From: Liopterus haemorrhoidalis
Lineage: Eukaryota; Arthropoda; Insecta; Coleoptera; Dytiscidae
Direction of reading: 5' to 3'
Assembly (NCBI GenBank): GCA_963971575.1
Contig: OZ020624.1
Coordinates: 2,175,001-2,239,000, forward strand
DNA length: 64,000 nt
Made by a program: the position numbers and the translations under genes. Below the pieces are notes generated by a model that was given only the letters and a program-made list of their open reading frames with translations, was not told the DNA's origin and did not search any database. Positions 1 to 64,000 of this stretch are shown in pieces (the first letter of the stretch is position 1; each line of letters opens with the position of its first letter).

Positions 1-480
1 GTTTAAATCTAAATTAGCCATAAAGAATAGTTTAGATCTGGTTAATAAAATTAAGAATATCCCTATTAACCAAAACGAGATTTTAGTTTCCTTTGATGTA
101 ATTAACTTATTTTCTTCTATTCCCATTAATGAGGTAAAACTTATCTTCTAAATAATAATATAGATTGCTTTAAAGCTCAGGAAATATTTAATTTATTAGA
201 ACTTTGTTTAGACCAAAACTATTTTATTTTTAATGACTTAATTTATGCTCAGAAAGATGGTTTGTCTATGGGTTCTCCTCTCTCCCCCCTATTATCAGAA
301 ATATTTATGGATCATATGGAGAAAATTATTTTTAGTAGTTCCAACAAATTCCGTCACTGTATTCTGGTATCGTTATGTTGATGATATTATTTGTCTTTGG
401 GAAGGTAGTAGGCAACTAAAATTATTTTTCAACCATATTAACGATATGAATCCTTCAATAAAATTTACTATGGAGAAAAT
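1..480 (+). pseudogene. Penelope-like element reverse transcriptase fragment
   Basis: Conceptual translation gives reverse-transcriptase motifs in the right order: a SFDV-type motif A followed by LFSSIP near 90-125, then GLSMGSPLSPLLSEIFMDHM near 258-317, then YRYVDDIICLW near 373-405. SIP after motif A, the GxxMGSPLSP block and YVDD are typical of Penelope-like elements rather than LINEs. A frameshift near 350 and a stop near 150 break the frame, so it is dead. The 5' part lies outside the window. At about 482 it runs into a family E repeat fragment. The family call is fairly sure; the lineage within it is not resolved. Confidence 0.75.
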
Positions 481-481
481 A

Positions 482-700
482 ATCGTGTACACACACAGAC
501 GGACGGACAGACAGACGGACAGACGGACAAAGAGACGGACAGATGGACAGACGGACAGACAGACCGACAGACATCATGCTAAAAATAGTCAAAACGTTAT
601 GTATGGAGCTCAATTCGTGGAGATCCATCGAAATATCGAAATGTCAAAATCGGTATGATCACAATACCTCCCTTATATATGTTGGCGGTCGGTAAAAAAT
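482..700 (+). repeat. Family E fragment with GACA/GACG microsatellite
   Basis: A (GACA/GACG)n stretch at about 497-572 is followed by the same unique tail found in the full-length family E copy at 2820-2945 (ATCATGCTAAAAATAGTC and onwards to the GGTCGGTAAAAAA end). It joins directly to the Penelope-like fragment. Confidence 0.75.
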
Positions 701-1336
701 CATGTATTTCAAATACATTTTAGTACACGGTATAACTTGAAACGTACGAGAAATAAATAATAATGAAGGATATAAACAAACAACATCGCAGAATACGCGT
801 AGTCAAAAACAAATCAAAGTAAGTGACGAAATTTGGTACATCGTTTTATAAAACTTGTATAATAATATACTATTAAGTTTATTTTGTTGCGATTTGGTTA
901 ACAATATTGTCACACTCATCTAACATTATGTTATCCTCTTTCACTTAATACATTCCTACGAAATCCTGAAAATAAGTGTAAATTCTGTCTTCACATTATT
1001 TTTTTTTACAGTTTCTTTTGTTTCGTTAAGTGTTACTATTCGTTTTAGCTTTGTCTGATTTAAAGAGTGAATATTGCGTTTAGCTGTTGCGGGTCCAGAG
1101 TTCGATTCCATGCAAATGCGGTTATGGTAATGCTGAGGTCAACTCAGGTCGCCACCCCACTCATATTTAGTCATATTTTTAGTCCTCGACCAATGACCGA
1201 TAGCTACTTTTAAATATTAGATATATTTGCATATTTAGGTCTAGCTTAAATATTCAAGGATTTTCAAAAATTAATCCATTTCTCTGCGGCTAAAATTTGT
1301 AACAATCATTTAAAAAAATTAAATAGTGAATAAAAA
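701..1336. other. Intergenic stretch with a possible SINE remnant
   Basis: At 1088-1120 there is a tRNA B-box-like block (GAGTTCGATTCC) that may be a SINE or tRNA remnant; no full tRNA fold is apparent. Positions 700-785 are repeated in inverted orientation at 61717-61800 (CTCGTACGTTTCAAG is shared). No gene is visible. Confidence 0.35.
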
Positions 1337-2748
1337 AATCAGCTGTGACCACCACAGGACCGACCGCCATCATAAAGTAGTTATATAAAATACATTCTAG
1401 CGGCAGAGTAGAAATAACTTGACCTAATATTTTCTAACAGATATTATTTATCATGACCATGGAAACGTTACACATAAGTATGAAAAAATAAACACTTTTT
1501 TCAATTTTTTTTTTCGTTTTATCAAAAAATGTCTCAAATAAAAGTTATTAGCTATTGCTTTTATAGCAACTTTTGATCAATAATTTTTTTCGAAATATTT
1601 TTCTGTTGTGAAATATAAATAATAAATTCTAATTAAATTTTAAAATATTTCTTACCTTTTTACAACTTTTCAGCACAAATTTTCAATTTAATTTCCTTAA
1701 AAAATATCAAATGTCATCATTAGACAAAAATAGGTAGCCATCTTCAGATACTTAGCGTCAGTTGACGACACGTCGCTAGGGCCAATCAAAAGGCCTAATT
1801 AAAAAGTCCTTGATCAAATTTTATCTGCATAAATTACAATTAAAACATACGTTTTTCCAGTAAATTACATTGTAATCCTAATGACGTATATTTATATTTT
1901 GATTTGATTCAGAAATGTATGGCAAGTGCTGCTAACCCGGGAATACACCTAAACTAAACCAAATATCTGAACTAATTACTGAATTAGACCAAATAATTAG
2001 AGCGGATTAATGGAAACTAGTTCAAATGACTGCAGCTCGCTTATTTATGAACGGATTTTGAAAATAATTACAGTTTTAGAATTAGGAGTGCATGAGGCTT
2101 TTGACTGTATAGTCAAAAACATCAAATTCGCAAGTTGGTAAAAAAATTTGCTCCAGTTTTGACCAAAAATAGAGCACGGCCATAACTCGCTTATTTATGG
2201 ACCGATTTCGATGGGATTTGACACAGAATATTAGAATTAGTGTCTCCTGGTATGTAGGTGTTCAAAATTCATGCATCTGTACCAAAAAAGGCCTAAATGG
2301 GGGTCCAATTTTTTTAAAATTACAATATTTTTAATGTTTATGGGCCAATTTTGATAAAATTTGATACATGGAGATAGAATTAGTTTCTGCTCCTTATATG
2401 AGAGACAAAGTTTATATATCTATACAAAAAAAAGCCTAACGGGGGCCCTAATTCAAAAAATTAAATAAATGTTATATTATATTTTTTAGTTTTATCAAAA
2501 AATGTCCGAAATAAGTTGTTAGTTATTGCTTTTATAGCAACTTTTGTTAAATAATTTTTCTGTTACGAAATATTCGCAAAAATCTTAAAATCGACACGAG
2601 TAAACTCCCATTTCTAGTCAACCGATTTTTACCAAAAGTTGATCAACTCGTGCCATTGATCTCAAAAGCTTAAATATGAAGTTTAATAAAAATCCTTTTA
2701 GCCGAATTTGCTCTGCACGTGTACACAGACAGACGGACGGACAGACAG

Positions 2749-2782
<34 letters not shown>

Positions 2783-3136
2783 AGACAGACAGACGGACGG
2801 ACGGACGGACAGACTGACAGACATCATGCTAAAAATAGTCAAAACGTTATGTAGGGACCTCAATTCGTGGAGATCCATCGAAATCTCGAAATGTCAAAAT
2901 TGGTATGATCACAATACCTCCCTTATATATGTTGACGGTCGGTAAAAAACAAAGAGTAAATTTTACAAAAATTTCTCGTTTCCAAGGTTATCGAAAATTA
3001 TAAATACACATTATGAATTTGTCAACGTAATATAATACGTTATTGTGTTTTACAATAATCATTACTCTGCTGCTAGAATCTATTTTATACAAGTACTTTG
3101 TAATGGCGGTCGGTCCTGTGGTGGCCACAGCTGATA
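1337..3136 (+). mobile_element. Family E element, full-length copy with long inverted ends
   Basis: The left end (CAGCTGTGACCACCACAGG, 1340 on) and right end (to about 3136) are inverted copies of each other over roughly 75 bp, including the GCAGAGTAG/CTACTCTGC-type block. Inside are an AT-rich body, a GACA/GACG microsatellite at about 2724-2822, and an internal duplication: a TTTTATCAAAAAATGTC block is present at about 1518 and again at about 2492. No transposase is encoded, so it is non-autonomous. ORFs across the microsatellite are only repeat read-through. The superfamily is not clear. Confidence 0.7.
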
Positions 3137-3956
3137 TTTAATATCAATCACTGATTATGCCTACGAAATCCTAGAAAACCATAATTGACGGTACCCCTTA
3201 TCCTCGTCTAACCCGTCATTATTGCAAGGTGCTATTTTACTAATCCTTCCAAGTATTTCAGATGTCACTTTTTTAAGTAAACAAGTCCTCACCCCCCCCC
3301 TCAACAATTTAGCTCAAAATGTAATAATTTTATAATAAAGGATGATTGGTATAAGTGTATTTAGTGATATTTCAGAAGTTCAAGGACTTGAAATTCGTCG
3401 AAATCGCGTCAGAACAAAAAACCTGACATTTTATATGAATCATGCGGCAAATTAATGTCTCATTACCATCCAAAAACGGGATATATTTACATAAAACCAT
3501 TATATATCTCTTTTCAAACACTGTAATTATTTGGGACATAATAACTCAACAAGATAATAAAAATGCTATTTTGTAGATGTCAGCACCAAATGCGGAACTT
3601 TTATTACAACCCACGTAGTTTTTTGCAATTAAAAGTAAAAAATTAATTAATTTTATATCAATGAAACTTCCTGGAAATTTTAATTGATTTATTTGAAGAA
3701 TGAATTGTAAATATTTTTCTTTATTGTGATTTAACAAAAAGGTTTTTTAATACAATAAAAGTAATAGTAAATCTGCGTTCAGAGCTCTTAAATTAGTCGA
3801 CTATACGTTATGACTTGTGCACTGTAGATTGTCACTAACAAGTTTGTCATATGGTAACGTGAACGACCGTTCAGAGCTCTAAACTTAATGAACTATGCTT
3901 TATCGATTGTAGTTAGTGCGTTGTTTGACTGAGACAGATATTAGCTATCTCACTTT
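3137..3956. other. Intergenic stretch with a 90-bp imperfect tandem duplication
   Basis: The block beginning CGTTCAGAGCTCT occurs at about 3776 and again at about 3868, followed in both cases by diverged but alignable sequence. The remainder is AT-rich with no supported gene. Confidence 0.45.
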
Positions 3957-4015
3957 ATACGAGGGTTACCTTTTATGTTATTACAAACGACTACTAGATG
4001 GCAATATTGAAATGT

Positions 4016-4561
4016 CATCATCATCATCATTAATCAGCCTTTCTTGTCCACTGCTGAACGTAGGCCTCCCTAAGCTTTTTCCATTCGGAACGATCTTGTG
4101 CTACTGATTTCCAGTTCCCCGCAACTCTCTTTACGTCATCCGTCCACCTCATAGGGGGTTTCATTTGCTTCTGTTGGTATTTCTGGGTCTCCAATCTAGG
4201 ATCTTCTTTGTCCATCTGTCATCTTGAAGTCTAGCCACATGTCCAGCCCAGTTCCATTTAAGACGAGCAATTCTTTCGATGACGTCACATACTTTTATTT
4301 GTTCTCGAATCCACTGATTTGTTTTCCGATCAGCTAGACTAAATCTTAGTATGTTAAAACAAGTAGTACGTATTGGTTGAAAACTTTTTTCTTCAAGCAA
4401 TTTGGTAAGTTGCTAGTGAAAACAGCCCTCAACTTGCCAAAAGTTGCCCCCCCTAGACCGATGCGGCGTTTCATTTCCCGGGTTTGATTGCCCCGGCCAA
4501 TGCTAATGTCATGCCCTAGATATTTGTAGCTGACTATCTGTTCTATCTGTTTGCCACCGAG
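4016..4561 (-). pseudogene. 5'-truncated LINE ORF2 3' end inserted in mariner
   Basis: On the minus strand the translation gives the C-terminal part of a non-LTR retrotransposon ORF2: SYKYLGHDI, then WNWAGHVARLQDDRW, then PPMRWTDDVKRVAGNWK and REAYVQQWT, across two or more frames. The 3' end is a short (TGA)n run at 4016-4030, as in many insect LINEs. The insertion is bounded by a 12-bp target duplication ATATTGAAATGT at 4004-4015 and 4562-4573. It is frameshifted and 5'-truncated, hence dead on arrival. Confidence 0.85.
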
Positions 4562-4673
4562 ATATTGAAATGTGTCATTACTATATTCGTAAAATTAGAC
4601 ATTTATTATTGTGAAATCAGTGGCAGCTTATAAATTGACCGAGTAGTTTGTTGACAGTAAAGTTTGTGAAAAA

Positions 4674-5691
4674 ATGGATATTACTGGTGAGGGTTTTCGT
4701 TGGATGATTTTTTACGATTTTAGTAAAGGCCTAATTCAATAACAATGCATAGATTCGTTTCGTTCAACATTTGGTAATGAAGCACAATCTGAAAAGACTG
4801 TTTACAATTGGTTTGCAGAATTTCGTGCGTCTGTCAGTGATGAATCTCGTGAAGGTCGACCAAAATCGGTTGTGATTCAAAAAACCATCGATGGTGTGTG
4901 CACAATGATTGAAGAAGATCTGCATGTGACTTACCGTGAGATAGAGGCATCCTTTGGCATATCACAGACTCCAATACATTCGATTTTGCATGAACATTTA
5001 GCTGTAAAAAATGTCTGTTTCCGATGGATGCCGCATAATTTGACCGAAACTCAAAGGCTCGTGTTGATTGGTACAAGGGAATGCTAAAAAATTCAACCTA
5101 GGCACTGCAAAATCCGTATACAATATTGTTACAGATGACAAAACTTGTATTTATTCATATATACCAGAAACTAAGCAATAATCCACTGTTTGGGTCTTAC
5201 AAGATGAACCGAAACCCACAAAAGTTATTCGTTCACGAAGCACTTCCAAGAAAATGATGGTTTGTTTCTTCGGTTGTACTGGATATGTTGCAACCATTCC
5301 TTTAGAGGATCGGAGGACAGTTAATGCTGAATGGTATACAACAATATTTTGCTAGAAGTCATCGACAAAATCAGGAAAAACAACCAAAAACGTCGCTTCA
5401 TTCTTCATCATGACAATACAAGCTCCCACACAGCACGTCGAATTAATGTCTCATTGCCCGTATTCACCTGATTTATCCCCTAACGATTTTTTTTTTGTTC
5501 CACAATGTCAAACAAAAAATACGTGGACAGCGATTTTCATCACCTCAAGAAGTTGTTGAAGCCTTCGAAAACCATGTTTTTGAGATACCAACTTCAGAGT
5601 GGAAAAAATATTTCGGGAATTGGTTTGAATGCATGCAAAATTATATAGTAGTAAATCTTAAAGGCAAATATTTTGAAAACAATAAAACAGT
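4674..5691 (+). pseudogene. mariner transposase pseudogene
   Basis: The reading begins MDITGEGFRWMIFYDFSKG and continues through the paired helix-turn-helix (EKTVYNWFAEF; HVTYREIEASFGIS), then the catalytic region (YIPETKQ; HHDN; YSPDLSPNDF) and the C-terminal KGKYFENN, as expected for a DD34D mariner transposase of about 345 residues. Internal stops and several frameshifts break it. It cannot encode an active enzyme. Confidence 0.85.
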
Positions 5692-5753
5692 TTGTTCAAA
5701 AAAAAAATATATATTTCTTAGTTTTTGTAAAAACTTAAAAGGTAGCCCTCATA

Positions 5754-6151
5754 TGTGTGAATAAATATTGTGCAGGTCATCAATAACAGATAAGAAATAA
5801 TTATAAATAATAATAAATTCTGACATTGATAATAAAAACAGTAAAATTATTGTGAAATTAAATATTATAAATATATTTATCATTCATTTATGCAACTACC
5901 TCGTAAAATTACATTTAATAACGAAACTAATAACAGTTAATTAAAAAATCCATTTCTTTTTATTTTATTTAAATTTTATCTCTAATTACTGAAGGTGTTA
6001 TTCTATAACTATGGTTTGTTTTTCTACAACTTTGGCAAGAAAATTCACAGCAAAATATTCAAGTGCAAAGCCGGAAGAACGCAGTCTTCAGGTAATGCAA
6101 GGCATTAGGGCGTTTGATGCCAAGGGGCGCCAAAGTTAATGTGAAGACCTT
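5754..6151. other. AT-rich intergenic stretch
   Basis: No gene is visible. Positions 6100-6150 (GGGGCGCCAAAG) resemble the block at 7700-7760 (GGGCGCCAAGG) and may be the opposite ends of an older element now carrying the nested repeats between them. Confidence 0.3.
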
Positions 6152-6187
6152 TTTTTAGGTCTTCACTTGAGATTTAGAAGTCAGGAC

Positions 6188-6413
6188 CAGTCGCGCACCC
6201 GGGGGGGGGGGCAAGAAGGATGGAAATACCAAATTTTTTAACATTACAACATTATGATCTTAGGTAAATATATAGATATGGATTTAAAAGTAGAGATGAG
6301 GACTTTTTTTTTCTCATCATTCGTATTTTACAAGTGAGGACCTTTTTCTTGCTCATCACTTGTATTTTACTAGTGAGGACTTTATTTTCTCATCACTTCA
6401 GAAGCGAGGAGCT
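6188..6413 (+). mobile_element. Family F hAT MITE, truncated duplicate copy
   Basis: It begins CAGTCGCGCACCCGG directly after GTCAGGAC and matches the first 225 bp of the complete copy at 7371-7650, including the repeated GTGAGGAC/CATCACTT blocks. It stops where family B copy 1 starts. It shares its left flank with the complete copy, so it is a duplicate and not an independent insertion. Confidence 0.75.
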
Positions 6414-6414
6414 C

Positions 6415-7326
6415 TTTTTAGGGTTTTGTAGGTATGACCAAAAAACCCTTATACCGACATTTTGTCGTCTGTCTGTCTGTCTGTTCGGTAAAAATTGTAG
6501 CCAAACGGCTAAACCTAGAGAGTTGAAATTTGGCATGTTTATACAACTCTTTGACCCGCACATAGGAAAAATACTAAAACATCTAAATAACATACCCCCC
6601 TAAAAATATAAACAAATATGTGCTCATCGAAAAGAATTTTTTTTTTTTTTAATTCTGAGTAGGGTATCAAATGAAAGCCCTTAGTACGTGGATTAACGAT
6701 CAAATTTTTATTTTTGCAAAATAAATTATTTTGATGCGATTTTTGCTAAAATTGTGCAAAAAAAAATTTGTCCCACACCCTGTAGCCCAGATGGTTTAAA
6801 CTAAAAATCTAAAAAAAATCTAAGTAATGTATATTGGTGTGAACCGAAATAGTACAACAGGAATTTTTGATCAGATTATGTTTTCGGAAAATAACGCATT
6901 TTTTGTGGTTTTTGGTTCACAAAGTACAAAAGTTATACCAATGTAAGACACTCACAAGCAAGGCGTGCGATAGCTTAATGGGTTAGAGCACTGGTGTCGT
7001 AAGTTGGAAAACGAAGGGTTTCGAGTTCGAGTACGGAGTGAATTTTATTTTTTCTGTTTTTTTTTGCATTTTTATTATGTTGAAATTATTTTGTCAAAAT
7101 TCTAGTTATATTTTGACAAATGTTGTATTTAATTTTTAAGAGCGTAAATTTAATAACCAGTCTTATTATATGATTAACAGACGATAAATTATTTTAAAAA
7201 TAACGTTCATTTTGCCGTGATTACTACAAAGTAAAATTTGTCCTACACACTCAGCATACCGCCTTCACTTATTATATACCTGCGAAACCCTGAAATGTGT
7301 GAATATTCACACTTCACATCAATTTT
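6415..7326 (+). mobile_element. Family B element, copy B1
   Basis: The left end is AGGGTTTTGTAGGTATGACC, the right end ATACCTGCGAAACCCTGAAA followed by a hairpin (GTGTGAA...TTCACAC), so the ends carry a roughly 16-bp inverted repeat. Near the left end is a short GTCT microsatellite (about 6466-6486) and a conserved core (AACGGCTAAACC). A tRNA-like block sits in the middle at 6962-7039. It lacks an internal module of about 240 bp present in copies at 18.8, 25.1 and 38.3 kb. No protein is encoded. Ends plus 3' hairpin recall non-autonomous Helitron/Helentron elements, but that is inference. Confidence 0.8.
6962..7039 (+). other. tRNA-like cassette, type 1, inside B1
   Basis: An A-box-like GATAGCTTAATGGGTTAGAG and a B-box-like GAGTTCGAGTAC are spaced as in a tRNA. 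The acceptor ends do not pair, so it is not a functional tRNA gene. A T-run follows directly (ATTTTATTTTTTC). Confidence 0.65.
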
Positions 7327-7370
7327 TTTAGGTCTTCACTTGAGATTTAGAAGTCAGGACCAGTGGCGCA

Positions 7371-7650
7371 CCCGGGGGGGGGGGGGGCAAGAAGGATGGA
7401 AATACCAAATTTTTTAACATTACAACATTATGATCTTAGGTAAATATATAGATATGGATTTAAAAGTAGAGATGAGGACTTTTTTTTCTCATCACTCGTA
7501 TTTTACAAGTGAGGACCTTTTTTTTGCTCATCACTTGTATTTTACTAGTGAGGACCTTTTTTTTCTCATCACTTCAGAAGCGAGGAGCTTTTTTATATCT
7601 TCATTTTTTTTTCTACCCCCCCCCATGAAAAATTCCTGGGTGCGCCACTG
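7371..7650. mobile_element. Family F hAT MITE, complete
   Basis: Terminal inverted repeats CAGTGGCGCACCC and GGGTGCGCCACTG are flanked by a perfect 8-bp duplication GTCAGGAC (7363-7370, 7651-7658), diagnostic of hAT. It is 280 bp and non-coding. Confidence 0.9.
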
Positions 7651-8620
7651 GTCAGGACCTTTTGTTTTTTTTTTGTCTTCACTTGAAATTTTGTCCTGTC
7701 TGGGGGCGCTCCATTAAATCTTGCATACGGGCGCCAAGGACCCTCGCTCCGGTCCTGCATAAGTGTGTAAATATTCATTCTCAGTTTAGGTAAAACTTCA
7801 GTATTAAAATTTTCATTTAAAAAAATAAAATGTTCACTATTTTTAACCAAATCACCGTGTGTAAATCTTCATTTATTCAGATAGTGTTCTTTTTATGAAA
7901 TATTATTTTTTCATTGTTAAAATTAACACAACTTTAACACTATTTATTTTCTAATACTATAATTTAACTAGTGTGTAAGTATAAACTTTACACTAAAATT
8001 CAGGGGGGGGCTTCAAATACACTACAAATTCATTTTTAGGGTTTTGTAGATATGACCAAAAAAACCTTATACCGTCATTTTGTCATCTGTCTGTCTGTCT
8101 GTTCGGTAATAATTGTAGCCAAACGGGTAAACTTAAAATAGCTTATTTACGATAAGATTTAATGTTTTGGCCAAAACAAAACTGATATTTGTGCAGTAGG
8201 AAAAATATCTTATATAGAATAAAGCCTGGTGTGAAGATAAAATGTATCAACCTACCTAAGAGAATGATGGTTGATGCTATAAGCCCAGCTATGAGTCGCC
8301 GAGTGTGTTCTGTATCCAAGTACATGATTCACGTACTAGCACAAGCACAGACTAGAGATGACTGACTGGGATCCGCAGATCGCAGCATCTCCGCAACAGT
8401 TCGCACATCATTGGAATTCTGCGCGTTCGCATGTCAACCAAAACAATCCACTTATCAGAATACCATTAAACTACGTCATCGTCAACGATTTGTCCAGCTG
8501 TCTTAATATAAGCACTGTTATAAGTAAAATTATAATAGCATGGTCAGAAGTGAAATGGAACTGTCAATTGAAAGGTTTACCGGACCTTTTTTTTCAGTTG
8601 ACTTAGGGTATGATCTGGCA
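7651..8620. other. Mostly non-coding; includes a family B end fragment
   Basis: Positions 8036-8130 repeat the left end of family B (AGGGTTTTGTAGATATGACC, then a GTCT microsatellite and the AACGGGTAAAC core) and then stop. The 7690-7770 block is rich in GGGGGCGC and resembles an old element end. A candidate exon at 8256-8325 is listed separately. Confidence 0.5.
8256..8325 (-). CDS. Candidate first coding exon of an unidentified gene
   Basis: On the minus strand an ATG at 8325 opens a frame reading MYLDTEHTRRLIAGLIASTI and ending at a consensus splice donor (TTAG|GTAGGT) near 8256. The peptide has a charged start and a hydrophobic stretch, as in a signal anchor. No following exon was recognised at lower coordinates, so the rest may lie outside the window or the call may be wrong. 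I do not recognise the protein. Confidence 0.3.
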
Positions 8621-8840
8621 CAGGGGTCAGCAACGCGGTGCCCGCGAAGCAATTTGTAAGTGCCCGCCTAACCATGCGAAATTCTATTTCCGATCCGCTT
8701 TTAGTAATAAAAGTACTGTCAAGAAGACTAGAAGTGTTATAGTTTTATAAATAAATATAATTTAATATTCATTATATTTTATTGTAAAACTAAATTTTAA
8801 AACTATTCCCAATATAGACCCAATATGCAAGAAAGCAATA

Positions 8841-9699
8841 ATAAAATTTGTCCTACACACTCAGCATACCAAATTTTACTTTGTAGTAATCACGGCAAAA
8901 TGAACGATATTTTTAAAATAATTTATCGTCTGTTAATCATATAATAAGACTAGTTATTAAATTTACGCTCTTAAAAATTAAATGCATCATTTGTCAAAAT
9001 ATAACTAGAATTTTGACAAAATAATTTCAACATAATAAAAATGCAAAAAAAAAACAGAAAAAATAAAATTCACTCCGTACTCGAACTCGAAACCCTTCGT
9101 TTCACACCAGTGCTCTAACCCATTTCGCTATCGCACGCCTTGCATGTGAGTGTCTTACATTGGTATAAATTTTGTACTTTGTGAACCAAAAATCATAAAA
9201 AATGCGTTATTTTCCGAAAACATAATCTGATCAAAAATTCCTGTTGTACTATTTCGGTTCACACCAATATACATTACTTAGAATTTTTTTAGATTTTTAG
9301 TTTAAACCATCTGGGCTACAGGGTGTGGGACAAATTTTTTTTTGCACAATTTAAGCAAAAATCGCATCAAAATAATTTATTTTGCAAAAATAAAAATTTG
9401 ATCGTTAATCCACGTACTAAGGGCTTACATTTGATACCCTACTCAGAATTTAAAAAAAAATATTTTTGTTTTCGATGAGCACATATTTGTTTATATTTTT
9501 AGGGGGGTATGTTTTTTAGATGTTTTAGTATTTTTCCTATATGCGGGTCAAAGAGTTGTATAAGCATGCCAAATTTCAACTCTCTAGGTTTAGCCGTTTG
9601 GCTACAATTTTTACCGAACAGACAGACAGACAGACAGACAGACAGACGACAAAATGACGGTATAAGGGTTTTTTGGTCATACCTACAAAACCCTAAAAA
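8841..9699 (-). mobile_element. Family B element, copy B2 (inverted relative to B1)
   Basis: It matches B1 on the opposite strand over nearly its whole length, lacks the same 240-bp module, and ends CATACCTACAAAACCCTAAA. The terminal hairpin end is missing. A CAGA microsatellite occupies about 9618-9652. Confidence 0.8.
9071..9141 (-). other. tRNA-like cassette, type 1, inside B2
   Basis: The reverse complement matches the B1 cassette (GGCGTGCGATAGC, GGGTTAGAGCACTGGTGT, CGAGTTCGAGTACGGAGTG) with a small deletion in the middle. No acceptor stem is formed. Confidence 0.6.
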
Positions 9700-9734
9700 T
9701 GGTAATAGAAAATTAGTGCGATGGAAATGCTACC

Positions 9735-10190
9735 ACCCCTCAATTTGCCAAACATTTTGATACATTATTGGAAGAATTTAATACCAGATTTGAAGACTTC
9801 TACGAATTGGAGGCATTTTTAACATTTTTATTAGTCCTTTTTCTGAAAGAGAGGATGATGTGACTAATAAAATCGAAACATATTTCGGTATTTCCAATAA
9901 GGAGGACTTATAGTTGGAAGTTATAAATATAACAAATGACATTGAATTAAAATCACATCGTAACGAAGAAAAATTCTGGAACTTGGTGAATGGGAATAGC
10001 TACCCATTGTTGAGAAAATGTGCTCTAAAATTGAAGTCTCTCTGTGCGTCGACATATGCTTGTGAATATGTCTTCTAATATGAAATAATTAAAATCAAAA
10101 TACCGAACAGGCCTCACTGACGCTCATTTGGATCAATGCCTGAGAACTGGAAATTCTACTTATGTCCCACATTACAACGAATTGGCCGTG
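9735..10190 (+). pseudogene. hAT transposase C-terminal remnant (ZBED5/GTF2I-repeat-like)
   Basis: Broken frames give FWNLVNGNSYPLLRKCALKL, then CASTYACEYVF, then KYRTGLTDAHLDQCLRTGN, closely following the hAT dimerisation region (usual form: FA(S/T)TYxCExxFS...K(T/S)KYRxRL). Multiple stops and frameshifts are present. The catalytic N-terminal part is lost. Confidence 0.7.
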
Positions 10191-10330
10191 AATTTTCATT
10201 GTCAAATATCGCATTAATTATCACTTTGATATTATGTATTTTTTTTTATGAAAATTTTAAATTGCATTAATATTTTTATGTTTCAATTTTACCCCCCCCC
10301 CCCCCTTTGTCCGACGGTGCCCACCGAACT

Positions 10331-11464
10331 CCCGCGTTTCTGAAATTGGTGACTCAAATTAACGCGTATCCCTCTAGCGGCAAAAAAGCGAACACTTCGA
10401 AAAAGGTTACTGTCATTGTTTACGTATAATTCACCATGTGTTTTATTGTTTCTGTCCATTCTCACTCCATTTTTACAGCGAATAAAGTGATAAATTTAAG
10501 AAAAAAAGATTAAATACTCCTTGTTGTGTGTATGGTAGTCAATCACAAGAAGAACATCTTCGAATATTAGATTGAAAGATTATCAGTGATTCTAAAATTT
10601 TGTTTCTATTGAAGGGAATTTATACTGTTGAGATGATTTTAAACAAGTTTTTAACGTTGAATTTTTCATTTTCCCTGTCTCACATGTGCAAGAAAATCGT
10701 TTAATGTTGTGTAAATTATTGTTAATATAATTAAAACCCCTTGTTATTTCATGGGAGTGTTCCATAACTGTGTTAGTTTGCAAATATTTGACAGTTTTCT
10801 TGTGTAGAATACATTACAAGTTCTCTTTCTATAAAATTTCTTGAGATATGTGTAGATATTAAGTATTCAAATAAATGTTTTAAGTTCAAAGTATAACATT
10901 TTATTTTCTCTGTGAGTATAAGCCGGCACCAACATACAATATATAACCTCTGAAAATATTCATTTACAATCAGCAAATTTTATCATAAAATGGATTCACA
11001 TATATTTATACACTTTTTTAATACTCGGTTATAATTTAAATATACTGTATACAGCAAGAAAACGTAAATTAGACCAAAAATTGATTATAAACCAATACTG
11101 TTTACATACGTTGACAGATGACTATCCTTTTTCGTGTCAAAAGTTCACAAGGCGATAGTGGCGCCGTTTCGGTAATTATAGTCGCGAATATGCCCACTTA
11201 GTAAAACAGGTTGCCGCCCCCTGGTCTGGCTAAATATGCTAAATATGACCAGGGATTCCCAACGGGATCCAGGTGGACCCCTTGGGGGTCTATGGAAGTT
11301 TAAAAAGGGTCTATAGTATTCTAGGGATCTATTATTAGTCCACTTTAAATCGAAATGATTTTCGATACTTAACATTTCGAACATTTTCATTTTTTCGAAC
11401 ATTTGATGCAACTTTCTGTTGTTGAAAACAATATGATTAATGTTGATGACATTCAAATCTACAT
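10331..11464. other. Non-coding; start of another hAT remnant
   Basis: No supported gene. CCAGGGATTCCCAACGGG at about 11243 looks like a hAT left end, and 11465-11650 carries matching coding remains. Confidence 0.35.
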
Positions 11465-11655
11465 CGGACCACTTGAAACAAATTAAAAGAAGATATCAAT
11501 GCCCGTTATAAAGATTTGGAAAGTTTAAATATCCCGTCTTGGATTATAAATCCATTTGAAAGCGACACAAGCAATATTGATTTTTCGCTACAAAAAGAAT
11601 TGACTGGATTGTCCTTACAACTTCAACTTAATACATGGCGCTACATATTTATGCA
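11465..11655 (+). pseudogene. hAT transposase fragment
   Basis: The reading ARYKDLESLNIPSWIINPFE followed by SLQKELTGL matches the segment of ZBED5/SCAND3-type hAT transposases that reads L(N)IPxWVxNPF and LQEELIEL. It is cut off by the family E element beginning near 11664. Confidence 0.6.
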
Positions 11656-11663
11656 TTATAATA

Positions 11664-12811
11664 AAAAAATCAGCTGTTGCCACCACAGGACCGACCGCCA
11701 TCACAAAGTACTTGTAGAAAATACATTCTAGCAGCAGAGTAGAAATAATTTGGTCTAATATTTTCTAACAGAGATATTATTTATGATGACCATGGAAACG
11801 TTACACATAAGTATGAAAAAATAAATACTTTTTCAATTTTTTTTTTTTCGTTTTATCAAAAAATGTCTCAAATAAAAGTTATTAGCTATTGCTTTTATAG
11901 CAACTTTTGTTCAATAATTTTTTTCGAAATATTTTTCTGTTGTGAAATATAAATAACAAATTCTAATTAAATTTTAAAATATTTCTTACCTTTTTACAAC
12001 TTTTCAGCACAAATTTTCAATTTAATTTCCTTAAAAAATATCAAATGTCATCATTAGACAAAAATAGGTAGCCATCTTGGGGTACTTAGCGTCAGTTGAC
12101 GACACATCGCTAGGGCCAATCAAAAGGCCTAATTAAAAAGTCCTTGATCAAATTTTATCTGCATAAATTACAATTAAAACATACGTTTTTCCAGTAAATT
12201 ACATTGTAATCCTAATGACGTATATTTATATTTTGATTTGATTCAGAAATGTATGGCAAGTGCTGCTAACCCGGGAATACACCTAAACTAAACCAAATAT
12301 CTGAACTAATTACTGAATTAGACCAAATAATTAGAGCGGATTAATGGAAACTAGTTCAAATGACTGTAGCTCGCTTATTTATGAACGGATTTTGAAAATA
12401 CTTACAGTTTTAGGATTAGGAGTGCATGAGGCTTTTGACTGTATAGTCAAAAACATCAAATTCGCAAGTTGGTAAAAAAATTTGCTCCAGTTTTGACCGA
12501 AAGTAGAGCACGGCCATAACTCGCTTACTTATGGACCGATTTCGACGGGATTTGACACAGAATATTAGAATTAGTGTCTCCTGGTATGTAGGTGTTCAAA
12601 ATTCATGTATCTGTACAAAAAAGGCCTAAATGGGGGTCCAATTTTTTTAAAATTACAATATTTTTCATGTTTGTGGGCCAATTTTGATAAAATTTTATAC
12701 ATGGAGATAGAATTAGTTTCTGCTCCTTATATGAGAGACAAAGTTTATATATCTATACAAAAAAAAAAAGTAACGGGGGCCCTATTTCAAAAAATTAAAT
12801 AAATGTTATAT
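11664..12811 (+). mobile_element. Family E element, left part only
   Basis: Near-identical to 1337-2480 of the full-length copy, from the inverted end (CAGCTGTTGCCACCACAGG) through the body, then truncated before the microsatellite. Similarity is high enough to suggest recent spread. Confidence 0.8.
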
Positions 12812-13709
12812 TTCTTTCCATTGAGTCCGCTGCTGGTATTGGGATAGCTTATTCATTGGGGCATTGATAAAATGGGTATTTATAATTAGGAGAAATAAAA
12901 TATTTGGTATAAATTGGTGTTATAAATTATGGTAATAAATTTGACCAGGAGTAATAAAAATAGTCTAGGTATAACTTTTAAATACCTGTGGAATATTCCA
13001 ATGTTCCCAGAACTGAATATTTTTCCCCAACTATCAAAACACATATTTCACACAAAACAATGCGTCATTCTACAATCAAGTGAAAAGAAAAAATTAAAAA
13101 TAGTTTTTCAGTAAGAAGTGTAATACGCATTTGTTTGAAAAGTGTTTTATTAAAAGTTGTCGGTTGAATAATAATTAATAGAACTGAATTATTCAGAAAA
13201 GCAACACGGAAGTGGCCGAAGTGTCAGGTACTAACTATAAAAATGATATATTTGTTTACAGATTTAAGTAGTACAAATTAAATCTTAGAATTTTTTATTT
13301 TGATTTATTAATTATGCCCAATGCTACGCCAATCTTTATGAGCGCCTTCGTTAAAATGGAGAAATAATTTATTTTATTTTTTTTTTAAATAAAATTTATT
13401 TAGGGGTTCTTCAGCTACCATGGCTATTAGCACCCATCCAGCTTAATTACTTGATATATACATAATCTAAATACATTTTGGGTCACTGGCGTATTCGGGG
13501 GGGGGGGCATGTGCTCCCCCTTAAAGGCCAGTGAAATGAAAATTTTAAAATTTATAATAATCGTACTGTAAATTCACGATTTCCCGAATCGAAATCACGA
13601 GTAATGTAGGAGCTCAACCCGAAACCTGAATTGGATAATCCAAAAAAAAATTTTAGGCATCCCAATTAGAACAAAAAATGAAAAATAATTATATCAAACC
13701 ATAAAAAAG
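12812..13709. other. AT-rich intergenic stretch
   Basis: A small block at 13485-13535 has CACTGGCG at one side and GCCAGTG at the other around a G-run, likely a MITE remnant. Nothing else recognised. Confidence 0.3.
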
Positions 13710-14565
13710 TACGAGGGATGTTTCCTAAATTCTGGGAATTGTGCTATAATTAAATTACGCTCAACTTATAGGCAATGTTATTGGTGCCAGACAAGTCTTG
13801 ACATGTTTATGCAACTACCTAGTGCAATATTGTTCAGTCTGATTTAGGTGTTCGACTGATATAACACGTTTTCATAGCACTGTTTTTATAACCATGGAAG
13901 CCGCAGCAAAATCTCAAAGAGCAATTATTTTCTTTTTGTGGAAAGAAGGTGTGAAAACATCAGAAATTATTCAGCGTCGGCAAGGAGTATTTGGTGAGTG
14001 TGCAGAATCGAAAAGTACTGTTTATCGGTGGATCGATCGTTTTAAAACCGGTAGAACATCACTAGAAGACGATCCACGCAGTGGGCGCCCAAGCATGTCG
14101 GTAAATGAAAGAAACATTACTGCCGTCGAAGACCTACTGAAAGAGGACAGGCGAATGACTATTCGTCAAATTAGTGTGCGCCTAGGGATAGGTACACGAC
14201 AAGTTCATGACATCTTGCATGATTGTTTGGGCGTTAGCAAGGTTTCGCCGCGCTGGGTGCCAAGACTGTTGGGACCAGAACAGAAACTCAATAGGTCTGA
14301 TATTTGTCGTCAACTTCAAGAGCTGTTAGCCTGTTACGGTGATGAATTTTGGCAACAATAACCACTGACGAAACGTCAGTGGGGTGTTCGATTTGAAAGT
14401 TTAACTGACGTAAAACGTGCCATATAAAAATTAGTTTATCGTTGCGATAAATGTATTCAGTTAAATGGAGATTATGTTGAAAAACGACATTGTAATATTG
14501 ACGAAAATTAACAAAATAATAAAAATTATAGCTAAATTCCCAGAACTTTGGAAACATCCCTCGTA
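13710..14565 (+). mobile_element. Mariner-like element with internal deletion
   Basis: Ends are inverted repeats of about 30 bp (TACGAGGGATGTTTCC left; GGAAACATCCCTCGTA right, 14550-14565). The 855-bp element keeps the transposase N-terminus and the last codons (CDKCIQLNGDYVEK) but lacks the catalytic centre, so it cannot move by itself. Confidence 0.85.
13894..14361 (+). pseudogene. Truncated mariner-like transposase (DNA-binding half)
   Basis: An intact 155-codon frame starts at MEAAAKSQRA. Residues 10-60 form the first helix-turn-helix (SKSTVYRWIDRFKTG), followed by the GRP linker (DDPRSGRPS) and a second helix-turn-helix (MTIRQISVRLGIGTRQVHDI). It ends YGDEFWQQ where a catalytic domain of about 190 residues should begin. 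The full protein would be about 345 residues. The remaining product could still bind the ends of its family and act as a repressor, but that is inference; no host role is evident. Confidence 0.7.
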
Positions 14566-14566
14566 T

Positions 14567-15070
14567 ATAAGGGAGGTATTGTGATCATACCGATTTTGAC
14601 ATTTCGAGATTTCGATGGATCTCCACGAATTGAGGTCCCTACATAAAGTTTTGACTATTTTTACCATGATGTCTGTCGGTCTATCTGTGCGTCCGTCTGT
14701 CTGTCCGTCTGTCTGTGTACACGTGCAGAGCAAATTCGGCTGAAAGGATTTTTATGAAACTTCATATTTAAGCTACTTGCAAATATTTCCAAACAGAACT
14801 TGTCCCTTTCTGTCTGTTTGTCTTCCGTCCGTCTGTCTGTCTGTGTACATGTGCAGAGCAAATTCGGCTAAAAGAATTTTTATGAAACTTCTTATTTAAG
14901 CTTCTGCCATCAATGGTATGAGTTCATCAACTTTTGGTAAAAATCGGTTGACTAAAAATGGGAGTTTTTAAGATTTTTGCGAATATTTAGCAACAGAAAA
15001 ATATTTCGAAAAAATTATTTAACAAAATTTGCTATAAATGCAATAACTAATAACTTTTATCTTTTATCAA
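14567..15070 (-). mobile_element. Family E fragment, reverse, with duplicated microsatellite core
   Basis: It abuts the mariner-like element. It contains the family E tail, then two copies of the block GTACACGTGCAGAGC followed by AAATTCGGCTRAAAG (about 14717-14760 and 14845-14890), each next to a GTCT/GTCC microsatellite. Confidence 0.75.
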
Positions 15071-15914
15071 TAATTTCCTTTCTAGACCCCGGGCTTGTGC
15101 CCCTATTACCTCTGTCTAGTTACGGCACTGGCCTTACCTACAAGACCCCAAAAAATATTACTTGAAAAAAATATCATTTTAACTTCAAGTTAACAAAGAT
15201 GGTGTTGTAATTGTCGTTTGATCTTTATTCAGATTGTTTATAACACTTGTATAGTATTTTTTGCATAAATTTGCATTTAATATAAACATAATAATTGTTT
15301 AATAGTTGGTAGTTACGGTGATTGATGTCACTATTATATGATTACTAGTTCTTTAAACCCGAATATTAGCTGCAAAATACTCCAACAGCCGATACTGAAT
15401 GAAGACGATATGTTCGCGGTTTAAATCCGTAATTTTGCGTGCACAGCTTCCAGGCAGCTGTAGCTCTGGGTAATGCTATGTTCTCCAACAAGGTTATATT
15501 CAAATACAATTATAAATACTGATTACATCATAGACATACGACGTATTGTTGTCACAAAAATTCTTATATAGGGAAATAAATTTAAGATCCCAGCGCTACG
15601 GTGATCAATTTTTAACTAGGCTATTTTTTTGGAATTAAATATGCTATTTAAATATTTCTGAACACCTATTGAAAACTGACACGCTCGGATACATAGGGTA
15701 TATATGTTGATCCTAAATTAACCGGAGCCCTAAGTGCTCCGCGTGCACTTCTTAGGGGCTCCGCATTCGTTCCAGGAAATAAAATAAATAAAAATTGAAT
15801 AAAACCAAAAGAATTACAAATAAAAAACAGATCAAAATAAGAAAACCAGAAATTTAATTCTGAACGAAAATTTGCAATGTTGTATGTATGTCCAAGTGAT
15901 TTCTGACTCTAGCC
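15071..15914. other. Intergenic stretch
   Basis: No gene supported. A GC-richer block at 15085-15130 (CCCCGGGCTTGTGCCCC) looks like a transposon end remnant. Confidence 0.3.
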
Positions 15915-16071
15915 CAGAGGCGAATTAAGCGGTGGGCAAACTGGGCGACCGCCCGGGGCCCACGAAACCGGGGTTACCGAAGTCTATATACAAATATTTC
16001 CATTTTATTTAAAATAATAGAGGGCTCATTTTAATTTTACCTCCCAGGGCCCCCAAATTAATTCGCCACTG
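15915..16071. mobile_element. Short MITE, hAT-like ends
   Basis: CAGAGGCGAATTAAGC and AATTAATTCGCCACTG form inverted ends about 157 bp apart. The 8 bases outside do not match each other, so the superfamily is tentative. Confidence 0.55.
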
Positions 16072-16702
16072 ATCTATGACGAATAATCGTTTATCCAGTA
16101 TGAGTATATTAAGAATTAAAAAAAAAACTAATAATAGAGTAGATTTTATAGAAAAAGTCAATAATTCCAATTTTTCAATAATCGCAGACCTTCAATTTCT
16201 ATTTAAATAGTGTTAGCGATTATGAAAGTTTATTTAATAAATTACTAGGTATTTTCAAAAATATGCCTTCATATTTTGCCCCTCCTTGAACGTTATTCTG
16301 CGAGCGCCCATGAGAACAATATATATTGATGTGATTCTAAATGATTTGAGACAAATTTTATACATTGCCCAGGACGCAATAAACATGAACTACGCCACTG
16401 TTTAAAAAAATCAAAAATTTTAATTGAATTAGTGTTTCAATAGCTTTTTGAAGATATTCGGTTACGTTACATATTATAATTTATTATATAATACATAATT
16501 TTTTAAATATTTAAAGAATTTCAGTATTTTAGGCGGCTGTACAAATTTAAACAGCCGATCACAGCGCTAACTTGTATCGGAATTTAATAAAAATATTTAG
16601 CAAATCATATTTTTCGTATTTTTTTGTATGTCCAAGTGATTACTGACTCTGAAATTGATTCTAAAAAGGCTCCGCTAGTCAAAAAGGTTGGGAACCACTG
16701 AT

Positions 16703-17105
16703 TTAGAGGATCAAAGAACAGTTAATGCTGAATGGTATACAACAATTTGTTTGCCAGAAATCATCGACAAAATCAGAAAAAACAACCAAGAACGTCGCAT
16801 GTCTCATTGCCCGTATTCACCTGATTTATCCCCTAACGACTTTTATTTGTTCCCCAATGTCAAACAAAAAATGCGTGGACAGCGATTTTCATCACCTCAA
16901 GAAGCTGTTGACGCCTTCGAAAACCATGTTTTTAAGATACCAACTTCAGAGTGGAAAAAATGTTTCGAGAATTGGTTTGAACGCATGCAAAAGTGTATAA
17001 ATCTTAAAGGCGAATATTTTGAAAAGCAATAAAACAGTTTGTTCCAAAAAAAATTGTCTTTCTTAGCTTTTGTAAAAACTTAAAAGGTAATCCTCCTACA
17101 TAAGT
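16703..17105 (+). pseudogene. mariner fragment, 3' half
   Basis: Reads mariner transposase from the PLEDRRTVNAEW region onward: AEWYTTICLPEIIDKIRKN, YSPDLSPNDFYLFPNVKQKM, GQRFSSPQEAVDAF, to LKGEYFEKQ, followed by the right inverted repeat. A deletion removes the HHDN catalytic motif. Its left edge is the right end of a hAT element (AAAGGTTGGGAACCACTG), which cut it. Confidence 0.8.
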
Positions 17106-17477
17106 GTGCAAAACGTACCGTATTTTGGCATATACGTTCTGGAAAAGAAGTACTGATTTTTATGTTTCTAGAGAGAATTTTAATGCAGTGTAAATATTTG
17201 ATTCTGTATTACAAGGACTCGCACTTGACAGAAGGTCAATATAAAGTGCAGCTCTATTTGATTTAAATACTCTGTAATTTATTCCGAGAGGCTTACCAAT
17301 GTATATGAAGACCACTTATTACAGATAAATAGATTAAATTATATGTTTACAAAACGATCATCGCAGATACTTCATTCTACTTGCGTAGTAGTTTCACTTT
17401 CACGTAATGTATTGATATGTTAATTGTCGGAATTATTAATGAAGATTTTTCAATTTATAACGAATTGCACACTAGAG

Positions 17478-17822
17478 CAGCGTTTCCCAACCTATTTTCA
17501 TGGCGGACCGGCAAGCGACCTAGAAACAATTCGCGGACCAAGTTTAGAAAGTAATGTGTATCGCAAAAGTTTTATATTTTTTATTGCACTGATTACAAAC
17601 AAACAAAACAAAAAAATTAAATAAAAAATCAAATATAATTTGTGAAACTACTTAAGCAATTAAAAGTTAAGTACAGATTTTTGATATATGTACCGTTTAT
17701 TGTGGAAAGTAATTATTGTTGTATTTTATAAATTGACATAATTTTTTGTTTTAGAAACTTACATAAAAATAATTTTGCGGACCGGCAAAAAAATCTCGCG
17801 GACCGGTGGTTGGGAAACACGG
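17478..17822. mobile_element. hAT MITE
   Basis: CAGCGTTTCCCAACC and GGTTGGGAAACACGG are inverted ends; the flanks CACTAGAG and CACTAGAA agree in 7 of 8 positions. The subterminal GCGGACCGG repeats on both sides are typical. Non-coding. Confidence 0.8.
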
Positions 17823-18049
17823 CACTAGAACACAGGACCGAGTTAAGACCTTATGGTGCCCAAAGTAATTGTGAATCCTGCCCAACTTAGGGGCGTAGTT
17901 GATTTAGGAAATATATATAAATATATAAATATAAAATAAAATAAAATAAATTAATAATATATAAATTTATTATTATTATTATTATATAGGTATAACCCCG
18001 AGATAGGGATTTTTATCACAAAGGCCACTTTTCATTTCGGAGGTGTGAG

Positions 18050-18536
18050 AGGATCGGAGAACAGTTAATGCTGAATGGTATACAACAATTTGTTTGCCAG
18101 AAGTCATCGTCAAAATCAAGAAAAACAACTAAAATCGTCGCATATTTCTTCATCATGATAATGCAAGCTCCCACACAGCACGTCGAACAATTGATTATTT
18201 GACGGAGAAAAACATCGAATTAATGTGTCATTGCCCATATTCACCTGGTTTATCCCCTAACGACTTTTTTTGTTCCCCAATGTCAAACAAAAAATGCGTG
18301 GACAGCGATGTTCATCACCTCAAGAAGATTTTGAAACCTTCGAAACCCATGTTTTTGAAATACTAACTTAGAACCAACGGAGTGGAAAAAATGTTTCGAG
18401 AATTGGTTTCAACGCATACAAAAGTATATAAATCTTAAAGGCGAATATTTTGAAAAGCAGTAGAACAGTTTGTTCAAAAAAAATTTTTTTTTCTTTCTTA
18501 GATTTTGTAAAAACTTAAAAGGTAACCCTCGTAGTC
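18050..18536 (+). pseudogene. mariner fragment, 3' half
   Basis: Starts at GAGGATCGGAGAACAGTTAA and matches the transposase C-terminal half of the other copies, including codons for HDNASSHTARRT, then the right inverted repeat ending GGTAACCCTCGTA. Frameshifts are frequent. Confidence 0.8.
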
Positions 18537-18623
18537 CTAGGCAGGCTAAAAATAGTTGATTCGTGTTACATAAAATCGAATTCGTGCTTATGTGTGAAAA
18601 TCTCGAAAAGGCAAATTTACAAT

Positions 18624-18801
18624 AGGCTATTCCAAACGTTTAAATGAAACTAACTGGAATTTTCATTTTTATAAGTTGCCATGAGCTCTCCTTTTAAGGT
18701 TTGACTTGGGCTTTTGCTAAACAAAATTATCAAAAGCCAGACTTAATCGGTAATAGTTACTAAAATTCAGAATCTAGTTCCGTTTAAACCAAAGAAACAG
18801 G
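18624..18801. mobile_element. Short family C-like MITE
   Basis: GGCTATTCCAAACG at the left and a diverged inverted copy ending AACAGGCTATA at the right enclose 178 bp resembling 45271-45450 (GGAATTTTCATTTTTRTAAG is shared). Confidence 0.6.
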
Positions 18802-18846
18802 CTATATGTTTACAATACTTCTTTCTCTGTGTCTGACGGCTGTTAA

Positions 18847-19916
18847 AAAAAATTGATGTGAAGTGTGAATTTTCACACATTGCAGGGTTTCGCAGGTATA
18901 TAATAAGTGAAGGCTGAGTGTGTAGGACAAATTTTGCTTTGTAGTAACCACGGCAAAATGAACGATCTTTTTAAAATAATTTATCGTATGTTAATCTCAG
19001 AGCTTTAAAAACAAATTTTATGTTAAAATATTTTTTTGTTAATTTTAATTCGAATACCTAATATCATTATTTAGGTTTCTAAATAAGTGCAGTTTTTTTT
19101 TTTTTATATAACAAGGTTCATTAAGATTTTGAAAATTGGCCTATGGCTTTCATTGGTTGTCTTAAATCATACGCTCCGCACCTCTGGCTTCGTATAAATG
19201 ACACAGAATGAAAATATAATTGGAAATTGGTTATTAAATTTACACTCTTGAAAATTAAATTCAAAATGTGCTAAAATATAACTAGAATTTTAACAAATTA
19301 ATTTAAACATAATAAATATGAAAAAAAAAAAACAAAAAATAAAATTGACTCCACAAGCCAGGAACGAACCTGTGTAGTGAATAACGATCCTGTGTGGTTG
19401 TCGAGCAACTGAGCCACTAGACCACCAAACGCTTATCAACTTAGTGTGTTATAAGAGTATAACATGTATGCATCGTCAACCAAAAAACACAAAAATTGCG
19501 TTATTTTCCGAAATCATAATCTGATCAAAAATTCCTGTTGTACTATTCCGGTTCACACCATTATACATTACTTAGTTTTTACACATTTACACATTTTTAG
19601 TTTAAACCATCTGGGCTACAGGGTGTGGGACAAAAATTTTTTTGCACAATTTTGGCAAAAATCGCGTCAAAATAATTTATTTTGCAAAAATAAAATTTTG
19701 ATCGTTAATCCACGTACTAAGGGCTTTCATTTGATACCCTACTCAGAATTTTAAAAAAATATTTTTTTTTTCGATGAGCACATATTTGTTTATATTTTTA
19801 GAGTGATATATTTTTTAGATGTTTTAGTATTTTTCCTATGTGCGGGTCAAAGAGTTGTATAAGCATGCCAAATTTCAACTCTCTAGGTTTCGCCGTTTGG
19901 CTACAATTTTTACCGA

Positions 19917-19966
<50 letters not shown>

Positions 19967-20018
19967 GACAAAATGACGCTATAAGGGTTTTTTGGTCATA
20001 CCTACAAAACCCTAAAAA
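18847..20018 (-). mobile_element. Family B element, copy B3
   Basis: The hairpin end (GTGTGAATTTTCACAC) lies at about 18860 and the AACCCTAAAAA end at 20018. It has the extra 240-bp module, the paired TTTTAACAAATT-type segment beside the cassette, and a long CAGA microsatellite (19917-19972). It lies about 270 bp before the scramblase start codon. Confidence 0.85.
19347..19433 (-). other. tRNA-like cassette, type 2, inside B3
   Basis: On the minus strand: A-box-like TGGTCTAGTGGCTCAG and B-box-like CAGGTTCGTTCCTGGC, where CAGG/CCTG would form a T stem. The interval between boxes is long, as in tRNAs with a long variable arm. The acceptor ends do not pair. Confidence 0.65.
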
Positions 20019-20285
20019 GCACTTGAACTGGCATTATTTTTCAGATGTTTTACACCAATCTACAACCTAGTTAACATGTGTGCAAAGCAGACTGCATAAA
20101 TATCAGGAGCAAATATTTATCAACAATGTTATCAGGATTTATCAACGATAACAAAATATTTATTATCGTCTTGATAACCAGTGATAATCAGATACATCCT
20201 TTGTTCATTGCACTGGCTGACATACAAAATTTGCATCATAACTAAAGTGAACAAATTAGTGACCGAAATCAAAAAGAAAAATAAT

Positions 20286-23200
20286 ATGAGTGAAAATAAC
20301 AACAGGGAAGCTATTTTACAACTGCAAGCTGGAGATCTCACAAATACAGAAGGTAAAATATTATATTATATGTGAAATAAACAGATGATTTATCTACGTA
20401 TTATCTTTGGAATGATCAGTTCGATATTTATGTAAATAAAAATGACGGCTTTATCAGATTGATTTTTATTATTTGTTTTCATTCTTCGTTTTTACACGTT
20501 TCAGTAATTATAAGACGATATATACCAACAAATTTATTTATGTTTGTCTGTCTGCCTGTCCGAGATTTGCACAAAAACAGCTGGACATATTTTCAAAATA
20601 AGTAATATGGCAAGGAAATAAACAGGTAGGGATTTGGGGAATTAGAATCGCCCCATGATGCCCAATTTGTGTTTTTTTTTTTTTCTTATTCGCTTTCTTC
20701 AATTACTAATTACTACTATCTTTTTTGGTCAATTCGGCCTACTGTTTTTTTTTTTTTTTTTACTAATTATGGTATTTACAAAACGAAATGGGTTTGTGGC
20801 AGTAATTCTAAGACGTGTTGCTGTAAAAAGAATATAAGAGGTATTAAGGGAATTTTAAATTTAAATTGAATAGTTCAACTGAAGTTTCTTAAAAACCATT
20901 AAGGATCCCAGCAAACATTTTTATACGGGCCAGTACTGGTAAAGCACATGCTCCCCGGCATTGAAAGTAATGGGCCAGTACCCCGGTGTCCCCGTGTCCG
21001 TTACTGGCCCATTGATGTATCAGTTGCTGGCCCAGCAACGGTAAAGTGCAAAATAATCGCATTAGTTGCAAGATTTATTTCTGATGGTTTTAAGTAAAAA
21101 GTATGAGTGCTTATAAAATGCTGGTAAAGTACTTCGTATAGGCGGAATGCGAAATACAAATGTGAAGTACATTATTAATAATGGCGTTGCACTTACTTTT
21201 GGTGCCAGTAATTTACCAGCATAAAAGCAGTTTACCAGCATTCGGCCGTTAGTTGAATGTTTGCTGGGATATTTTCCAAATTTATAATCCTATTGTTTCT
21301 AAATTTTAAGGGTTGTTATACTTGTTTGTTAGTTAATTTTCAACGTTCATAACGTGCATACATCAATAACATTGCTCTTTGCCGACCATTTGATTTTAAA
21401 GAAATTTCTAATTTCTGTAGTGAATATAGTGAATCTGTGCAAGGTGATTTGGAGTGCGAAAATGTGGACGTTGACGTGGAATGCGAAAATGTGGACGTGG
21501 CTACTAAAGGAAAATGTCATTTGTCAGAAGATTGCAAAGTTCTGATACTGAACGTTTATAAAAAGTTAGTTTCGGAAGGTAATGACAAACCTATGCTTAG
21601 AACTACGGAATTAACTAGTGTTCCGTACAATTCAACGTATCATTGTTCGTGGCAAAAATCAGCAGCGAAAACGACCCGATTTACAAGCTTTCTAAAAAAT
21701 AGATAGTTTTATGTCTAAAATAATAATAAATAAAATATACGACTTTTATTCGAAAAATATAAAAATATAGACTATAAAGATAAATAATATTTTAAATATT
21801 GCTGTTACTTATCGACGTATGTTTCAAACGCCAGCAAGCGTTCTACGTGCCCGGGTATAACTGAATGTAAAGCAATATTTATTCTCGCTGGTCGGCGCAA
21901 GTTAACAAGCGTTTATAGGCGCCAGTAACAATCTTTCTACGTGTTCGTACCTAGGATAATTAAGTAAAGGATGCGCTATTCGTGTGTAAAATGTGTGGAA
22001 ACCCTTACTGAGTGAGAAAGATATATATCGCGGTACTGCGTACACACGTAAGACTCTATTACTGTGCTAAATTGTTTGATATACACAAGGTGTCGAAAAG
22101 AAAAATGTTCAACCTACTTGTGATATTTCAAAACGAATAAACATGTGTATCTATTTGTGTTACATATTTTATTTCCATACTTTCCATTTAATCAATTATC
22201 ACAACCAAATAAAAATTATAAAACCATCCCTTATAGGTAAAGATTAGAATATTTCTATGTAATGTAAAAAAATATATATCAAAATTAACCCCTCTGCACC
22301 CCCTCCCCCATATATTTCATTTTGTACATCCGTCTTTCAATCCTTCATTAATCGAACGATAAAAATTAAATTAATTTCTGGTTTGTGGGGGGACTTAAAA
22401 GATGTGGCCCTTCAACGTCTTATCGGAATATTTGAAAAGGACCCATAACTAGCCACCTCTGGTATTTTGAATCATTAAATTTAATAGAGATTCTTGCAAT
22501 CGGGCCATAGTCATGTAATTTTCGCAACAAGATGTTTGGGTAGTATTATTTGGCACTAATATTTTTCAAGCTTATTTTAGTTTAATGTAACTACCACTTT
22601 ATCCTTTAACTGACTATTAAATTCATAATACTGCCTCCTTTATTGGCAGCCTTTAATTTTTAAAATATCATTAAAGATTGTTTTAATGACAAATAATATT
22701 ATTTTAAAATGATTAGATAAATTTTAAATACACATTTATACAGTTTTAGGTCCATTTGACACGATACGCAGAAAATTAACGCCGTGTTATACAAATTTCT
22801 CAAATATGTTATAAAATTTGCTGTGAAATTACGAGATTTTAGAATAATTTCTAAGAAATTCCATAATTATTTTCATTTAAAAATACGCTTGTTTCAAATT
22901 CAAATGTAGCACATGCCCATTACGTAGTTGCAGTGTGCACAGTACAGATATATATTGCCTTCTTTCTCAACAGGGGTTTCCACACAATCGTCAATGTTGT
23001 TAGTATACGAATAGCGCATCCTTTACTTAATCATCCTAGGTTCGTACTCTCAGCTTCAAGGTCGTTAGTTTTTCTACTGCAATGCAAGATCCGTATCCGT
23101 ATCCACGGATGAGGACGCACATAATCCGTATCCGTATCCGCGAATCTGGCATTTATGTGATCCGGCACATCACTAATATAGACACATGAGTGACTGCATG

Positions 23201-26200
23201 AGGGTTTCTTGGTTTCAATAACTAAATCCCAAAAATAGGTCAAAAATTCATTTAAAAAAATATATTTCAAAACAAAAATGTTATTATCTCGATACATGAA
23301 GTACAAGTTTACCCATAAATATGATAATTGTTTATGTTATTTCAGTGATTCATGCATATTTTTATTATCTTTTAACGCGTTTTATTTTAATTTGAAAAGG
23401 TAAGATATGATAAGAGATAAGAAAAACCTATTGCTCTAATTATTTTCACGATTGTTCCAAAATTCAAAAATCACAAATACAGTCACTCAAATCTATATCA
23501 GTATTTTACAAATTTTTAAACCCTTGGTTTTCAATCTTTTTGAAGCCGGGGAACAACACTTTTTTTGCGCGGAACGCTAAACTGTGATATTTTTATTTCT
23601 AATTGCCGGGAACAGTGCCAATCAGGGCCGGATTTTCCTTTAGGCTAACTAGGCTTAAGCCTAGGGCCTCCTAAGTTCAGAGGGCCTCACAATTTAAAAA
23701 GATGCATATGTACTAAAAAAAATTTAAAAATAAGTTATAACTCAAGAAACACAGACCATACGAAGAGTTTTATAATTCACCCGAAATCTAGTTTTTCCCT
23801 TTATAGGTTAACTAGGGCAAATACGTTTTTGAACATGTTTATGGGTAGCAAAAAGTCGATATCTCATTGGGCCTAAGAGATATTAAGGAATCCGTAAAAA
23901 AACATTTCACCAGCGACGTCATATTGATAATATTTGCGAGAATAATTTGTATGAATTTGGTGTGTTTATGCGAACCTGAAGTTGTTCATGCTGTAGGTAT
24001 AGAACTGCCAGTTTTCTATGAGCGATCTGCAATTACCCAGCAGCCAACAAATGATGGTTTCCCCGGAGTACGAAGGCCAATCCCAGTGTCCACCATAGAA
24101 TGGCGCAGCACTACACTGCAACACTTCATCCCCGTCACTGGACTGGACTTCCTCTACGGAGTCCAACAAGTCAACATACAGCAAACAGTTGAATTACACG
24201 ATAGTAAGTAATATCCCCTCAGTATCAAAATGATTGTATTCTTAGTTCAGTATTTGATAGAATACGAAGTATGTAAATTACGTAACCGGACTGATTTTTT
24301 TAAGTTTTTTTATTCGAATAAAATTACAATTCAATATTGTCTCCCTCAAAATAACTTCCTTGGGAAGCCACACAGCGCTGGAGACGGTTCTTCCAATCCT
24401 CATAGAAGTGCTGAAACTCGGATACTGGAATAGCTTTCAGCTGGTCGATTACGGGCGTTTGATTGTTTTCGAGTGTCCCAAAATAACGTCCCTTGAGGTG
24501 ATTTTTCAATCTTGGGAAGAGGAAAAAGTCACAAGGACTCAAGTCAAGCGAATAAGGAGGCTGAGGAGCCACAGGAATGTTTTTACTGCCCAAAACTCGT
24601 TTATTGAAATTGCTGTGTGACAAGGCGCATTGCCATCCCCAATTCATTGGTCAAAATCTGATGAACGGTAGTGTGAGTCAAATTCAACTCTTCCCCGATC
24701 ATTCTGACTGTCAACCGACGATATGAACGCACAATATCCCGGATTCTGTCGATATTTTCATCGGTTCTTGAAGATGAAGGTCTTCTGCTGCGTGATTCAT
24801 CTTCAATCAACTCTCCTCCTTCTGAAAATGCCTTAAACCATCAAAAAACCTGGGTCCTTGACAAAACACTGTCTCCGAAGGCCTGGTGAAGTTTTGCAAA
24901 AGTTTTCGTTGCATTGTGCCCACGGCTTCAAGAGGGCAGTTTTGTGTTATTATTCCTCCGGAACCACTGCGTGGGCCCTTTCGAATACCTCTACTCCTAG
25001 GGTCAACTAATCACTTGTCGATAGTCTTCGGGAACAACCCCCCGGAGTGAAATGCGTCTGAACCCTGTCTGTTCTGAACATGAATATGAAAAATTTATGT
25101 GAAGTGTGAATTTTCACACATTGCAGGGTTTTGCAGGTATATAATAAGTGAAGGCGGCATGCTGAGTGTGTAGGACAAATTTTGCTTTGTAGTAACCACG
25201 GCAAAATGAACGATCTTTTTAAAATAATTTATCGTCTGTTAATCTCAGAGCTTTAAAAACAAATTTTATGTTAAAATATTTTTTTGTTAATTTTAATTCG
25301 AATACCTAATCTCATTATTTAGGTTTCTAAATAAGTGCAGTATTTTTTTTATATAACAAGGTTCATTAAGATTTTGAAAATTGCGCCTATGGCTTTCATT
25401 GGTTGTCTTAAATCATACGCTCCGCCCCTCTGGTTTCGTATAAATGACACATAGAATGAAAATATAATTTCAATTGGTTATTAAATTTACGCTCTTGAAA
25501 ATTAAATTCAAAATTTGCTAAAATATTACTAGAATTTTAACAAATTAATTTAAACAAAATAAAAAATTTAAAAAAAAACAAAAAAAATAATTGACTCCAC
25601 AAGCCAGGAACGAACCTGTGTGTGGTGTATAACAAATCTGTGTAGTTGGCGCGCAACAGAGCCTCTAGACCACCACATGCTTAACAACTCAGCATGTTAT
25701 ATGAGTATAACATGCACATGTTATATGAGTATAACACAAAAAATGCGTTATTTTCCGAAAACATAATCTGATCAAAAATTTCTGTTGTACTATTCCGGTT
25801 CACACCGATGTACATTACTTAGAATTTTTTCAGATTTTTAGTTTAAACCATCTGGGCTACAGGGTGTGGGACAAAAAATTTTTTGCACAATTTTGGCAAA
25901 AATAGCGTCAAAATAATTTATTTTAATTTTAATTTTAATTTTAATCCACGTACTAAGGGCTTTAATTTGATACCCTACTCAGAATTTTAAAAAAATATTT
26001 GTTTTCTCGATGAGCACATATTTGTTTATATTTTTAGGGGGATATGTTTTTTAGATGTTTTAGTATTTTTCCTATGTGCGGGTCAAAGAGTTGTATAAGC
26101 ATGCCAAATTTCAACTCTCTAGGTTTAGCCGTTTGGCTACAATTTTTACCGAACAGACAGACAGACAGACAGACGACAAAATGACGGTATAAGGGTTTTT

Positions 26201-29200
26201 GGGTCATACCTACAAAACCCTAAAAACTCTAAAATTGTCCCATCCAAATTTATAGCTGGTCATTAAAATTGATATTTTCTATTGCAGTGTTATCACAAGT
26301 GGAAAGTGAAAACAGATATACAGTAAAAATACCAGGAGGTGAAACTCTTTACTTGGCAACAGAATCCAGTACTGCTTTTCAACGAATGTGCTTCGGCAGT
26401 TCTCGGCAATTCGTCCTAACCCTTTACGATAGCACGCGGCAACATGCGATGCAATTCGTTCGAAGACTTGCCTGTACCAACTGTCTCCTACCTTGTCGCC
26501 TGCAGGAGATGGCGGTGTGGACACCTCCCGGGAACGTTATAGGAACAGTGAGACAGTGCTTCACTCTCTTCGAACCGGCTTTCATGGTGTTGGATGAAAG
26601 TGATCATCCTTTGTTTAAAATCACAGGACCACCCATGTGTACATGTGCGGCTTATAAAGATGCCTTGTTTAGTGTAAGTATTAACAGAACCGTAACTAGG
26701 CAGTGGCAAAAGCCTGGGGCTCAAATTTAAGTGGAGTGGGGTCTATAAGGGTTTGCCAAATAAGGCAATTAACATAACATTACCAAAAAAGCACCCCAGT
26801 GGCAAGCCCTGGGGAGCGGTAAATTAAATAAAATTATTTTATTACTAGGTTATGACCCGTCAACAATGACGGATTTATAATATCAAATTTTCAATTGTTT
26901 GTATGTGTATTTGGTTTTATTTTTACGTATCTTAATTTCGTCGCCGGTCATCGAATCACGGGACAGGATATCACCAGTTAGACAATCACGACAGAGGCTG
27001 TCACCTGTCAACCAATCAAAAGACAGGGTGTCTCCAGTTAGCCAATCATGAGAACCTTTGAGGAAAAATTGACGTCATAATGTTACCGACATTAAATACA
27101 CACACTTGCTAATTATATAGTTAGATGAACTTTTTAATTCATGAACTTTTTAAGATGGGAAAACGATTCATTTTTACTCAGTAAATTACATTTATATTGT
27201 TAAAATTAAAAATATTTTGAGACGTTAATTTATGACTACGAAACCCTATGGTCTATTTCAAAGTAGAAAAATGTGTGTAAGAAGATAGGAGCTGTTTGTC
27301 CTTGCTTCGGATTGGTTTAAATCGTCATCCCTATTACACTGTAAAAATATTGTTTTTAGTCCAAGTTGACATATGTTCAGTGTCGTACATTGGAAATATA
27401 TATTATTTATATTATTTAATTTTTCTCATATATTTTGTTATTATTTACATATTTAGACTTTTATTTATATTCTTGGCGTAGATTTTATGGAGAAAATTCT
27501 CCATGTAATTTGTTTTTACGCAGTTATATATTTTTTAGGTTATCTGACATATAAATATTTTTTGACACTTGACATTTAACAGATCAAGAGAGAGGACTAA
27601 TGTGAGGCCAAAAGACAGCCCAGCTAATTGTGCCCAAAGAAGAAGTTATTGATATAATTTTTAGACCTTCATATATACATATATTTTTAATTTTTATTTA
27701 CAATAATTATTTAAATAAGAAACTTTAGCTCTGAAGATACATTGTTTGTTTTATTGCTTTGTTTAAACTCTTTTAGCCAAATCTCTCAACTTTTTCGAAT
27801 TTTCCATTAAACTGAATTTATGTCGCATAAATATCGTAAGTGTATTATCTGCCTTGTTTATTTCAATATCTTACTAACCTTTTTTTATATTAAAAAAAAT
27901 CACTTGCTAACCCAGTTGCTACGCCCATGCCCTAGTTGTAACTTATTTTAAATTTCCCGGTATACTGTATTTGATCAGTGTAAATCGTACTCCGTTCGCA
28001 GCGCTATCTACTTTTTTCTACTTTGAAATAGACCATAGACATTTATGTATTTAATTATATTTGTAGACTTAGAGAATAAATCAGCAAAATATTGTTCATA
28101 TCGGTCTAAGGATAGAAGAGTGTCTAAAGTTTCTTTTTTTCTTGCCTACGAAATCCTAGATATTTATATATATAATTATATTTGTAGATTATTAGAGAAT
28201 AAACCTGCAAAATATTGTTCATATCGGTTAAAGGATATAGGCGTGTATAGAGTTTCTCTTTAATGCCTATGAAACCCTAAACATTTCTATATGTAAATTT
28301 AACCGCAGTTTCTTAGAGAATAATTCTGCAAAATATTTTTCATATCTATTATAGGATATAGGAGTGTCCAGAGTTTCTTGTTTATGCCTACAAAACCCTA
28401 GACATGTCTGTAAATAATTATATTTGTAGATTCTTAGAATATAAATCTGCAAAATATTTTTCATATCGATCGTAGGATATAGGATTGTCTAGAATTTCTT
28501 GTTTATGCCTACGAAACCCTAGACATTTCTATATGTTATTTTATTCGCAGTTTCTTAGAGAATAATTCTGCAAAATATTTTTCATATCTATTATAGGATA
28601 TAGGAGTGTCCAGAGTTTCTTGTTTATGCCTACAAAACCCTAGACATGTCTGTAAATAATTATATTTGTAGATTCTTAGAATATAAATCTGCAAAATATT
28701 TTTCATATCGATCGTAGGATATAGGATTGTCTAGAATTTCTTGTTTATGCCTACGAAACCCTAGACATTTCTATATGTTATTTTATTCGCAGTTTCTTAG
28801 AGAATAAATCTGCAAAATACCTCTCAATTAAGAGACCTCAAGAGTCCCCAGTTAGCCAATCACGTGAACCTTAGGAAAAATGACGTCACAGTGTGACACA
28901 GATCACTAACACACGCTAGCTAATTATACCATATATGTACGATTTGCTAAATTTGGCTTTTTAGGGGCGGCATTTCTTGTGTGGCACCTCGGCGCCATAG
29001 TACCTTGGCACGGCTCTGCCGATCATAGAAAATATTCCAGTAAGAATATAATAAGAATAATAAGAGCATCAAGAAGAAAACATTTGTATTTCTACGCTCT
29101 TATTGACCAGAAAATATAGACGTTGAAAAGTTATTAGCGAAATATTTTTATGAATATTTGCATAGGTATATGCACACATTAGGTTGAATAATGGCATATA

Positions 29201-29695
29201 ACAGTAGGCGGTGCGCCTGTAGGATCCTTACACACATGAACTCGATTCTTAGCTGTTAATTTTTCTTCTTCTTCTTCTTCTTCTTCTTCTTCTTTGGGCA
29301 CTATCAGTCAGGTTGACTTTTGGCCTCAATAGATCGAGATGGAGGGCTTACAAAAGCCATCTCGATCTATTCATTGTCAGGTCTTACCAAGTACCCTGTA
29401 TACCAATACTTGTTAGATCTTCGGTTAGCTGATCTCTCCTAGCCTCCAATTGTATTAATATAGTTTTACATCTGTGTATATTTTTCAGATATTTACCGCT
29501 GATGGTAGCATGCAATTAGGAAGTATCAGACACCAATGGGATCAACTGATGGTCGGCTACAACCTATGCGTTTATTTCCCGGAACGCTGTGTGGATAACC
29601 GAGAGAAAGCTTTACTGCTAGCGGCAGCTTTCCTTTTGGAATACATGTACTTTGAACGAGCGAAATCCTCGCGAACTTGTTCTTGCCTATGCTAA
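20286..29695 (+). CDS. Phospholipid scramblase-like protein (4 exons)
   Basis: Exons 20286-20352, 23997-24203, 26288-26673 and 29489-29695 join in phase at GT-AG junctions to give 288 residues. The N-terminus (MSENNNREAI) is short. Exon 2 carries GLDFLYGVQQVNIQQTVEL, exon 3 the beta-barrel core with the cysteine-rich block CTNCLLPCRLQEM and APPG-like TPPGNVIG, exon 4 the C-terminal helix ALLLAAAFLLEYMYFE; all follow the PLSCR order. The family moves phospholipids between membrane leaflets or binds membrane and DNA. The acidic Ca2+ loop normally before the last helix is missing here. AATAAA follows at about 29714. Exons 2-4 are firm; exon 1 rests on phase and splice sites. Introns hold family B, MITE and satellite DNA. 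Confidence 0.85.
20905..21270. mobile_element. MITE in scramblase intron 1
   Basis: ATCCCAGCAAACATT at the left and AATGTTTGCTGGGAT at the right are perfect inverted ends of a 366-bp element with internal GGGCCAGTA repeats. Non-coding. Confidence 0.75.
21285..21750 (+). repeat. Family G repeat with a short ORF, copy 1
   Basis: About 460 bp are repeated on the other strand at 51160-51650. The ORF reads RPFDFKEISNFCSEYSESVQ, then an imperfect duplication LECENVDVDVECENVDV, then CKVLILNVYKKLVSEG and a C-terminal KTTRFTSFLKNR. The start ATG of the other copy is ATT here. The ILNVYKKL part resembles the N-terminal region of some arthropod transposases, but I do not recognise the family with certainty. 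Confidence 0.5.
21950..23040. mobile_element. Non-autonomous element with about 90-bp inverted ends
   Basis: Starts CCTAGGATAATTAAGTAAAG and ends with the inverted equivalent; similarity continues through GGATGCGCTATTCGT and the GTGTGGAAACCC block. The 6-bp sequence TTCGTA flanks both sides (21944-21949, 23041-23046). No coding capacity is visible in 1.09 kb. Confidence 0.8.
23047..23996. other. Scramblase intron 1, 3' part
   Basis: Contains GTATCCGTATCC palindromic repeats (23090-23145) and remnants of hAT ends: TTGGTTTTCAATCTTTTTGA near 23524 and CAGGGCCGGATTTTCC near 23626. No gene. Confidence 0.4.
24300..25010 (-). pseudogene. Mariner-like transposase, catalytic centre deleted
   Basis: On the minus strand the reading starts with the HTH region (LHQAFGDSVLSRTQVF; ESRSRRPSSSRTDENIDRI; RRLTVRMIGEELNLTHTTVH), then jumps to the C-terminal part (PPYSLDLSPCDFFLFPRLKN; FYEDWKNRLQRCVASQGSYF). 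The segment with the first two catalytic acids is missing and frames are broken. It belongs to a different mariner lineage from the copies at 4, 17, 18 and 43 kb. It lies in scramblase intron 2. Confidence 0.8.
25091..26226 (-). mobile_element. Family B element, copy B4
   Basis: Full-length: hairpin end at about 25105 (GTGTGAATTTTCACAC), 240-bp module, tRNA-like cassette, short CAGA microsatellite (26153-26176), and AACCCTAAAAA end. It stops 61 bp before scramblase exon 3. Confidence 0.85.
25593..25680 (-). other. tRNA-like cassette, type 2, inside B4
   Basis: Same type as in B3: on the minus strand TGGTCTAGAGGCTCTG and CAGGTTCGTTCCTGGC, with several differences between the boxes. Immediately outside it 25693-25737 holds a small direct repeat (ATGTTATATGAGTATAACA twice). 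Confidence 0.6.
26935..27060. repeat. Degenerate ~30-bp tandem repeat, four units
   Basis: Units follow the plan GT-x-CAATCA-x-GACAG-x-TGTC-x-CCA (for example GTTAGACAATCACGACAG and GTCAACCAATCAAAAGACAG). The last unit and its 3' flank (GTTAGCCAATCA, TGACGTCA-type motif) reappear at 28848-28935 after the satellite array. Confidence 0.55.
27249..28035. mobile_element. Family K MITE inside the satellite array
   Basis: TGGTCTATTTCAAAGTAG and its inverse bound 787 bp, flanked by TA on each side. A copy in opposite orientation lies at 56531-57347. The flanks join as GAAACCC-TA-GACATTT, which is the satellite junction sequence, showing insertion into a monomer. Short internal ORFs are also in the other copy but are not recognised as protein. 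Confidence 0.85.
28036..28826. repeat. Satellite array, ~118-bp monomer with dimeric order
   Basis: Units start near TAGACAT and carry TTCTTAGARAATA, CTGCAAAATATTTTTCATAT, and TTATGCCTACRAAACCC. About 6.7 units are present. Alternating units differ (GATCGTAGGATATAGG against CTATTATAGGATATAGG), and two consecutive dimers of about 237 bp are almost identical, so the higher-order unit is a dimer. It lies in scramblase intron 3. Confidence 0.85.
29263..29440. repeat. (TTC)n run and repeat fragment
   Basis: A (CTT)n run at 29269-29296 is followed by TTTGGGCACTATCAG and TTTTGGCCTCAA, similar to a segment inside family K (TTTGGGCACAATCAG). A short inverted pair AGATCGAGATGG / CCATCTCGATCT (29331-29373) follows. 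Confidence 0.45.
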
Positions 29696-29990
29696 ACATT
29701 TAAACTAGCAAACAATAAATTAGGTTGAAATATATTTTTATCTCTATGCTGCTGATATTTTTCGATAAAAAGATCGATTCAGAAATTAAGGGGATTGTCA
29801 TTTACATTGTCACAGTGATCTTCTGTCAAAAACTAAAAATATATTTTTTTCAATATACAATTTCATTCACAAATTCACATAAATTAAAATTGTATAGAAA
29901 ACACATAGGTCGCGCGAATAATACAAACCCGTTTGAACTTCTATCGATGATCAGCTATTCGCGTGTGAACCACCCATGTTTACTTCTGAA

Positions 29991-30692
29991 TAGAGATGGG
30001 TCGTTCATGAACGAACCGGCTCACTGAGCCGGCTCAGTACACTGACCGAAGTGACACGGTTCACCAAATTGAAATGAGCCGGCTCACGGCTCACTGTATA
30101 GTTTCAAGGATACGATTGGTCGGGCGATTGTGAGCAGTGACCGGAGTGATCCGGATCTGGATCGATGTCATGTTGAACTTCGCGAGAACTCGGCTTGTAA
30201 TGTATTATCATAAAGTGTATTTTGTCAACAATTTGTAGGGCAGTTTATTTGAAACTAATAGGCTTAGTCTGTATTTTCTTACAACTATACTATATAAAAA
30301 TATTAAAAATATTGCCCAAATCCCAGATGTTCGATTTATAAGGGCAATAAACATCGCCATAAACTTAACACATCTGGTTTAAAATACAGTAGCTACATAA
30401 AGTGAATTGTTTGTTTCAAAAATGTTAGATAAGAGCCGGGGCTAAGCGACGTTCTACCTACGACCGAACGACCGACCGACCTGTGTCTCGGGATCATGTT
30501 TACAGTTCATATATTGCAAGAACCGGCTCTAAGCAAGAGCCGGCTCTAAGCGACGTTCTACCTACGAACTAACGACAGACCTGTGTCTCGGAAACATGTT
30601 TACTTAACCGGATCACTGAGCCGGATCAATGAACCGGCTCAACAAACTGAACGACCTCCACTGATCCGGTTCCGCAAACTGAGCCATCTCTA
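29991..30692. mobile_element. hAT MITE with GAGCCGGCTC repeats
   Basis: TAGAGATGG and CCATCTCTA are the ends; CTTCTGAA is duplicated exactly on both sides (29983-29990, 30693-30700). The inside is full of GAGCCGGCTC palindromes and has a tandem duplication of about 110 bp (TAAGCGACGTTCTACCTACG at about 30443 and 30550). Non-coding. Confidence 0.85.
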
Positions 30693-30700
30693 CTTCTGAA

Positions 30701-31959
30701 TGCTTGAATCAGTCGACCGAATAGGGCCGAGTACTCGCGAAGTATAGTTCGAACGAACACGCTTGCACTGTAACCGTAGCCTTATACTGATTTGAAGTTT
30801 GGGCTGCACAGCGGAAAGACCCCAAAACCAGGAAAATTTTCAGTGGCCTTATTCGTGTCTCTCCAACACATTACCGAAATTAAAATTATTTGTACAGTGT
30901 AAATTGGTGATAAATCAGACGATCCCCTTAAACAGATAAATAATTATAATTAATTTTAATTTATAACTGTAATTTATATTATTTAATGTAATAACATCTT
31001 ATAAGATTCTTAATAAAATAATAAAAAGATTGAAGTGTGAATTTTCACACATTTCAGTGTTTTGTAGGTATTTAGTCAGTGAATGATGATTATTAGAAGG
31101 CCAAACGATGAATGCCTGTCACTACATAACACAATTACAAGTGTTGGTTTTAAATCCTTTAAATCAATAGGCACGACAAGAAGGTTGCAGTTAGATTTTT
31201 TCTACCGTGTATCATATATCTCTAATAATACCATAATATATATTTTAATGCATTTTTTTTGCCCTCCCGCTTAAAAGGTTGCACGGGCCTGCTGTAGTGA
31301 TAAAACTAAACTCGAAACACATATTTTTTTTTTTTGAGTTCCCAAAATTTGATGGCTGTGATAAAGCTGGTTTTGTTTTGTACCTCCTCATATTATGAAT
31401 TGGGATAGTAGCCCCTTTTTCCCAGGTTATGTACCGTCACTGTGTGATTGATTTTAGTTCGAGAAAATACCGCTAGATGGCAGCACATATCTAAAACAAC
31501 CTGACGCGTTTCATATTTTTTAGTAAAATTACAAAAATTTCAATATAAACAATACAATAAATCGAAATGTATTCATGATGTTTAATATGTTTTTATAACT
31601 GTTTTCTATTTGAAAATTAGAATAATTTGCAATAACTAATGGCCAGTTGTGAATAGATAACATTGATTACTCATTGATTATTCTTGGTCTAAGTACAAAA
31701 TGCAATTTAAATTTTATTTTTAGTTTATTACTTTAAAATTGGCACATAGAATAATTGTCAACATAACCTGCGATATTGACGAAAGAAGACAAGATTTTAC
31801 TTATTAAATAATACCCCTTAATAAATTTTTATAAAAAAATACTTATTAAACACTAACTAGCTGTCCCGCTCAGTTTCGCTCGAGGACAAGTAGTTATTAT
31901 TGACCCTGTTGTTATTATTAAAAGTGTAGCAACTTTGGGTTTTAAAATTATAGATTCTT
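30701..31959. other. Intergenic; one family B end fragment
   Basis: 31029-31085 is the hairpin end of family B (GTGTGAATTTTCACAC then GTTTTGTAGGTAT). AGCTGTCCCGCTCAGTTTCG at 31859 looks like a retroelement remnant. No gene. Confidence 0.4.
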
Positions 31960-31969
31960 TTTTTTTTAC

Positions 31970-32441
31970 TTCATCGCAAGTAAATTGGACAGATATTGAA
32001 TCTTGTTTTGAGTTTTTATCTAAAGAACAGCCAGATAGACGACAATTGTCTCTTTGAAGAAATTAGAAGACTGAATATATATTTAAATTCTGAAAAATTA
32101 ATACAATGGGAAAATCAACACGTTGAAATTGATAAAAGATGGGCAGAAATATTCAGCCATTTTAAAAATATATATTTCATATTCCATGTGAAAATTTATT
32201 TATTCTTGTTCAATTTACCTTGTGCTGCCTTGGAACTAATGCAGCAGTTGAAAGAGTTTTTTCAATTGCTAATGATTTTTGGACAAGTGAGAAATCTAGA
32301 TTGAATGCTGATACTCTAGCTGCAGTACTTGCCGTAAAATTTAATATGAAGGATATTTCTTGTTCAGATATTATCAATATATTGTTAGAAGATGATACTT
32401 TGATAAAAAATATTCATTCGATTGATAAAGTACTTGTTTAA
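31970..32441 (+). pseudogene. hAT transposase C-terminal fragment
   Basis: In two frames: CLFEEIRRLNIYLNSEKLIQ and DKRWAEIFSHFKN, then after a frameshift NAAVERVFSIANDFWTSEKS, RLNADTLAAVLAVKFN. NxxVERVFS...W(x)xxxxRL is the signature of the hAT dimerisation domain. N-terminal zinc finger and catalytic parts are absent. Confidence 0.8.
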
Positions 32442-32779
32442 ATAATAATTAATCATTATAAGTTTTTTTCAACAAAGTTTTTATTTTACATTTATCATAT
32501 TATAGTGTATTATTGTTGCAAAGAATAAAATGAAAAAATATTTTTTTTTTACAAAATTTCCTTGTGACCTCCTTTTTATTGTAAAAAAGTTGGTCACCTA
32601 ATTTTTGGTCATACCTACAAAAACCTAAAAAAAAGTATAAAATTAATATAGACATTTCTCGCAAATAATTGCTGTAGTAAATAATCTCTATATCTTTTAA
32701 TTTTAGAGATCTAATCATTGAAAATAAAATTTTGTAATTAAATTAGTCAATAAAAATATTTTTAACAAAACTAAATTTG

Positions 32780-32903
32780 GAAGATTCCAGAAATATCTAT
32801 ACGTTTACCAACTACTAGTTGCGCAGGTCAGGCAACGTATTAAAGTGCATCGCAACAATCGACGACTCTGGATTTTTCTAGAAACGTACATGCGCGTATA
32901 AAA
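32780..32903 (+). promoter_or_regulatory. Heat-shock promoter of sHSP 1
   Basis: A perfect three-unit heat-shock element GAAGATTCCAGAA lies at 32780-32792, a partial one TTCTAGAA at 32876-32883, and a TATA box TATAAAA at 32897-32903, about 90 bp before the start codon. This predicts HSF-driven induction. Confidence 0.75.
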
Positions 32904-32992
32904 GCAGCGCCGAGTTCCAAATGATAACAGTTTATCTGCAACAGTTGTAGAAGTAACATTAAAAGTTTAGTGAACATTACAAGCTGAGTAAA

Positions 32993-33532
32993 ATGGCGAT
33001 GTATTTATTCCGTGATTGGCTCAACGACTTGGAGCGTGAAGCCATGCGTCCACACCGTCTTCTGGACCAACATTTCGGCATGGGGTTATCTCCTGCAGAT
33101 ATGTTGGCACCGCTAACCGTTCCATCACGTCAACGACTCCTGGACAACTACTACAGACCATGGCGAATGGATACTTCAGATGCAGGTTCAACCCTTCACG
33201 TGGACAAAAACAATTTCCGCGTAGATCTGGATGTTCAACAATTCAAACCAGAAGAAATAACGGTCAAAGTAGCGGAAGGGTATGTAACAGTTGAAGGTAA
33301 TCATGAAGAAAAACAAGATGAACATGGTTTTATCTCGAGGAAATTTACCAGAAGATATCTAGTGCCGGAAGGTTTTGATACTAATGCACTAGCTTCCAGC
33401 CTAAGTACAGATGGTGTTTTAACTGTCACTGCTCCGAAATTAGCTGCAATTGAAGGTAATGAGCGTAAAATTCCGATTACACAGACTGGTGGACCTCATC
33501 GTGCTGTTAAACAAGATGAAGAAAAAAAGTAA
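32993..33532 (+). CDS. Small heat-shock protein (HSP20/alpha-crystallin family)
   Basis: A 179-residue intronless ORF. The N-terminus MAMYLFRDWLNDLEREAMRP with HRLLDQHFGMGL is the usual insect sHSP start. Residues about 66-150 form the alpha-crystallin domain: VDLDVQQFKPEEITVKV, EEKQDEHGFISRKFTRRY, and the conserved LSTDGVLTVTAPK strand. The C-terminal extension holds the I-x-I-type anchor (KIPITQTG). Such proteins form oligomers that hold unfolding clients in a refoldable state in the cytosol. The start is fixed by AAAATGG and the upstream TATA. AATAAA signals lie near 33631-33665. It is in tandem with the sHSP gene at 36849. Confidence 0.95.
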   Translation: MAMYLFRDWLNDLEREAMRPHRLLDQHFGMGLSPADMLAPLTVPSRQRLLDNYYRPWRMDTSDAGSTLHVDKNNFRVDLDVQQFKPEEITVKVAEGYVTVEGNHEEKQDEHGFISRKFTRRYLVPEGFDTNALASSLSTDGVLTVTAPKLAAIEGNERKIPITQTGGPHRAVKQDEEKK

Positions 33533-34040
33533 ATCTTTAAACTTAATTTATTTTTGGTTATTTTAGTTAATATTAAATAATGTCTTTAACTGTCTGTTAC
33601 TGATGTTCGACTGATTTTACAAATATTCTTTAATAAAATATTCTGTATGTACTTTGTGTTTAATAAAATGTAAATTAATAATTTGTTTTTTTATTTATAT
33701 TCCGAATTCTCCAAAAAAATAGGTTTATGTGTATAGCCACTTCGACCAGTTTATGCAGTTTATATCTGCATACAGTGGTCCTCATTATTAGGATTTCGTA
33801 AGTATAATCAAGAAATTTATATGCTATCATATGTGTGCCTGTCTGTACGGTAAAAATTGTGACCAAACAGCTGAACTTAACGGTAGGTTTAACACTACAT
33901 ATCCAGGCGATGCGCCACCACCTGGGGCGCTGAGTCAAACTACAGTAATAAATAAATTATTATTATTATTATTAAGGGGCTTCATATTATACCCCACTCA
34001 AAATTTAAAAATATTTATATTTTCGTTAAATACACTACAT
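33533..34040. other. Intergenic with weak family B remnant
   Basis: 33785-33880 retains a diverged part of family B (GTCTGTACGGTAAAAATTGT, CCAAACAGCTGAAC). An ATT trinucleotide run is at about 33948-33974. No gene. Confidence 0.4.
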
Positions 34041-34926
34041 CAGTGGTTTCCAAACTTTGTTCACTAACGCCCCCTTTATACAAAATCCCATCTCTCGCGC
34101 CCCCCTTTTTAGAAAATTTATAAACAATTTGTAAATAATGGCATTATTGAAATAATAATCACAAAAGTAGTACAAATATGTAATGTAGATAATTCCTAAA
34201 TATTTATTCTCGCAACATAAATCACGAAAATTGTATAAAAATAAATTATATTAATATTAAATGTAATACAAAATACAATAAAAATGAATCAATTTTAAGA
34301 AAGAGTTACAGTCTGTTCCAAACGGTTAAGCGGAACTAAATGGGAATTTAGTTCTTTTAGGTTGTCACGAGAAGGGACCTTGCTTGGGTTATTTCATTTT
34401 TCATGTTGGGATGTCCAAATTTAAAATTCCAACAATGAAACCATGGAAACGAATGACATATGTCAAAATTAAATATTTTTTTTAGATATTTTAATGACAA
34501 AAAAATAAATAAATAGGACATTTGTATTAAGAATGACACAAAAAATCAAAATATAAAGAAAATGACATTTTAAAATGATATTAACCTTAACCAAAAAATG
34601 TTTATTGTAAGTATGATTTACAAAGCTTAAACAAAACGGCCGAAAGGCACGATTTAAACGATGAAAGTAACTAGATTGCAAAATCTAGTTCCGCTTAACC
34701 GTTTGGAACAGACTGTACTCTTATTTCGTCTTCCACTATTAATCGTGCTCGATATTTTGTTTTAATAACAGCTTGTGTGGAAAATTCTGTTTCGCACATT
34801 GTTTTATTTAGCTGCTACATAAACGATCGAAAAAAAAATACATATTTGCAATTAACCCGCGACCCTTTGGTGAATCTTGCACGCCCCCCCCCCATGGGAT
34901 CGCGACCCCCACTTTGGAAACCGCTG
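34041..34926. mobile_element. hAT MITE containing a family C insertion
   Basis: CAGTGGTTTCCAAACTTT and its inverse (CACTTTGGAAACCGCTG) bound the element; flanking CACTACAT and CTCTGCAT agree in 6 of 8 bases. Subterminal runs of GCCCCCC are present at both sides. A family C MITE (34309-34715) is nested inside. Confidence 0.75.
34309..34715. mobile_element. Family C MITE, 407 bp
   Basis: CAGTCTGTTCCAAACGG and its inverse CCGTTTGGAACAGACTG are the ends; TA on both sides. Near-identical copies at 50484, 58466 and 59010. No true coding sequence; the ORFs in it are chance. Confidence 0.9.
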
Positions 34927-34965
34927 CTCTGCATGATTATTTATGTTTTTTAAACTCAATAGTTT

Positions 34966-35245
34966 TCATATATGTGGATCAAAAAGTTGTACAACCATGC
35001 CAAACGTCAACTTTCTAGGTTCAGCCGTTAAGCCACAATTTCTACCGCACAGACAGACAGACATATAGACAGACAGATATATAGACAGACAGACATATAG
35101 AGAGACAAACATATAGACATACAAACAGACAGACAGACATACAGACATAAAGACGGATGGACAGACAGACAGCTAGGTAGGCAGACAGACACATGAGTGA
35201 CGTTGTAAGTTTTTTTTTAAGTTATACTTAAAAACCCTAAGAAGG
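34966..35245 (-). repeat. Diverged family B end with CAGA/CATA microsatellite
   Basis: GGATCAAAAAGTTGTACAAC, TTTCTAGGTTCAGCCGTTA and the ACCCTAAG end correspond to family B. The microsatellite (35046-35190) is mixed CAGACAGA and CATATAGA. The central cassette region is absent. Confidence 0.6.
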
Positions 35246-35876
35246 AATTCAAAATTCAAACTAGCTGATGAGCAAAAAAAAAAATTCTTGTTGCGCAAAA
35301 CGTAACCGAGAGAAATTATAGCAAAACCTGGAGCCTGGAGATACGGTGGAGAATCTCTGAGACTACGGTGAAACCCTATGACGTCTCCCTATGGTATCAT
35401 AACGAACGTCGACCATTATAACGTTCTGCAGGGAACAAAAACATGCAACAGGTCACGTAGAATGTTCCCGAAACTTCCAGTAAAATCAGTCGACCTACAT
35501 GACATTTAACTTTATTGATTATGCATTGCAAAACAAGGGGGTAATTAAAACCGTTTTTAGATAATAGGGAGAAATACGTTTTGGAAATTAAAAAAAAAAA
35601 CCAAATGCAGAAAAAAGCGCTTGGAATTCTTTATTTAAATTTTATTGTGATGAAATTCTTGCAAATTATTTAAATTTATTTAAAAAAAAAATTAAATACA
35701 AGCTCTTAGTACTCAAATAACGAATAAAAATTATTAAAAGTGTTGATTTTGAAGTAATAAGAGAAAAATATTTTCCTTCCCAGCATTCTGTTGGCTTCTT
35801 ACACTTGTAAAATACCTACAAAACCCTGAAATGTGTAAAAATTCACACTTCACATCAATTTTTATATATTTTACAT
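35246..35876. other. AT-rich intergenic stretch
   Basis: 35815-35870 is a family B hairpin end (TACCTACAAAACCCTGAAAT, then TTCACACTTCACATC). No gene. Confidence 0.4.
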
Positions 35877-36122
35877 CAGTGGCGCACCAAGAAATTTTTG
35901 TTGGGGGGGTCCCGGAAGACAAATATATTTAAATTATGAAAATATAAAGTGATGACCTAAAAAAAAGGTCCTCACTTCTAACATACAAGTGACGACTTAA
36001 ACAGAAGGGTCCTCATCTCTATTTTTACAAAATTTCTAGTGTGTTTGTGTGTTTTTATTTTTATTTCCTTCCTTATTATGGGGGTGTCGGGCCCCCGGGC
36101 CCTTTCCCTGGGTGCGCCATTG
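35877..36122. mobile_element. Family F hAT MITE
   Basis: CAGTGGCGCACC and GGTGCGCCATTG ends with a perfect TTTTACAT duplication on both sides (35869-35876, 36123-36130). 246 bp. Confidence 0.85.
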
Positions 36123-36577
36123 TTTTACATTGTTTACAGGCAAATAGCTAATGTAAAGAATTATTTTTTATCCATAGAAAATTATGTAAAAAATGCGTAA
36201 ATTATATGGCACAATTATAACCACTGCTTTTGGGTTAAAAATCTTTAAATTAAAGCTCATAATCTAAAGAAATATATAAAACTTATGTGCTAGCCACTTC
36301 TAATAAACTGCGGTTTGTATAATAATCTAATACAGCTTCCACAATAAATTTATTTTGTTTACAAACAACCAACAACTATAAATACTTTCACAAATTCAAA
36401 TATATTTTCAATAAAACCTAAAATAAATTCATAAAACAACATTTAAACAAATATCTAAATCATAAAATGACGAAATATCATTTAAAATCAAGTAATTCAT
36501 GATGATTCAACAAAATACATTCATAATATTCGAGATATCTCTAGAAATGTTCTAGATATTACGCGAAATAAATTAAA

Positions 36578-36629
36578 GAATATTCTAGAAAAGAGAAATG
36601 CGCATGTGCGACAAGCGCGCACTATAAAA
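36578..36629 (+). promoter_or_regulatory. Heat-shock promoter of sHSP 2
   Basis: GAATATTCTAGAA at 36578-36590 is a perfect three-unit heat-shock element; further TCTAGA-type units lie at 36538-36556. TATAAAA is at 36623-36629, followed by a leader of roughly 200 nt. Confidence 0.75.
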
Positions 36630-36848
36630 GAATGAGCAACTTTAACAATGGCATCAGTTTGAATCAAACAACTAGAGAAACGATAATAAAACTATTGTAA
36701 TCCAAGTTTTGAGTGATTAATTGAGAAATAAAGTTGATTTTGTGACATATATTCAAGAAGACAGAAGTTGTTAAGTATAATATTAACATCTATACTTCAA
36801 AATACAAAAAGAAGATATTTTTTTTGGTGAAATTAGCAGAATATAAAT

Positions 36849-37388
36849 ATGTCTGTATACATTTTACGTAATTGGGAGGCTCCACGTCGCCATCCACACC
36901 ATCATCATCACCTGCAGCCTCGTTTTAACCTGGACATCTCTCCCGAAGACTTCCTTCTGCCTCTAACACTAGCAGCGCTTCAAAACAGGCCCCAATCAAC
37001 GGCAAGGCAACAAACTACAGTTGCAAAGCCAGAAGATGGCAGCTTTGTCATGAATGTTGATGTTCAACATTTTCAACCTGAAGAAATCACCGTAAAAGTC
37101 GTGGATAGATCTATTGTTTTGGAAGCAAAACATGAAGAGAAACAAGATGAACATGGTTTTATCTCAAGAGAATTTACTAGAAAGTATTTGTTGCCAGAAG
37201 GATTTGATATTGATAAAGTATGCTCTAGTATGAGTACGGATGGGGTTTTGACAATTAAAGCACCAAAAGAAACGAAGGAATCACAAAAAGAACGCACTAT
37301 TCCGATTATACATACGGGGCCCACCAGACAAATTCAAACTCCCGCGCAGGAAAGTGCTGCCAACTTGGAGAAAGAAAAAGAACAGTGA
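36849..37388 (+). CDS. Small heat-shock protein with histidine-rich N-terminus
   Basis: A 179-residue intronless ORF. After MSVYILRNWEAPRR comes a histidine cluster (HPHHHHHLQP) that replaces the usual RLLDQHFG motif, then FNLDISPEDFLLPLT. The alpha-crystallin domain spans about residues 64-148 (MNVDVQHFQPEEITVKV; EEKQDEHGFISREFTRKY; MSTDGVLTIKAPK). An IPI motif (RTIPIIHTG) precedes a charged tail. It is 3.3 kb from the sHSP at 32993 and shares its ACD motifs, suggesting tandem duplication. Cytosolic holdase role by family. Polyadenylation signal near 37593. Confidence 0.95.
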   Translation: MSVYILRNWEAPRRHPHHHHHLQPRFNLDISPEDFLLPLTLAALQNRPQSTARQQTTVAKPEDGSFVMNVDVQHFQPEEITVKVVDRSIVLEAKHEEKQDEHGFISREFTRKYLLPEGFDIDKVCSSMSTDGVLTIKAPKETKESQKERTIPIIHTGPTRQIQTPAQESAANLEKEKEQ

Positions 37389-37619
37389 ATTCAAAACTGT
37401 TAAGGAACCAGTGGTGGGTTCGGTCGACGAATTTTATTTATTTAATGTAATTTCATACTTTAAGTGTTAATTTTTAACTTTAGTAATACTTATTTTTTTA
37501 TTTACTGTATTCATAAGTATAGACTGATAGCATTTATGTATTGAAATTATCTATTTTAAATTATATTGTGTACAATTATTTACGCAAATACTTAAATAAA
37601 CTTAATTTTAGTCTATTGC

Positions 37620-38309
37620 TTTGTTTTATTACTGTTCCAAGTTAATTTTATTATTATTTGTAAGTTTTCTTAAGTCCATTTTACATTATACTTTTTTGCG
37701 AAGCACTAGAGATTTTTTGCGTAGTACTGACGTAAAAAGTATAATGTGAAACATAATTCTTCCTTCCAACTTTCGATGCTACACTACAAACTACACTATT
37801 TTCAAAACTACCTCCGGACAAATTTTTGGATGACAGTTGTATACTTCTCAGTCATACCAACCACTAAATTTTTAGTTTTTGTTTACAACTTAACTTTTAG
37901 AAGTTTACTAAGTTGATCAAAAGTTTATTTAGAACATATAATTAAATATAAACTTAGCACAATTAAACAATATTTATAAATTGGTTACTAGAAATGGTTC
38001 TATAACCAAACTGTTGTCTGTCACCTGAATCTAGAATTTTTTAAGTTGGCAGTGAAGAGTATCACAAAGTAATAAAAGATGGAAGGTATCGATGTCTCTT
38101 ATTTTTTCCCCCACCATATTATGTAGTATCAAAAGTTGAAATGACGTCAGAGTTGGATAGTATTGAAAAAAGTATAATGTAGAATGGACTTTACAGCTAT
38201 TGCCGTCCTTCGCATTCAAGTTTATATATTTTTTTATCCAATTTTGGTAAGCAGAGATCATCTTTTCTCTTTAATGATGTTTTGGGGGACCGTATCAAAA
38301 ACAGTTCTT
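37620..38309. other. Intergenic stretch
   Basis: Diverged inverted blocks (AGTCCATTTTACATTATAC at about 37673 and GTATAATGTAGAATGGACT at about 38171) may be the ends of a MITE of roughly 520 bp. No gene. Confidence 0.45.
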
Positions 38310-38312
38310 TTT

Positions 38313-39446
38313 AGGGTTTTGTAGGTATGACCAAAAAACCCTTATACCGTCATTTTGTCGTCTGTCTATCTGTTCGGTAAAAATTGTAGCCAAACGGCTA
38401 AACTTAGAGAGTTGAAATTTGACATGCTTATACAACTCTATGACTCGCACATAGCAAAAATACTAAAACAACTAAGAAACATATCCCCCTAAAAATATAA
38501 ACAAATATCTGCTCATCGAAAAAAAAATTATATTTTTTAAAAATTCTGAGTAGGGTATCAAATGAAAGCCCTTAGTACGTGGATTAACTATCAAAATTTT
38601 ATTTTTGCAAAATAAATTATTTTGAGGTGATTTTTGGCAAAATTTTGCAAAAAAAAAATTAGCCAACACCTGTAGCCCAGATGATTTAAACTAAAAAATC
38701 TGAAAAAATTCTAAGTAATGTATATTGGTGTGAATTGGAATAGTACAACAGGAATTTTTGATCAGATTATGTTTTCGGAAAAAAAATCGCATTTTTTGTG
38801 GTTTTTGGTTGACACAAAAGTTATAGTTATGAAACACACTATATTAGAAGACGTATCGTGGTCTAATGGTTAGCTTGCTCGCTTGCTACCCAGCATACTA
38901 GGGTTCGCTCCCGGGCAGAGGAGACAATTTTATTTTTTGTTTTTTTTTCCATTTTTATTTTGTTTAAATTAATTTGTCAAAATTCTAGTTATATTTTGAC
39001 AAATGTTGCATTTAATTTTTAAGAGCGTTAATTTAATAACCAATTGGAATTGTTGGAATTATATTTTCATTCTATGTGTCATGTATACGAAACCAGAGGG
39101 ACGCAGCATATGACTTAAAACAACCAATGGAAGCCATAGGCGCAATTTTCAAAATCTTAATGAACCTTGCTATATAAAAAAAAATACACTGCACTTATTT
39201 AGAAACCTAAATAATGGTATTAGATTTTCGAATTAAAATTAACAAAAACATATTTTAACATAAAATTTGTTTTTAAAGCTCTTAGATTAACAGACGATAA
39301 ATTATTTTAAAAATATCGTTCATTTTGCCGTGGTTGCTATAAAGCAAAATTTGTCCTACACACTCAGCATGCCGCCTTCACTTATTATAATATACCTGCG
39401 AAACCCTGCAACGTGTGAAAATTCACACTTCACATTAATTTTTTAA
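38313..39446 (+). mobile_element. Family B element, copy B5
   Basis: A full-length forward copy: AGGGTTTTGTAGGTATGACC start, short GTCT run, AACGGCTAAAC core, tRNA-like cassette, T-run, hairpin TTTGTCAAAAT/ATTTTGACAAA, 240-bp module, and hairpin end (GTGTGAAAATTCACAC). Confidence 0.85.
38851..38925 (+). other. tRNA-like cassette, type 3, inside B5
   Basis: A-box-like TGGTCTAATGGTTAGC and B-box-like GGGTTCGCTCCCGG are well preserved; T-stem GGG/CCC can pair. No matching acceptor stem. Followed by TTTTATTTTTTGTTTTTTTT, a possible Pol III stop. Confidence 0.7.
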
Positions 39447-39777
39447 CTTTATAAGTCAATGGGGGCCCAAGAAATATTTCGCGTAGGGGCCCTTGGGTTT
39501 TAATTACGCCACTCGTACTATTTCGGTTCATCAATCTGCATGACTCGTTTTTTTCTTCAGATTTTTATTACAGCCCCTTTGTGAAATACGGAAATGTCAG
39601 TTAGCATACAATACTGACAGATACAAGCGCCGACACTGGGGTAGATTTAAATTGACGCAATACTGAATTACTAAATCGCCTGCGCTGTTTGAACAGTCAG
39701 CTGTTCTAAACTGACGTATCGTTTTGACAGTTAAAATGACATTTGTGGATATTAGCATGTGACAAAGAGTGAAACTG

Positions 39778-40361
39778 ATGGATATGGAAGAATGTAAGTA
39801 ACACTAAAAAATACTTTTTCACTTTGTTTATAACGAATACACCCATGTAGCCTAGTTTCTATAAAAATCAATCAACCATACTTGTGTAAACATAAGAACA
39901 TAAGCGTATAATATATTTTTTTCTAATAAAGAATATTATTATTATTTTATTAACTAGTTCTAACATTTCAAATACTTATTAATTCTGTATTTGAAGGATA
40001 CCGGAACCTTTATAACCATTGTTGCATTATAAACAGTGGCGTACAAGAAAAATGAATTAGGGTATATTTCTGGTATAGGGGAGGCAAGTAGAGTGTGAGG
40101 CAAAAGTTCTACCAGTTCCACTTATAATTAGAACCCTGCAAATCCGCGGATATCCGCAAATTTTCTGCGGATGCGGATAAATCATCATTTAAACCATGCG
40201 GATGCGGATAAAATTTCATATCCACTTATCCACAAAATCCGCTTGAACATTAAATCTTCGGTTACTTTCGGAGAAACACGATTGTGTTCTGACGAATTGA
40301 GGTCCCAATATAACGTTCTGACTATTTTTAGCATGATGTCTGTCTGTCTGTCTGTCCGTCC

Positions 40362-40393
<32 letters not shown>

Positions 40394-42134
40394 TTGTACA
40401 CGTGCTGAGCAAATTCGGCTAAAAGGATTTTTATGAAACTTCATATTTAAGCTTTTGACATCAATGGCACGAGTTGATCAACTTTTGGTAAAAATCGGTT
40501 GACTAAAAATGAGAGTTTACTCGTGTCGATTTTAAGATTTTTGCGAACAACAGAAAAATATTTCGAAAATTTTTTTTTAACAAAAGTTGCTATAAATGCA
40601 ATAACTAATAACTTTTATTTGAGACATTTTTTGATAAAACGAAAAATTTTCAAAAATTTTTCGAAAATTTTTCAAATGATTTATTTTTTTATACTTATAT
40701 GTAACGTTTCCATGGTCATGATAAATAATATCTCTGTTAGAAAATATTAGGCCAATTTATTTCTACTCTACTGCTAGAATGTATTTTATACAAGTACTTT
40801 GCGATGGCGGTCGGTCCTGTGGTGGCCACATCTGATTTTTTACTTGCCCGACCTTAATATATAAGGGGCAATTATTATTATTATTATTATTATTGTTATC
40901 GCGAAAATTTTCGATGTCGAGATTTTGACTGATGACCACGTTTCATGGCCCATGGAATCCAAAAAACATATTTTCGAAGTCCCGTCCGTATGTGTGTGTG
41001 TATACACGATAACTCAAGAACGGTTTAACTTAAAGAGTTCGTTCTGGTACTAAAAAATTCTCCTATTAATTGGGAAGAACCCTATTGTTTTTTATAAAAA
41101 TCCGAAACCGGAAACGGAAGTTATTAAACTTTAAAATTTTAAAAAATTCGTATCTAGTAAACCAAGCCTTGAACAAAAATTTGTATAGAACATAATTTGA
41201 TGTATTTTTGAAGATTTACCTAAAACTTTTTTTAATTTTTTATTTTTTTTTTATTTATTTTTTTTTTTGTATTATTATTTTTATGGGAGGGCAAGTCTAG
41301 CGGAGGTCTCTCTTCGCCACTGGTTTTCTTTAAGATTTTGCGGTACATTTGGAAAATTTTGCGACACAGTAATGTGCCGCGGCACACCCTTTGGGAAACA
41401 CTGATTTAGATAAAAACAGGATAAAGTAAACACCAGATAAATCGACTCAGAGCCTTTAAGCAGTGGCGCACCCAGGGAGGGGGGGTCATCACTTGTATTT
41501 CAGGAGGACCTTTTTTTAGATCATCACTTGAAATTTAGAAGTGAGAACATTATTAATAATTTAAATAATTTTGTCTTCTGGGCCACTCTAAAAAAAATCC
41601 TAGGTGCGCCACTGCCTCTAAGAATTCAACAATTCTAGTGCTAAGGGAGCAAAAAAGGCATAATCCGGCCATACAGTAATAATTTGGATTATTTTTAACA
41701 ATATTTTTTGTTTAGGGCTGCGTTCAACTGTCAGAATCCGAAAAGCAAGGCGTTGGTGGTCTCCAACAGGCGCAGCTGTCAACACCGTCCGAGCAATGGC
41801 AAGAAAACCCGCCTTAGCACTTCTCGGAGTCACCCTAGCTGCTGTTTTATTACTACCCCTCCTCGCCCATTACGCAACCATGGTTTTAATAGTCGGACTA
41901 GCCAACGCTGGAGTTATACAAATTAAAGAAAACGAGAACCATACCGCTCTTTCTTGGATCCTATCAGCGGGACAATTGTTGGCAGTACTGCTAACATTAT
42001 TATTTACAACTAGTTTACTTCTTGCTTGGTATCTAGGCATGCGCAATATTTATATTAGGTATTTTCGTACTCATAAACTTGAAGCATTAGCAACTATGCA
42101 GCGTAACATAATAACACATTCTAAGTGTGAATGA
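39778..42134 (+). CDS. Short two-helix membrane protein, unidentified (2 exons)
   Basis: Proposed exons 39778-39793 and 41716-42134 join in phase (GAAT|GTAAGT ... TTTAG|GG) to give about 144 residues: MDMEE, a basic stretch (RIRKARRWWSPTG), then two hydrophobic segments, ALALLGVTLAAVLLLPLLAH to VLIVGLANAG and LSAGQLLAVLLTLLFTTSLL, and a basic C-terminus (MRNIYIRYFRTHK). The 5' side has a short upstream ORF. The second exon is open and codon-rich compared with its surroundings; the first exon rests only on phase and splice consensus. An in-exon ATG at 41796 would give 112 residues. I do not recognise the family. Confidence 0.5.
40300..40846 (-). mobile_element. Family E element, reverse, internally deleted
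   Basis: It contains the microsatellite (40337-40395, GTCT/GTCC), the AAATTCGGCTAAAAGG core, then after a large deletion the other end (GGTCGGTCCTGTGGTGGCCA). Lies in the intron of the two-helix protein gene. Confidence 0.8.
40870..41330. repeat. Repeat with ATT run and mini-me-like core
   Basis: (TTA)n at about 40874-40895, then GTCCGTATGTGTGTGTG, CGATAACTCAAGAACGGTTT and AAAGAGTTCG, the arrangement seen beside the GTCT runs of families B and E. No other copy in the window. Confidence 0.4.
41461..41614. mobile_element. Family F hAT MITE, short
   Basis: CAGTGGCGCACCCAGG and GGTGCGCCACTG ends; CCTTTAAG and CCTCTAAG outside agree in 7 of 8 bases. It ends 101 bp before exon 2 of the two-helix protein gene. 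Confidence 0.8.
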
Positions 42135-42796
42135 ATTTTTATGTAAATTCAGATTTAGATTCATTTAAAATTCGATTTTTGGGAAATTTTACAATTACTT
42201 ATGTACGTCACTTGGAGAAATAATAACTAAACTCATCTCTGAGCTAAATCTTAAACACTTGGACTCGATGTTACAGCTTGATTACTTATTCGTGGCAGAC
42301 GAGTATGAGGTATTCCACAGATGAAGACCGCCGGCGAATAATGGTAAGACAACACAGATAGCTACGATATATATTCGTATTGAGAACTGACAATAACTGA
42401 AGTGACGCCTAGCGGAACATTTTGGAACTTAACGGAATAGGATTTTGTTGGATGTGGCTCATTTAATTGCATTGTTTGTATGTGTTAAAGTGAAGAAAAC
42501 TTTAATAAAATGTCTTTAAAATCACAACAGAAAATGGCAAATGTCAAAAATATCCTATTCCAATCGCCATTTTGTAAGCGACAACAGCGCCTCTATAGGT
42601 AATGTTTATTCTCAATTTACGTATTTAAAGAAAAACTTTAATAATGTAATTTCAGTATTTATACAGTTAAATTCACATTTAAATGATTTCAAGACTCAAA
42701 GTCTATACACATATTAGAGCTCACAGTGAATGTACGTTATATATGAATGCACAATTCTAAATGGGCAAATTGTGGGGGGACGGAGAAATAAAGTGA
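42135..42796. other. Intergenic stretch with a possible MITE
   Basis: ATTGAGAACTGACAATAACT (about 42380) and a diverged inverse near 42600-42625, with GGAATAGGAT/ATCCTATTCC between, suggest a MITE of about 250 bp. No gene. Confidence 0.35.
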
Positions 42797-44072
42797 TACG
42801 AGGGCTACCTTTTTACAAAAACTAAGAAAGAAAAATTTTTTTTGGAACAAACTGTTTTATTGCTTTTCAAAATATTCGCCTTTAAGATTTATACACTTTT
42901 GCATGTTGAACGCATGCATGAAAAAAAAAATCACTCTGAAGTTGGTATCTCAAAAATATGGTTTTCGAAGGCTTCAACTGGCTCTTCAGGTGATGAAAAT
43001 CACTGTCCACATATTTTTGGTTTGACATTGGGGAACAAAAATGAGTTGTTAGGGGATAAATCTGGTGAATACGGGCAATGATGCATTAATTCGATGTTTT
43101 TCTCCTTCAAATAACCAATTGTTTGACGTGCTGTGTGGGAGCTTGCATTGTCATGATGAAGAATGATGCGAGGTTTTTGGTTGTTTTTCCAGATTTTGTC
43201 GATGACTTCTGACAAAGAAATTGTTGTATACCTTGTTGTATGCATTAATTGTTCTTCAATCCTCTAAAGGAATGGTTGCGACATGTCCAGTACAACCGAA
43301 GAAACAAGTAATAATTTTCTTGGAAGTGCTTCGTGAACGACCAACTTTTGTGGGTTTCAGTTCATCTTGGAAGGCCCAAACAGTGGATTGTTGCTTAGTT
43401 TCTGGTTCATATGAATAAATCCAAGTTTTGTCACCTGTAACAATGTTGCATACGTATTTTGCAGTGCCTAGGTAATTTTTTTTAGCATTCCCGTACACCA
43501 ATCAACACTAGCTTTTTTTGAGCTTCGGTCAAATTATGCGGAATCCATCGGGAACAGATCTTTTTCACAGCTAAATGTTCATGCAAAATCGAATGTATTG
43601 CATTCTGCGATATGCCAAAGGATGCCTCTATCTCACGGTAAGTCACATGCCGATCTTCAATCATTTTGCGCACAGCATTGATGTTTTTTTGAATCACAAC
43701 CGATTTTGGTCGGCCTTTACGAGATTCATCACTGGCGGACGCACGACCACGACGAAATTCTGCAAACCAATTGTAAACAGTCTTTTCTGATGGTGCTTCA
43801 TTACCAAAAGTTGAACGAAGCGAATCTATGCATTGTTGTTGATTTAGGCCCTTACTAAAATCGTAAAAAATCATCAAACCTTCAAGAGTAATATTCATTT
43901 TTTCATAAACTTGTTTTATTTAAACGCTCACTCTCAACAAAATACTCGGTCAATTTATAAGCTGCCACTCATTTCACAATAATAAATGCCAATTTTACGA
44001 ATATAGTAATGACACATTTCAATATTGTCATCTAGTGGTCGTTTGTAAAAACATAAAAGGTAACCCTCGTAT
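42797..44072 (-). mobile_element. mariner element, nearly full-length, decayed
   Basis: TACGAGGGCTACCTTTTT at the low end and AAAAGGTAACCCTCGTA at the high end are inverted repeats; total about 1275 bp. It supplies the uninterrupted version of the region where a LINE sits in the copy at 3958-5753. Confidence 0.9.
43000..43898 (-). pseudogene. mariner transposase, frameshifted
   Basis: From the ATG at 43898: MNITLEGLMIFYDFSKGLNQ, two helix-turn-helix units (SEKTVYNWFAEFRRGRASAS; HVTYREIEASFGIS), WIPHNLTEAQKK linker motif; after a frameshift TGDKTWIYSYEPETKQ (first catalytic Asp), then ILHHDNASSHTA (second) and PYSPDLSPNNSF (third) in further frames. The DD34D pattern and about 345-codon length are those of mariner. 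At least two frameshifts abolish function. Family name by motif; otherwise unremarkable. Confidence 0.88.
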
Positions 44073-46386
44073 GCATATAAACTAGATAATAAGATTACGT
44101 TTAGTTAGCAAAAATTTAGGAAAGAAAAAACTGAAACTTGATAGACGTATATAAACAGGTACCCATAAGAAATTTTGACCTATTTTCAATGCGATTTATA
44201 GCATACATATTTAGAAAAACTTCATAAAATATCCGACTATTAATAATAATCCGTTATATTATTAATAATATAATATTAATAAATAATATTTATAATATCC
44301 TATCAATAAAATATCCGTTATATTCCGACTTATCAATGTCATGTTTGAAACGCGTGTTTCTCAGTCAACTACAGATGCATGAATGATTGCTATTGGATCC
44401 CCACTCTTACGGCCACACTTTCCCGTTACCTACTGTTACAATATACTCTATTCTAAATACACAGTCTAGTTCTAATTTAAACTGGTGGGACCGGACAGAA
44501 TATTTACCTTAACTTTTATTTGGCTGTTTGAAGTCGATTAGATATTCATAGTCGTTTGAAGTAGATAGATAGTTCTTTCTAAATAAAAGGTTTGATAACT
44601 CAATAGTTATTGTCATTTTTTAGTAGAGGAAAACTTAGGTCCCCTCTCCTTGTGAAACATTAATAATGTTCTTTAAATAACTTTTTCACACATTTTTTAA
44701 ACTATTCAGTAGAGCCCAAAATCTCATTTTATTGCGGAAACCCAAATTTTAACAGCAAAGCCCTAGAGTTCCGCTGAACATAAGTTAGTAACCGCTGGTC
44801 TATCTGCTACACTACCACGCTGTTCAAACTCCAAACTCAAGTTGTCGATCTAAACTGAACCTTAATATGAATCGAAAATAATGAATCTAAATCTGGAATC
44901 AAAAGTGGCTGTTCCTGTATAGTACAATAGTAAAATCCGTCTAATGCAGGCTGATCTCTAACTTGTGATAATTGACAGTATATGCACTTGCATTGTACAT
45001 TGTTATACACAAAATCTTGTTAGTCCTTATCAAGACGCAAGTTATAAAAGTGCCGTAACTTCTAACTAATAATAAAACTAATTATTAACTCTTATTAATT
45101 TATTTAATAAATTGTTATGTACTTAAGTATTAAAATTTTAAATATAAGTTATGTTTTTCTGATACTTATATTTGTGCATTTATTACTATAAAAAGAAGAC
45201 TTATTTTAATGATTGCATTTATTCAACTATAGTTCATTTCAATTAAGAATGTAGTGTGTAAATAGATATACAGTCTATTCCAAACGATTAGGCGGAACTA
45301 ATCGGAATTTTCATTTTTGTAAGTTGTCATTAGCTTTTTTTATATATTTAAGTTGGCTTTTCCTGAACAAAATAATCAGAAGCTTTAATCGATCGGTAAA
45401 AGAAACTAGAATTGAAAATCTAGTTCCGCCTAAGCCAAAGGAACAGACTTTAAACTGACTGGTTGCTTCTGATTGGTTCAGAGCACAACTTTACAAGCAG
45501 ATATGAATTTTTAAGTTATGACATAAATTTTATATTCTTTTTTGTCAGTAAATTAATATAATAGACTGAAAAAGAACTTGGAGCTGGTTCTGCTGGCATT
45601 ATAAATAATCCTCAGGGGATTCATATTAAAAGTCCCTGTATATTTAACAATTGAACATTATTTTTGTCAATGTTGTTAATCGGATTTTTCACACATTTGT
45701 ATTTAAATACAGTATTATTGCGGAAAATTAATTTCAATTTTATAAAATAATGCAGGCCGGGAACTTATCTGAGAGGGTAACGTTCTCTGTAAATATTGAC
45801 CGCTGCGTTCTAATTTGAATTGGACTATAGTTCTTATTTGAGAACACTTTTTACAGTAGATATATTCTAGTATTAGTCGCAATTTTTTTGTAATATAATT
45901 ACAAGTATAGATTGAATATTCTTAATTCAAAATGCTTAAGGCCTGAAGTGTACCAAATTACTAGGTTGAAGTAAGTTTTGTTGATAATGTCCGCCGCAAG
46001 TAAATTAAATAACTTTAAGCGTCTTGTGGAATTTCACTGAAAAGTTTGACAGTATTTAAAAGCTTACTTACGCAATCATACCTTACGCTGACATTAACTA
46101 AAATAATATTCAGAACTTTTTGAAGAGTTTTAAGAAATTATGGTTTTCAGGATTTCGTATGGGAATATTCAGTCTGTACAGATATTTACTTTTTTATCCG
46201 TTTCATTGTAAATTATTTAAATACTGTTAATAAAACGAATTTAATATTATTTATCTTTCTTTTTTCTCTCCTATGTATTCTACGCCACTGATAAATTTAC
46301 CGGCAATTTTGTAAACCTAACCTCAATAACTGTGTAGTCAGTTTTTAAATTAATCGTGGTTTTTATTTGTTTATCAAGGAATAAGA
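44073..46386. other. AT-rich intergenic stretch
   Basis: Holds an AT palindromic tract (44240-44330), a hAT-like right-end remnant near 44750-44805, and a short family C MITE (45271-45450). No coding sequence supported. Confidence 0.4.
45271..45450. mobile_element. Short family C MITE, 180 bp
   Basis: CAGTCTATTCCAAACG at the left and CCAAAGGAACAGACTT at the right, flanked by TA; internal part matches 18624-18801 rather than the 407-bp copies. Confidence 0.75.
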
Positions 46387-49300
46387 ATGGCCCGCAAACA
46401 AATCGAAGCCACTTTTATTCTAATTGATCTTTCTACTCAATGTAAAGAACTAATGTTTAATTACTTTAATAAATTTGTTGCAAGAGTCGCATTAGTGAAT
46501 AAAACACAAGATTTATTTAAACTAGCTTTCATCGGCTGTTCTGATACAGATAATGAGTTAAATTATAAAAATATTAAAATTTTACATGATTGGCAATATT
46601 ACACGAAAGATAATTTGATATCGTACCTCACCAAAGTATTAAAAAGTAAGAATTTGTTTAAAAGTTTTGTTCGGAACTGATTTTGTGAGTTGTAGATTAT
46701 CAGGAATGTCAAACGAAACCAGGAAACTTGTTCGAAGGAGTTTATTTAGCGTGTCATCATTTAGAAAACGATGAAACTGTTCTGAAAAGTCAACCAAAAC
46801 GTATTATTTTATTGACTGATTTATGTACGGAACAACCAGGAGATCTGAATAAGTAAGTATTATTGTGAATATACAATCAAAACTCCTTATTTACAGGTTC
46901 GCTAGTAGATATATATAACCATGGTTTTTATTTTAGAACCACGAGTGAGGCACAAAAATTTCTATCTTCAAGCGACGTGTGGTTATACGTCCTTGGCCCC
47001 CTTGTACGTACCCCATTTCTAGCATCTCTTGACGATATAAATCGTTGGATTCGTACCGTCGAACCAACCGATAAACTAAACGATCAGCTAGCTAGTAACC
47101 TTCGTTTAATGCGTGGTGTTATAAAACATGGCCTAATAGCTGATTGGTATGTTGGATGGAATTTGCTGTGGGTTCATCGGCCACAACTTAAAGCACCGTT
47201 TCCATGGTATTCGGAACTTACTATTGGTGATGTACGTATTCCGGTTAATGTGGTCAAGTATATAAGTGACGAACATGCTATTCGGTGGAGTGGACGTTCT
47301 GGAGGTTATAAAGAAAGGGAAGAAAATAGTAGTACTGAAAAGTTGGTGAAGAATCCAGATACAGGAGATATTGTACAGGATGCTGTACAAGGTTACAAGG
47401 TATTTTTTATATTAATTTATTTTTGAGATTTTTATTTTAAAACATTTTTTGTTAATCTTAAATCGAATACCTAATACCATTATTTAGGTTTCTATGTGCA
47501 GTATTTTTTTTTATATAGCAAGGTTCATTAAGATTTTGAAATATGCGCCTATAGCTTCCATTGGTTGTTTTAAGTCATATGCTCCGCTCCTCTGGTTTCC
47601 TATACCTGACACATAGAATGAAAATATAATTCCAACAAGTCCAATTGGTTATTAAATTTACGCTGTTAAAAATTAAATGCAACATTTGCCAAAATATAAC
47701 TAGAATTTTGACAAATTAATTTAAACAAAATAAAAATAGAAAAAAAAAAAAACAAAATAAAATTGTCTCCTTTGAGCGGGTGCGTACTTTAGTATCCTGG
47801 GTAGCAAGCGAGAAAGTTCTTCTCCACCTTTTAATATTGTGTGTTACCTAACTATAACTTTGTGCATCGTCAACAAAAAAACACAAAAAACGCGTTATTT
47901 TCCGAAAACATTATCTGATCAAAAATTCCTGTTGTACTATTCCGGTTCACACCAATGTACATTACTTAGAATTTTTTCAGATTTTTAGTTTAAACCATCT
48001 GGGCTACAGCATGTGGGACAAAATATTTAAATTTATTAAATTTACGCTTTTAACAATTAAATGCAACATTTGCCAAAATATAACTACAATTTTGACAAAA
48101 TAATTTAAACAAAATAAAAAGTAAAAAAAAAAAACAAAACAAAAACTGACGGGAATCGAACAGTAGTTTGCAACTTACGAAGTGAGAACGTTACCACTGG
48201 ACTTCGGACGTTCACTCGTTTACTGTGTTAAATAGCGGATTAAATATTTTACATATTTTAGTTAAAGACACAAAAAATGCGTTATTTTCCGAAACATAAT
48301 CTGATCAAAAATTCCTGTTGTACTATTCCGGTTCACACCAATGTACATTACTTAGAATTTTTTCAGATTTTTAGTTTAAACCATTTGGGCTTCAGGGTGT
48401 GGGACAAAAATTTTTTTGCACCATTTTGGCAAAAATCGCAATTATTTTGCAAAAATAAAAATTTTGATCGTTAATCCACGTACCAAGGGCTTTCATTTGA
48501 TACCCTACACAGAATTATAAAAAAATATTTTTTTTTTTCGATGAGTATATATTTGTTTATATTTTTAGGGGGATATGTTTTTTAGATGTTTTAGTATTTT
48601 TCCTATGTGCGGGTCGAAGAGTTGTATAAGCACGCCAAATTTCAACTCTCTACGTTTAGCCGTTTGGCTACAATTTTTAACAAACAGACAGACGATAAAA
48701 TGACGGTATAAGGGTTTTTTGTTCATACCTATAAACCCTAAAAAAACAGTTACACTTCCAAAATAGGCATTTTAGAAACATAATGGCATTCTTTGGAAAA
48801 GTTCTTAAAATAGTTATAAAATAAACAATATCATTTAAAAAACTTGTTAATTAGTTATATAGCAAATTCTGCTAGCATTGCTAAATCCTCGTCCATATTA
48901 TTTAACAAATACGTTATTTAGCAAATATGTTATTCGATACTTTTTAAGAAACTTCTTTTACTAAGAGCTTAACTTAAAGAGTTTTGACACGATATTCTAA
49001 TGGTGAGTTTAGTCAACACTTAGCGATAGCTTTAGTCTTACTCCTATATTTTAATTTTATCCTTAAAAGATAAACTATCATATCGCTACGAGCAAGTTCA
49101 TACAACACATTTCTTTAATTTTAGTCCTATGGTTCTGGCCTTGAAAGATAACTAAATTCTAACTTTCCTACGGCTGGGAGTAAATCACGTTAAAACGCAC
49201 CATGCGCGTGCGCGCACCCCGATTTAAATTCTAAAAGCACCCATCGTGGCCAACATAAGGCCATAAATAGCAGCAACACTTCTAGACTTATTTCGGTACA

Positions 49301-52300
49301 TGTTTACACACAATGTTATATTTGTCAATAACCAAAAATTTTAATTTTTTGACATTTAGAAAAATGATACTATGCGCGTGCGTTAAACTCGACGTCTCAT
49401 TGGTTACTTGTTAAAAGTTAAAACTCGTTAAAACATTGTATAAACCCGTACTCATTCAAGACGATGAAAGCCAAGACTAAAACTAAGAGTAAGATTCAAA
49501 TTAACGCAGCAGCTATCGCTAAGTGTTGACTAAACTCACCATAAGTTTATTGGAAAACAAAGCAACAAAATCTACGTTCTACGTTGTATTTCTACGTTCT
49601 ACGTCTCCGTTAATTGGAAACCATCCTTTAGTAATCACTTTAAATTGTTTTCAGGTCAAAGGTCGTTGTATTGTTATACCAGCAGATCGTGAAAAAGATG
49701 ATGCAGATCGCATGAGTACCAACGAAGAACGCTGCCTTGAAATCAAGTATTTTTTCGATTCGCGGGCAGCTTCTCCTCTTTATTGGAAAGACCAGTCCGT
49801 CTGTTGTGTTATGCCTGATGGTAGAGGCGCGGGGGACAATTGTTGGACACCCCTGGAAGCCCTGGCTCGAGCTATGGACGATCAAGGGGTCGCAGCTTTA
49901 GTTAAAAGAGTTTATAATCGAGGACCCCAGTTCAGACCAAAGGCGCATGTTTTGGTGGTATGTCCTGATCATGGAGCGCCTTGTTTACTGCTAGCTCAGT
50001 GGCCTCATCAACAAGATATTTTGGTAAGTGCAAACATAATCCAGAAATAAGTAATTTTCGAACGAAAGTTTTGCGGGAGTTTTAGAAATTGGTGCGATTA
50101 AAGGATTCCACACACCAAAGCGGCCGCGGTGGTTGCCACGGTGGCGATAATGCAGCGGCCTAACGCAACCTATACAATACAATGAGACCACGCACATACA
50201 AACGTTCCGCTATCTGAGAACGCCACCGACTGCAGCGTTCAGTCTAGCGATCACCAAACACTGGCGGCCAAACTCGACAAGTTGCGTTAGGCCGCGCGAT
50301 ATTCATTGTTTATATACCACAGAGTGAATATATTTAAGAAAATAATGTCGAAAATAGATAATTTAACAGAAAAAATCAAAGATCATTTAATTTTGTATGA
50401 CTTAGCACATCCTGATTACAAGAATATTAGGAAAATAAATAAAGTGTGGGACGAAATAGGAAAAGTTTTGGAAATTGATAGTAAAGTCTGTTCCAAACGA
50501 TTAGGCGGAACTAGATTTTGCAATCTAGTTACTTTCATCGTTTAAATAATGCTTTTCAGCCGTTTTGTTTAAGCTTTGTAAATCATACTTGCAACAAACA
50601 TTTTTTGGTTAAGGTTAATATCATTTTAAAATGTCATTTTCTTTATATTTTGATTTTTTGTGTCATTCTTAATACAAATATCCCATTTATTTATTTTTTG
50701 TCATTAAAATATGTAAGAAAATTAATTTAAGTTTGACATATGTCATTCGTTTCCATGGTTTCATTGTTGGAATTTTAAATTTTGACATTCCAACGTGAAA
50801 AATGAAATAACCCAAGCAAGGTCCCTTTTCGTGACAACCTAAAAGAACGAAATTCCCATTTAGTTCCGCCTAACCGTTTGAAACAGACTGTAAGTAGATT
50901 ATTATTTTTCCTCTACATACAATTAATTATTCTATTGTATTCTCGCAATCAATATTATCATACAACTATATACCGTGATTCACTAACTGATCGCTACCGC
51001 TACCGCCACTCCCACCGCGTTAGTGCGAGGAGACCTGATCGCTACCGTGGCCGCCACCGCGACAAAAATAAATCCTAGCAACTTCAAATATGGCTAACTT
51101 TGTATGGAAATTCTACTCCGTCTTCTTCCAACTTTTTTATTAAAAGATGCACAGTCGGCACTATATTTTTCGACTAAAAGTCGTTTATTTTATTTATTAT
51201 TGTTTTAGACCTAAAACTATCTATTTTCTTGAAAACTTGTAAATCGGGTCGTTTTCGCTGCTGATTTTTGCCACAAACATTGATACGTTGAATTGTTCTG
51301 TATGGAACACTAATTAATTCCGCAGTTCTAAGTATAGGTTTGCCATTACCTTCCTAAACTAACTTTTTATAAACGTTCAGTATCAGAACTTTGCAATCTT
51401 CTGACAAATGACATTTTTCTTTAGTAGCCACATCCACATTTTCGCATTCCACGTCAACGTCCACTTTTTCGCACTCCAAATCACCTTGCACAGATTCACT
51501 ATTTTCACTACAGAAATTTGGAATTTCTTCAAAATCAAATGGTCGCCAAAGTGCCATGTTGTTAATGTATGCACGCTATGAACATTGAAAATTAACTAAC
51601 AAACAAGTATAACAACCCCTAAAATTTAGAAACAATAGGATTATAAATTTGTTCAACATTTGTTTGAGTTAAATTGAATTCAACTAAAGCACCCAAGCCT
51701 CGGTTCAGCTTGATGACGTAGACGGTTATGTATCATTTTCATTCTGGTGTTGGAAGCGTGGAACGAGAAATTCAACCAATAGGATCGCTCTATTTTGAAA
51801 TAACCCGTACCATGGTGTCGTAGGCGCGGTGTTACAAGAGCGGTGTCGCAAGTTCAGAAATTTCAACTCTAGCGCTAGCCGCACCGTCGAAACCATAGAA
51901 ACAGATATATTTTTTCGGAATGGTGAAATCTTTAGCGAGACACTTATATTAATTTCCTAAAAAAAAACAAAAACTTAAATTGATGTAGCGAAATAGCGAC
52001 TTTTACAATGTTGTCGGCAGTCATAAAGTTTATTATTATGGATTCGGTTTCAAATATCTGGTCTGCAGAAATGTCATACAGTGGGTATGCTAATAATACA
52101 CCCACAATCAGGGGCTAACAGAATCTTCATTATAAACTGTGATGTCAAGTAAAAAAGATTGTGTATTAAATTCTTTTCTTGTAATTGAAGTAACTGTCTG
52201 TGTTTTTGTGTCTCATTTTTTGCAACAAGGTAAAATAATCTTCCTGTTGCCTTCTGTTTCTATGTATATATGGGACGTACCCACCATCGCTTTTCTTCAT

Positions 52301-53041
52301 ATCGCAATAAGTGTAAATATGCATAAAAAGGAGCTAGACGTCTCCTTCGATTTGATGACATATTTAATGAAATTGAATAACCGTTTACTCCAAATAATTG
52401 TATAAACTTTTAGGTTAGATTTGGGTTAGATACAAATGTTTTCAAAACCAAAAACACGCACTTATCTCGCTTCCAACCCCACCATGAAATTCGAACTTGT
52501 AAATATAACACCACGCCTCTCACCCCTGTCGCGCCTTTGACACTACCATGAAAATGATGCATTAGTGGTGTAAATATATAAAAGGGCACTAGTTACGGTT
52601 CTTTGACGGATATTACGCCCTTAACCAATTCAAATGCAAAATTATGATTGCTAAGTAATAAATTTTGGATGAAACCAAATACAAATAATTTAATTTTTTT
52701 ATTAGGTTCGTCTTCGACTTGAACGTGAAAAAGAAGTGATTAAACAAGAACCACAGACAGAAAACGATACGATAAGAGCTGTGCATGCGGCTTACTTATC
52801 CTCGATCACTGTTTCCAGCGACGATATATGCGATAGGGGAAGTGTTGTCAATTATTTAGCACCTCATCTCGCCCAGAACCCAAACACAGAGAGCCAATTA
52901 CAACATTGGGTTCGTGCTCATTTGGAACCCAACTATAAGAAAGACAAACGATATGTGTCTGAATTTCATATGCATAAAATATTAGCTGAACGTTGCCATA
53001 AACCAGCCGCACAATTACGTAGTTTAATTAATCAAGACTAG
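46387..53041 (+). CDS. Ku80: Ku80 (XRCC5)-like DNA end-binding protein, 5 exons
   Basis: Exons 46387-46645, 46696-46852, 46937-47399, 49655-50023 and 52706-53041 join in phase to 527 residues. Exons 1-2 give the vWA-like N-terminal domain (ATFILIDLS; FKLAFIGCSDTDNELN; YKNIKILHDW; PKRIILLTDLCTE); exon 3 the start of the Ku beta-barrel (FPWYSELTIGDVRIPV; DAVQGYK); exon 4 its continuation (EALARAMDDQGVAALVKRVY, matching the human [20 protein letters not shown] region). Ku80 with Ku70 binds broken DNA ends for non-homologous end joining and at telomeres. The C-terminal 111 residues are not recognisably Ku-like, and the protein is shorter than the roughly 700 usual. Intron 1 is 50 nt. Introns 3 and 4 are full of transposons. 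Confidence 0.8.
47764..47830 (-). other. tRNA-like cassette, type 3 (degraded), inside B6
   Basis: The minus strand reads TTTCTCGCTTGCTACCCAGG then CCCGCTCAAAGGAGAC, matching the B5 cassette, but the A-box is eroded. Confidence 0.5.
48147..48211 (-). other. tRNA-like cassette, type 4, inside B6
   Basis: The minus strand has A-box-like AAGTCCAGTGGTAACG and a canonical B-box TGTTCGATTCCCG. Flanks are the usual family B sequences. No acceptor stem. Confidence 0.65.
49001..49541. mobile_element. Harbinger-type MITE in Ku80 intron 3
   Basis: TGGTGAGTTTAGTCAACACT and its inverse, about 31 bp, bound 541 bp; TAA is duplicated at 48998-49000 and 49542-49544, the usual PIF/Harbinger target. It ends 113 bp before exon 4. 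Confidence 0.8.
50110..51065 (+). mobile_element. Putative DNA element with MADF-like ORF in Ku80 intron 4
   Basis: GCCGCGGTGGTTGCCACGG near 50122 and an inverted diverged partner near 51040-51060 suggest ends. An ORF from about 50345 reads MSKIDNLTEKIKDHLILYDL, AHPDYKNI, KINKVWDEIGKVLEID, the first half of a MADF DNA-binding domain as found in Harbinger-type elements. A family C MITE interrupts it at 50484. An inner inverted pair GCGGCCTAACGCAAC / GTTGCGTTAGGCCGC lies at 50154 and 50283. Confidence 0.45.
50484..50890. mobile_element. Family C MITE, 407 bp
   Basis: Same length and near-identical to 34309-34715 but in opposite orientation; TA duplication at 50482-50483 and 50891-50892. It cuts the MADF-like ORF. 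Confidence 0.9.
51160..51650 (-). repeat. Family G repeat with short ORF, copy 2
   Basis: The minus-strand ORF begins MALWRPFDFEEIPNFCSENS and contains the same ECENVDV duplication and CKVLILNVYKKLV as copy 1, then stops early. Up- and downstream non-coding parts also match copy 1. Lies in Ku80 intron 4. Confidence 0.55.
51728..52562. mobile_element. Possible DNA element with diverged inverted ends
   Basis: TATCATTTTCATTCTGGTGT (left) and, inverted, GCATCATTTTCATGGTAGTG (right), followed inward by GGCGCGGTGTT-like blocks on both sides. No transposase recognised; an 88-codon ORF at 52139 is not convincing. Confidence 0.45.
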
Positions 53042-53185
53042 ATTTATATTAAAATTTAGTCTCCATTAATTACTACATCTTGTTTTAAAAATTACTTTAT
53101 TTCACTGTTTAAGGGCAGGCTAAACATCACAGCTCTCATACAACACTATAGTCTATTTTTAAACTGTAGAATAGTTATTCCATAA

Positions 53186-53787
53186 TACCCTTTTCACACT
53201 AGATCTTTAAGATCGGATGTTTAAGTGAATGTATCTTTAAACACTAATGTGAAACCGTATGGCCTCGTCTAAACACGACCGATGTTTAAGACAGAGATCT
53301 GCGTCTTAAACTTCGTCCGCATTGCCAACTTAATTTCAATTATAAAAAAATACTCCTTGAATTTGTGCTGTCAACATTTTATATTATCATAAACAAGAAT
53401 ACTGTATTATATCGACGTTATAAGAAGTTTATACTTATTGTTATAATAAAATTATTTATTTTAATAATGTTTTTAATAAAATACAGAGCTACAATAATTG
53501 AGATAAAATGTAACGACTTACATGTTAATACAGGTGTAATATATTCTTTATTGTAGTGTCTTTATTGTAGAATGAAATGAAATATCTTTATTTGTTTATA
53601 ATAATTCAAAATGTGCGTCTGCGCAGACAGTTCAAAACTGGTAATTTCATGACGGTAACTTAAGGACAAAATTACTGTAGCTGATAACAGCACCAGAGAT
53701 TTAAACATCAAGTGTGAAAGCATACCGATGTTAAACATCGGTGAACTTTAAGTTCACTCGTCTTTAAGATCTAGTGTGAAAAGGGTA
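53186..53787. mobile_element. Family H Harbinger-type MITE, copy 1
   Basis: TACCCTTTTCACACTAGATC and its inverse bound 602 bp; TAA on both sides (53183-53185, 53788-53790). Inner blocks repeat the CTTTAAACAC and TTAAACATC motifs. It begins 145 bp after the Ku80 stop codon. Confidence 0.8.
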
Positions 53788-54269
53788 TAAGAAGATAAGT
53801 GCTTTAGAATGACAATCCAAGTCTTGTGTTAGAATATTAACTTTCTATAGTCAAAATTGGTTTTAGAATTAGTGTATTTTATTCGCGACTGCAAATAACA
53901 GTGAGACATCTGGTAGTGACTGGCTAAATTAAACAGAAGCGTATATTTGGATAATATTTTTAGTGTGTTGTGCTGCAGTTTATGTGAATTAAGACGTATT
54001 TTTAAATATAGTGACTTAAATACTGTGCTTTCTTACCGAAATATTGTTTGAACAGATAAAAATTAAGAAAAAACTTCTGACACATACGCTTCTCGTCAAC
54101 CATTAACTGTTGTACGCAGCGCCGCCAACGTTAGTTTCAGTCGCGAATAGTGGTCGTAGAGAAAGTATATTAAAAAGTCTTATTTACACTATAACAAATC
54201 AGCAAAAAATTCGCTAATTTCTATTTTCGGGAAAAATTTATTTATTTTTATTTTTTGAACAGTATAGGC

Positions 54270-54473
54270 CAGGGGTCAGGGGATTGCGGCTCGCGAGCCT
54301 CATACGGCTCTTTGAGAATATTCATGTGGCTCTTCAAATTAAGTTGATAAAGAATAAAATTTAAAAAACATTGAAAGTCATGTATGAAAACAAAATTATG
54401 GCTCTTTAAAATGTTTCCAGATGCCGTAAAGGGTGAATTTGGCTCTTTAGTCTCTAAAGTTTGCCGACCCCTG
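54270..54473. mobile_element. hAT MITE, 204 bp
   Basis: CAGGGGTCAGG and CCGACCCCTG ends with an exact GTATAGGC duplication (54262-54269, 54474-54481). It landed at the left end of a diverged family C element that continues from 54474 to about 54845. Confidence 0.85.
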
Positions 54474-54845
54474 GTATAGGCTGTTCCAAAACTTTAGGTA
54501 GAACTACATTTCGAAATCTTCGTAATTTTTATCTATTAAATCGGACTTTTGGTCATTTTGTTTAAGCTTTGTAAATCATACTCACATTGCAAATTCGAGA
54601 TTAAATTGACTGTCATTATAAAATGTCCTGTAAATTACATTTTGATTTCTTGTATCATTCTTAATAAAAATTTCCCATTTATTTATTTGTCTTCAAAATA
54701 TGTAAAATGATATTGTATTTTATAACAAATGTTATTCGTTTCCATGGTTTCACCGTTGGAATTTTAAATTTTCACATACCAACATGAAACATGAAATAAC
54801 AAAATTCCGATTCAGTTCCGATTAAAGCAAAGAAATGACCTATAG
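54474..54845. mobile_element. Diverged family C element
   Basis: TAGGCTGTTCCAAAACTTTA at the left and a diverged inverse near 54815-54845 (CAGTTCCGATTAAAGC). The middle retains CGTTTCCATGGTTTCA as in other family C copies. Confidence 0.6.
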
Positions 54846-55438
54846 TTATAGATTTTTGCGCGAAAAATTTAAAGCAATTCATATAGTTTAAAAATAGAGT
54901 ATAGCTGGCGTGCCCGTTGTAGCAATTTGTAATAAAATTAGTAACCATTGTTTGATATTTTTAATATAATTTATAATATGTTACATATTGCTTACATAAT
55001 ACTTAAAATGTTTTGATAATTAACAATGATAATAATATTTTTCTATTGAATTCATGTTACCAATAAATATGTTTTACTATCAAAATGTGTATTTTTATTA
55101 AATAAAATTCTCCATTTTGCTCTTTTAGGTGGCAGGTCTTTTCAGAATTAAGGATATCCATGACTATAATACGAAAATTATTTAACATTCCGTACGTTAA
55201 ATTTATTTATTTATTCTTACTACAAACATGACTAAAAGTCCTAATTACATGTAATAATAATAGTATCCTATCTTTAATAAGAGTAGAAAAGCGGGAATTT
55301 CTACGAAACGAAGGGCTACTCGCTGATGGAAGTGGAAAATAGACGAAGACAAAGATACAGCATGCTGGAGGAAATATCTTTAAGGGAAAAAGATATCCAA
55401 ATACAGACCAGAATGGAATTAATCCACAACTCCAACTA
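54846..55438. other. Intergenic, with one short open fragment
   Basis: 55285-55455 can be read KSGNFYETKGYSLMEVENRR then MLEEISLREKDIQIQTRMEL to a stop; it may be the C-terminus of a mobile-element protein but is not recognised. No heat-shock element is evident here. Confidence 0.35.
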
Positions 55439-55579
55439 CAGTGAATTTATTTTTTAATGCAACATGGACTATGTCATTACCATGGATACAGGACAGCAAT
55501 ATAAATCGTGTTCATTTTCATTTGCAACATAGAAAAAACCATATTTACTAGCAAAATCAAAATATTTTATTGAAAATAC

Positions 55580-56530
55580 AAATAAAAAAAAAAATAATAA
55601 TAATAAATAAACTAATAAAAACTTATAATAAATGTTCAAAAGTTTCTCCGTTTACTTGCATACAAAATTTTAAGTGATCATAAAAATGATTCAAAACATT
55701 CAGCAATTGCTCTTGAGGTATATTGTTGGACGCTTGAACAATTTTGTCCTACAGTTCAGCAACATCCCTCAGTTCTCCATTATATACTTTGGCCTTTAAA
55801 TATCTCTAATAAAAAAAATCATTGGGTGCCAAATCAGAAGATCTCGCTGACCAATTCATCGACCCTCTTTTTCCAATCCAGCTATTTGGGAAAGTTCTAT
55901 GTAAATAATCTTTAACTATTCTAGAATAATGGACTTGTGCGCCATCATGTTGAAACCATACTTGTCCATTAATATTCAAGTTAACGCAGGTAATATTTGG
56001 TTTTGCAAAAGGGCTAGATATTTTGCGGCATTAAGGTTACCGTCAATAAAAAAGACCATATAATATTGGTTCCTATTATCCCTGCCCAAACATTTAATTT
56101 TTGCGGCCTTTGAGTTCGGAAGGAATGAAACAAATGTAAATTTTCTCGACTCCAGTACCTAAAATTTTGTCTATGCACTTCACCATTTAGAGTAAACGTT
56201 GTTTCGTCAGTAAATAAAATTGAAGCATTGTTGGGTCGGAATTAATTTTTTCAAACATTTCAAAACAAAAATCCATACGTATTGCTGCGTCCCTTTCTAA
56301 CAATTCTTGATGATTTTGAAATTTGTATGATCGAAACTTTTTTTAAGAACTTAAAAACAGATCCAATACTGACACCAACGGTTTGTGCAATTGATCTTAA
56401 AGTATTTTGATTGTTTTCTTCCACTTGTAATAATATTTCCAACTGCTTCTCTTCTGTAAGCACGTGGGATGTTCTTTTTTTTTATTATGTTTTGACTTAA
56501 GACATCCTTCGCGATGAAATTTACTAATTA
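55580..56530 (-). pseudogene. Tc1/mariner-type transposase, decayed
   Basis: Read from high to low: an N-terminal helix-turn-helix (LEILLQVEENNQNTLRSIAQ, TVGVSIGSVFKFLKK), then LFTDETTFTLNGEVHRQN (first catalytic Asp), VWFQHDGAQVHYSR (second) and MNWSARSSDLAPNDFF (third, about 36 residues later), then VNGETFEH. All three acids remain, but stops and frameshifts occur between them. The D-to-D spacing differs from the 34 of classical mariner. The family K insertion splits off its N-terminal codons. Confidence 0.8.
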
Positions 56531-57347
56531 TGGTCTATTTCAAAGTAGAAAAAAGTAGATAGCGCTGCGAACCGAGTACGATTTACACTGATCAAATACA
56601 GTATAGCGGGAAATTTAAAATAAGTTACAACTAGGGCATGGGCGTAGCAACTGGGTTAGCAAGTGATTTTTTTTTAATATAAAAAAGGTTAATAAGATAT
56701 TGCAATAAACAAGGTAGATAATACACTTACGTTATTTATACGACATAAATTCAGTTTAATGGGAAATTTGAAAAAGTTAAAAAAATATTAATTTTAAAAA
56801 TTATGTACTATATATGTATAAAATGAGAGATTTGGCAAAAACAGTTTAAATAAAGCAATAAAACAAACAATATATCTTCAGAGCTAAAGTTTCTTATTTA
56901 AATAATTATTGTAAATAAAAATTAAAAAAATATGTATATATGAAGGTCAATAACTTCTTTGGGCACAATCAGCTGGGCTGTCTTTTGGCCTCACATTAGT
57001 CCTCTCTCTTAATCTGTTAATTGTCAAGTGTCAAAAAATATTTATATGTCAGATAACCTAATATATATATAACTGCGTAAAAACAAATTACATGGAGAAT
57101 TTTCTCCATAAAATCTACGCCAAGAATATAAATAAAAGTCTAAATATGTAAATAATAACAAAATATATGAGAAAAATTAAATAATATAAATAATATATAT
57201 TTCCAATGTACGACACTGAACATCTGTCAACTTGGACTAAAAACAATATTTTTACAGTGTAATAGGGATGACGATCTAAACCAATCCGAAGCAAAGACAA
57301 ATAGCTCCTATCTTCTTACACACATTTTTCTACTTTGAAATAGACCA
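56531..57347. mobile_element. Family K MITE, copy 2
   Basis: TGGTCTATTTCAAAGTAG ends, TA on both sides (56529-56530, 57348-57349), 817 bp, inverted relative to 27249-28035 and highly similar along the whole length. It is inserted in the Tc1-like transposase gene. Confidence 0.88.
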
Positions 57348-57736
57348 TAGTCTTGAATTGTAGAGGGATTTGGTATTGGCCGATCTGGTTAAGTTGCACT
57401 AAATACAGCAGAAACTTCTCTTAAACTCATTTGGGAGTTATACCAAGTTACTACCATTATTTTTTCTTTATCTGTATACATGTTGATTAATTTTTAAATC
57501 AGCAATGAGCAAAAGTATACACTAATTGTCTATGTTGCAAATGAAAATGAACACGATTTATATTGCTGTCAAAAACTGTATCCATGGTAATGACATAGTA
57601 CATGTTGCTTTAAAAAATTCTGTATATGTTTTAATTTACTTAATCACTAGTAAGCTTTGAAAAAACAATCACTTAACAGATAAACTCAAACGAAGAAAGT
57701 TGTTTGACATATCCAAACCCGTGAATTAATTTCAAA

Positions 57737-58303
57737 ATGGCTTTAAATCTTTTCACCGATTACGACATACGTCCAACACAATTATTGGATCAACATTTCG
57801 GCATGGGCCTACATCCTGACGAATTTGTCACACCATTAGCATATCCTCGTTCTCATTTCCATCCATTATTAAGCGCACGAAACATGAATTTACCAGCGTA
57901 TTACCGTCCATGGAGAGCAACCAGCGCCGTAAAAGATTGTGGATCTACTATAGTACACGATAAAGAAAAATTCCAGGTATCTTTAGATGTCCAACAATTC
58001 CGTCCGGATGAATTGAAGGTAAAAGCAGTGGATGGATGTGTTGTTATTGAGGGTAAGCACGAAGAAAAAGAAGATGAACATGGATTTATATCTCGGCAGT
58101 TTCAAAGACGGTATGTCATTCCACAAGGTTATGATCAACAGCAGATTGTTTCTAAGTTGAGTTCTGATGGAGTACTCACTATAACAGCCCCCAGGATTGG
58201 TCCTTGTGAGAGAAATGAAAGGAATATTCCTATTACCTCTACAGGAGAACCACATCGTATTAAACCTGTACAGAAAAAGGATATTCCACCAGCAGAGAAG
58301 TAA
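57737..58303 (+). CDS. Small heat-shock protein (HSP20/alpha-crystallin family)
   Basis: An intronless ORF of 188 residues. The N-terminus MALNLFTDYDIRPTQLLDQH with FGMGLHPDEF is close to the sHSP at 32993. The alpha-crystallin domain is at about residues 74-155 (VSLDVQQFRPDELKVKA; EEKEDEHGFISRQFQRRY; LSSDGVLTITAPR), then an IPI motif (RNIPITSTGEPH). It is complete, with AATAAA near 58412. Unlike the two other sHSP genes, no heat-shock element or clear TATA box is visible in the 114 bp between the ATG and the end of a Tc1-like transposon. Its promoter may have been displaced, so heat inducibility is uncertain. Confidence 0.93.
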   Translation: MALNLFTDYDIRPTQLLDQHFGMGLHPDEFVTPLAYPRSHFHPLLSARNMNLPAYYRPWRATSAVKDCGSTIVHDKEKFQVSLDVQQFRPDELKVKAVDGCVVIEGKHEEKEDEHGFISRQFQRRYVIPQGYDQQQIVSKLSSDGVLTITAPRIGPCERNERNIPITSTGEPHRIKPVQKKDIPPAEK

Positions 58304-58465
58304 AACCTGGGTTAAATTTTGCTATTTTTATTTAATTCATTGCTTTTGTAATACGAATTCAATTGTACTGATTCTTAATGTTTTTATAAGTTAATTAAAA
58401 TGTATTGTGATTTAATAAAAGTATTTTTCTGAATATTTTTATGTAAGTAAATAAGAAGACTAATA

Positions 58466-58873
58466 CAGTCTGTTCCAAACGGTTAGGCGGAACTATGTGG
58501 GAATTTTGTTCTTTTAGGTTGTCACGAGAAGGGACCTTGCTAGGGTTATTTCATTTTTCACGTTGGAATGTCAAAATTTAAAATTCCAACAATTAAACCA
58601 TGGAAACGAAGTATATATGTCAAAATTAAATTATTGTTTTTATATATTTTAATGACAAAAATATAAATAATTGGGAAATTTGTAATAAGAATGACACAAA
58701 AAATTAACATATAAAGAAAATGACATTTTAAAATGATGAAAAAAATCACCAAAAAATGTTTATTGTAAGTATGATTTACAAAGCTTAAACAACACGGCCA
58801 AAAAGCACGATTTAAACGATGAAAGTAACTAGATTGCAAAATCTAGTTCCGCTTAACCGTTTGGAACAGACTG
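58466..58873. mobile_element. Family C MITE, 408 bp
   Basis: CAGTCTGTTCCAAACGG ends with TA on both sides; same orientation as the copy at 34309. It starts about 50 bp after the sHSP polyadenylation signal. Confidence 0.9.
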
Positions 58874-59009
58874 TATTCTAGCTCCAACGTTAATTTTTGT
58901 AAAATGGGAAAAAAATCCAAAGTTCTATTACAAATTTTAATTAATATTTACGTATTGAGGTTGCTGTTCAGTTGAAAAATTTATATTTTTTTGAGAAGTG
59001 ACCCAACTA

Positions 59010-59414
59010 AAGTCTGTTCCAAACGGTTAGGCGGAACTAGATTGCAAAATCTAGTTACTTTCATCGTTTAAATCATGCTTTTCAGCCGTTTTGTTTAAGT
59101 ATTGTAAATCATACTTGCAATAAACATTTTTTGGTTAAGGTTAATATCATTTTAAAATATCATTTTCTTTATATTTTGATTTTTTGTGTCATTCTTAATA
59201 CAAATTTCCCATTTATTTTTTTGTCATTAAAATATGCAAAAAAAAATAATTTAATTTTGACATATGTCATTCGTTTCCATGGTTTCATTGTTGGAATTTT
59301 AAATTTTGACATTCCAACATGAAAAATGAAATAACCCAAGCAAGGTTCCTTTTCGTGACAACCTAAAAGAACGAAATTCCCATTTAGTTCCGCCTAACCG
59401 TTTGAAACAGACTG
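59010..59414. mobile_element. Family C MITE, 405 bp, inverted partner
   Basis: Same ends and TA flanks but opposite orientation to the copy 136 bp upstream, so the two form a large inverted repeat. Confidence 0.9.
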
Positions 59415-59524
59415 TAGCACAAAATGCTTTATAAAAATTCTATAAACATTTTTACAACAATATTAAACAGCTGAGAACTTTATAATTCAATAACAAGAAT
59501 GTTTATTGAGCAAAAAAAAAAAAA

Positions 59525-60176
59525 TTATGTGAAGTGTAAATTTCAGGGTTTCGCAGGTATTTGGTAAGTGAATGATGATTATTTGGGATGCCAAAACAAA
59601 TTTTATGTTAAAATATTTTTTTGTTAATCTTAATTCGAATGCCTAATACCATTGTTTAGGTTTCTAAGACCTATGGCTTCCATTGGTTGTTATGTCATAA
59701 GCTCCGCCCCTCTGATTTCGTATACATTGAAACATAGAATTAAATTATAATTTCAACAATTGCCACTGGTTATTAAATTCACGCTTTTAAAAATTAAATG
59801 CAACATTTACCAAAATATAACTAGAATATTGAAAAAATAATTTAAACACAATAAAAATGCAAAAGACCTAACCTTGGTTTGCAACTTAAAAAGCGAGAAG
59901 GCTAACCATTACACCATTAAAGCGTACTGGTTTATACTATGTTACATAACGTATTAAATATTTACATCGTCAACAAAAAAAAAAACAAAAAATGCGTTAT
60001 TTTCCGAAAACATAATCTGATCAAAAATTCCTGTTGTACTATTTCGGTTCACACCAATGTGCATTGCCTAGAATTTTTTCAAATTTTTATTTTGAACCAT
60101 CTGGGCTACAGGTGTGGTACAATTTTGGCAAAAATCGCGTCAAAATAATTTATTTTACAAAAATAAAATTTTGATC
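59525..60176 (-). mobile_element. Family B element, copy B7, truncated
   Basis: Hairpin end eroded (GTGAAGTGTAAATTTCAGGG), part of the 240-bp module, tRNA-like cassette, inner flank to the CTGGGCTACAG block, then truncated before the microsatellite. Confidence 0.8.
59864..59930 (-). other. tRNA-like cassette, type 5, inside B7
   Basis: The minus strand has A-box-like TGGTGTAATGGTTAGCC and the middle part TAAGTTGCAAAC, shared with the B6 type 4 cassette; the B-box is eroded (CAAGGTTAGGTC). Confidence 0.5.
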
Positions 60177-60422
60177 AACTACATTTTGAAAGGTACAATA
60201 AAACAATAATATAAATTCATAAATTTTTTAATAATACTTTCTCAATATTCAATTAAGACATTTTAATAAATTACAAGTTATTTAACCTTAAAAACACTAT
60301 TATACATATGTTTACGTTAATTAATGTACACAACAGATTATCTGGGCTATCAGAGCGACAGTACCCTAACCCAATCACAAAAACAATAAAGATTTTCATA
60401 ACAGAAACTCATATTTGTAATA

Positions 60423-60890
60423 TGGTATATACTGAAGTCACTAGATTGTACAAAGTACCGCAAGCCTTTGAAGCAGCCGACAGACCCCAGGGTTTGATTG
60501 GCAACATTGCTTCCCCTATTAAGCAAACTAAAGCACCAATTTTTACGTTCTTAAGTTTACGTCTGCGCTGTCACATCTCCCTCTCTCGCTCTTATTTAAT
60601 AACCTTCTTTGTCAGCGGTTTAAATATTTAAGGTTAAGTTTAATTTAAATTTATATATTATATCCATTTTATTTAATAAAAATTAAAAAAATAATTGAAA
60701 TTGTACCACAATTTTGTTATAGTGCATCTTTGATTAAAAAAATCGTGATTACAATGTTTAAAATAAAAACTAGTTTCTTATTTTTGTAATGTTGGAATCA
60801 CTAAACATCATTTGTGTTGGCGACATTTTTAGCCCCAGCATGGCCTCCGTTGCGCTACTTTGTATAATCTAGTGACTTTAGTATATACCA
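60423..60890. mobile_element. MITE, 468 bp
   Basis: TGGTATATACTGAAGTCACT and its inverse (AGTGACTTTAGTATATACCA) are the ends, with similarity extending through AGATTRTACAAAGTA. The 107-codon ORF overlapping it is probably chance. Confidence 0.75.
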
Positions 60891-61074
60891 GTAGTAACGA
60901 GAAATATTAATTTTTGAAAATGCATAGTCACTATTTGAAAAATCAGACGTTTTGACGAGCCCTATTATCTCTGTATAATAATAGGTTTACAACGCCTAAA
61001 TGGTCTATTGCGCAGATAAGGTAACTGTTTCTAGACTTCTGGCGATATACACAGTCAAGATTTGTTCAGTGATA

Positions 61075-61655
61075 ATGGGTGCGTTTTGTTGTGCCAATTC
61101 TGGTTTCGGTTTAATCAGAATACGCGTTTTCTTGCGACAATATTCTCGTTCTATTCATTCTACTCATTCGATAACTCGAGGTCGAACGACTGGAATGAAT
61201 AAGTGTGGTGGGGATGAAAAGTAATATGTATTTGAATGCAGTTGTTTTCATTTGGTTTTTAAATGTTTTAGAATTAAATCTTGGTATTACTGCTTCAAAA
61301 TTATTTTTACTTTTAGCTATTTTCTCATTTTGTGTCCTAAAATAAATATATACCTATATGATTTTAATATAGCATTGTTAAATCTAAACTTAAAATGTAT
61401 TTACAATTCAATTATTCGTTCTAAAACATTACGTTCTAGAATATTTGCTTCAAATATGGTACATATAAAGATTTCTTATTCTGAATTTATTATTTAGATC
61501 ATCCATTTAGGTGAAATATGTTCGTTATTTGTTCTACAACCATATGACTTAACCTCCATGTAAATGTCATTCCATGTTTATTTAACGATCAAAATTGTCG
61601 TTTTCTTGCGCATCAATTCTAGTACTTCTAACCAGCTCCAACAAAACGCACCCAT
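61075..61655. mobile_element. MITE, 581 bp
   Basis: ATGGGTGCGTTTTGTTG and CAACAAAACGCACCCAT are perfect inverted ends flanked by TA. Confidence 0.75.
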
Positions 61656-62341
61656 TATCTAAATTTACATAAAATTCAGTTTTTTAATAAAACAAAAAAG
61701 TACGATGTTGTTTATTTATTTCCATTATTATTATTTATTTCTCGTACGTTTCAAGGTATACCATGTACTAAAATGAGTAAAAATGTATTTGAAATACATG
61801 ATTTTGTGTGTTTGGTTTCCACAACAATTGTTTAAAACCGTAATGTATGTCAATGTGATCAGCTGTTTTCTCGCGCAGGATTGATGACGTATTTTATAAT
61901 GCCCTGGCATGAAGTTAACTTGAACGTACTCTATTACACGATGCTAACAAAACGCTACAGACATCTTACGCATAAAAAGTGAACTAAAAAAAACTGTTAA
62001 ATATATTTATATTTTACAAAATCATTACAATGTTTGATGTAGTAATTAATTATCCATGACAATTATTATTTTTGGAAATAAATTAAGCAATTTAAAAAGA
62101 TCATAACACTAACGTAACCTATTTTGTATTAAGTTAAAAACATATATATATATAAACAAGTATATGGCGCATGAAGACTAGATGTTCCATGATAGGAGGA
62201 TGGAGCTATGTATTGCCGTACCCCTTTATGCCCGGTGAATAGTTTGGGCATGTCTAAATTACGACCTTGCAATTGGTTGAAAAAATTACAGTTACCAGGC
62301 GGGAGCTAAGAGAATGAGTAAAGCAGGGGGGTGAAGGCTTA
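61656..62341. other. Intergenic stretch
   Basis: 61717-61800 is an inverted copy of 700-785. No gene seen. Confidence 0.4.
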
Positions 62342-62812
62342 TACCCTTTTCACACTAAATCTTTAAGACGATTGAACTTAAACTTCATCGATGTTTAATA
62401 TCGGTTTGCTTTCACACTTGATGTTTAATTTGAAGAAGAAATCTCCATGTAAAGCTAGTATGTATTGCCAACATAATTTCATATCGTTTGAATTTATTCT
62501 GTCATTATTTTGTATATCGAGGTTAGGAGAAGTTTATTTTTTATATTTATTTAAATAATAACGCAAATAATCTTCTCATAACCTCGATATATAAAATGAT
62601 AACAGCTGAACATAGATAAAAGAAGAGAAGCACAAATTCAAGGAGTATTTTTTTATAATGGGAATTAAGTTGGCAATGCGGGCGAAGTTTAAGACGCAGA
62701 TCTCTGTCTTAAACATCGGTCGTGTTTAGACGAGGCCGTACGGTTTCACATTAGTGTTTAAAGATCCATTCACTTAAACATCCGATCTTAAAGATCTAGT
62801 GTGAAAAGGGTA
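62342..62812. mobile_element. Family H Harbinger-type MITE, copy 2
   Basis: TACCCTTTTCACACT ends with TTA on both sides (62339-62341, 62813-62815); inverted and shorter relative to 53186-53787. An inner hairpin ATATCGAGGTTA / TAACCTCGATAT spans about 62516-62592. Confidence 0.8.
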
Positions 62813-62815
62813 TTA

Positions 62816-64000
62816 ATGGTGGAGTTGTGCTGGTGAGAATAGTTTCCGGGTAAAAAAATAGATGGCGTTAGTAACCAGTTTTAGTTTCAAATAACCACAG
62901 TAGATGTCGCTAAATGCTACATTAGTTCCATATCATAGTGAAACAAATGTCATTGTTTTTTAACGTTCATATTTTCATATATATAAACGGGTACAGCTAC
63001 GTCTTTTTTACCAAATAGTATAAACCAAATAATTAGGGTTTTTGTTTGATAACTTCTAACCTTATTTTTTTAAATGTAAATGTCATTTCATCTGATTTTA
63101 TCCTGCTTTTTCAAAATGAATTGACACTACCCGAGCATGCGCATTGTGTTTTACGGTCACCAAAAGAGACAGACATATGTATATCTTACTCTCTATGTTG
63201 GAACATCTTAAGTTACATTGAGAGATAGGCCAGGCGCCATATACTAGTTTATATATATATGGTTAAAAATCAAAATGGCCGGCAATGGTAATTTGATTCA
63301 GGATACTTTAGAGCGGTACATACGCTGACTCATATATTGCATAACAAACTTTTAAAAGTACCCTGTATTATGATCTTTATTTTCTCAACTTAATTTGTGT
63401 AAAATACGTCTTATTGTTTTATAAATGGATTTGGTACTGTCGCTCTCACAGCCTAAATTGTTAAAACCACTATACAATGTTAAGGCTACGTTACACAATT
63501 AGATATTAACCCCCAGATTCATGAAATAATGTAAATAAACATTTTTGGCCGAAAAAGTACGTGTTTGACTGCAATAATTGTATGCAATTTTTGGTATACC
63601 AAATTTGGAATTTGAATATTTCAAATATTTGAATTAGGCCAACATTAATAGTTTTTTTTTTTTTTGGTACATAAAAAAATAGATCCTACTAATGCACACA
63701 TTCAGTTACTTTATAGGTAAAATTCCGAAAAAAAAGTGGAATTGCAACAATTTATCTTGTTCAAAAATTGCATACAATCAGCACATGCAATGTTTCTATC
63801 CTAAAAAAGTAAAAAAAAAAAACAGTTACTCTATTAAATTTATTTAAAGCTGTTATTAAGTGCAAATTTTATGCTAGCAATTTTTCTTGCTCAAGAATTG
63901 CCTACAAAGTTGCTTGTGCAATTTTTCTATCAATGAAAAATATAAAAATTATGCAATTACTTACATTAAAATTTATTAATAAGCTGGAATTTACTTAAAA
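62816..64000. other. Intergenic; direct repeat near the window end
   Basis: Two copies of a block with TCTTGYTCAARAATTGC and GTGCAATTTTTCTATC-like sequence occur at about 63755-63800 and 63885-63935. No gene recognised. Confidence 0.35.

Follow-up and report, generated by a model that had tools for sequence, protein, structure and literature searches.

A very abundant HINE/DINE-1-like element in the beetle Liopterus haemorrhoidalis carries internal tRNA-like modules that differ between subfamilies

In the published descriptions (PMC4067079, PMC2374699), HINE/DINE-1 elements are defined by subterminal inverted repeats of 12-15 bp (the 5' one near the end, the 3' one about 38-60 bp inside), a 3' palindrome, a microsatellite within the 5' block and insertion at TT without target duplication; according to PMC4067079, no other repeat in D. 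melanogaster is as abundant as DINE-1. The beetle element described here resembles DINE-1/INE-1 and HINEs in its subterminal inverted repeats (the 5' one accompanied by a partial inverted repeat), its (CTGT)n in the 5' block, its variable middle amid conserved blocks, its 3' palindrome, its T-run ends at a TT target without duplication and its very high copy number. Drosophila DINE-1 is described as having neither a Pol III consensus nor similarity to tRNA (PMC2374699), and its middle differs between species, whereas the middle of the beetle element is tRNA-like and differs between subfamilies in one genome. The tRNA-related region of insect tRNA-derived SINEs likewise contains A and B boxes, but it forms a 5' head and the elements are retroposed, in contrast to an internal module between rolling-circle termini (PMC8010984, PMC3272025). 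An Arabidopsis tRNA-Cys cluster overlapping annotated Helitrons is another proposed case of tRNA sequence within Helitron-like DNA; it is described as a local gene cluster with no reliable Helitron prediction, whereas the beetle element has thousands of dispersed copies and several modules (PMC10701932).

The window, that is the whole 64,000-nt stretch analysed, comes from L. haemorrhoidalis (Coleoptera, Dytiscidae; GCA_963971575.1, OZ020624.1, positions 2,175,001-2,239,000, forward strand). All seven backbone copies placed there by a first-pass annotation are present, with eight central slots (B6 comprises two units). B1 (6415-7328, + strand) lacks about 240 bp that B3-B5 have in their 3' part; its slot, the variable block, occupies 6918-7040 (+) and contains a tRNA-like sequence at 6964-7036 (+), with an A box at 6971-6981 and a B box at 7024-7034. 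The other copies are: B2 (8870-9699, -; slot 9071-9183, A box 9120-9130, B box 9077-9087), whose 3' end is missing and which is fused to an inverted 28-bp piece of backbone; B3 (18846-20018, -; slot 19347-19477, A box 19414-19424, B box 19360-19370); B4 (25093-26226, -; slot 25593-25724, A box 25662-25672, B box 25606-25616); B5 (38308-39442, +; slot 38811-38925, A box 38859-38869, B box 38902-38912); the B6 locus (47430-48744, -), with an outer unit B6b (48033-48744, -; slot 48148-48267, A box 48194-48204, B box 48152-48162) in tandem with an inner unit B6a (47430-48028, -; slot 47765-47871, boxes decayed), the two slots being unlike; and the 5' truncated B7 (59518-60176, -; slot 59865-59971, A box 59906-59916, B box mostly deleted). 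A related element at 31024-32631 (-) has termini similar to those of the B copies and an interior without match to them.

The termini place the element close to the HINE/DINE-1 group. After a T-run at 6415-6419, B1 has a 5' subterminal inverted repeat, AGGGTTTTGTAGGTAT (6420-6435, +), together with a palindrome that extends to 6449; the 3' counterpart, ATACCTGCGAAACCCT (7276-7291, +), read from the sequence, matches it at 14 of 16 positions and sits about 37 bp inside the 3' end. The 3' palindrome GTGTGAATATTCACAC (7297-7312, +) is followed by TTCACATCAA and a T-run. Thus the subterminal inverted repeats of HINE/DINE-1 elements are found, as are their palindrome near the 3' end (GTGTGAAnnTTCACAC) combined with a 5'-block microsatellite ((CTGT)n at 6467-6485, +) and their insertion in T-runs without target duplication. 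The 40 best-scored full-length genome matches, B1 itself counted, are 96-100% identical to B1, and 28 of these 40 were taken as B1-type copies: all 28 have the ends TTTTTAGGG...CACATCAATTTTT (several with single substitutions) and T-runs at both ends, the flanks otherwise sharing nothing as judged by eye; no target-site duplication was seen by eye in the 28, and a clean empty insertion site was looked for and not found. These ends contradict a canonical Helitron (5' TC, 3' CTRR, insertion between A and T). An ordinary SINE family bearing different tRNA heads would account for the Pol III A and B boxes that lie inside the element; it is nevertheless hardly credible, given HINE-like ends, a module that begins about 500 bp inside instead of a 5' tRNA head, and a T-run end with neither tail (an A-rich tail was considered) nor target duplication seen. 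We conclude that the element looks, on its sequence, like a very abundant, non-coding and non-autonomous rolling-circle element of the HINE/DINE-1 kind.

A 51-bp exact flank sequence has 7,927 matches in the 1.02-Gb genome (0 for the reversed-pattern control), a count that favours young copies because an exact match over 51 bases was demanded; exact-pattern scans gave 0 matches in a collection of viral contigs and 0 in a collection of genome contigs. The genome sample consists of the first 100 among the matches listed, all on C1 and irrespective of slot type. Ninety-seven were used, L131, L146 and L174 being dropped because the 3' anchor was not found; L118 was also truncated. A and B boxes with at most 3 mismatches occur in element sense in 87 of the 97 copies; among 485 shuffles just one has such a pair, and among the 97 reverse strands none, which rejects chance matches. 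In the window, 6 of the 8 slots have such a pair, every one in element sense, in agreement with the single orientation relative to the backbone annotated before. Eight of the nine window pairs lie in slots and one at 4414; since Markov-simulated sequence yields 3.68 pairs per window (sd 2.26, maximum 10), the count itself is only modest and it is the placement that stands out. The B box is less divergent than the stretch between the boxes in all four types of the genome sample, and the A box is no less divergent than the remainder in types 0 and 1.

Likeness to tRNA beyond the boxes is faint. Rfam RF00005, named in the first-pass annotation as a comparison to make, matches B1 at 12 bits, under the cut-off of 29, and does not match B3, B5, B6b or B7 singly; at gathering score there were 0 matches in the window, and functional tRNA genes were rejected on these results. 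Other RNA-family matches led nowhere. A covariance model built from the species' own tRNAs scores B1 at 18.8 bits, its sole match in 144 kb, with no match in B2-B7; across the 100 copies it gives 30 matches at E<=5 and 2 at E<0.01, and 14 of the 30 consist of an 11-nt B-box match alone. By these sequence scores the cloverleaf of the module is mostly lost. Compared with one sequence from each of 16 own tRNA anticodon classes (13 amino acids), 6 of the 8 window slots have a mean z of 1.55-3.98, the other two being B4 (0.47) and B6a (-0.12), while 150 control windows have a mean of 0.04 (sd 0.38, maximum 1.15). The nearest own tRNAs do differ among slots, as had been anticipated (Thr-TGT for B1, B2 and B6a; Gly-TCC for B3, B5 and B7; His-GTG for B4; Ala-CGC for B6b), but they give no isotype assignment, because only 16 classes were covered, the genome type-1 consensus prefers Tyr-GTA, and single control windows, slots excluded, reach a top z of 8.0. 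Moreover, own tRNAs for different amino acids reach z 11.2 against each other, so that interior similarity does not distinguish common from independent origin. A link between the interiors of B1 and B6b (z 7.3; phage T5 tRNA control maximum 5.1, 185 pairs) was dropped for that reason and because the type-1 consensus yields 1.9. The similarity shared by B5, B6b, B7 and genome types 0 and 3 may reflect one old module.

The slot and its surroundings differ sharply in divergence. The variable block measures about 107-132 bp, not 65-90 bp as first annotated, and includes 50-60 bp ahead of the A box, with a graded 5' edge. Over aligned bases, window 5' flanks are 88-97% alike and slots of different types 44-68%; the proposed pairs B1/B2 (95%), B3/B4 (79%) and B5/B6a (79%) stand, whereas B6b/B7 reaches just 62%. 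Of the two flanks thought to be common to all copies, the 5' one is, but the 3' one co-varies with type. Among 20 copies, five from each of four types, between-type and within-type distances are 0.061 and 0.047 for the 5' flank, 0.468 and 0.106 for the slot upstream of the tRNA part, 0.578 and 0.128 for the tRNA part, and 0.101 and 0.030 for the 3' flank. The differences (5' flank 0.014, tRNA-like part 0.45, 3' flank 0.07) point to exchange at the 5' edge of the slot, where the sequence relationship breaks. The blocks were also checked for alignment to one ancestor at flank divergence, which they do not show; several tRNA-like blocks on one backbone, differing far more than its flanks, are thus borne out.

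Such blocks could in principle descend from one ancestral tRNA-like sequence present in every element and hypermutable, for example through transcription-associated mutagenesis at a Pol III unit, the types being old divergence without exchange. In the 28 B1-type copies the tRNA part indeed differs 2.05 times as much as the flanks (44/2072 versus 207/19982, p 5e-5) and the preceding 60 bp 0.93 times; within types the tRNA part diverges 2.7 times as much as the 5' flank, and the stretch between the boxes 2.7-9 times as much as the 3' flank (97 genome copies); and the interior similarity of types 0, 3, B5, B6b and B7 fits a common ancestor. However, the net between-type difference in the tRNA part is about 32 times that of the 5' flank, far above the within-type ratio, a discrepancy clear only against the 5' flank, and slot and 5' flank distances are uncorrelated in the window. 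Measured against the 5' flank, hypermutation as the sole cause is rejected, and we regard this account as improbable.

Against the 3' flank the contrast is much weaker: the tRNA part diverges 4.3 times as much within types and 6.3 times between them (net, uncorrected), so that local speed may underlie much of its divergence. This leaves room for old tRNA-bearing 3' lineages with a fast slot, over which a young 5' half spread by recombination or gene conversion with no module replaced. No part is more homogeneous than the 5' half, and the 3' flanks diverged alongside the slots. A partial coupling of the 5' flank to type (between/within ratio 1.29 at a permutation p of 0.0005; r with the slot 0.32-0.37) was counted against exchange. 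Yet the true ratio lies above 6.3, being uncorrected with the tRNA part near saturation; between types 0 and 3 the 3' flanks agree at 96% but the tRNA parts at 73%; and, this pair excepted, tRNA parts of the type consensuses are 47-56% identical, the shuffled level (49%, sd 4), while their 3' flanks are still 75-80% alike. We consider this a real possibility, short of even odds.

T-rich stretches adjoin the slot on both sides, and tRNA heads are common in SINEs. A tRNA-derived SINE might therefore have inserted in the T-run, once or repeatedly, and lost its body, leaving boxes that are inherited and have no role. In the sequences read, no SINE body or tail lies beside the slot and the module abuts the T-run; in the window, slot matches outside the element copies are short AT-rich pieces, none better than E 0.005. 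We think such an origin rather unlikely.

The reading we prefer, at a probability of roughly 0.65, is that of an abundant HINE-like element whose modules were exchanged at the DNA level, most likely by template switching, with further divergence of the tRNA part. On this reading the element has a mid-element, tRNA-derived module with an A box, a B box and then a backbone T-run that could act as a Pol III terminator, in subfamilies whose 5' halves are nearly identical and whose modules are strongly different. The data show the anatomy, the copy number, the box signal with its orientation, the contrast of module and flank and the break at the 5' edge of the slot; the exchange is inferred. Most likely, rolling-circle copying would have switched template in the slot-bordering T-runs and so linked a shared 5' half with various 3' halves, each with its own module, and the tRNA-like part would have diverged further through replacement, locally faster mutation or both. 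Replacement of the tRNA modules themselves is likely but unproven, since the 3' flank travels with the slot and fast local divergence explains much of the remainder. The types are also not the freely exchangeable cassettes first envisaged: every main type has a 3' flank of its own (r 0.70-0.75 between slot and 3' flank, 20 copies), which makes exchange rare or old, and 0 of 91 copies across the four main types look mixed, a weak test given a forced four-way choice after whole-slot clustering. No donor for the modules was found among the sequences compared, which was counted against exchange; the union of two units with unlike slots in B6 and the inverted backbone piece that terminates B2 were counted for it. 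The weakest steps of the preferred reading are that the kept boxes would reflect present or past Pol III transcription of the module, and that the module may have aided the element, for instance by keeping the insertion site open, and not as a working tRNA.

A stronger version, in which a rolling-circle family carries and repeatedly exchanges a Pol III promoter module under selection, much as SINEs swap heads, is doubtful in our estimate; if true, promoter swapping might keep the element accessible or let it evade the silencing of older modules by small RNAs. If tRNA-like modules inside a rolling-circle family have been exchanged, this would connect two modes of mobile-DNA evolution, allow template switching in rolling-circle transposition to be tested in a natural setting and put thousands of potential Pol III sites into one genome. 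As thousands of copies belonging to several types coexist in a single genome, sequence alone can decide the question of exchange.

The eight units of family B, the HINE/DINE-1-like repeat found at seven loci of the window (B1 to B7; B6 is a tandem pair, inner unit B6a and outer unit B6b, with different slot types), share 5' flanks that are 88-97% identical, whereas their slots, the variable central blocks, are 44-68% identical between types (K2P 0.42-1.04 vs 0.05-0.13 in the 5' flank), in agreement with the shared flanks and differing slot described in the first-pass annotation. Distances in the 5' flank and the slot were not correlated among the eight units (r -0.09 to 0.18, two measures each); those in the slot and the near 3' flank were (r 0.77 and 0.55, p 0.0006 and 0.0024; without B2, r 0.68 and 0.40, p 0.005 and 0.04). 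B2 ends in a fold-back joint (8842-8870), where the backbone is joined to its own inverted 28-bp piece; this joint and that of B6 are of the kind left by template switching.

Alignment of the window copies (C13:2175001-2239000 of a genome of 1,020,077,131 bases) gave a backbone of about 0.9-1.2 kb, which begins with TTTTTAGGGTTTTGTAGGTAT and carries in its 3' part, in this order, ATACCTGCGAAACCCT, the palindrome GTGTGAAnnTTCACAC and the terminal TTCACATCAATTTTT. The subterminal repeats are mutually inverted (14 of 16 positions matching), and the 5' one overlaps a palindrome, with (CTGT)n next to it; family B resembles HINEs and DINE-1 in these features, which appear in the feature lists of PMC4067079 and PMC2374699. 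The ends are alike within a few substitutions across 28 B1-type copies, whose flanks have, by eye, only Ts in common; the same kind of host repeat surrounds four of the 28 (L002, L006, L073, L079). B1 itself is bordered by a 259-bp direct duplication (6156-6414 and 7329-7589, about 97% alike) belonging to a repeat with GAGGACC..TTTT motifs, and such repeats also hold L006, L073 and L079. At locus L004 two elements lie head to tail, the 5' end of one directly after the 3' end of the other. An element at about 31024-32631 (- strand, window alignment) has B-like termini around an interior that matches no part of B; this suggests that such termini are common to several families; a degenerate relative at 33785-35866 (+ strand) has B-like 5' and 3' ends, other repeats inside and an inverted 5' part (34960-35242).

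Other features of the window include open frames with Hsp20 (32993-33529, 36849-37385 and 57740-58300), scramblase (26233), Ku (49523) and Mos1-type HTH domains; the Hsp20 relatives are mostly from beetles and moths/butterflies, also from a lacewing and mosquitoes (best match 69%). These frames and relatives identify the host as an insect. A 121-bp unit forms a tandem array of six registered copies (28015-28919), and a long palindrome with weak microRNA-precursor scores on both strands (62498-62606) is probably a small inverted-repeat element.

A 51-bp piece of the 5' flank next to the slot has 3945 forward and 3982 reverse exact matches in the whole genome, a lower bound on copies; the reversed pattern, used as control, had 0 matches. 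Among the eight window units, only B1, B4 and B7 have this piece in exact or near-exact form. Density is uneven: in 80 kb of blind-fetched DNA, the 40 kb on contig C13 held three copies and the 40 kb on contig C2 none. Element pieces were present at 6 of 30 sampled tRNA-gene loci of 3 kb each (L013, L020, L027, L028, L031, L039), two copies lying within L031. The first 100 listed matches were sampled as 351-bp stretches, and the slots of the 97 with a recognisable 3' flank were clustered (average linkage, distance 0.30) into groups of 34, 31, 17, 9 and 2 plus four singletons, one truncated; a cut at 0.25 gave 15 clusters, and the distance of shuffled slots was 0.498. The four largest groups are types 0-3, in line with the proposal of several slot types on one backbone. 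Type 1 corresponds to B1/B2 and type 2 to B3/B4, and type 3 resembles B6b (by eye); no counterpart of the type-0 tRNA part was noticed by eye among the window slots. Two copies from other sampled DNA (N1, N3) have a further slot type, the N1 interior being unrelated to the other types (z <=1.7). This slot type, on C13 near 2.268 and 2.278 Mb (L082, L083), contains a reverse-strand B box, GGGATCGAACCC; its closest own tRNA is His-GTG, and its anticodon stretch resembles that of tRNA-Glu.

Identity between type consensuses was 47-56% in the tRNA part (shuffles 49%, sd 4), 55-64% in the slot upstream (shuffles 52%, sd 5) and 75-80% over roughly 110 bp of the 3' flank, the pair 0-3 reaching 73%, 76% and 96%, respectively. 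In 20 genome copies, five per main type, between/within-type distances were 0.061/0.047 (5' flank, added here), 0.468/0.106 (slot upstream), 0.578/0.128 (tRNA part) and 0.101/0.030 (3' flank); the blocks therefore do not share the divergence of their flanks, the net differences being 0.45 for the tRNA part and 0.36 for the slot upstream vs 0.014 and 0.07 for the 5' and 3' flanks. Faster local change alone fails against the 5' flank, relative to which the tRNA part diverges 2.7-fold within types and 32-fold (net) between them, indicating that some exchange took place at the slot's 5' edge. The 3' flank travels with the slot (r 0.75, 20 copies), and relative to it the tRNA part diverges 4.3-fold within types and 6.3-fold between them (uncorrected), the latter value being too low because the tRNA part is near saturation. 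Fast local divergence may explain much of the tRNA-part difference relative to the 3' flank, but the identity of types 0 and 3, 96% in the 3' flank and 73% in the tRNA part, points to more than local speed. A weak but genuine coupling links the 5' flank to slot type (ratio 1.29, p 0.0005, r 0.32-0.37). Among the 91 copies that belong to the four main types, none combined upstream and tRNA halves of different types (forced choice among four), indicating that exchange was rare and made subfamilies; type-0 copies divided between the 3' flanks of types 0 and 3, which are almost identical, and the five minor copies received mixed labels, as expected for types outside the four. The earlier idea of cassette swapping is partly supported, by the break at the 5' edge; that of a freely moving cassette is not, as the slot travels with its 3' flank and mixed copies were absent from the 91.

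Nine A+B box pairs were found in the window at <=3 mismatches, eight of them inside slots; simulated sequence gave 3.68 pairs per window (100 runs, sd 2.26, maximum 10). The sole pair outside slots lies at 4414-4491 (+ strand), and the control window at 4470 had the highest mean similarity among controls to a set of 17 metazoan tRNAs. Both boxes were present in 87 of the 97 genome copies at <=3 mismatches and in 55 at <=2 (shuffled copies: 1/485 and 0/485), and in 0/97 on the reverse strand, confirming the single orientation of the tRNA-like blocks. In all four main types the consensus A box agrees fully with the general consensus, but its sequence differs from type to type (TAGCGTAGTTGG, TGGCGTAATGG, TGGTCTAGTGG, TAGCACAGTGG); the B boxes have 0, 2, 3 and 1 mismatches. 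ARAGORN identified 35 distinct own tRNA gene sequences in the fetched loci, compared as one per anticodon class (16 classes covering 13 amino acids, without Glu, Gln, Asn, Met, Pro, Trp and Val). Mean z was 3.98 (B1), 2.54 (B2), 1.55 (B3), 0.47 (B4), 2.41 (B5), -0.12 (B6a), 2.29 (B6b) and 1.57 (B7), vs 0.04 in 150 GC-matched control windows (sd 0.38, maximum 1.15). The 17 metazoan tRNAs gave the same picture (2.80, 2.92, 1.79, 0.71, 3.65, 0.07, 2.19 and 2.30, in the same order; 80 controls, mean 0.02, sd 0.37, maximum 1.22), and phage T5 tRNAs showed good similarity only to B1/B2. The closest own tRNAs were Thr-TGT (B1/B2), Gly-TCC (B3, B5, B7) and Ala-CGC (B6b), and the score profile of B1/B2 was negatively correlated with those of B3 and B5, which fits different origins of the modules, by small margins. 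The nearest isotypes differ, but only tentatively so: the genomic type-1 consensus prefers Tyr-GTA, and the top z of one control window was as high as 8.0 (set of 17 metazoan tRNAs). A covariance model built from 13 own tRNAs matched once in 144 kb (window plus other DNA), in the B1 slot (18.8 bits), and not in B2-B7; among 100 genome copies it matched 30 at E<=5, all inside the slot and in element sense (strand comparison), 16 being longer and 14 covering only the 11-nt B box, with two at E<0.01. Promoter boxes are thus better preserved in the modules than the cloverleaf is.

Among the papers listed by our search of a mainly open-access literature, judged by title and the opening of the abstract, none dealt with Helentrons, HINEs or DINE-1 that carry a Pol III or tRNA-like module. 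Drosophila DINE-1 is described as lacking Pol III and tRNA features (PMC2374699), and family B differs from it by its module with A and B boxes; according to PMC10701932, capture of a tRNA by a Helitron would be the first of its kind. Rolling-circle copying is the presumed mode of movement of Helentron-type elements, for which end bypass and composite transposition have also been suggested (PMC4067079). For the observed anatomy, orientation, contrast between module and flanks and break at the 5' edge, we propose that T-runs bordering the slot would be sites of template switching, through which a shared 5' half would have been linked to 3' halves that carry tRNA-like modules; the T-run of the backbone might be a Pol III terminator. 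The A box of types 0 and 1 diverges about as much as, or more than, the stretch between the boxes, which counts against the promoter having mattered in the source copies, but in all four types the B box diverges less than that stretch (0.009-0.078 vs 0.062-0.206), which suggests that it did.
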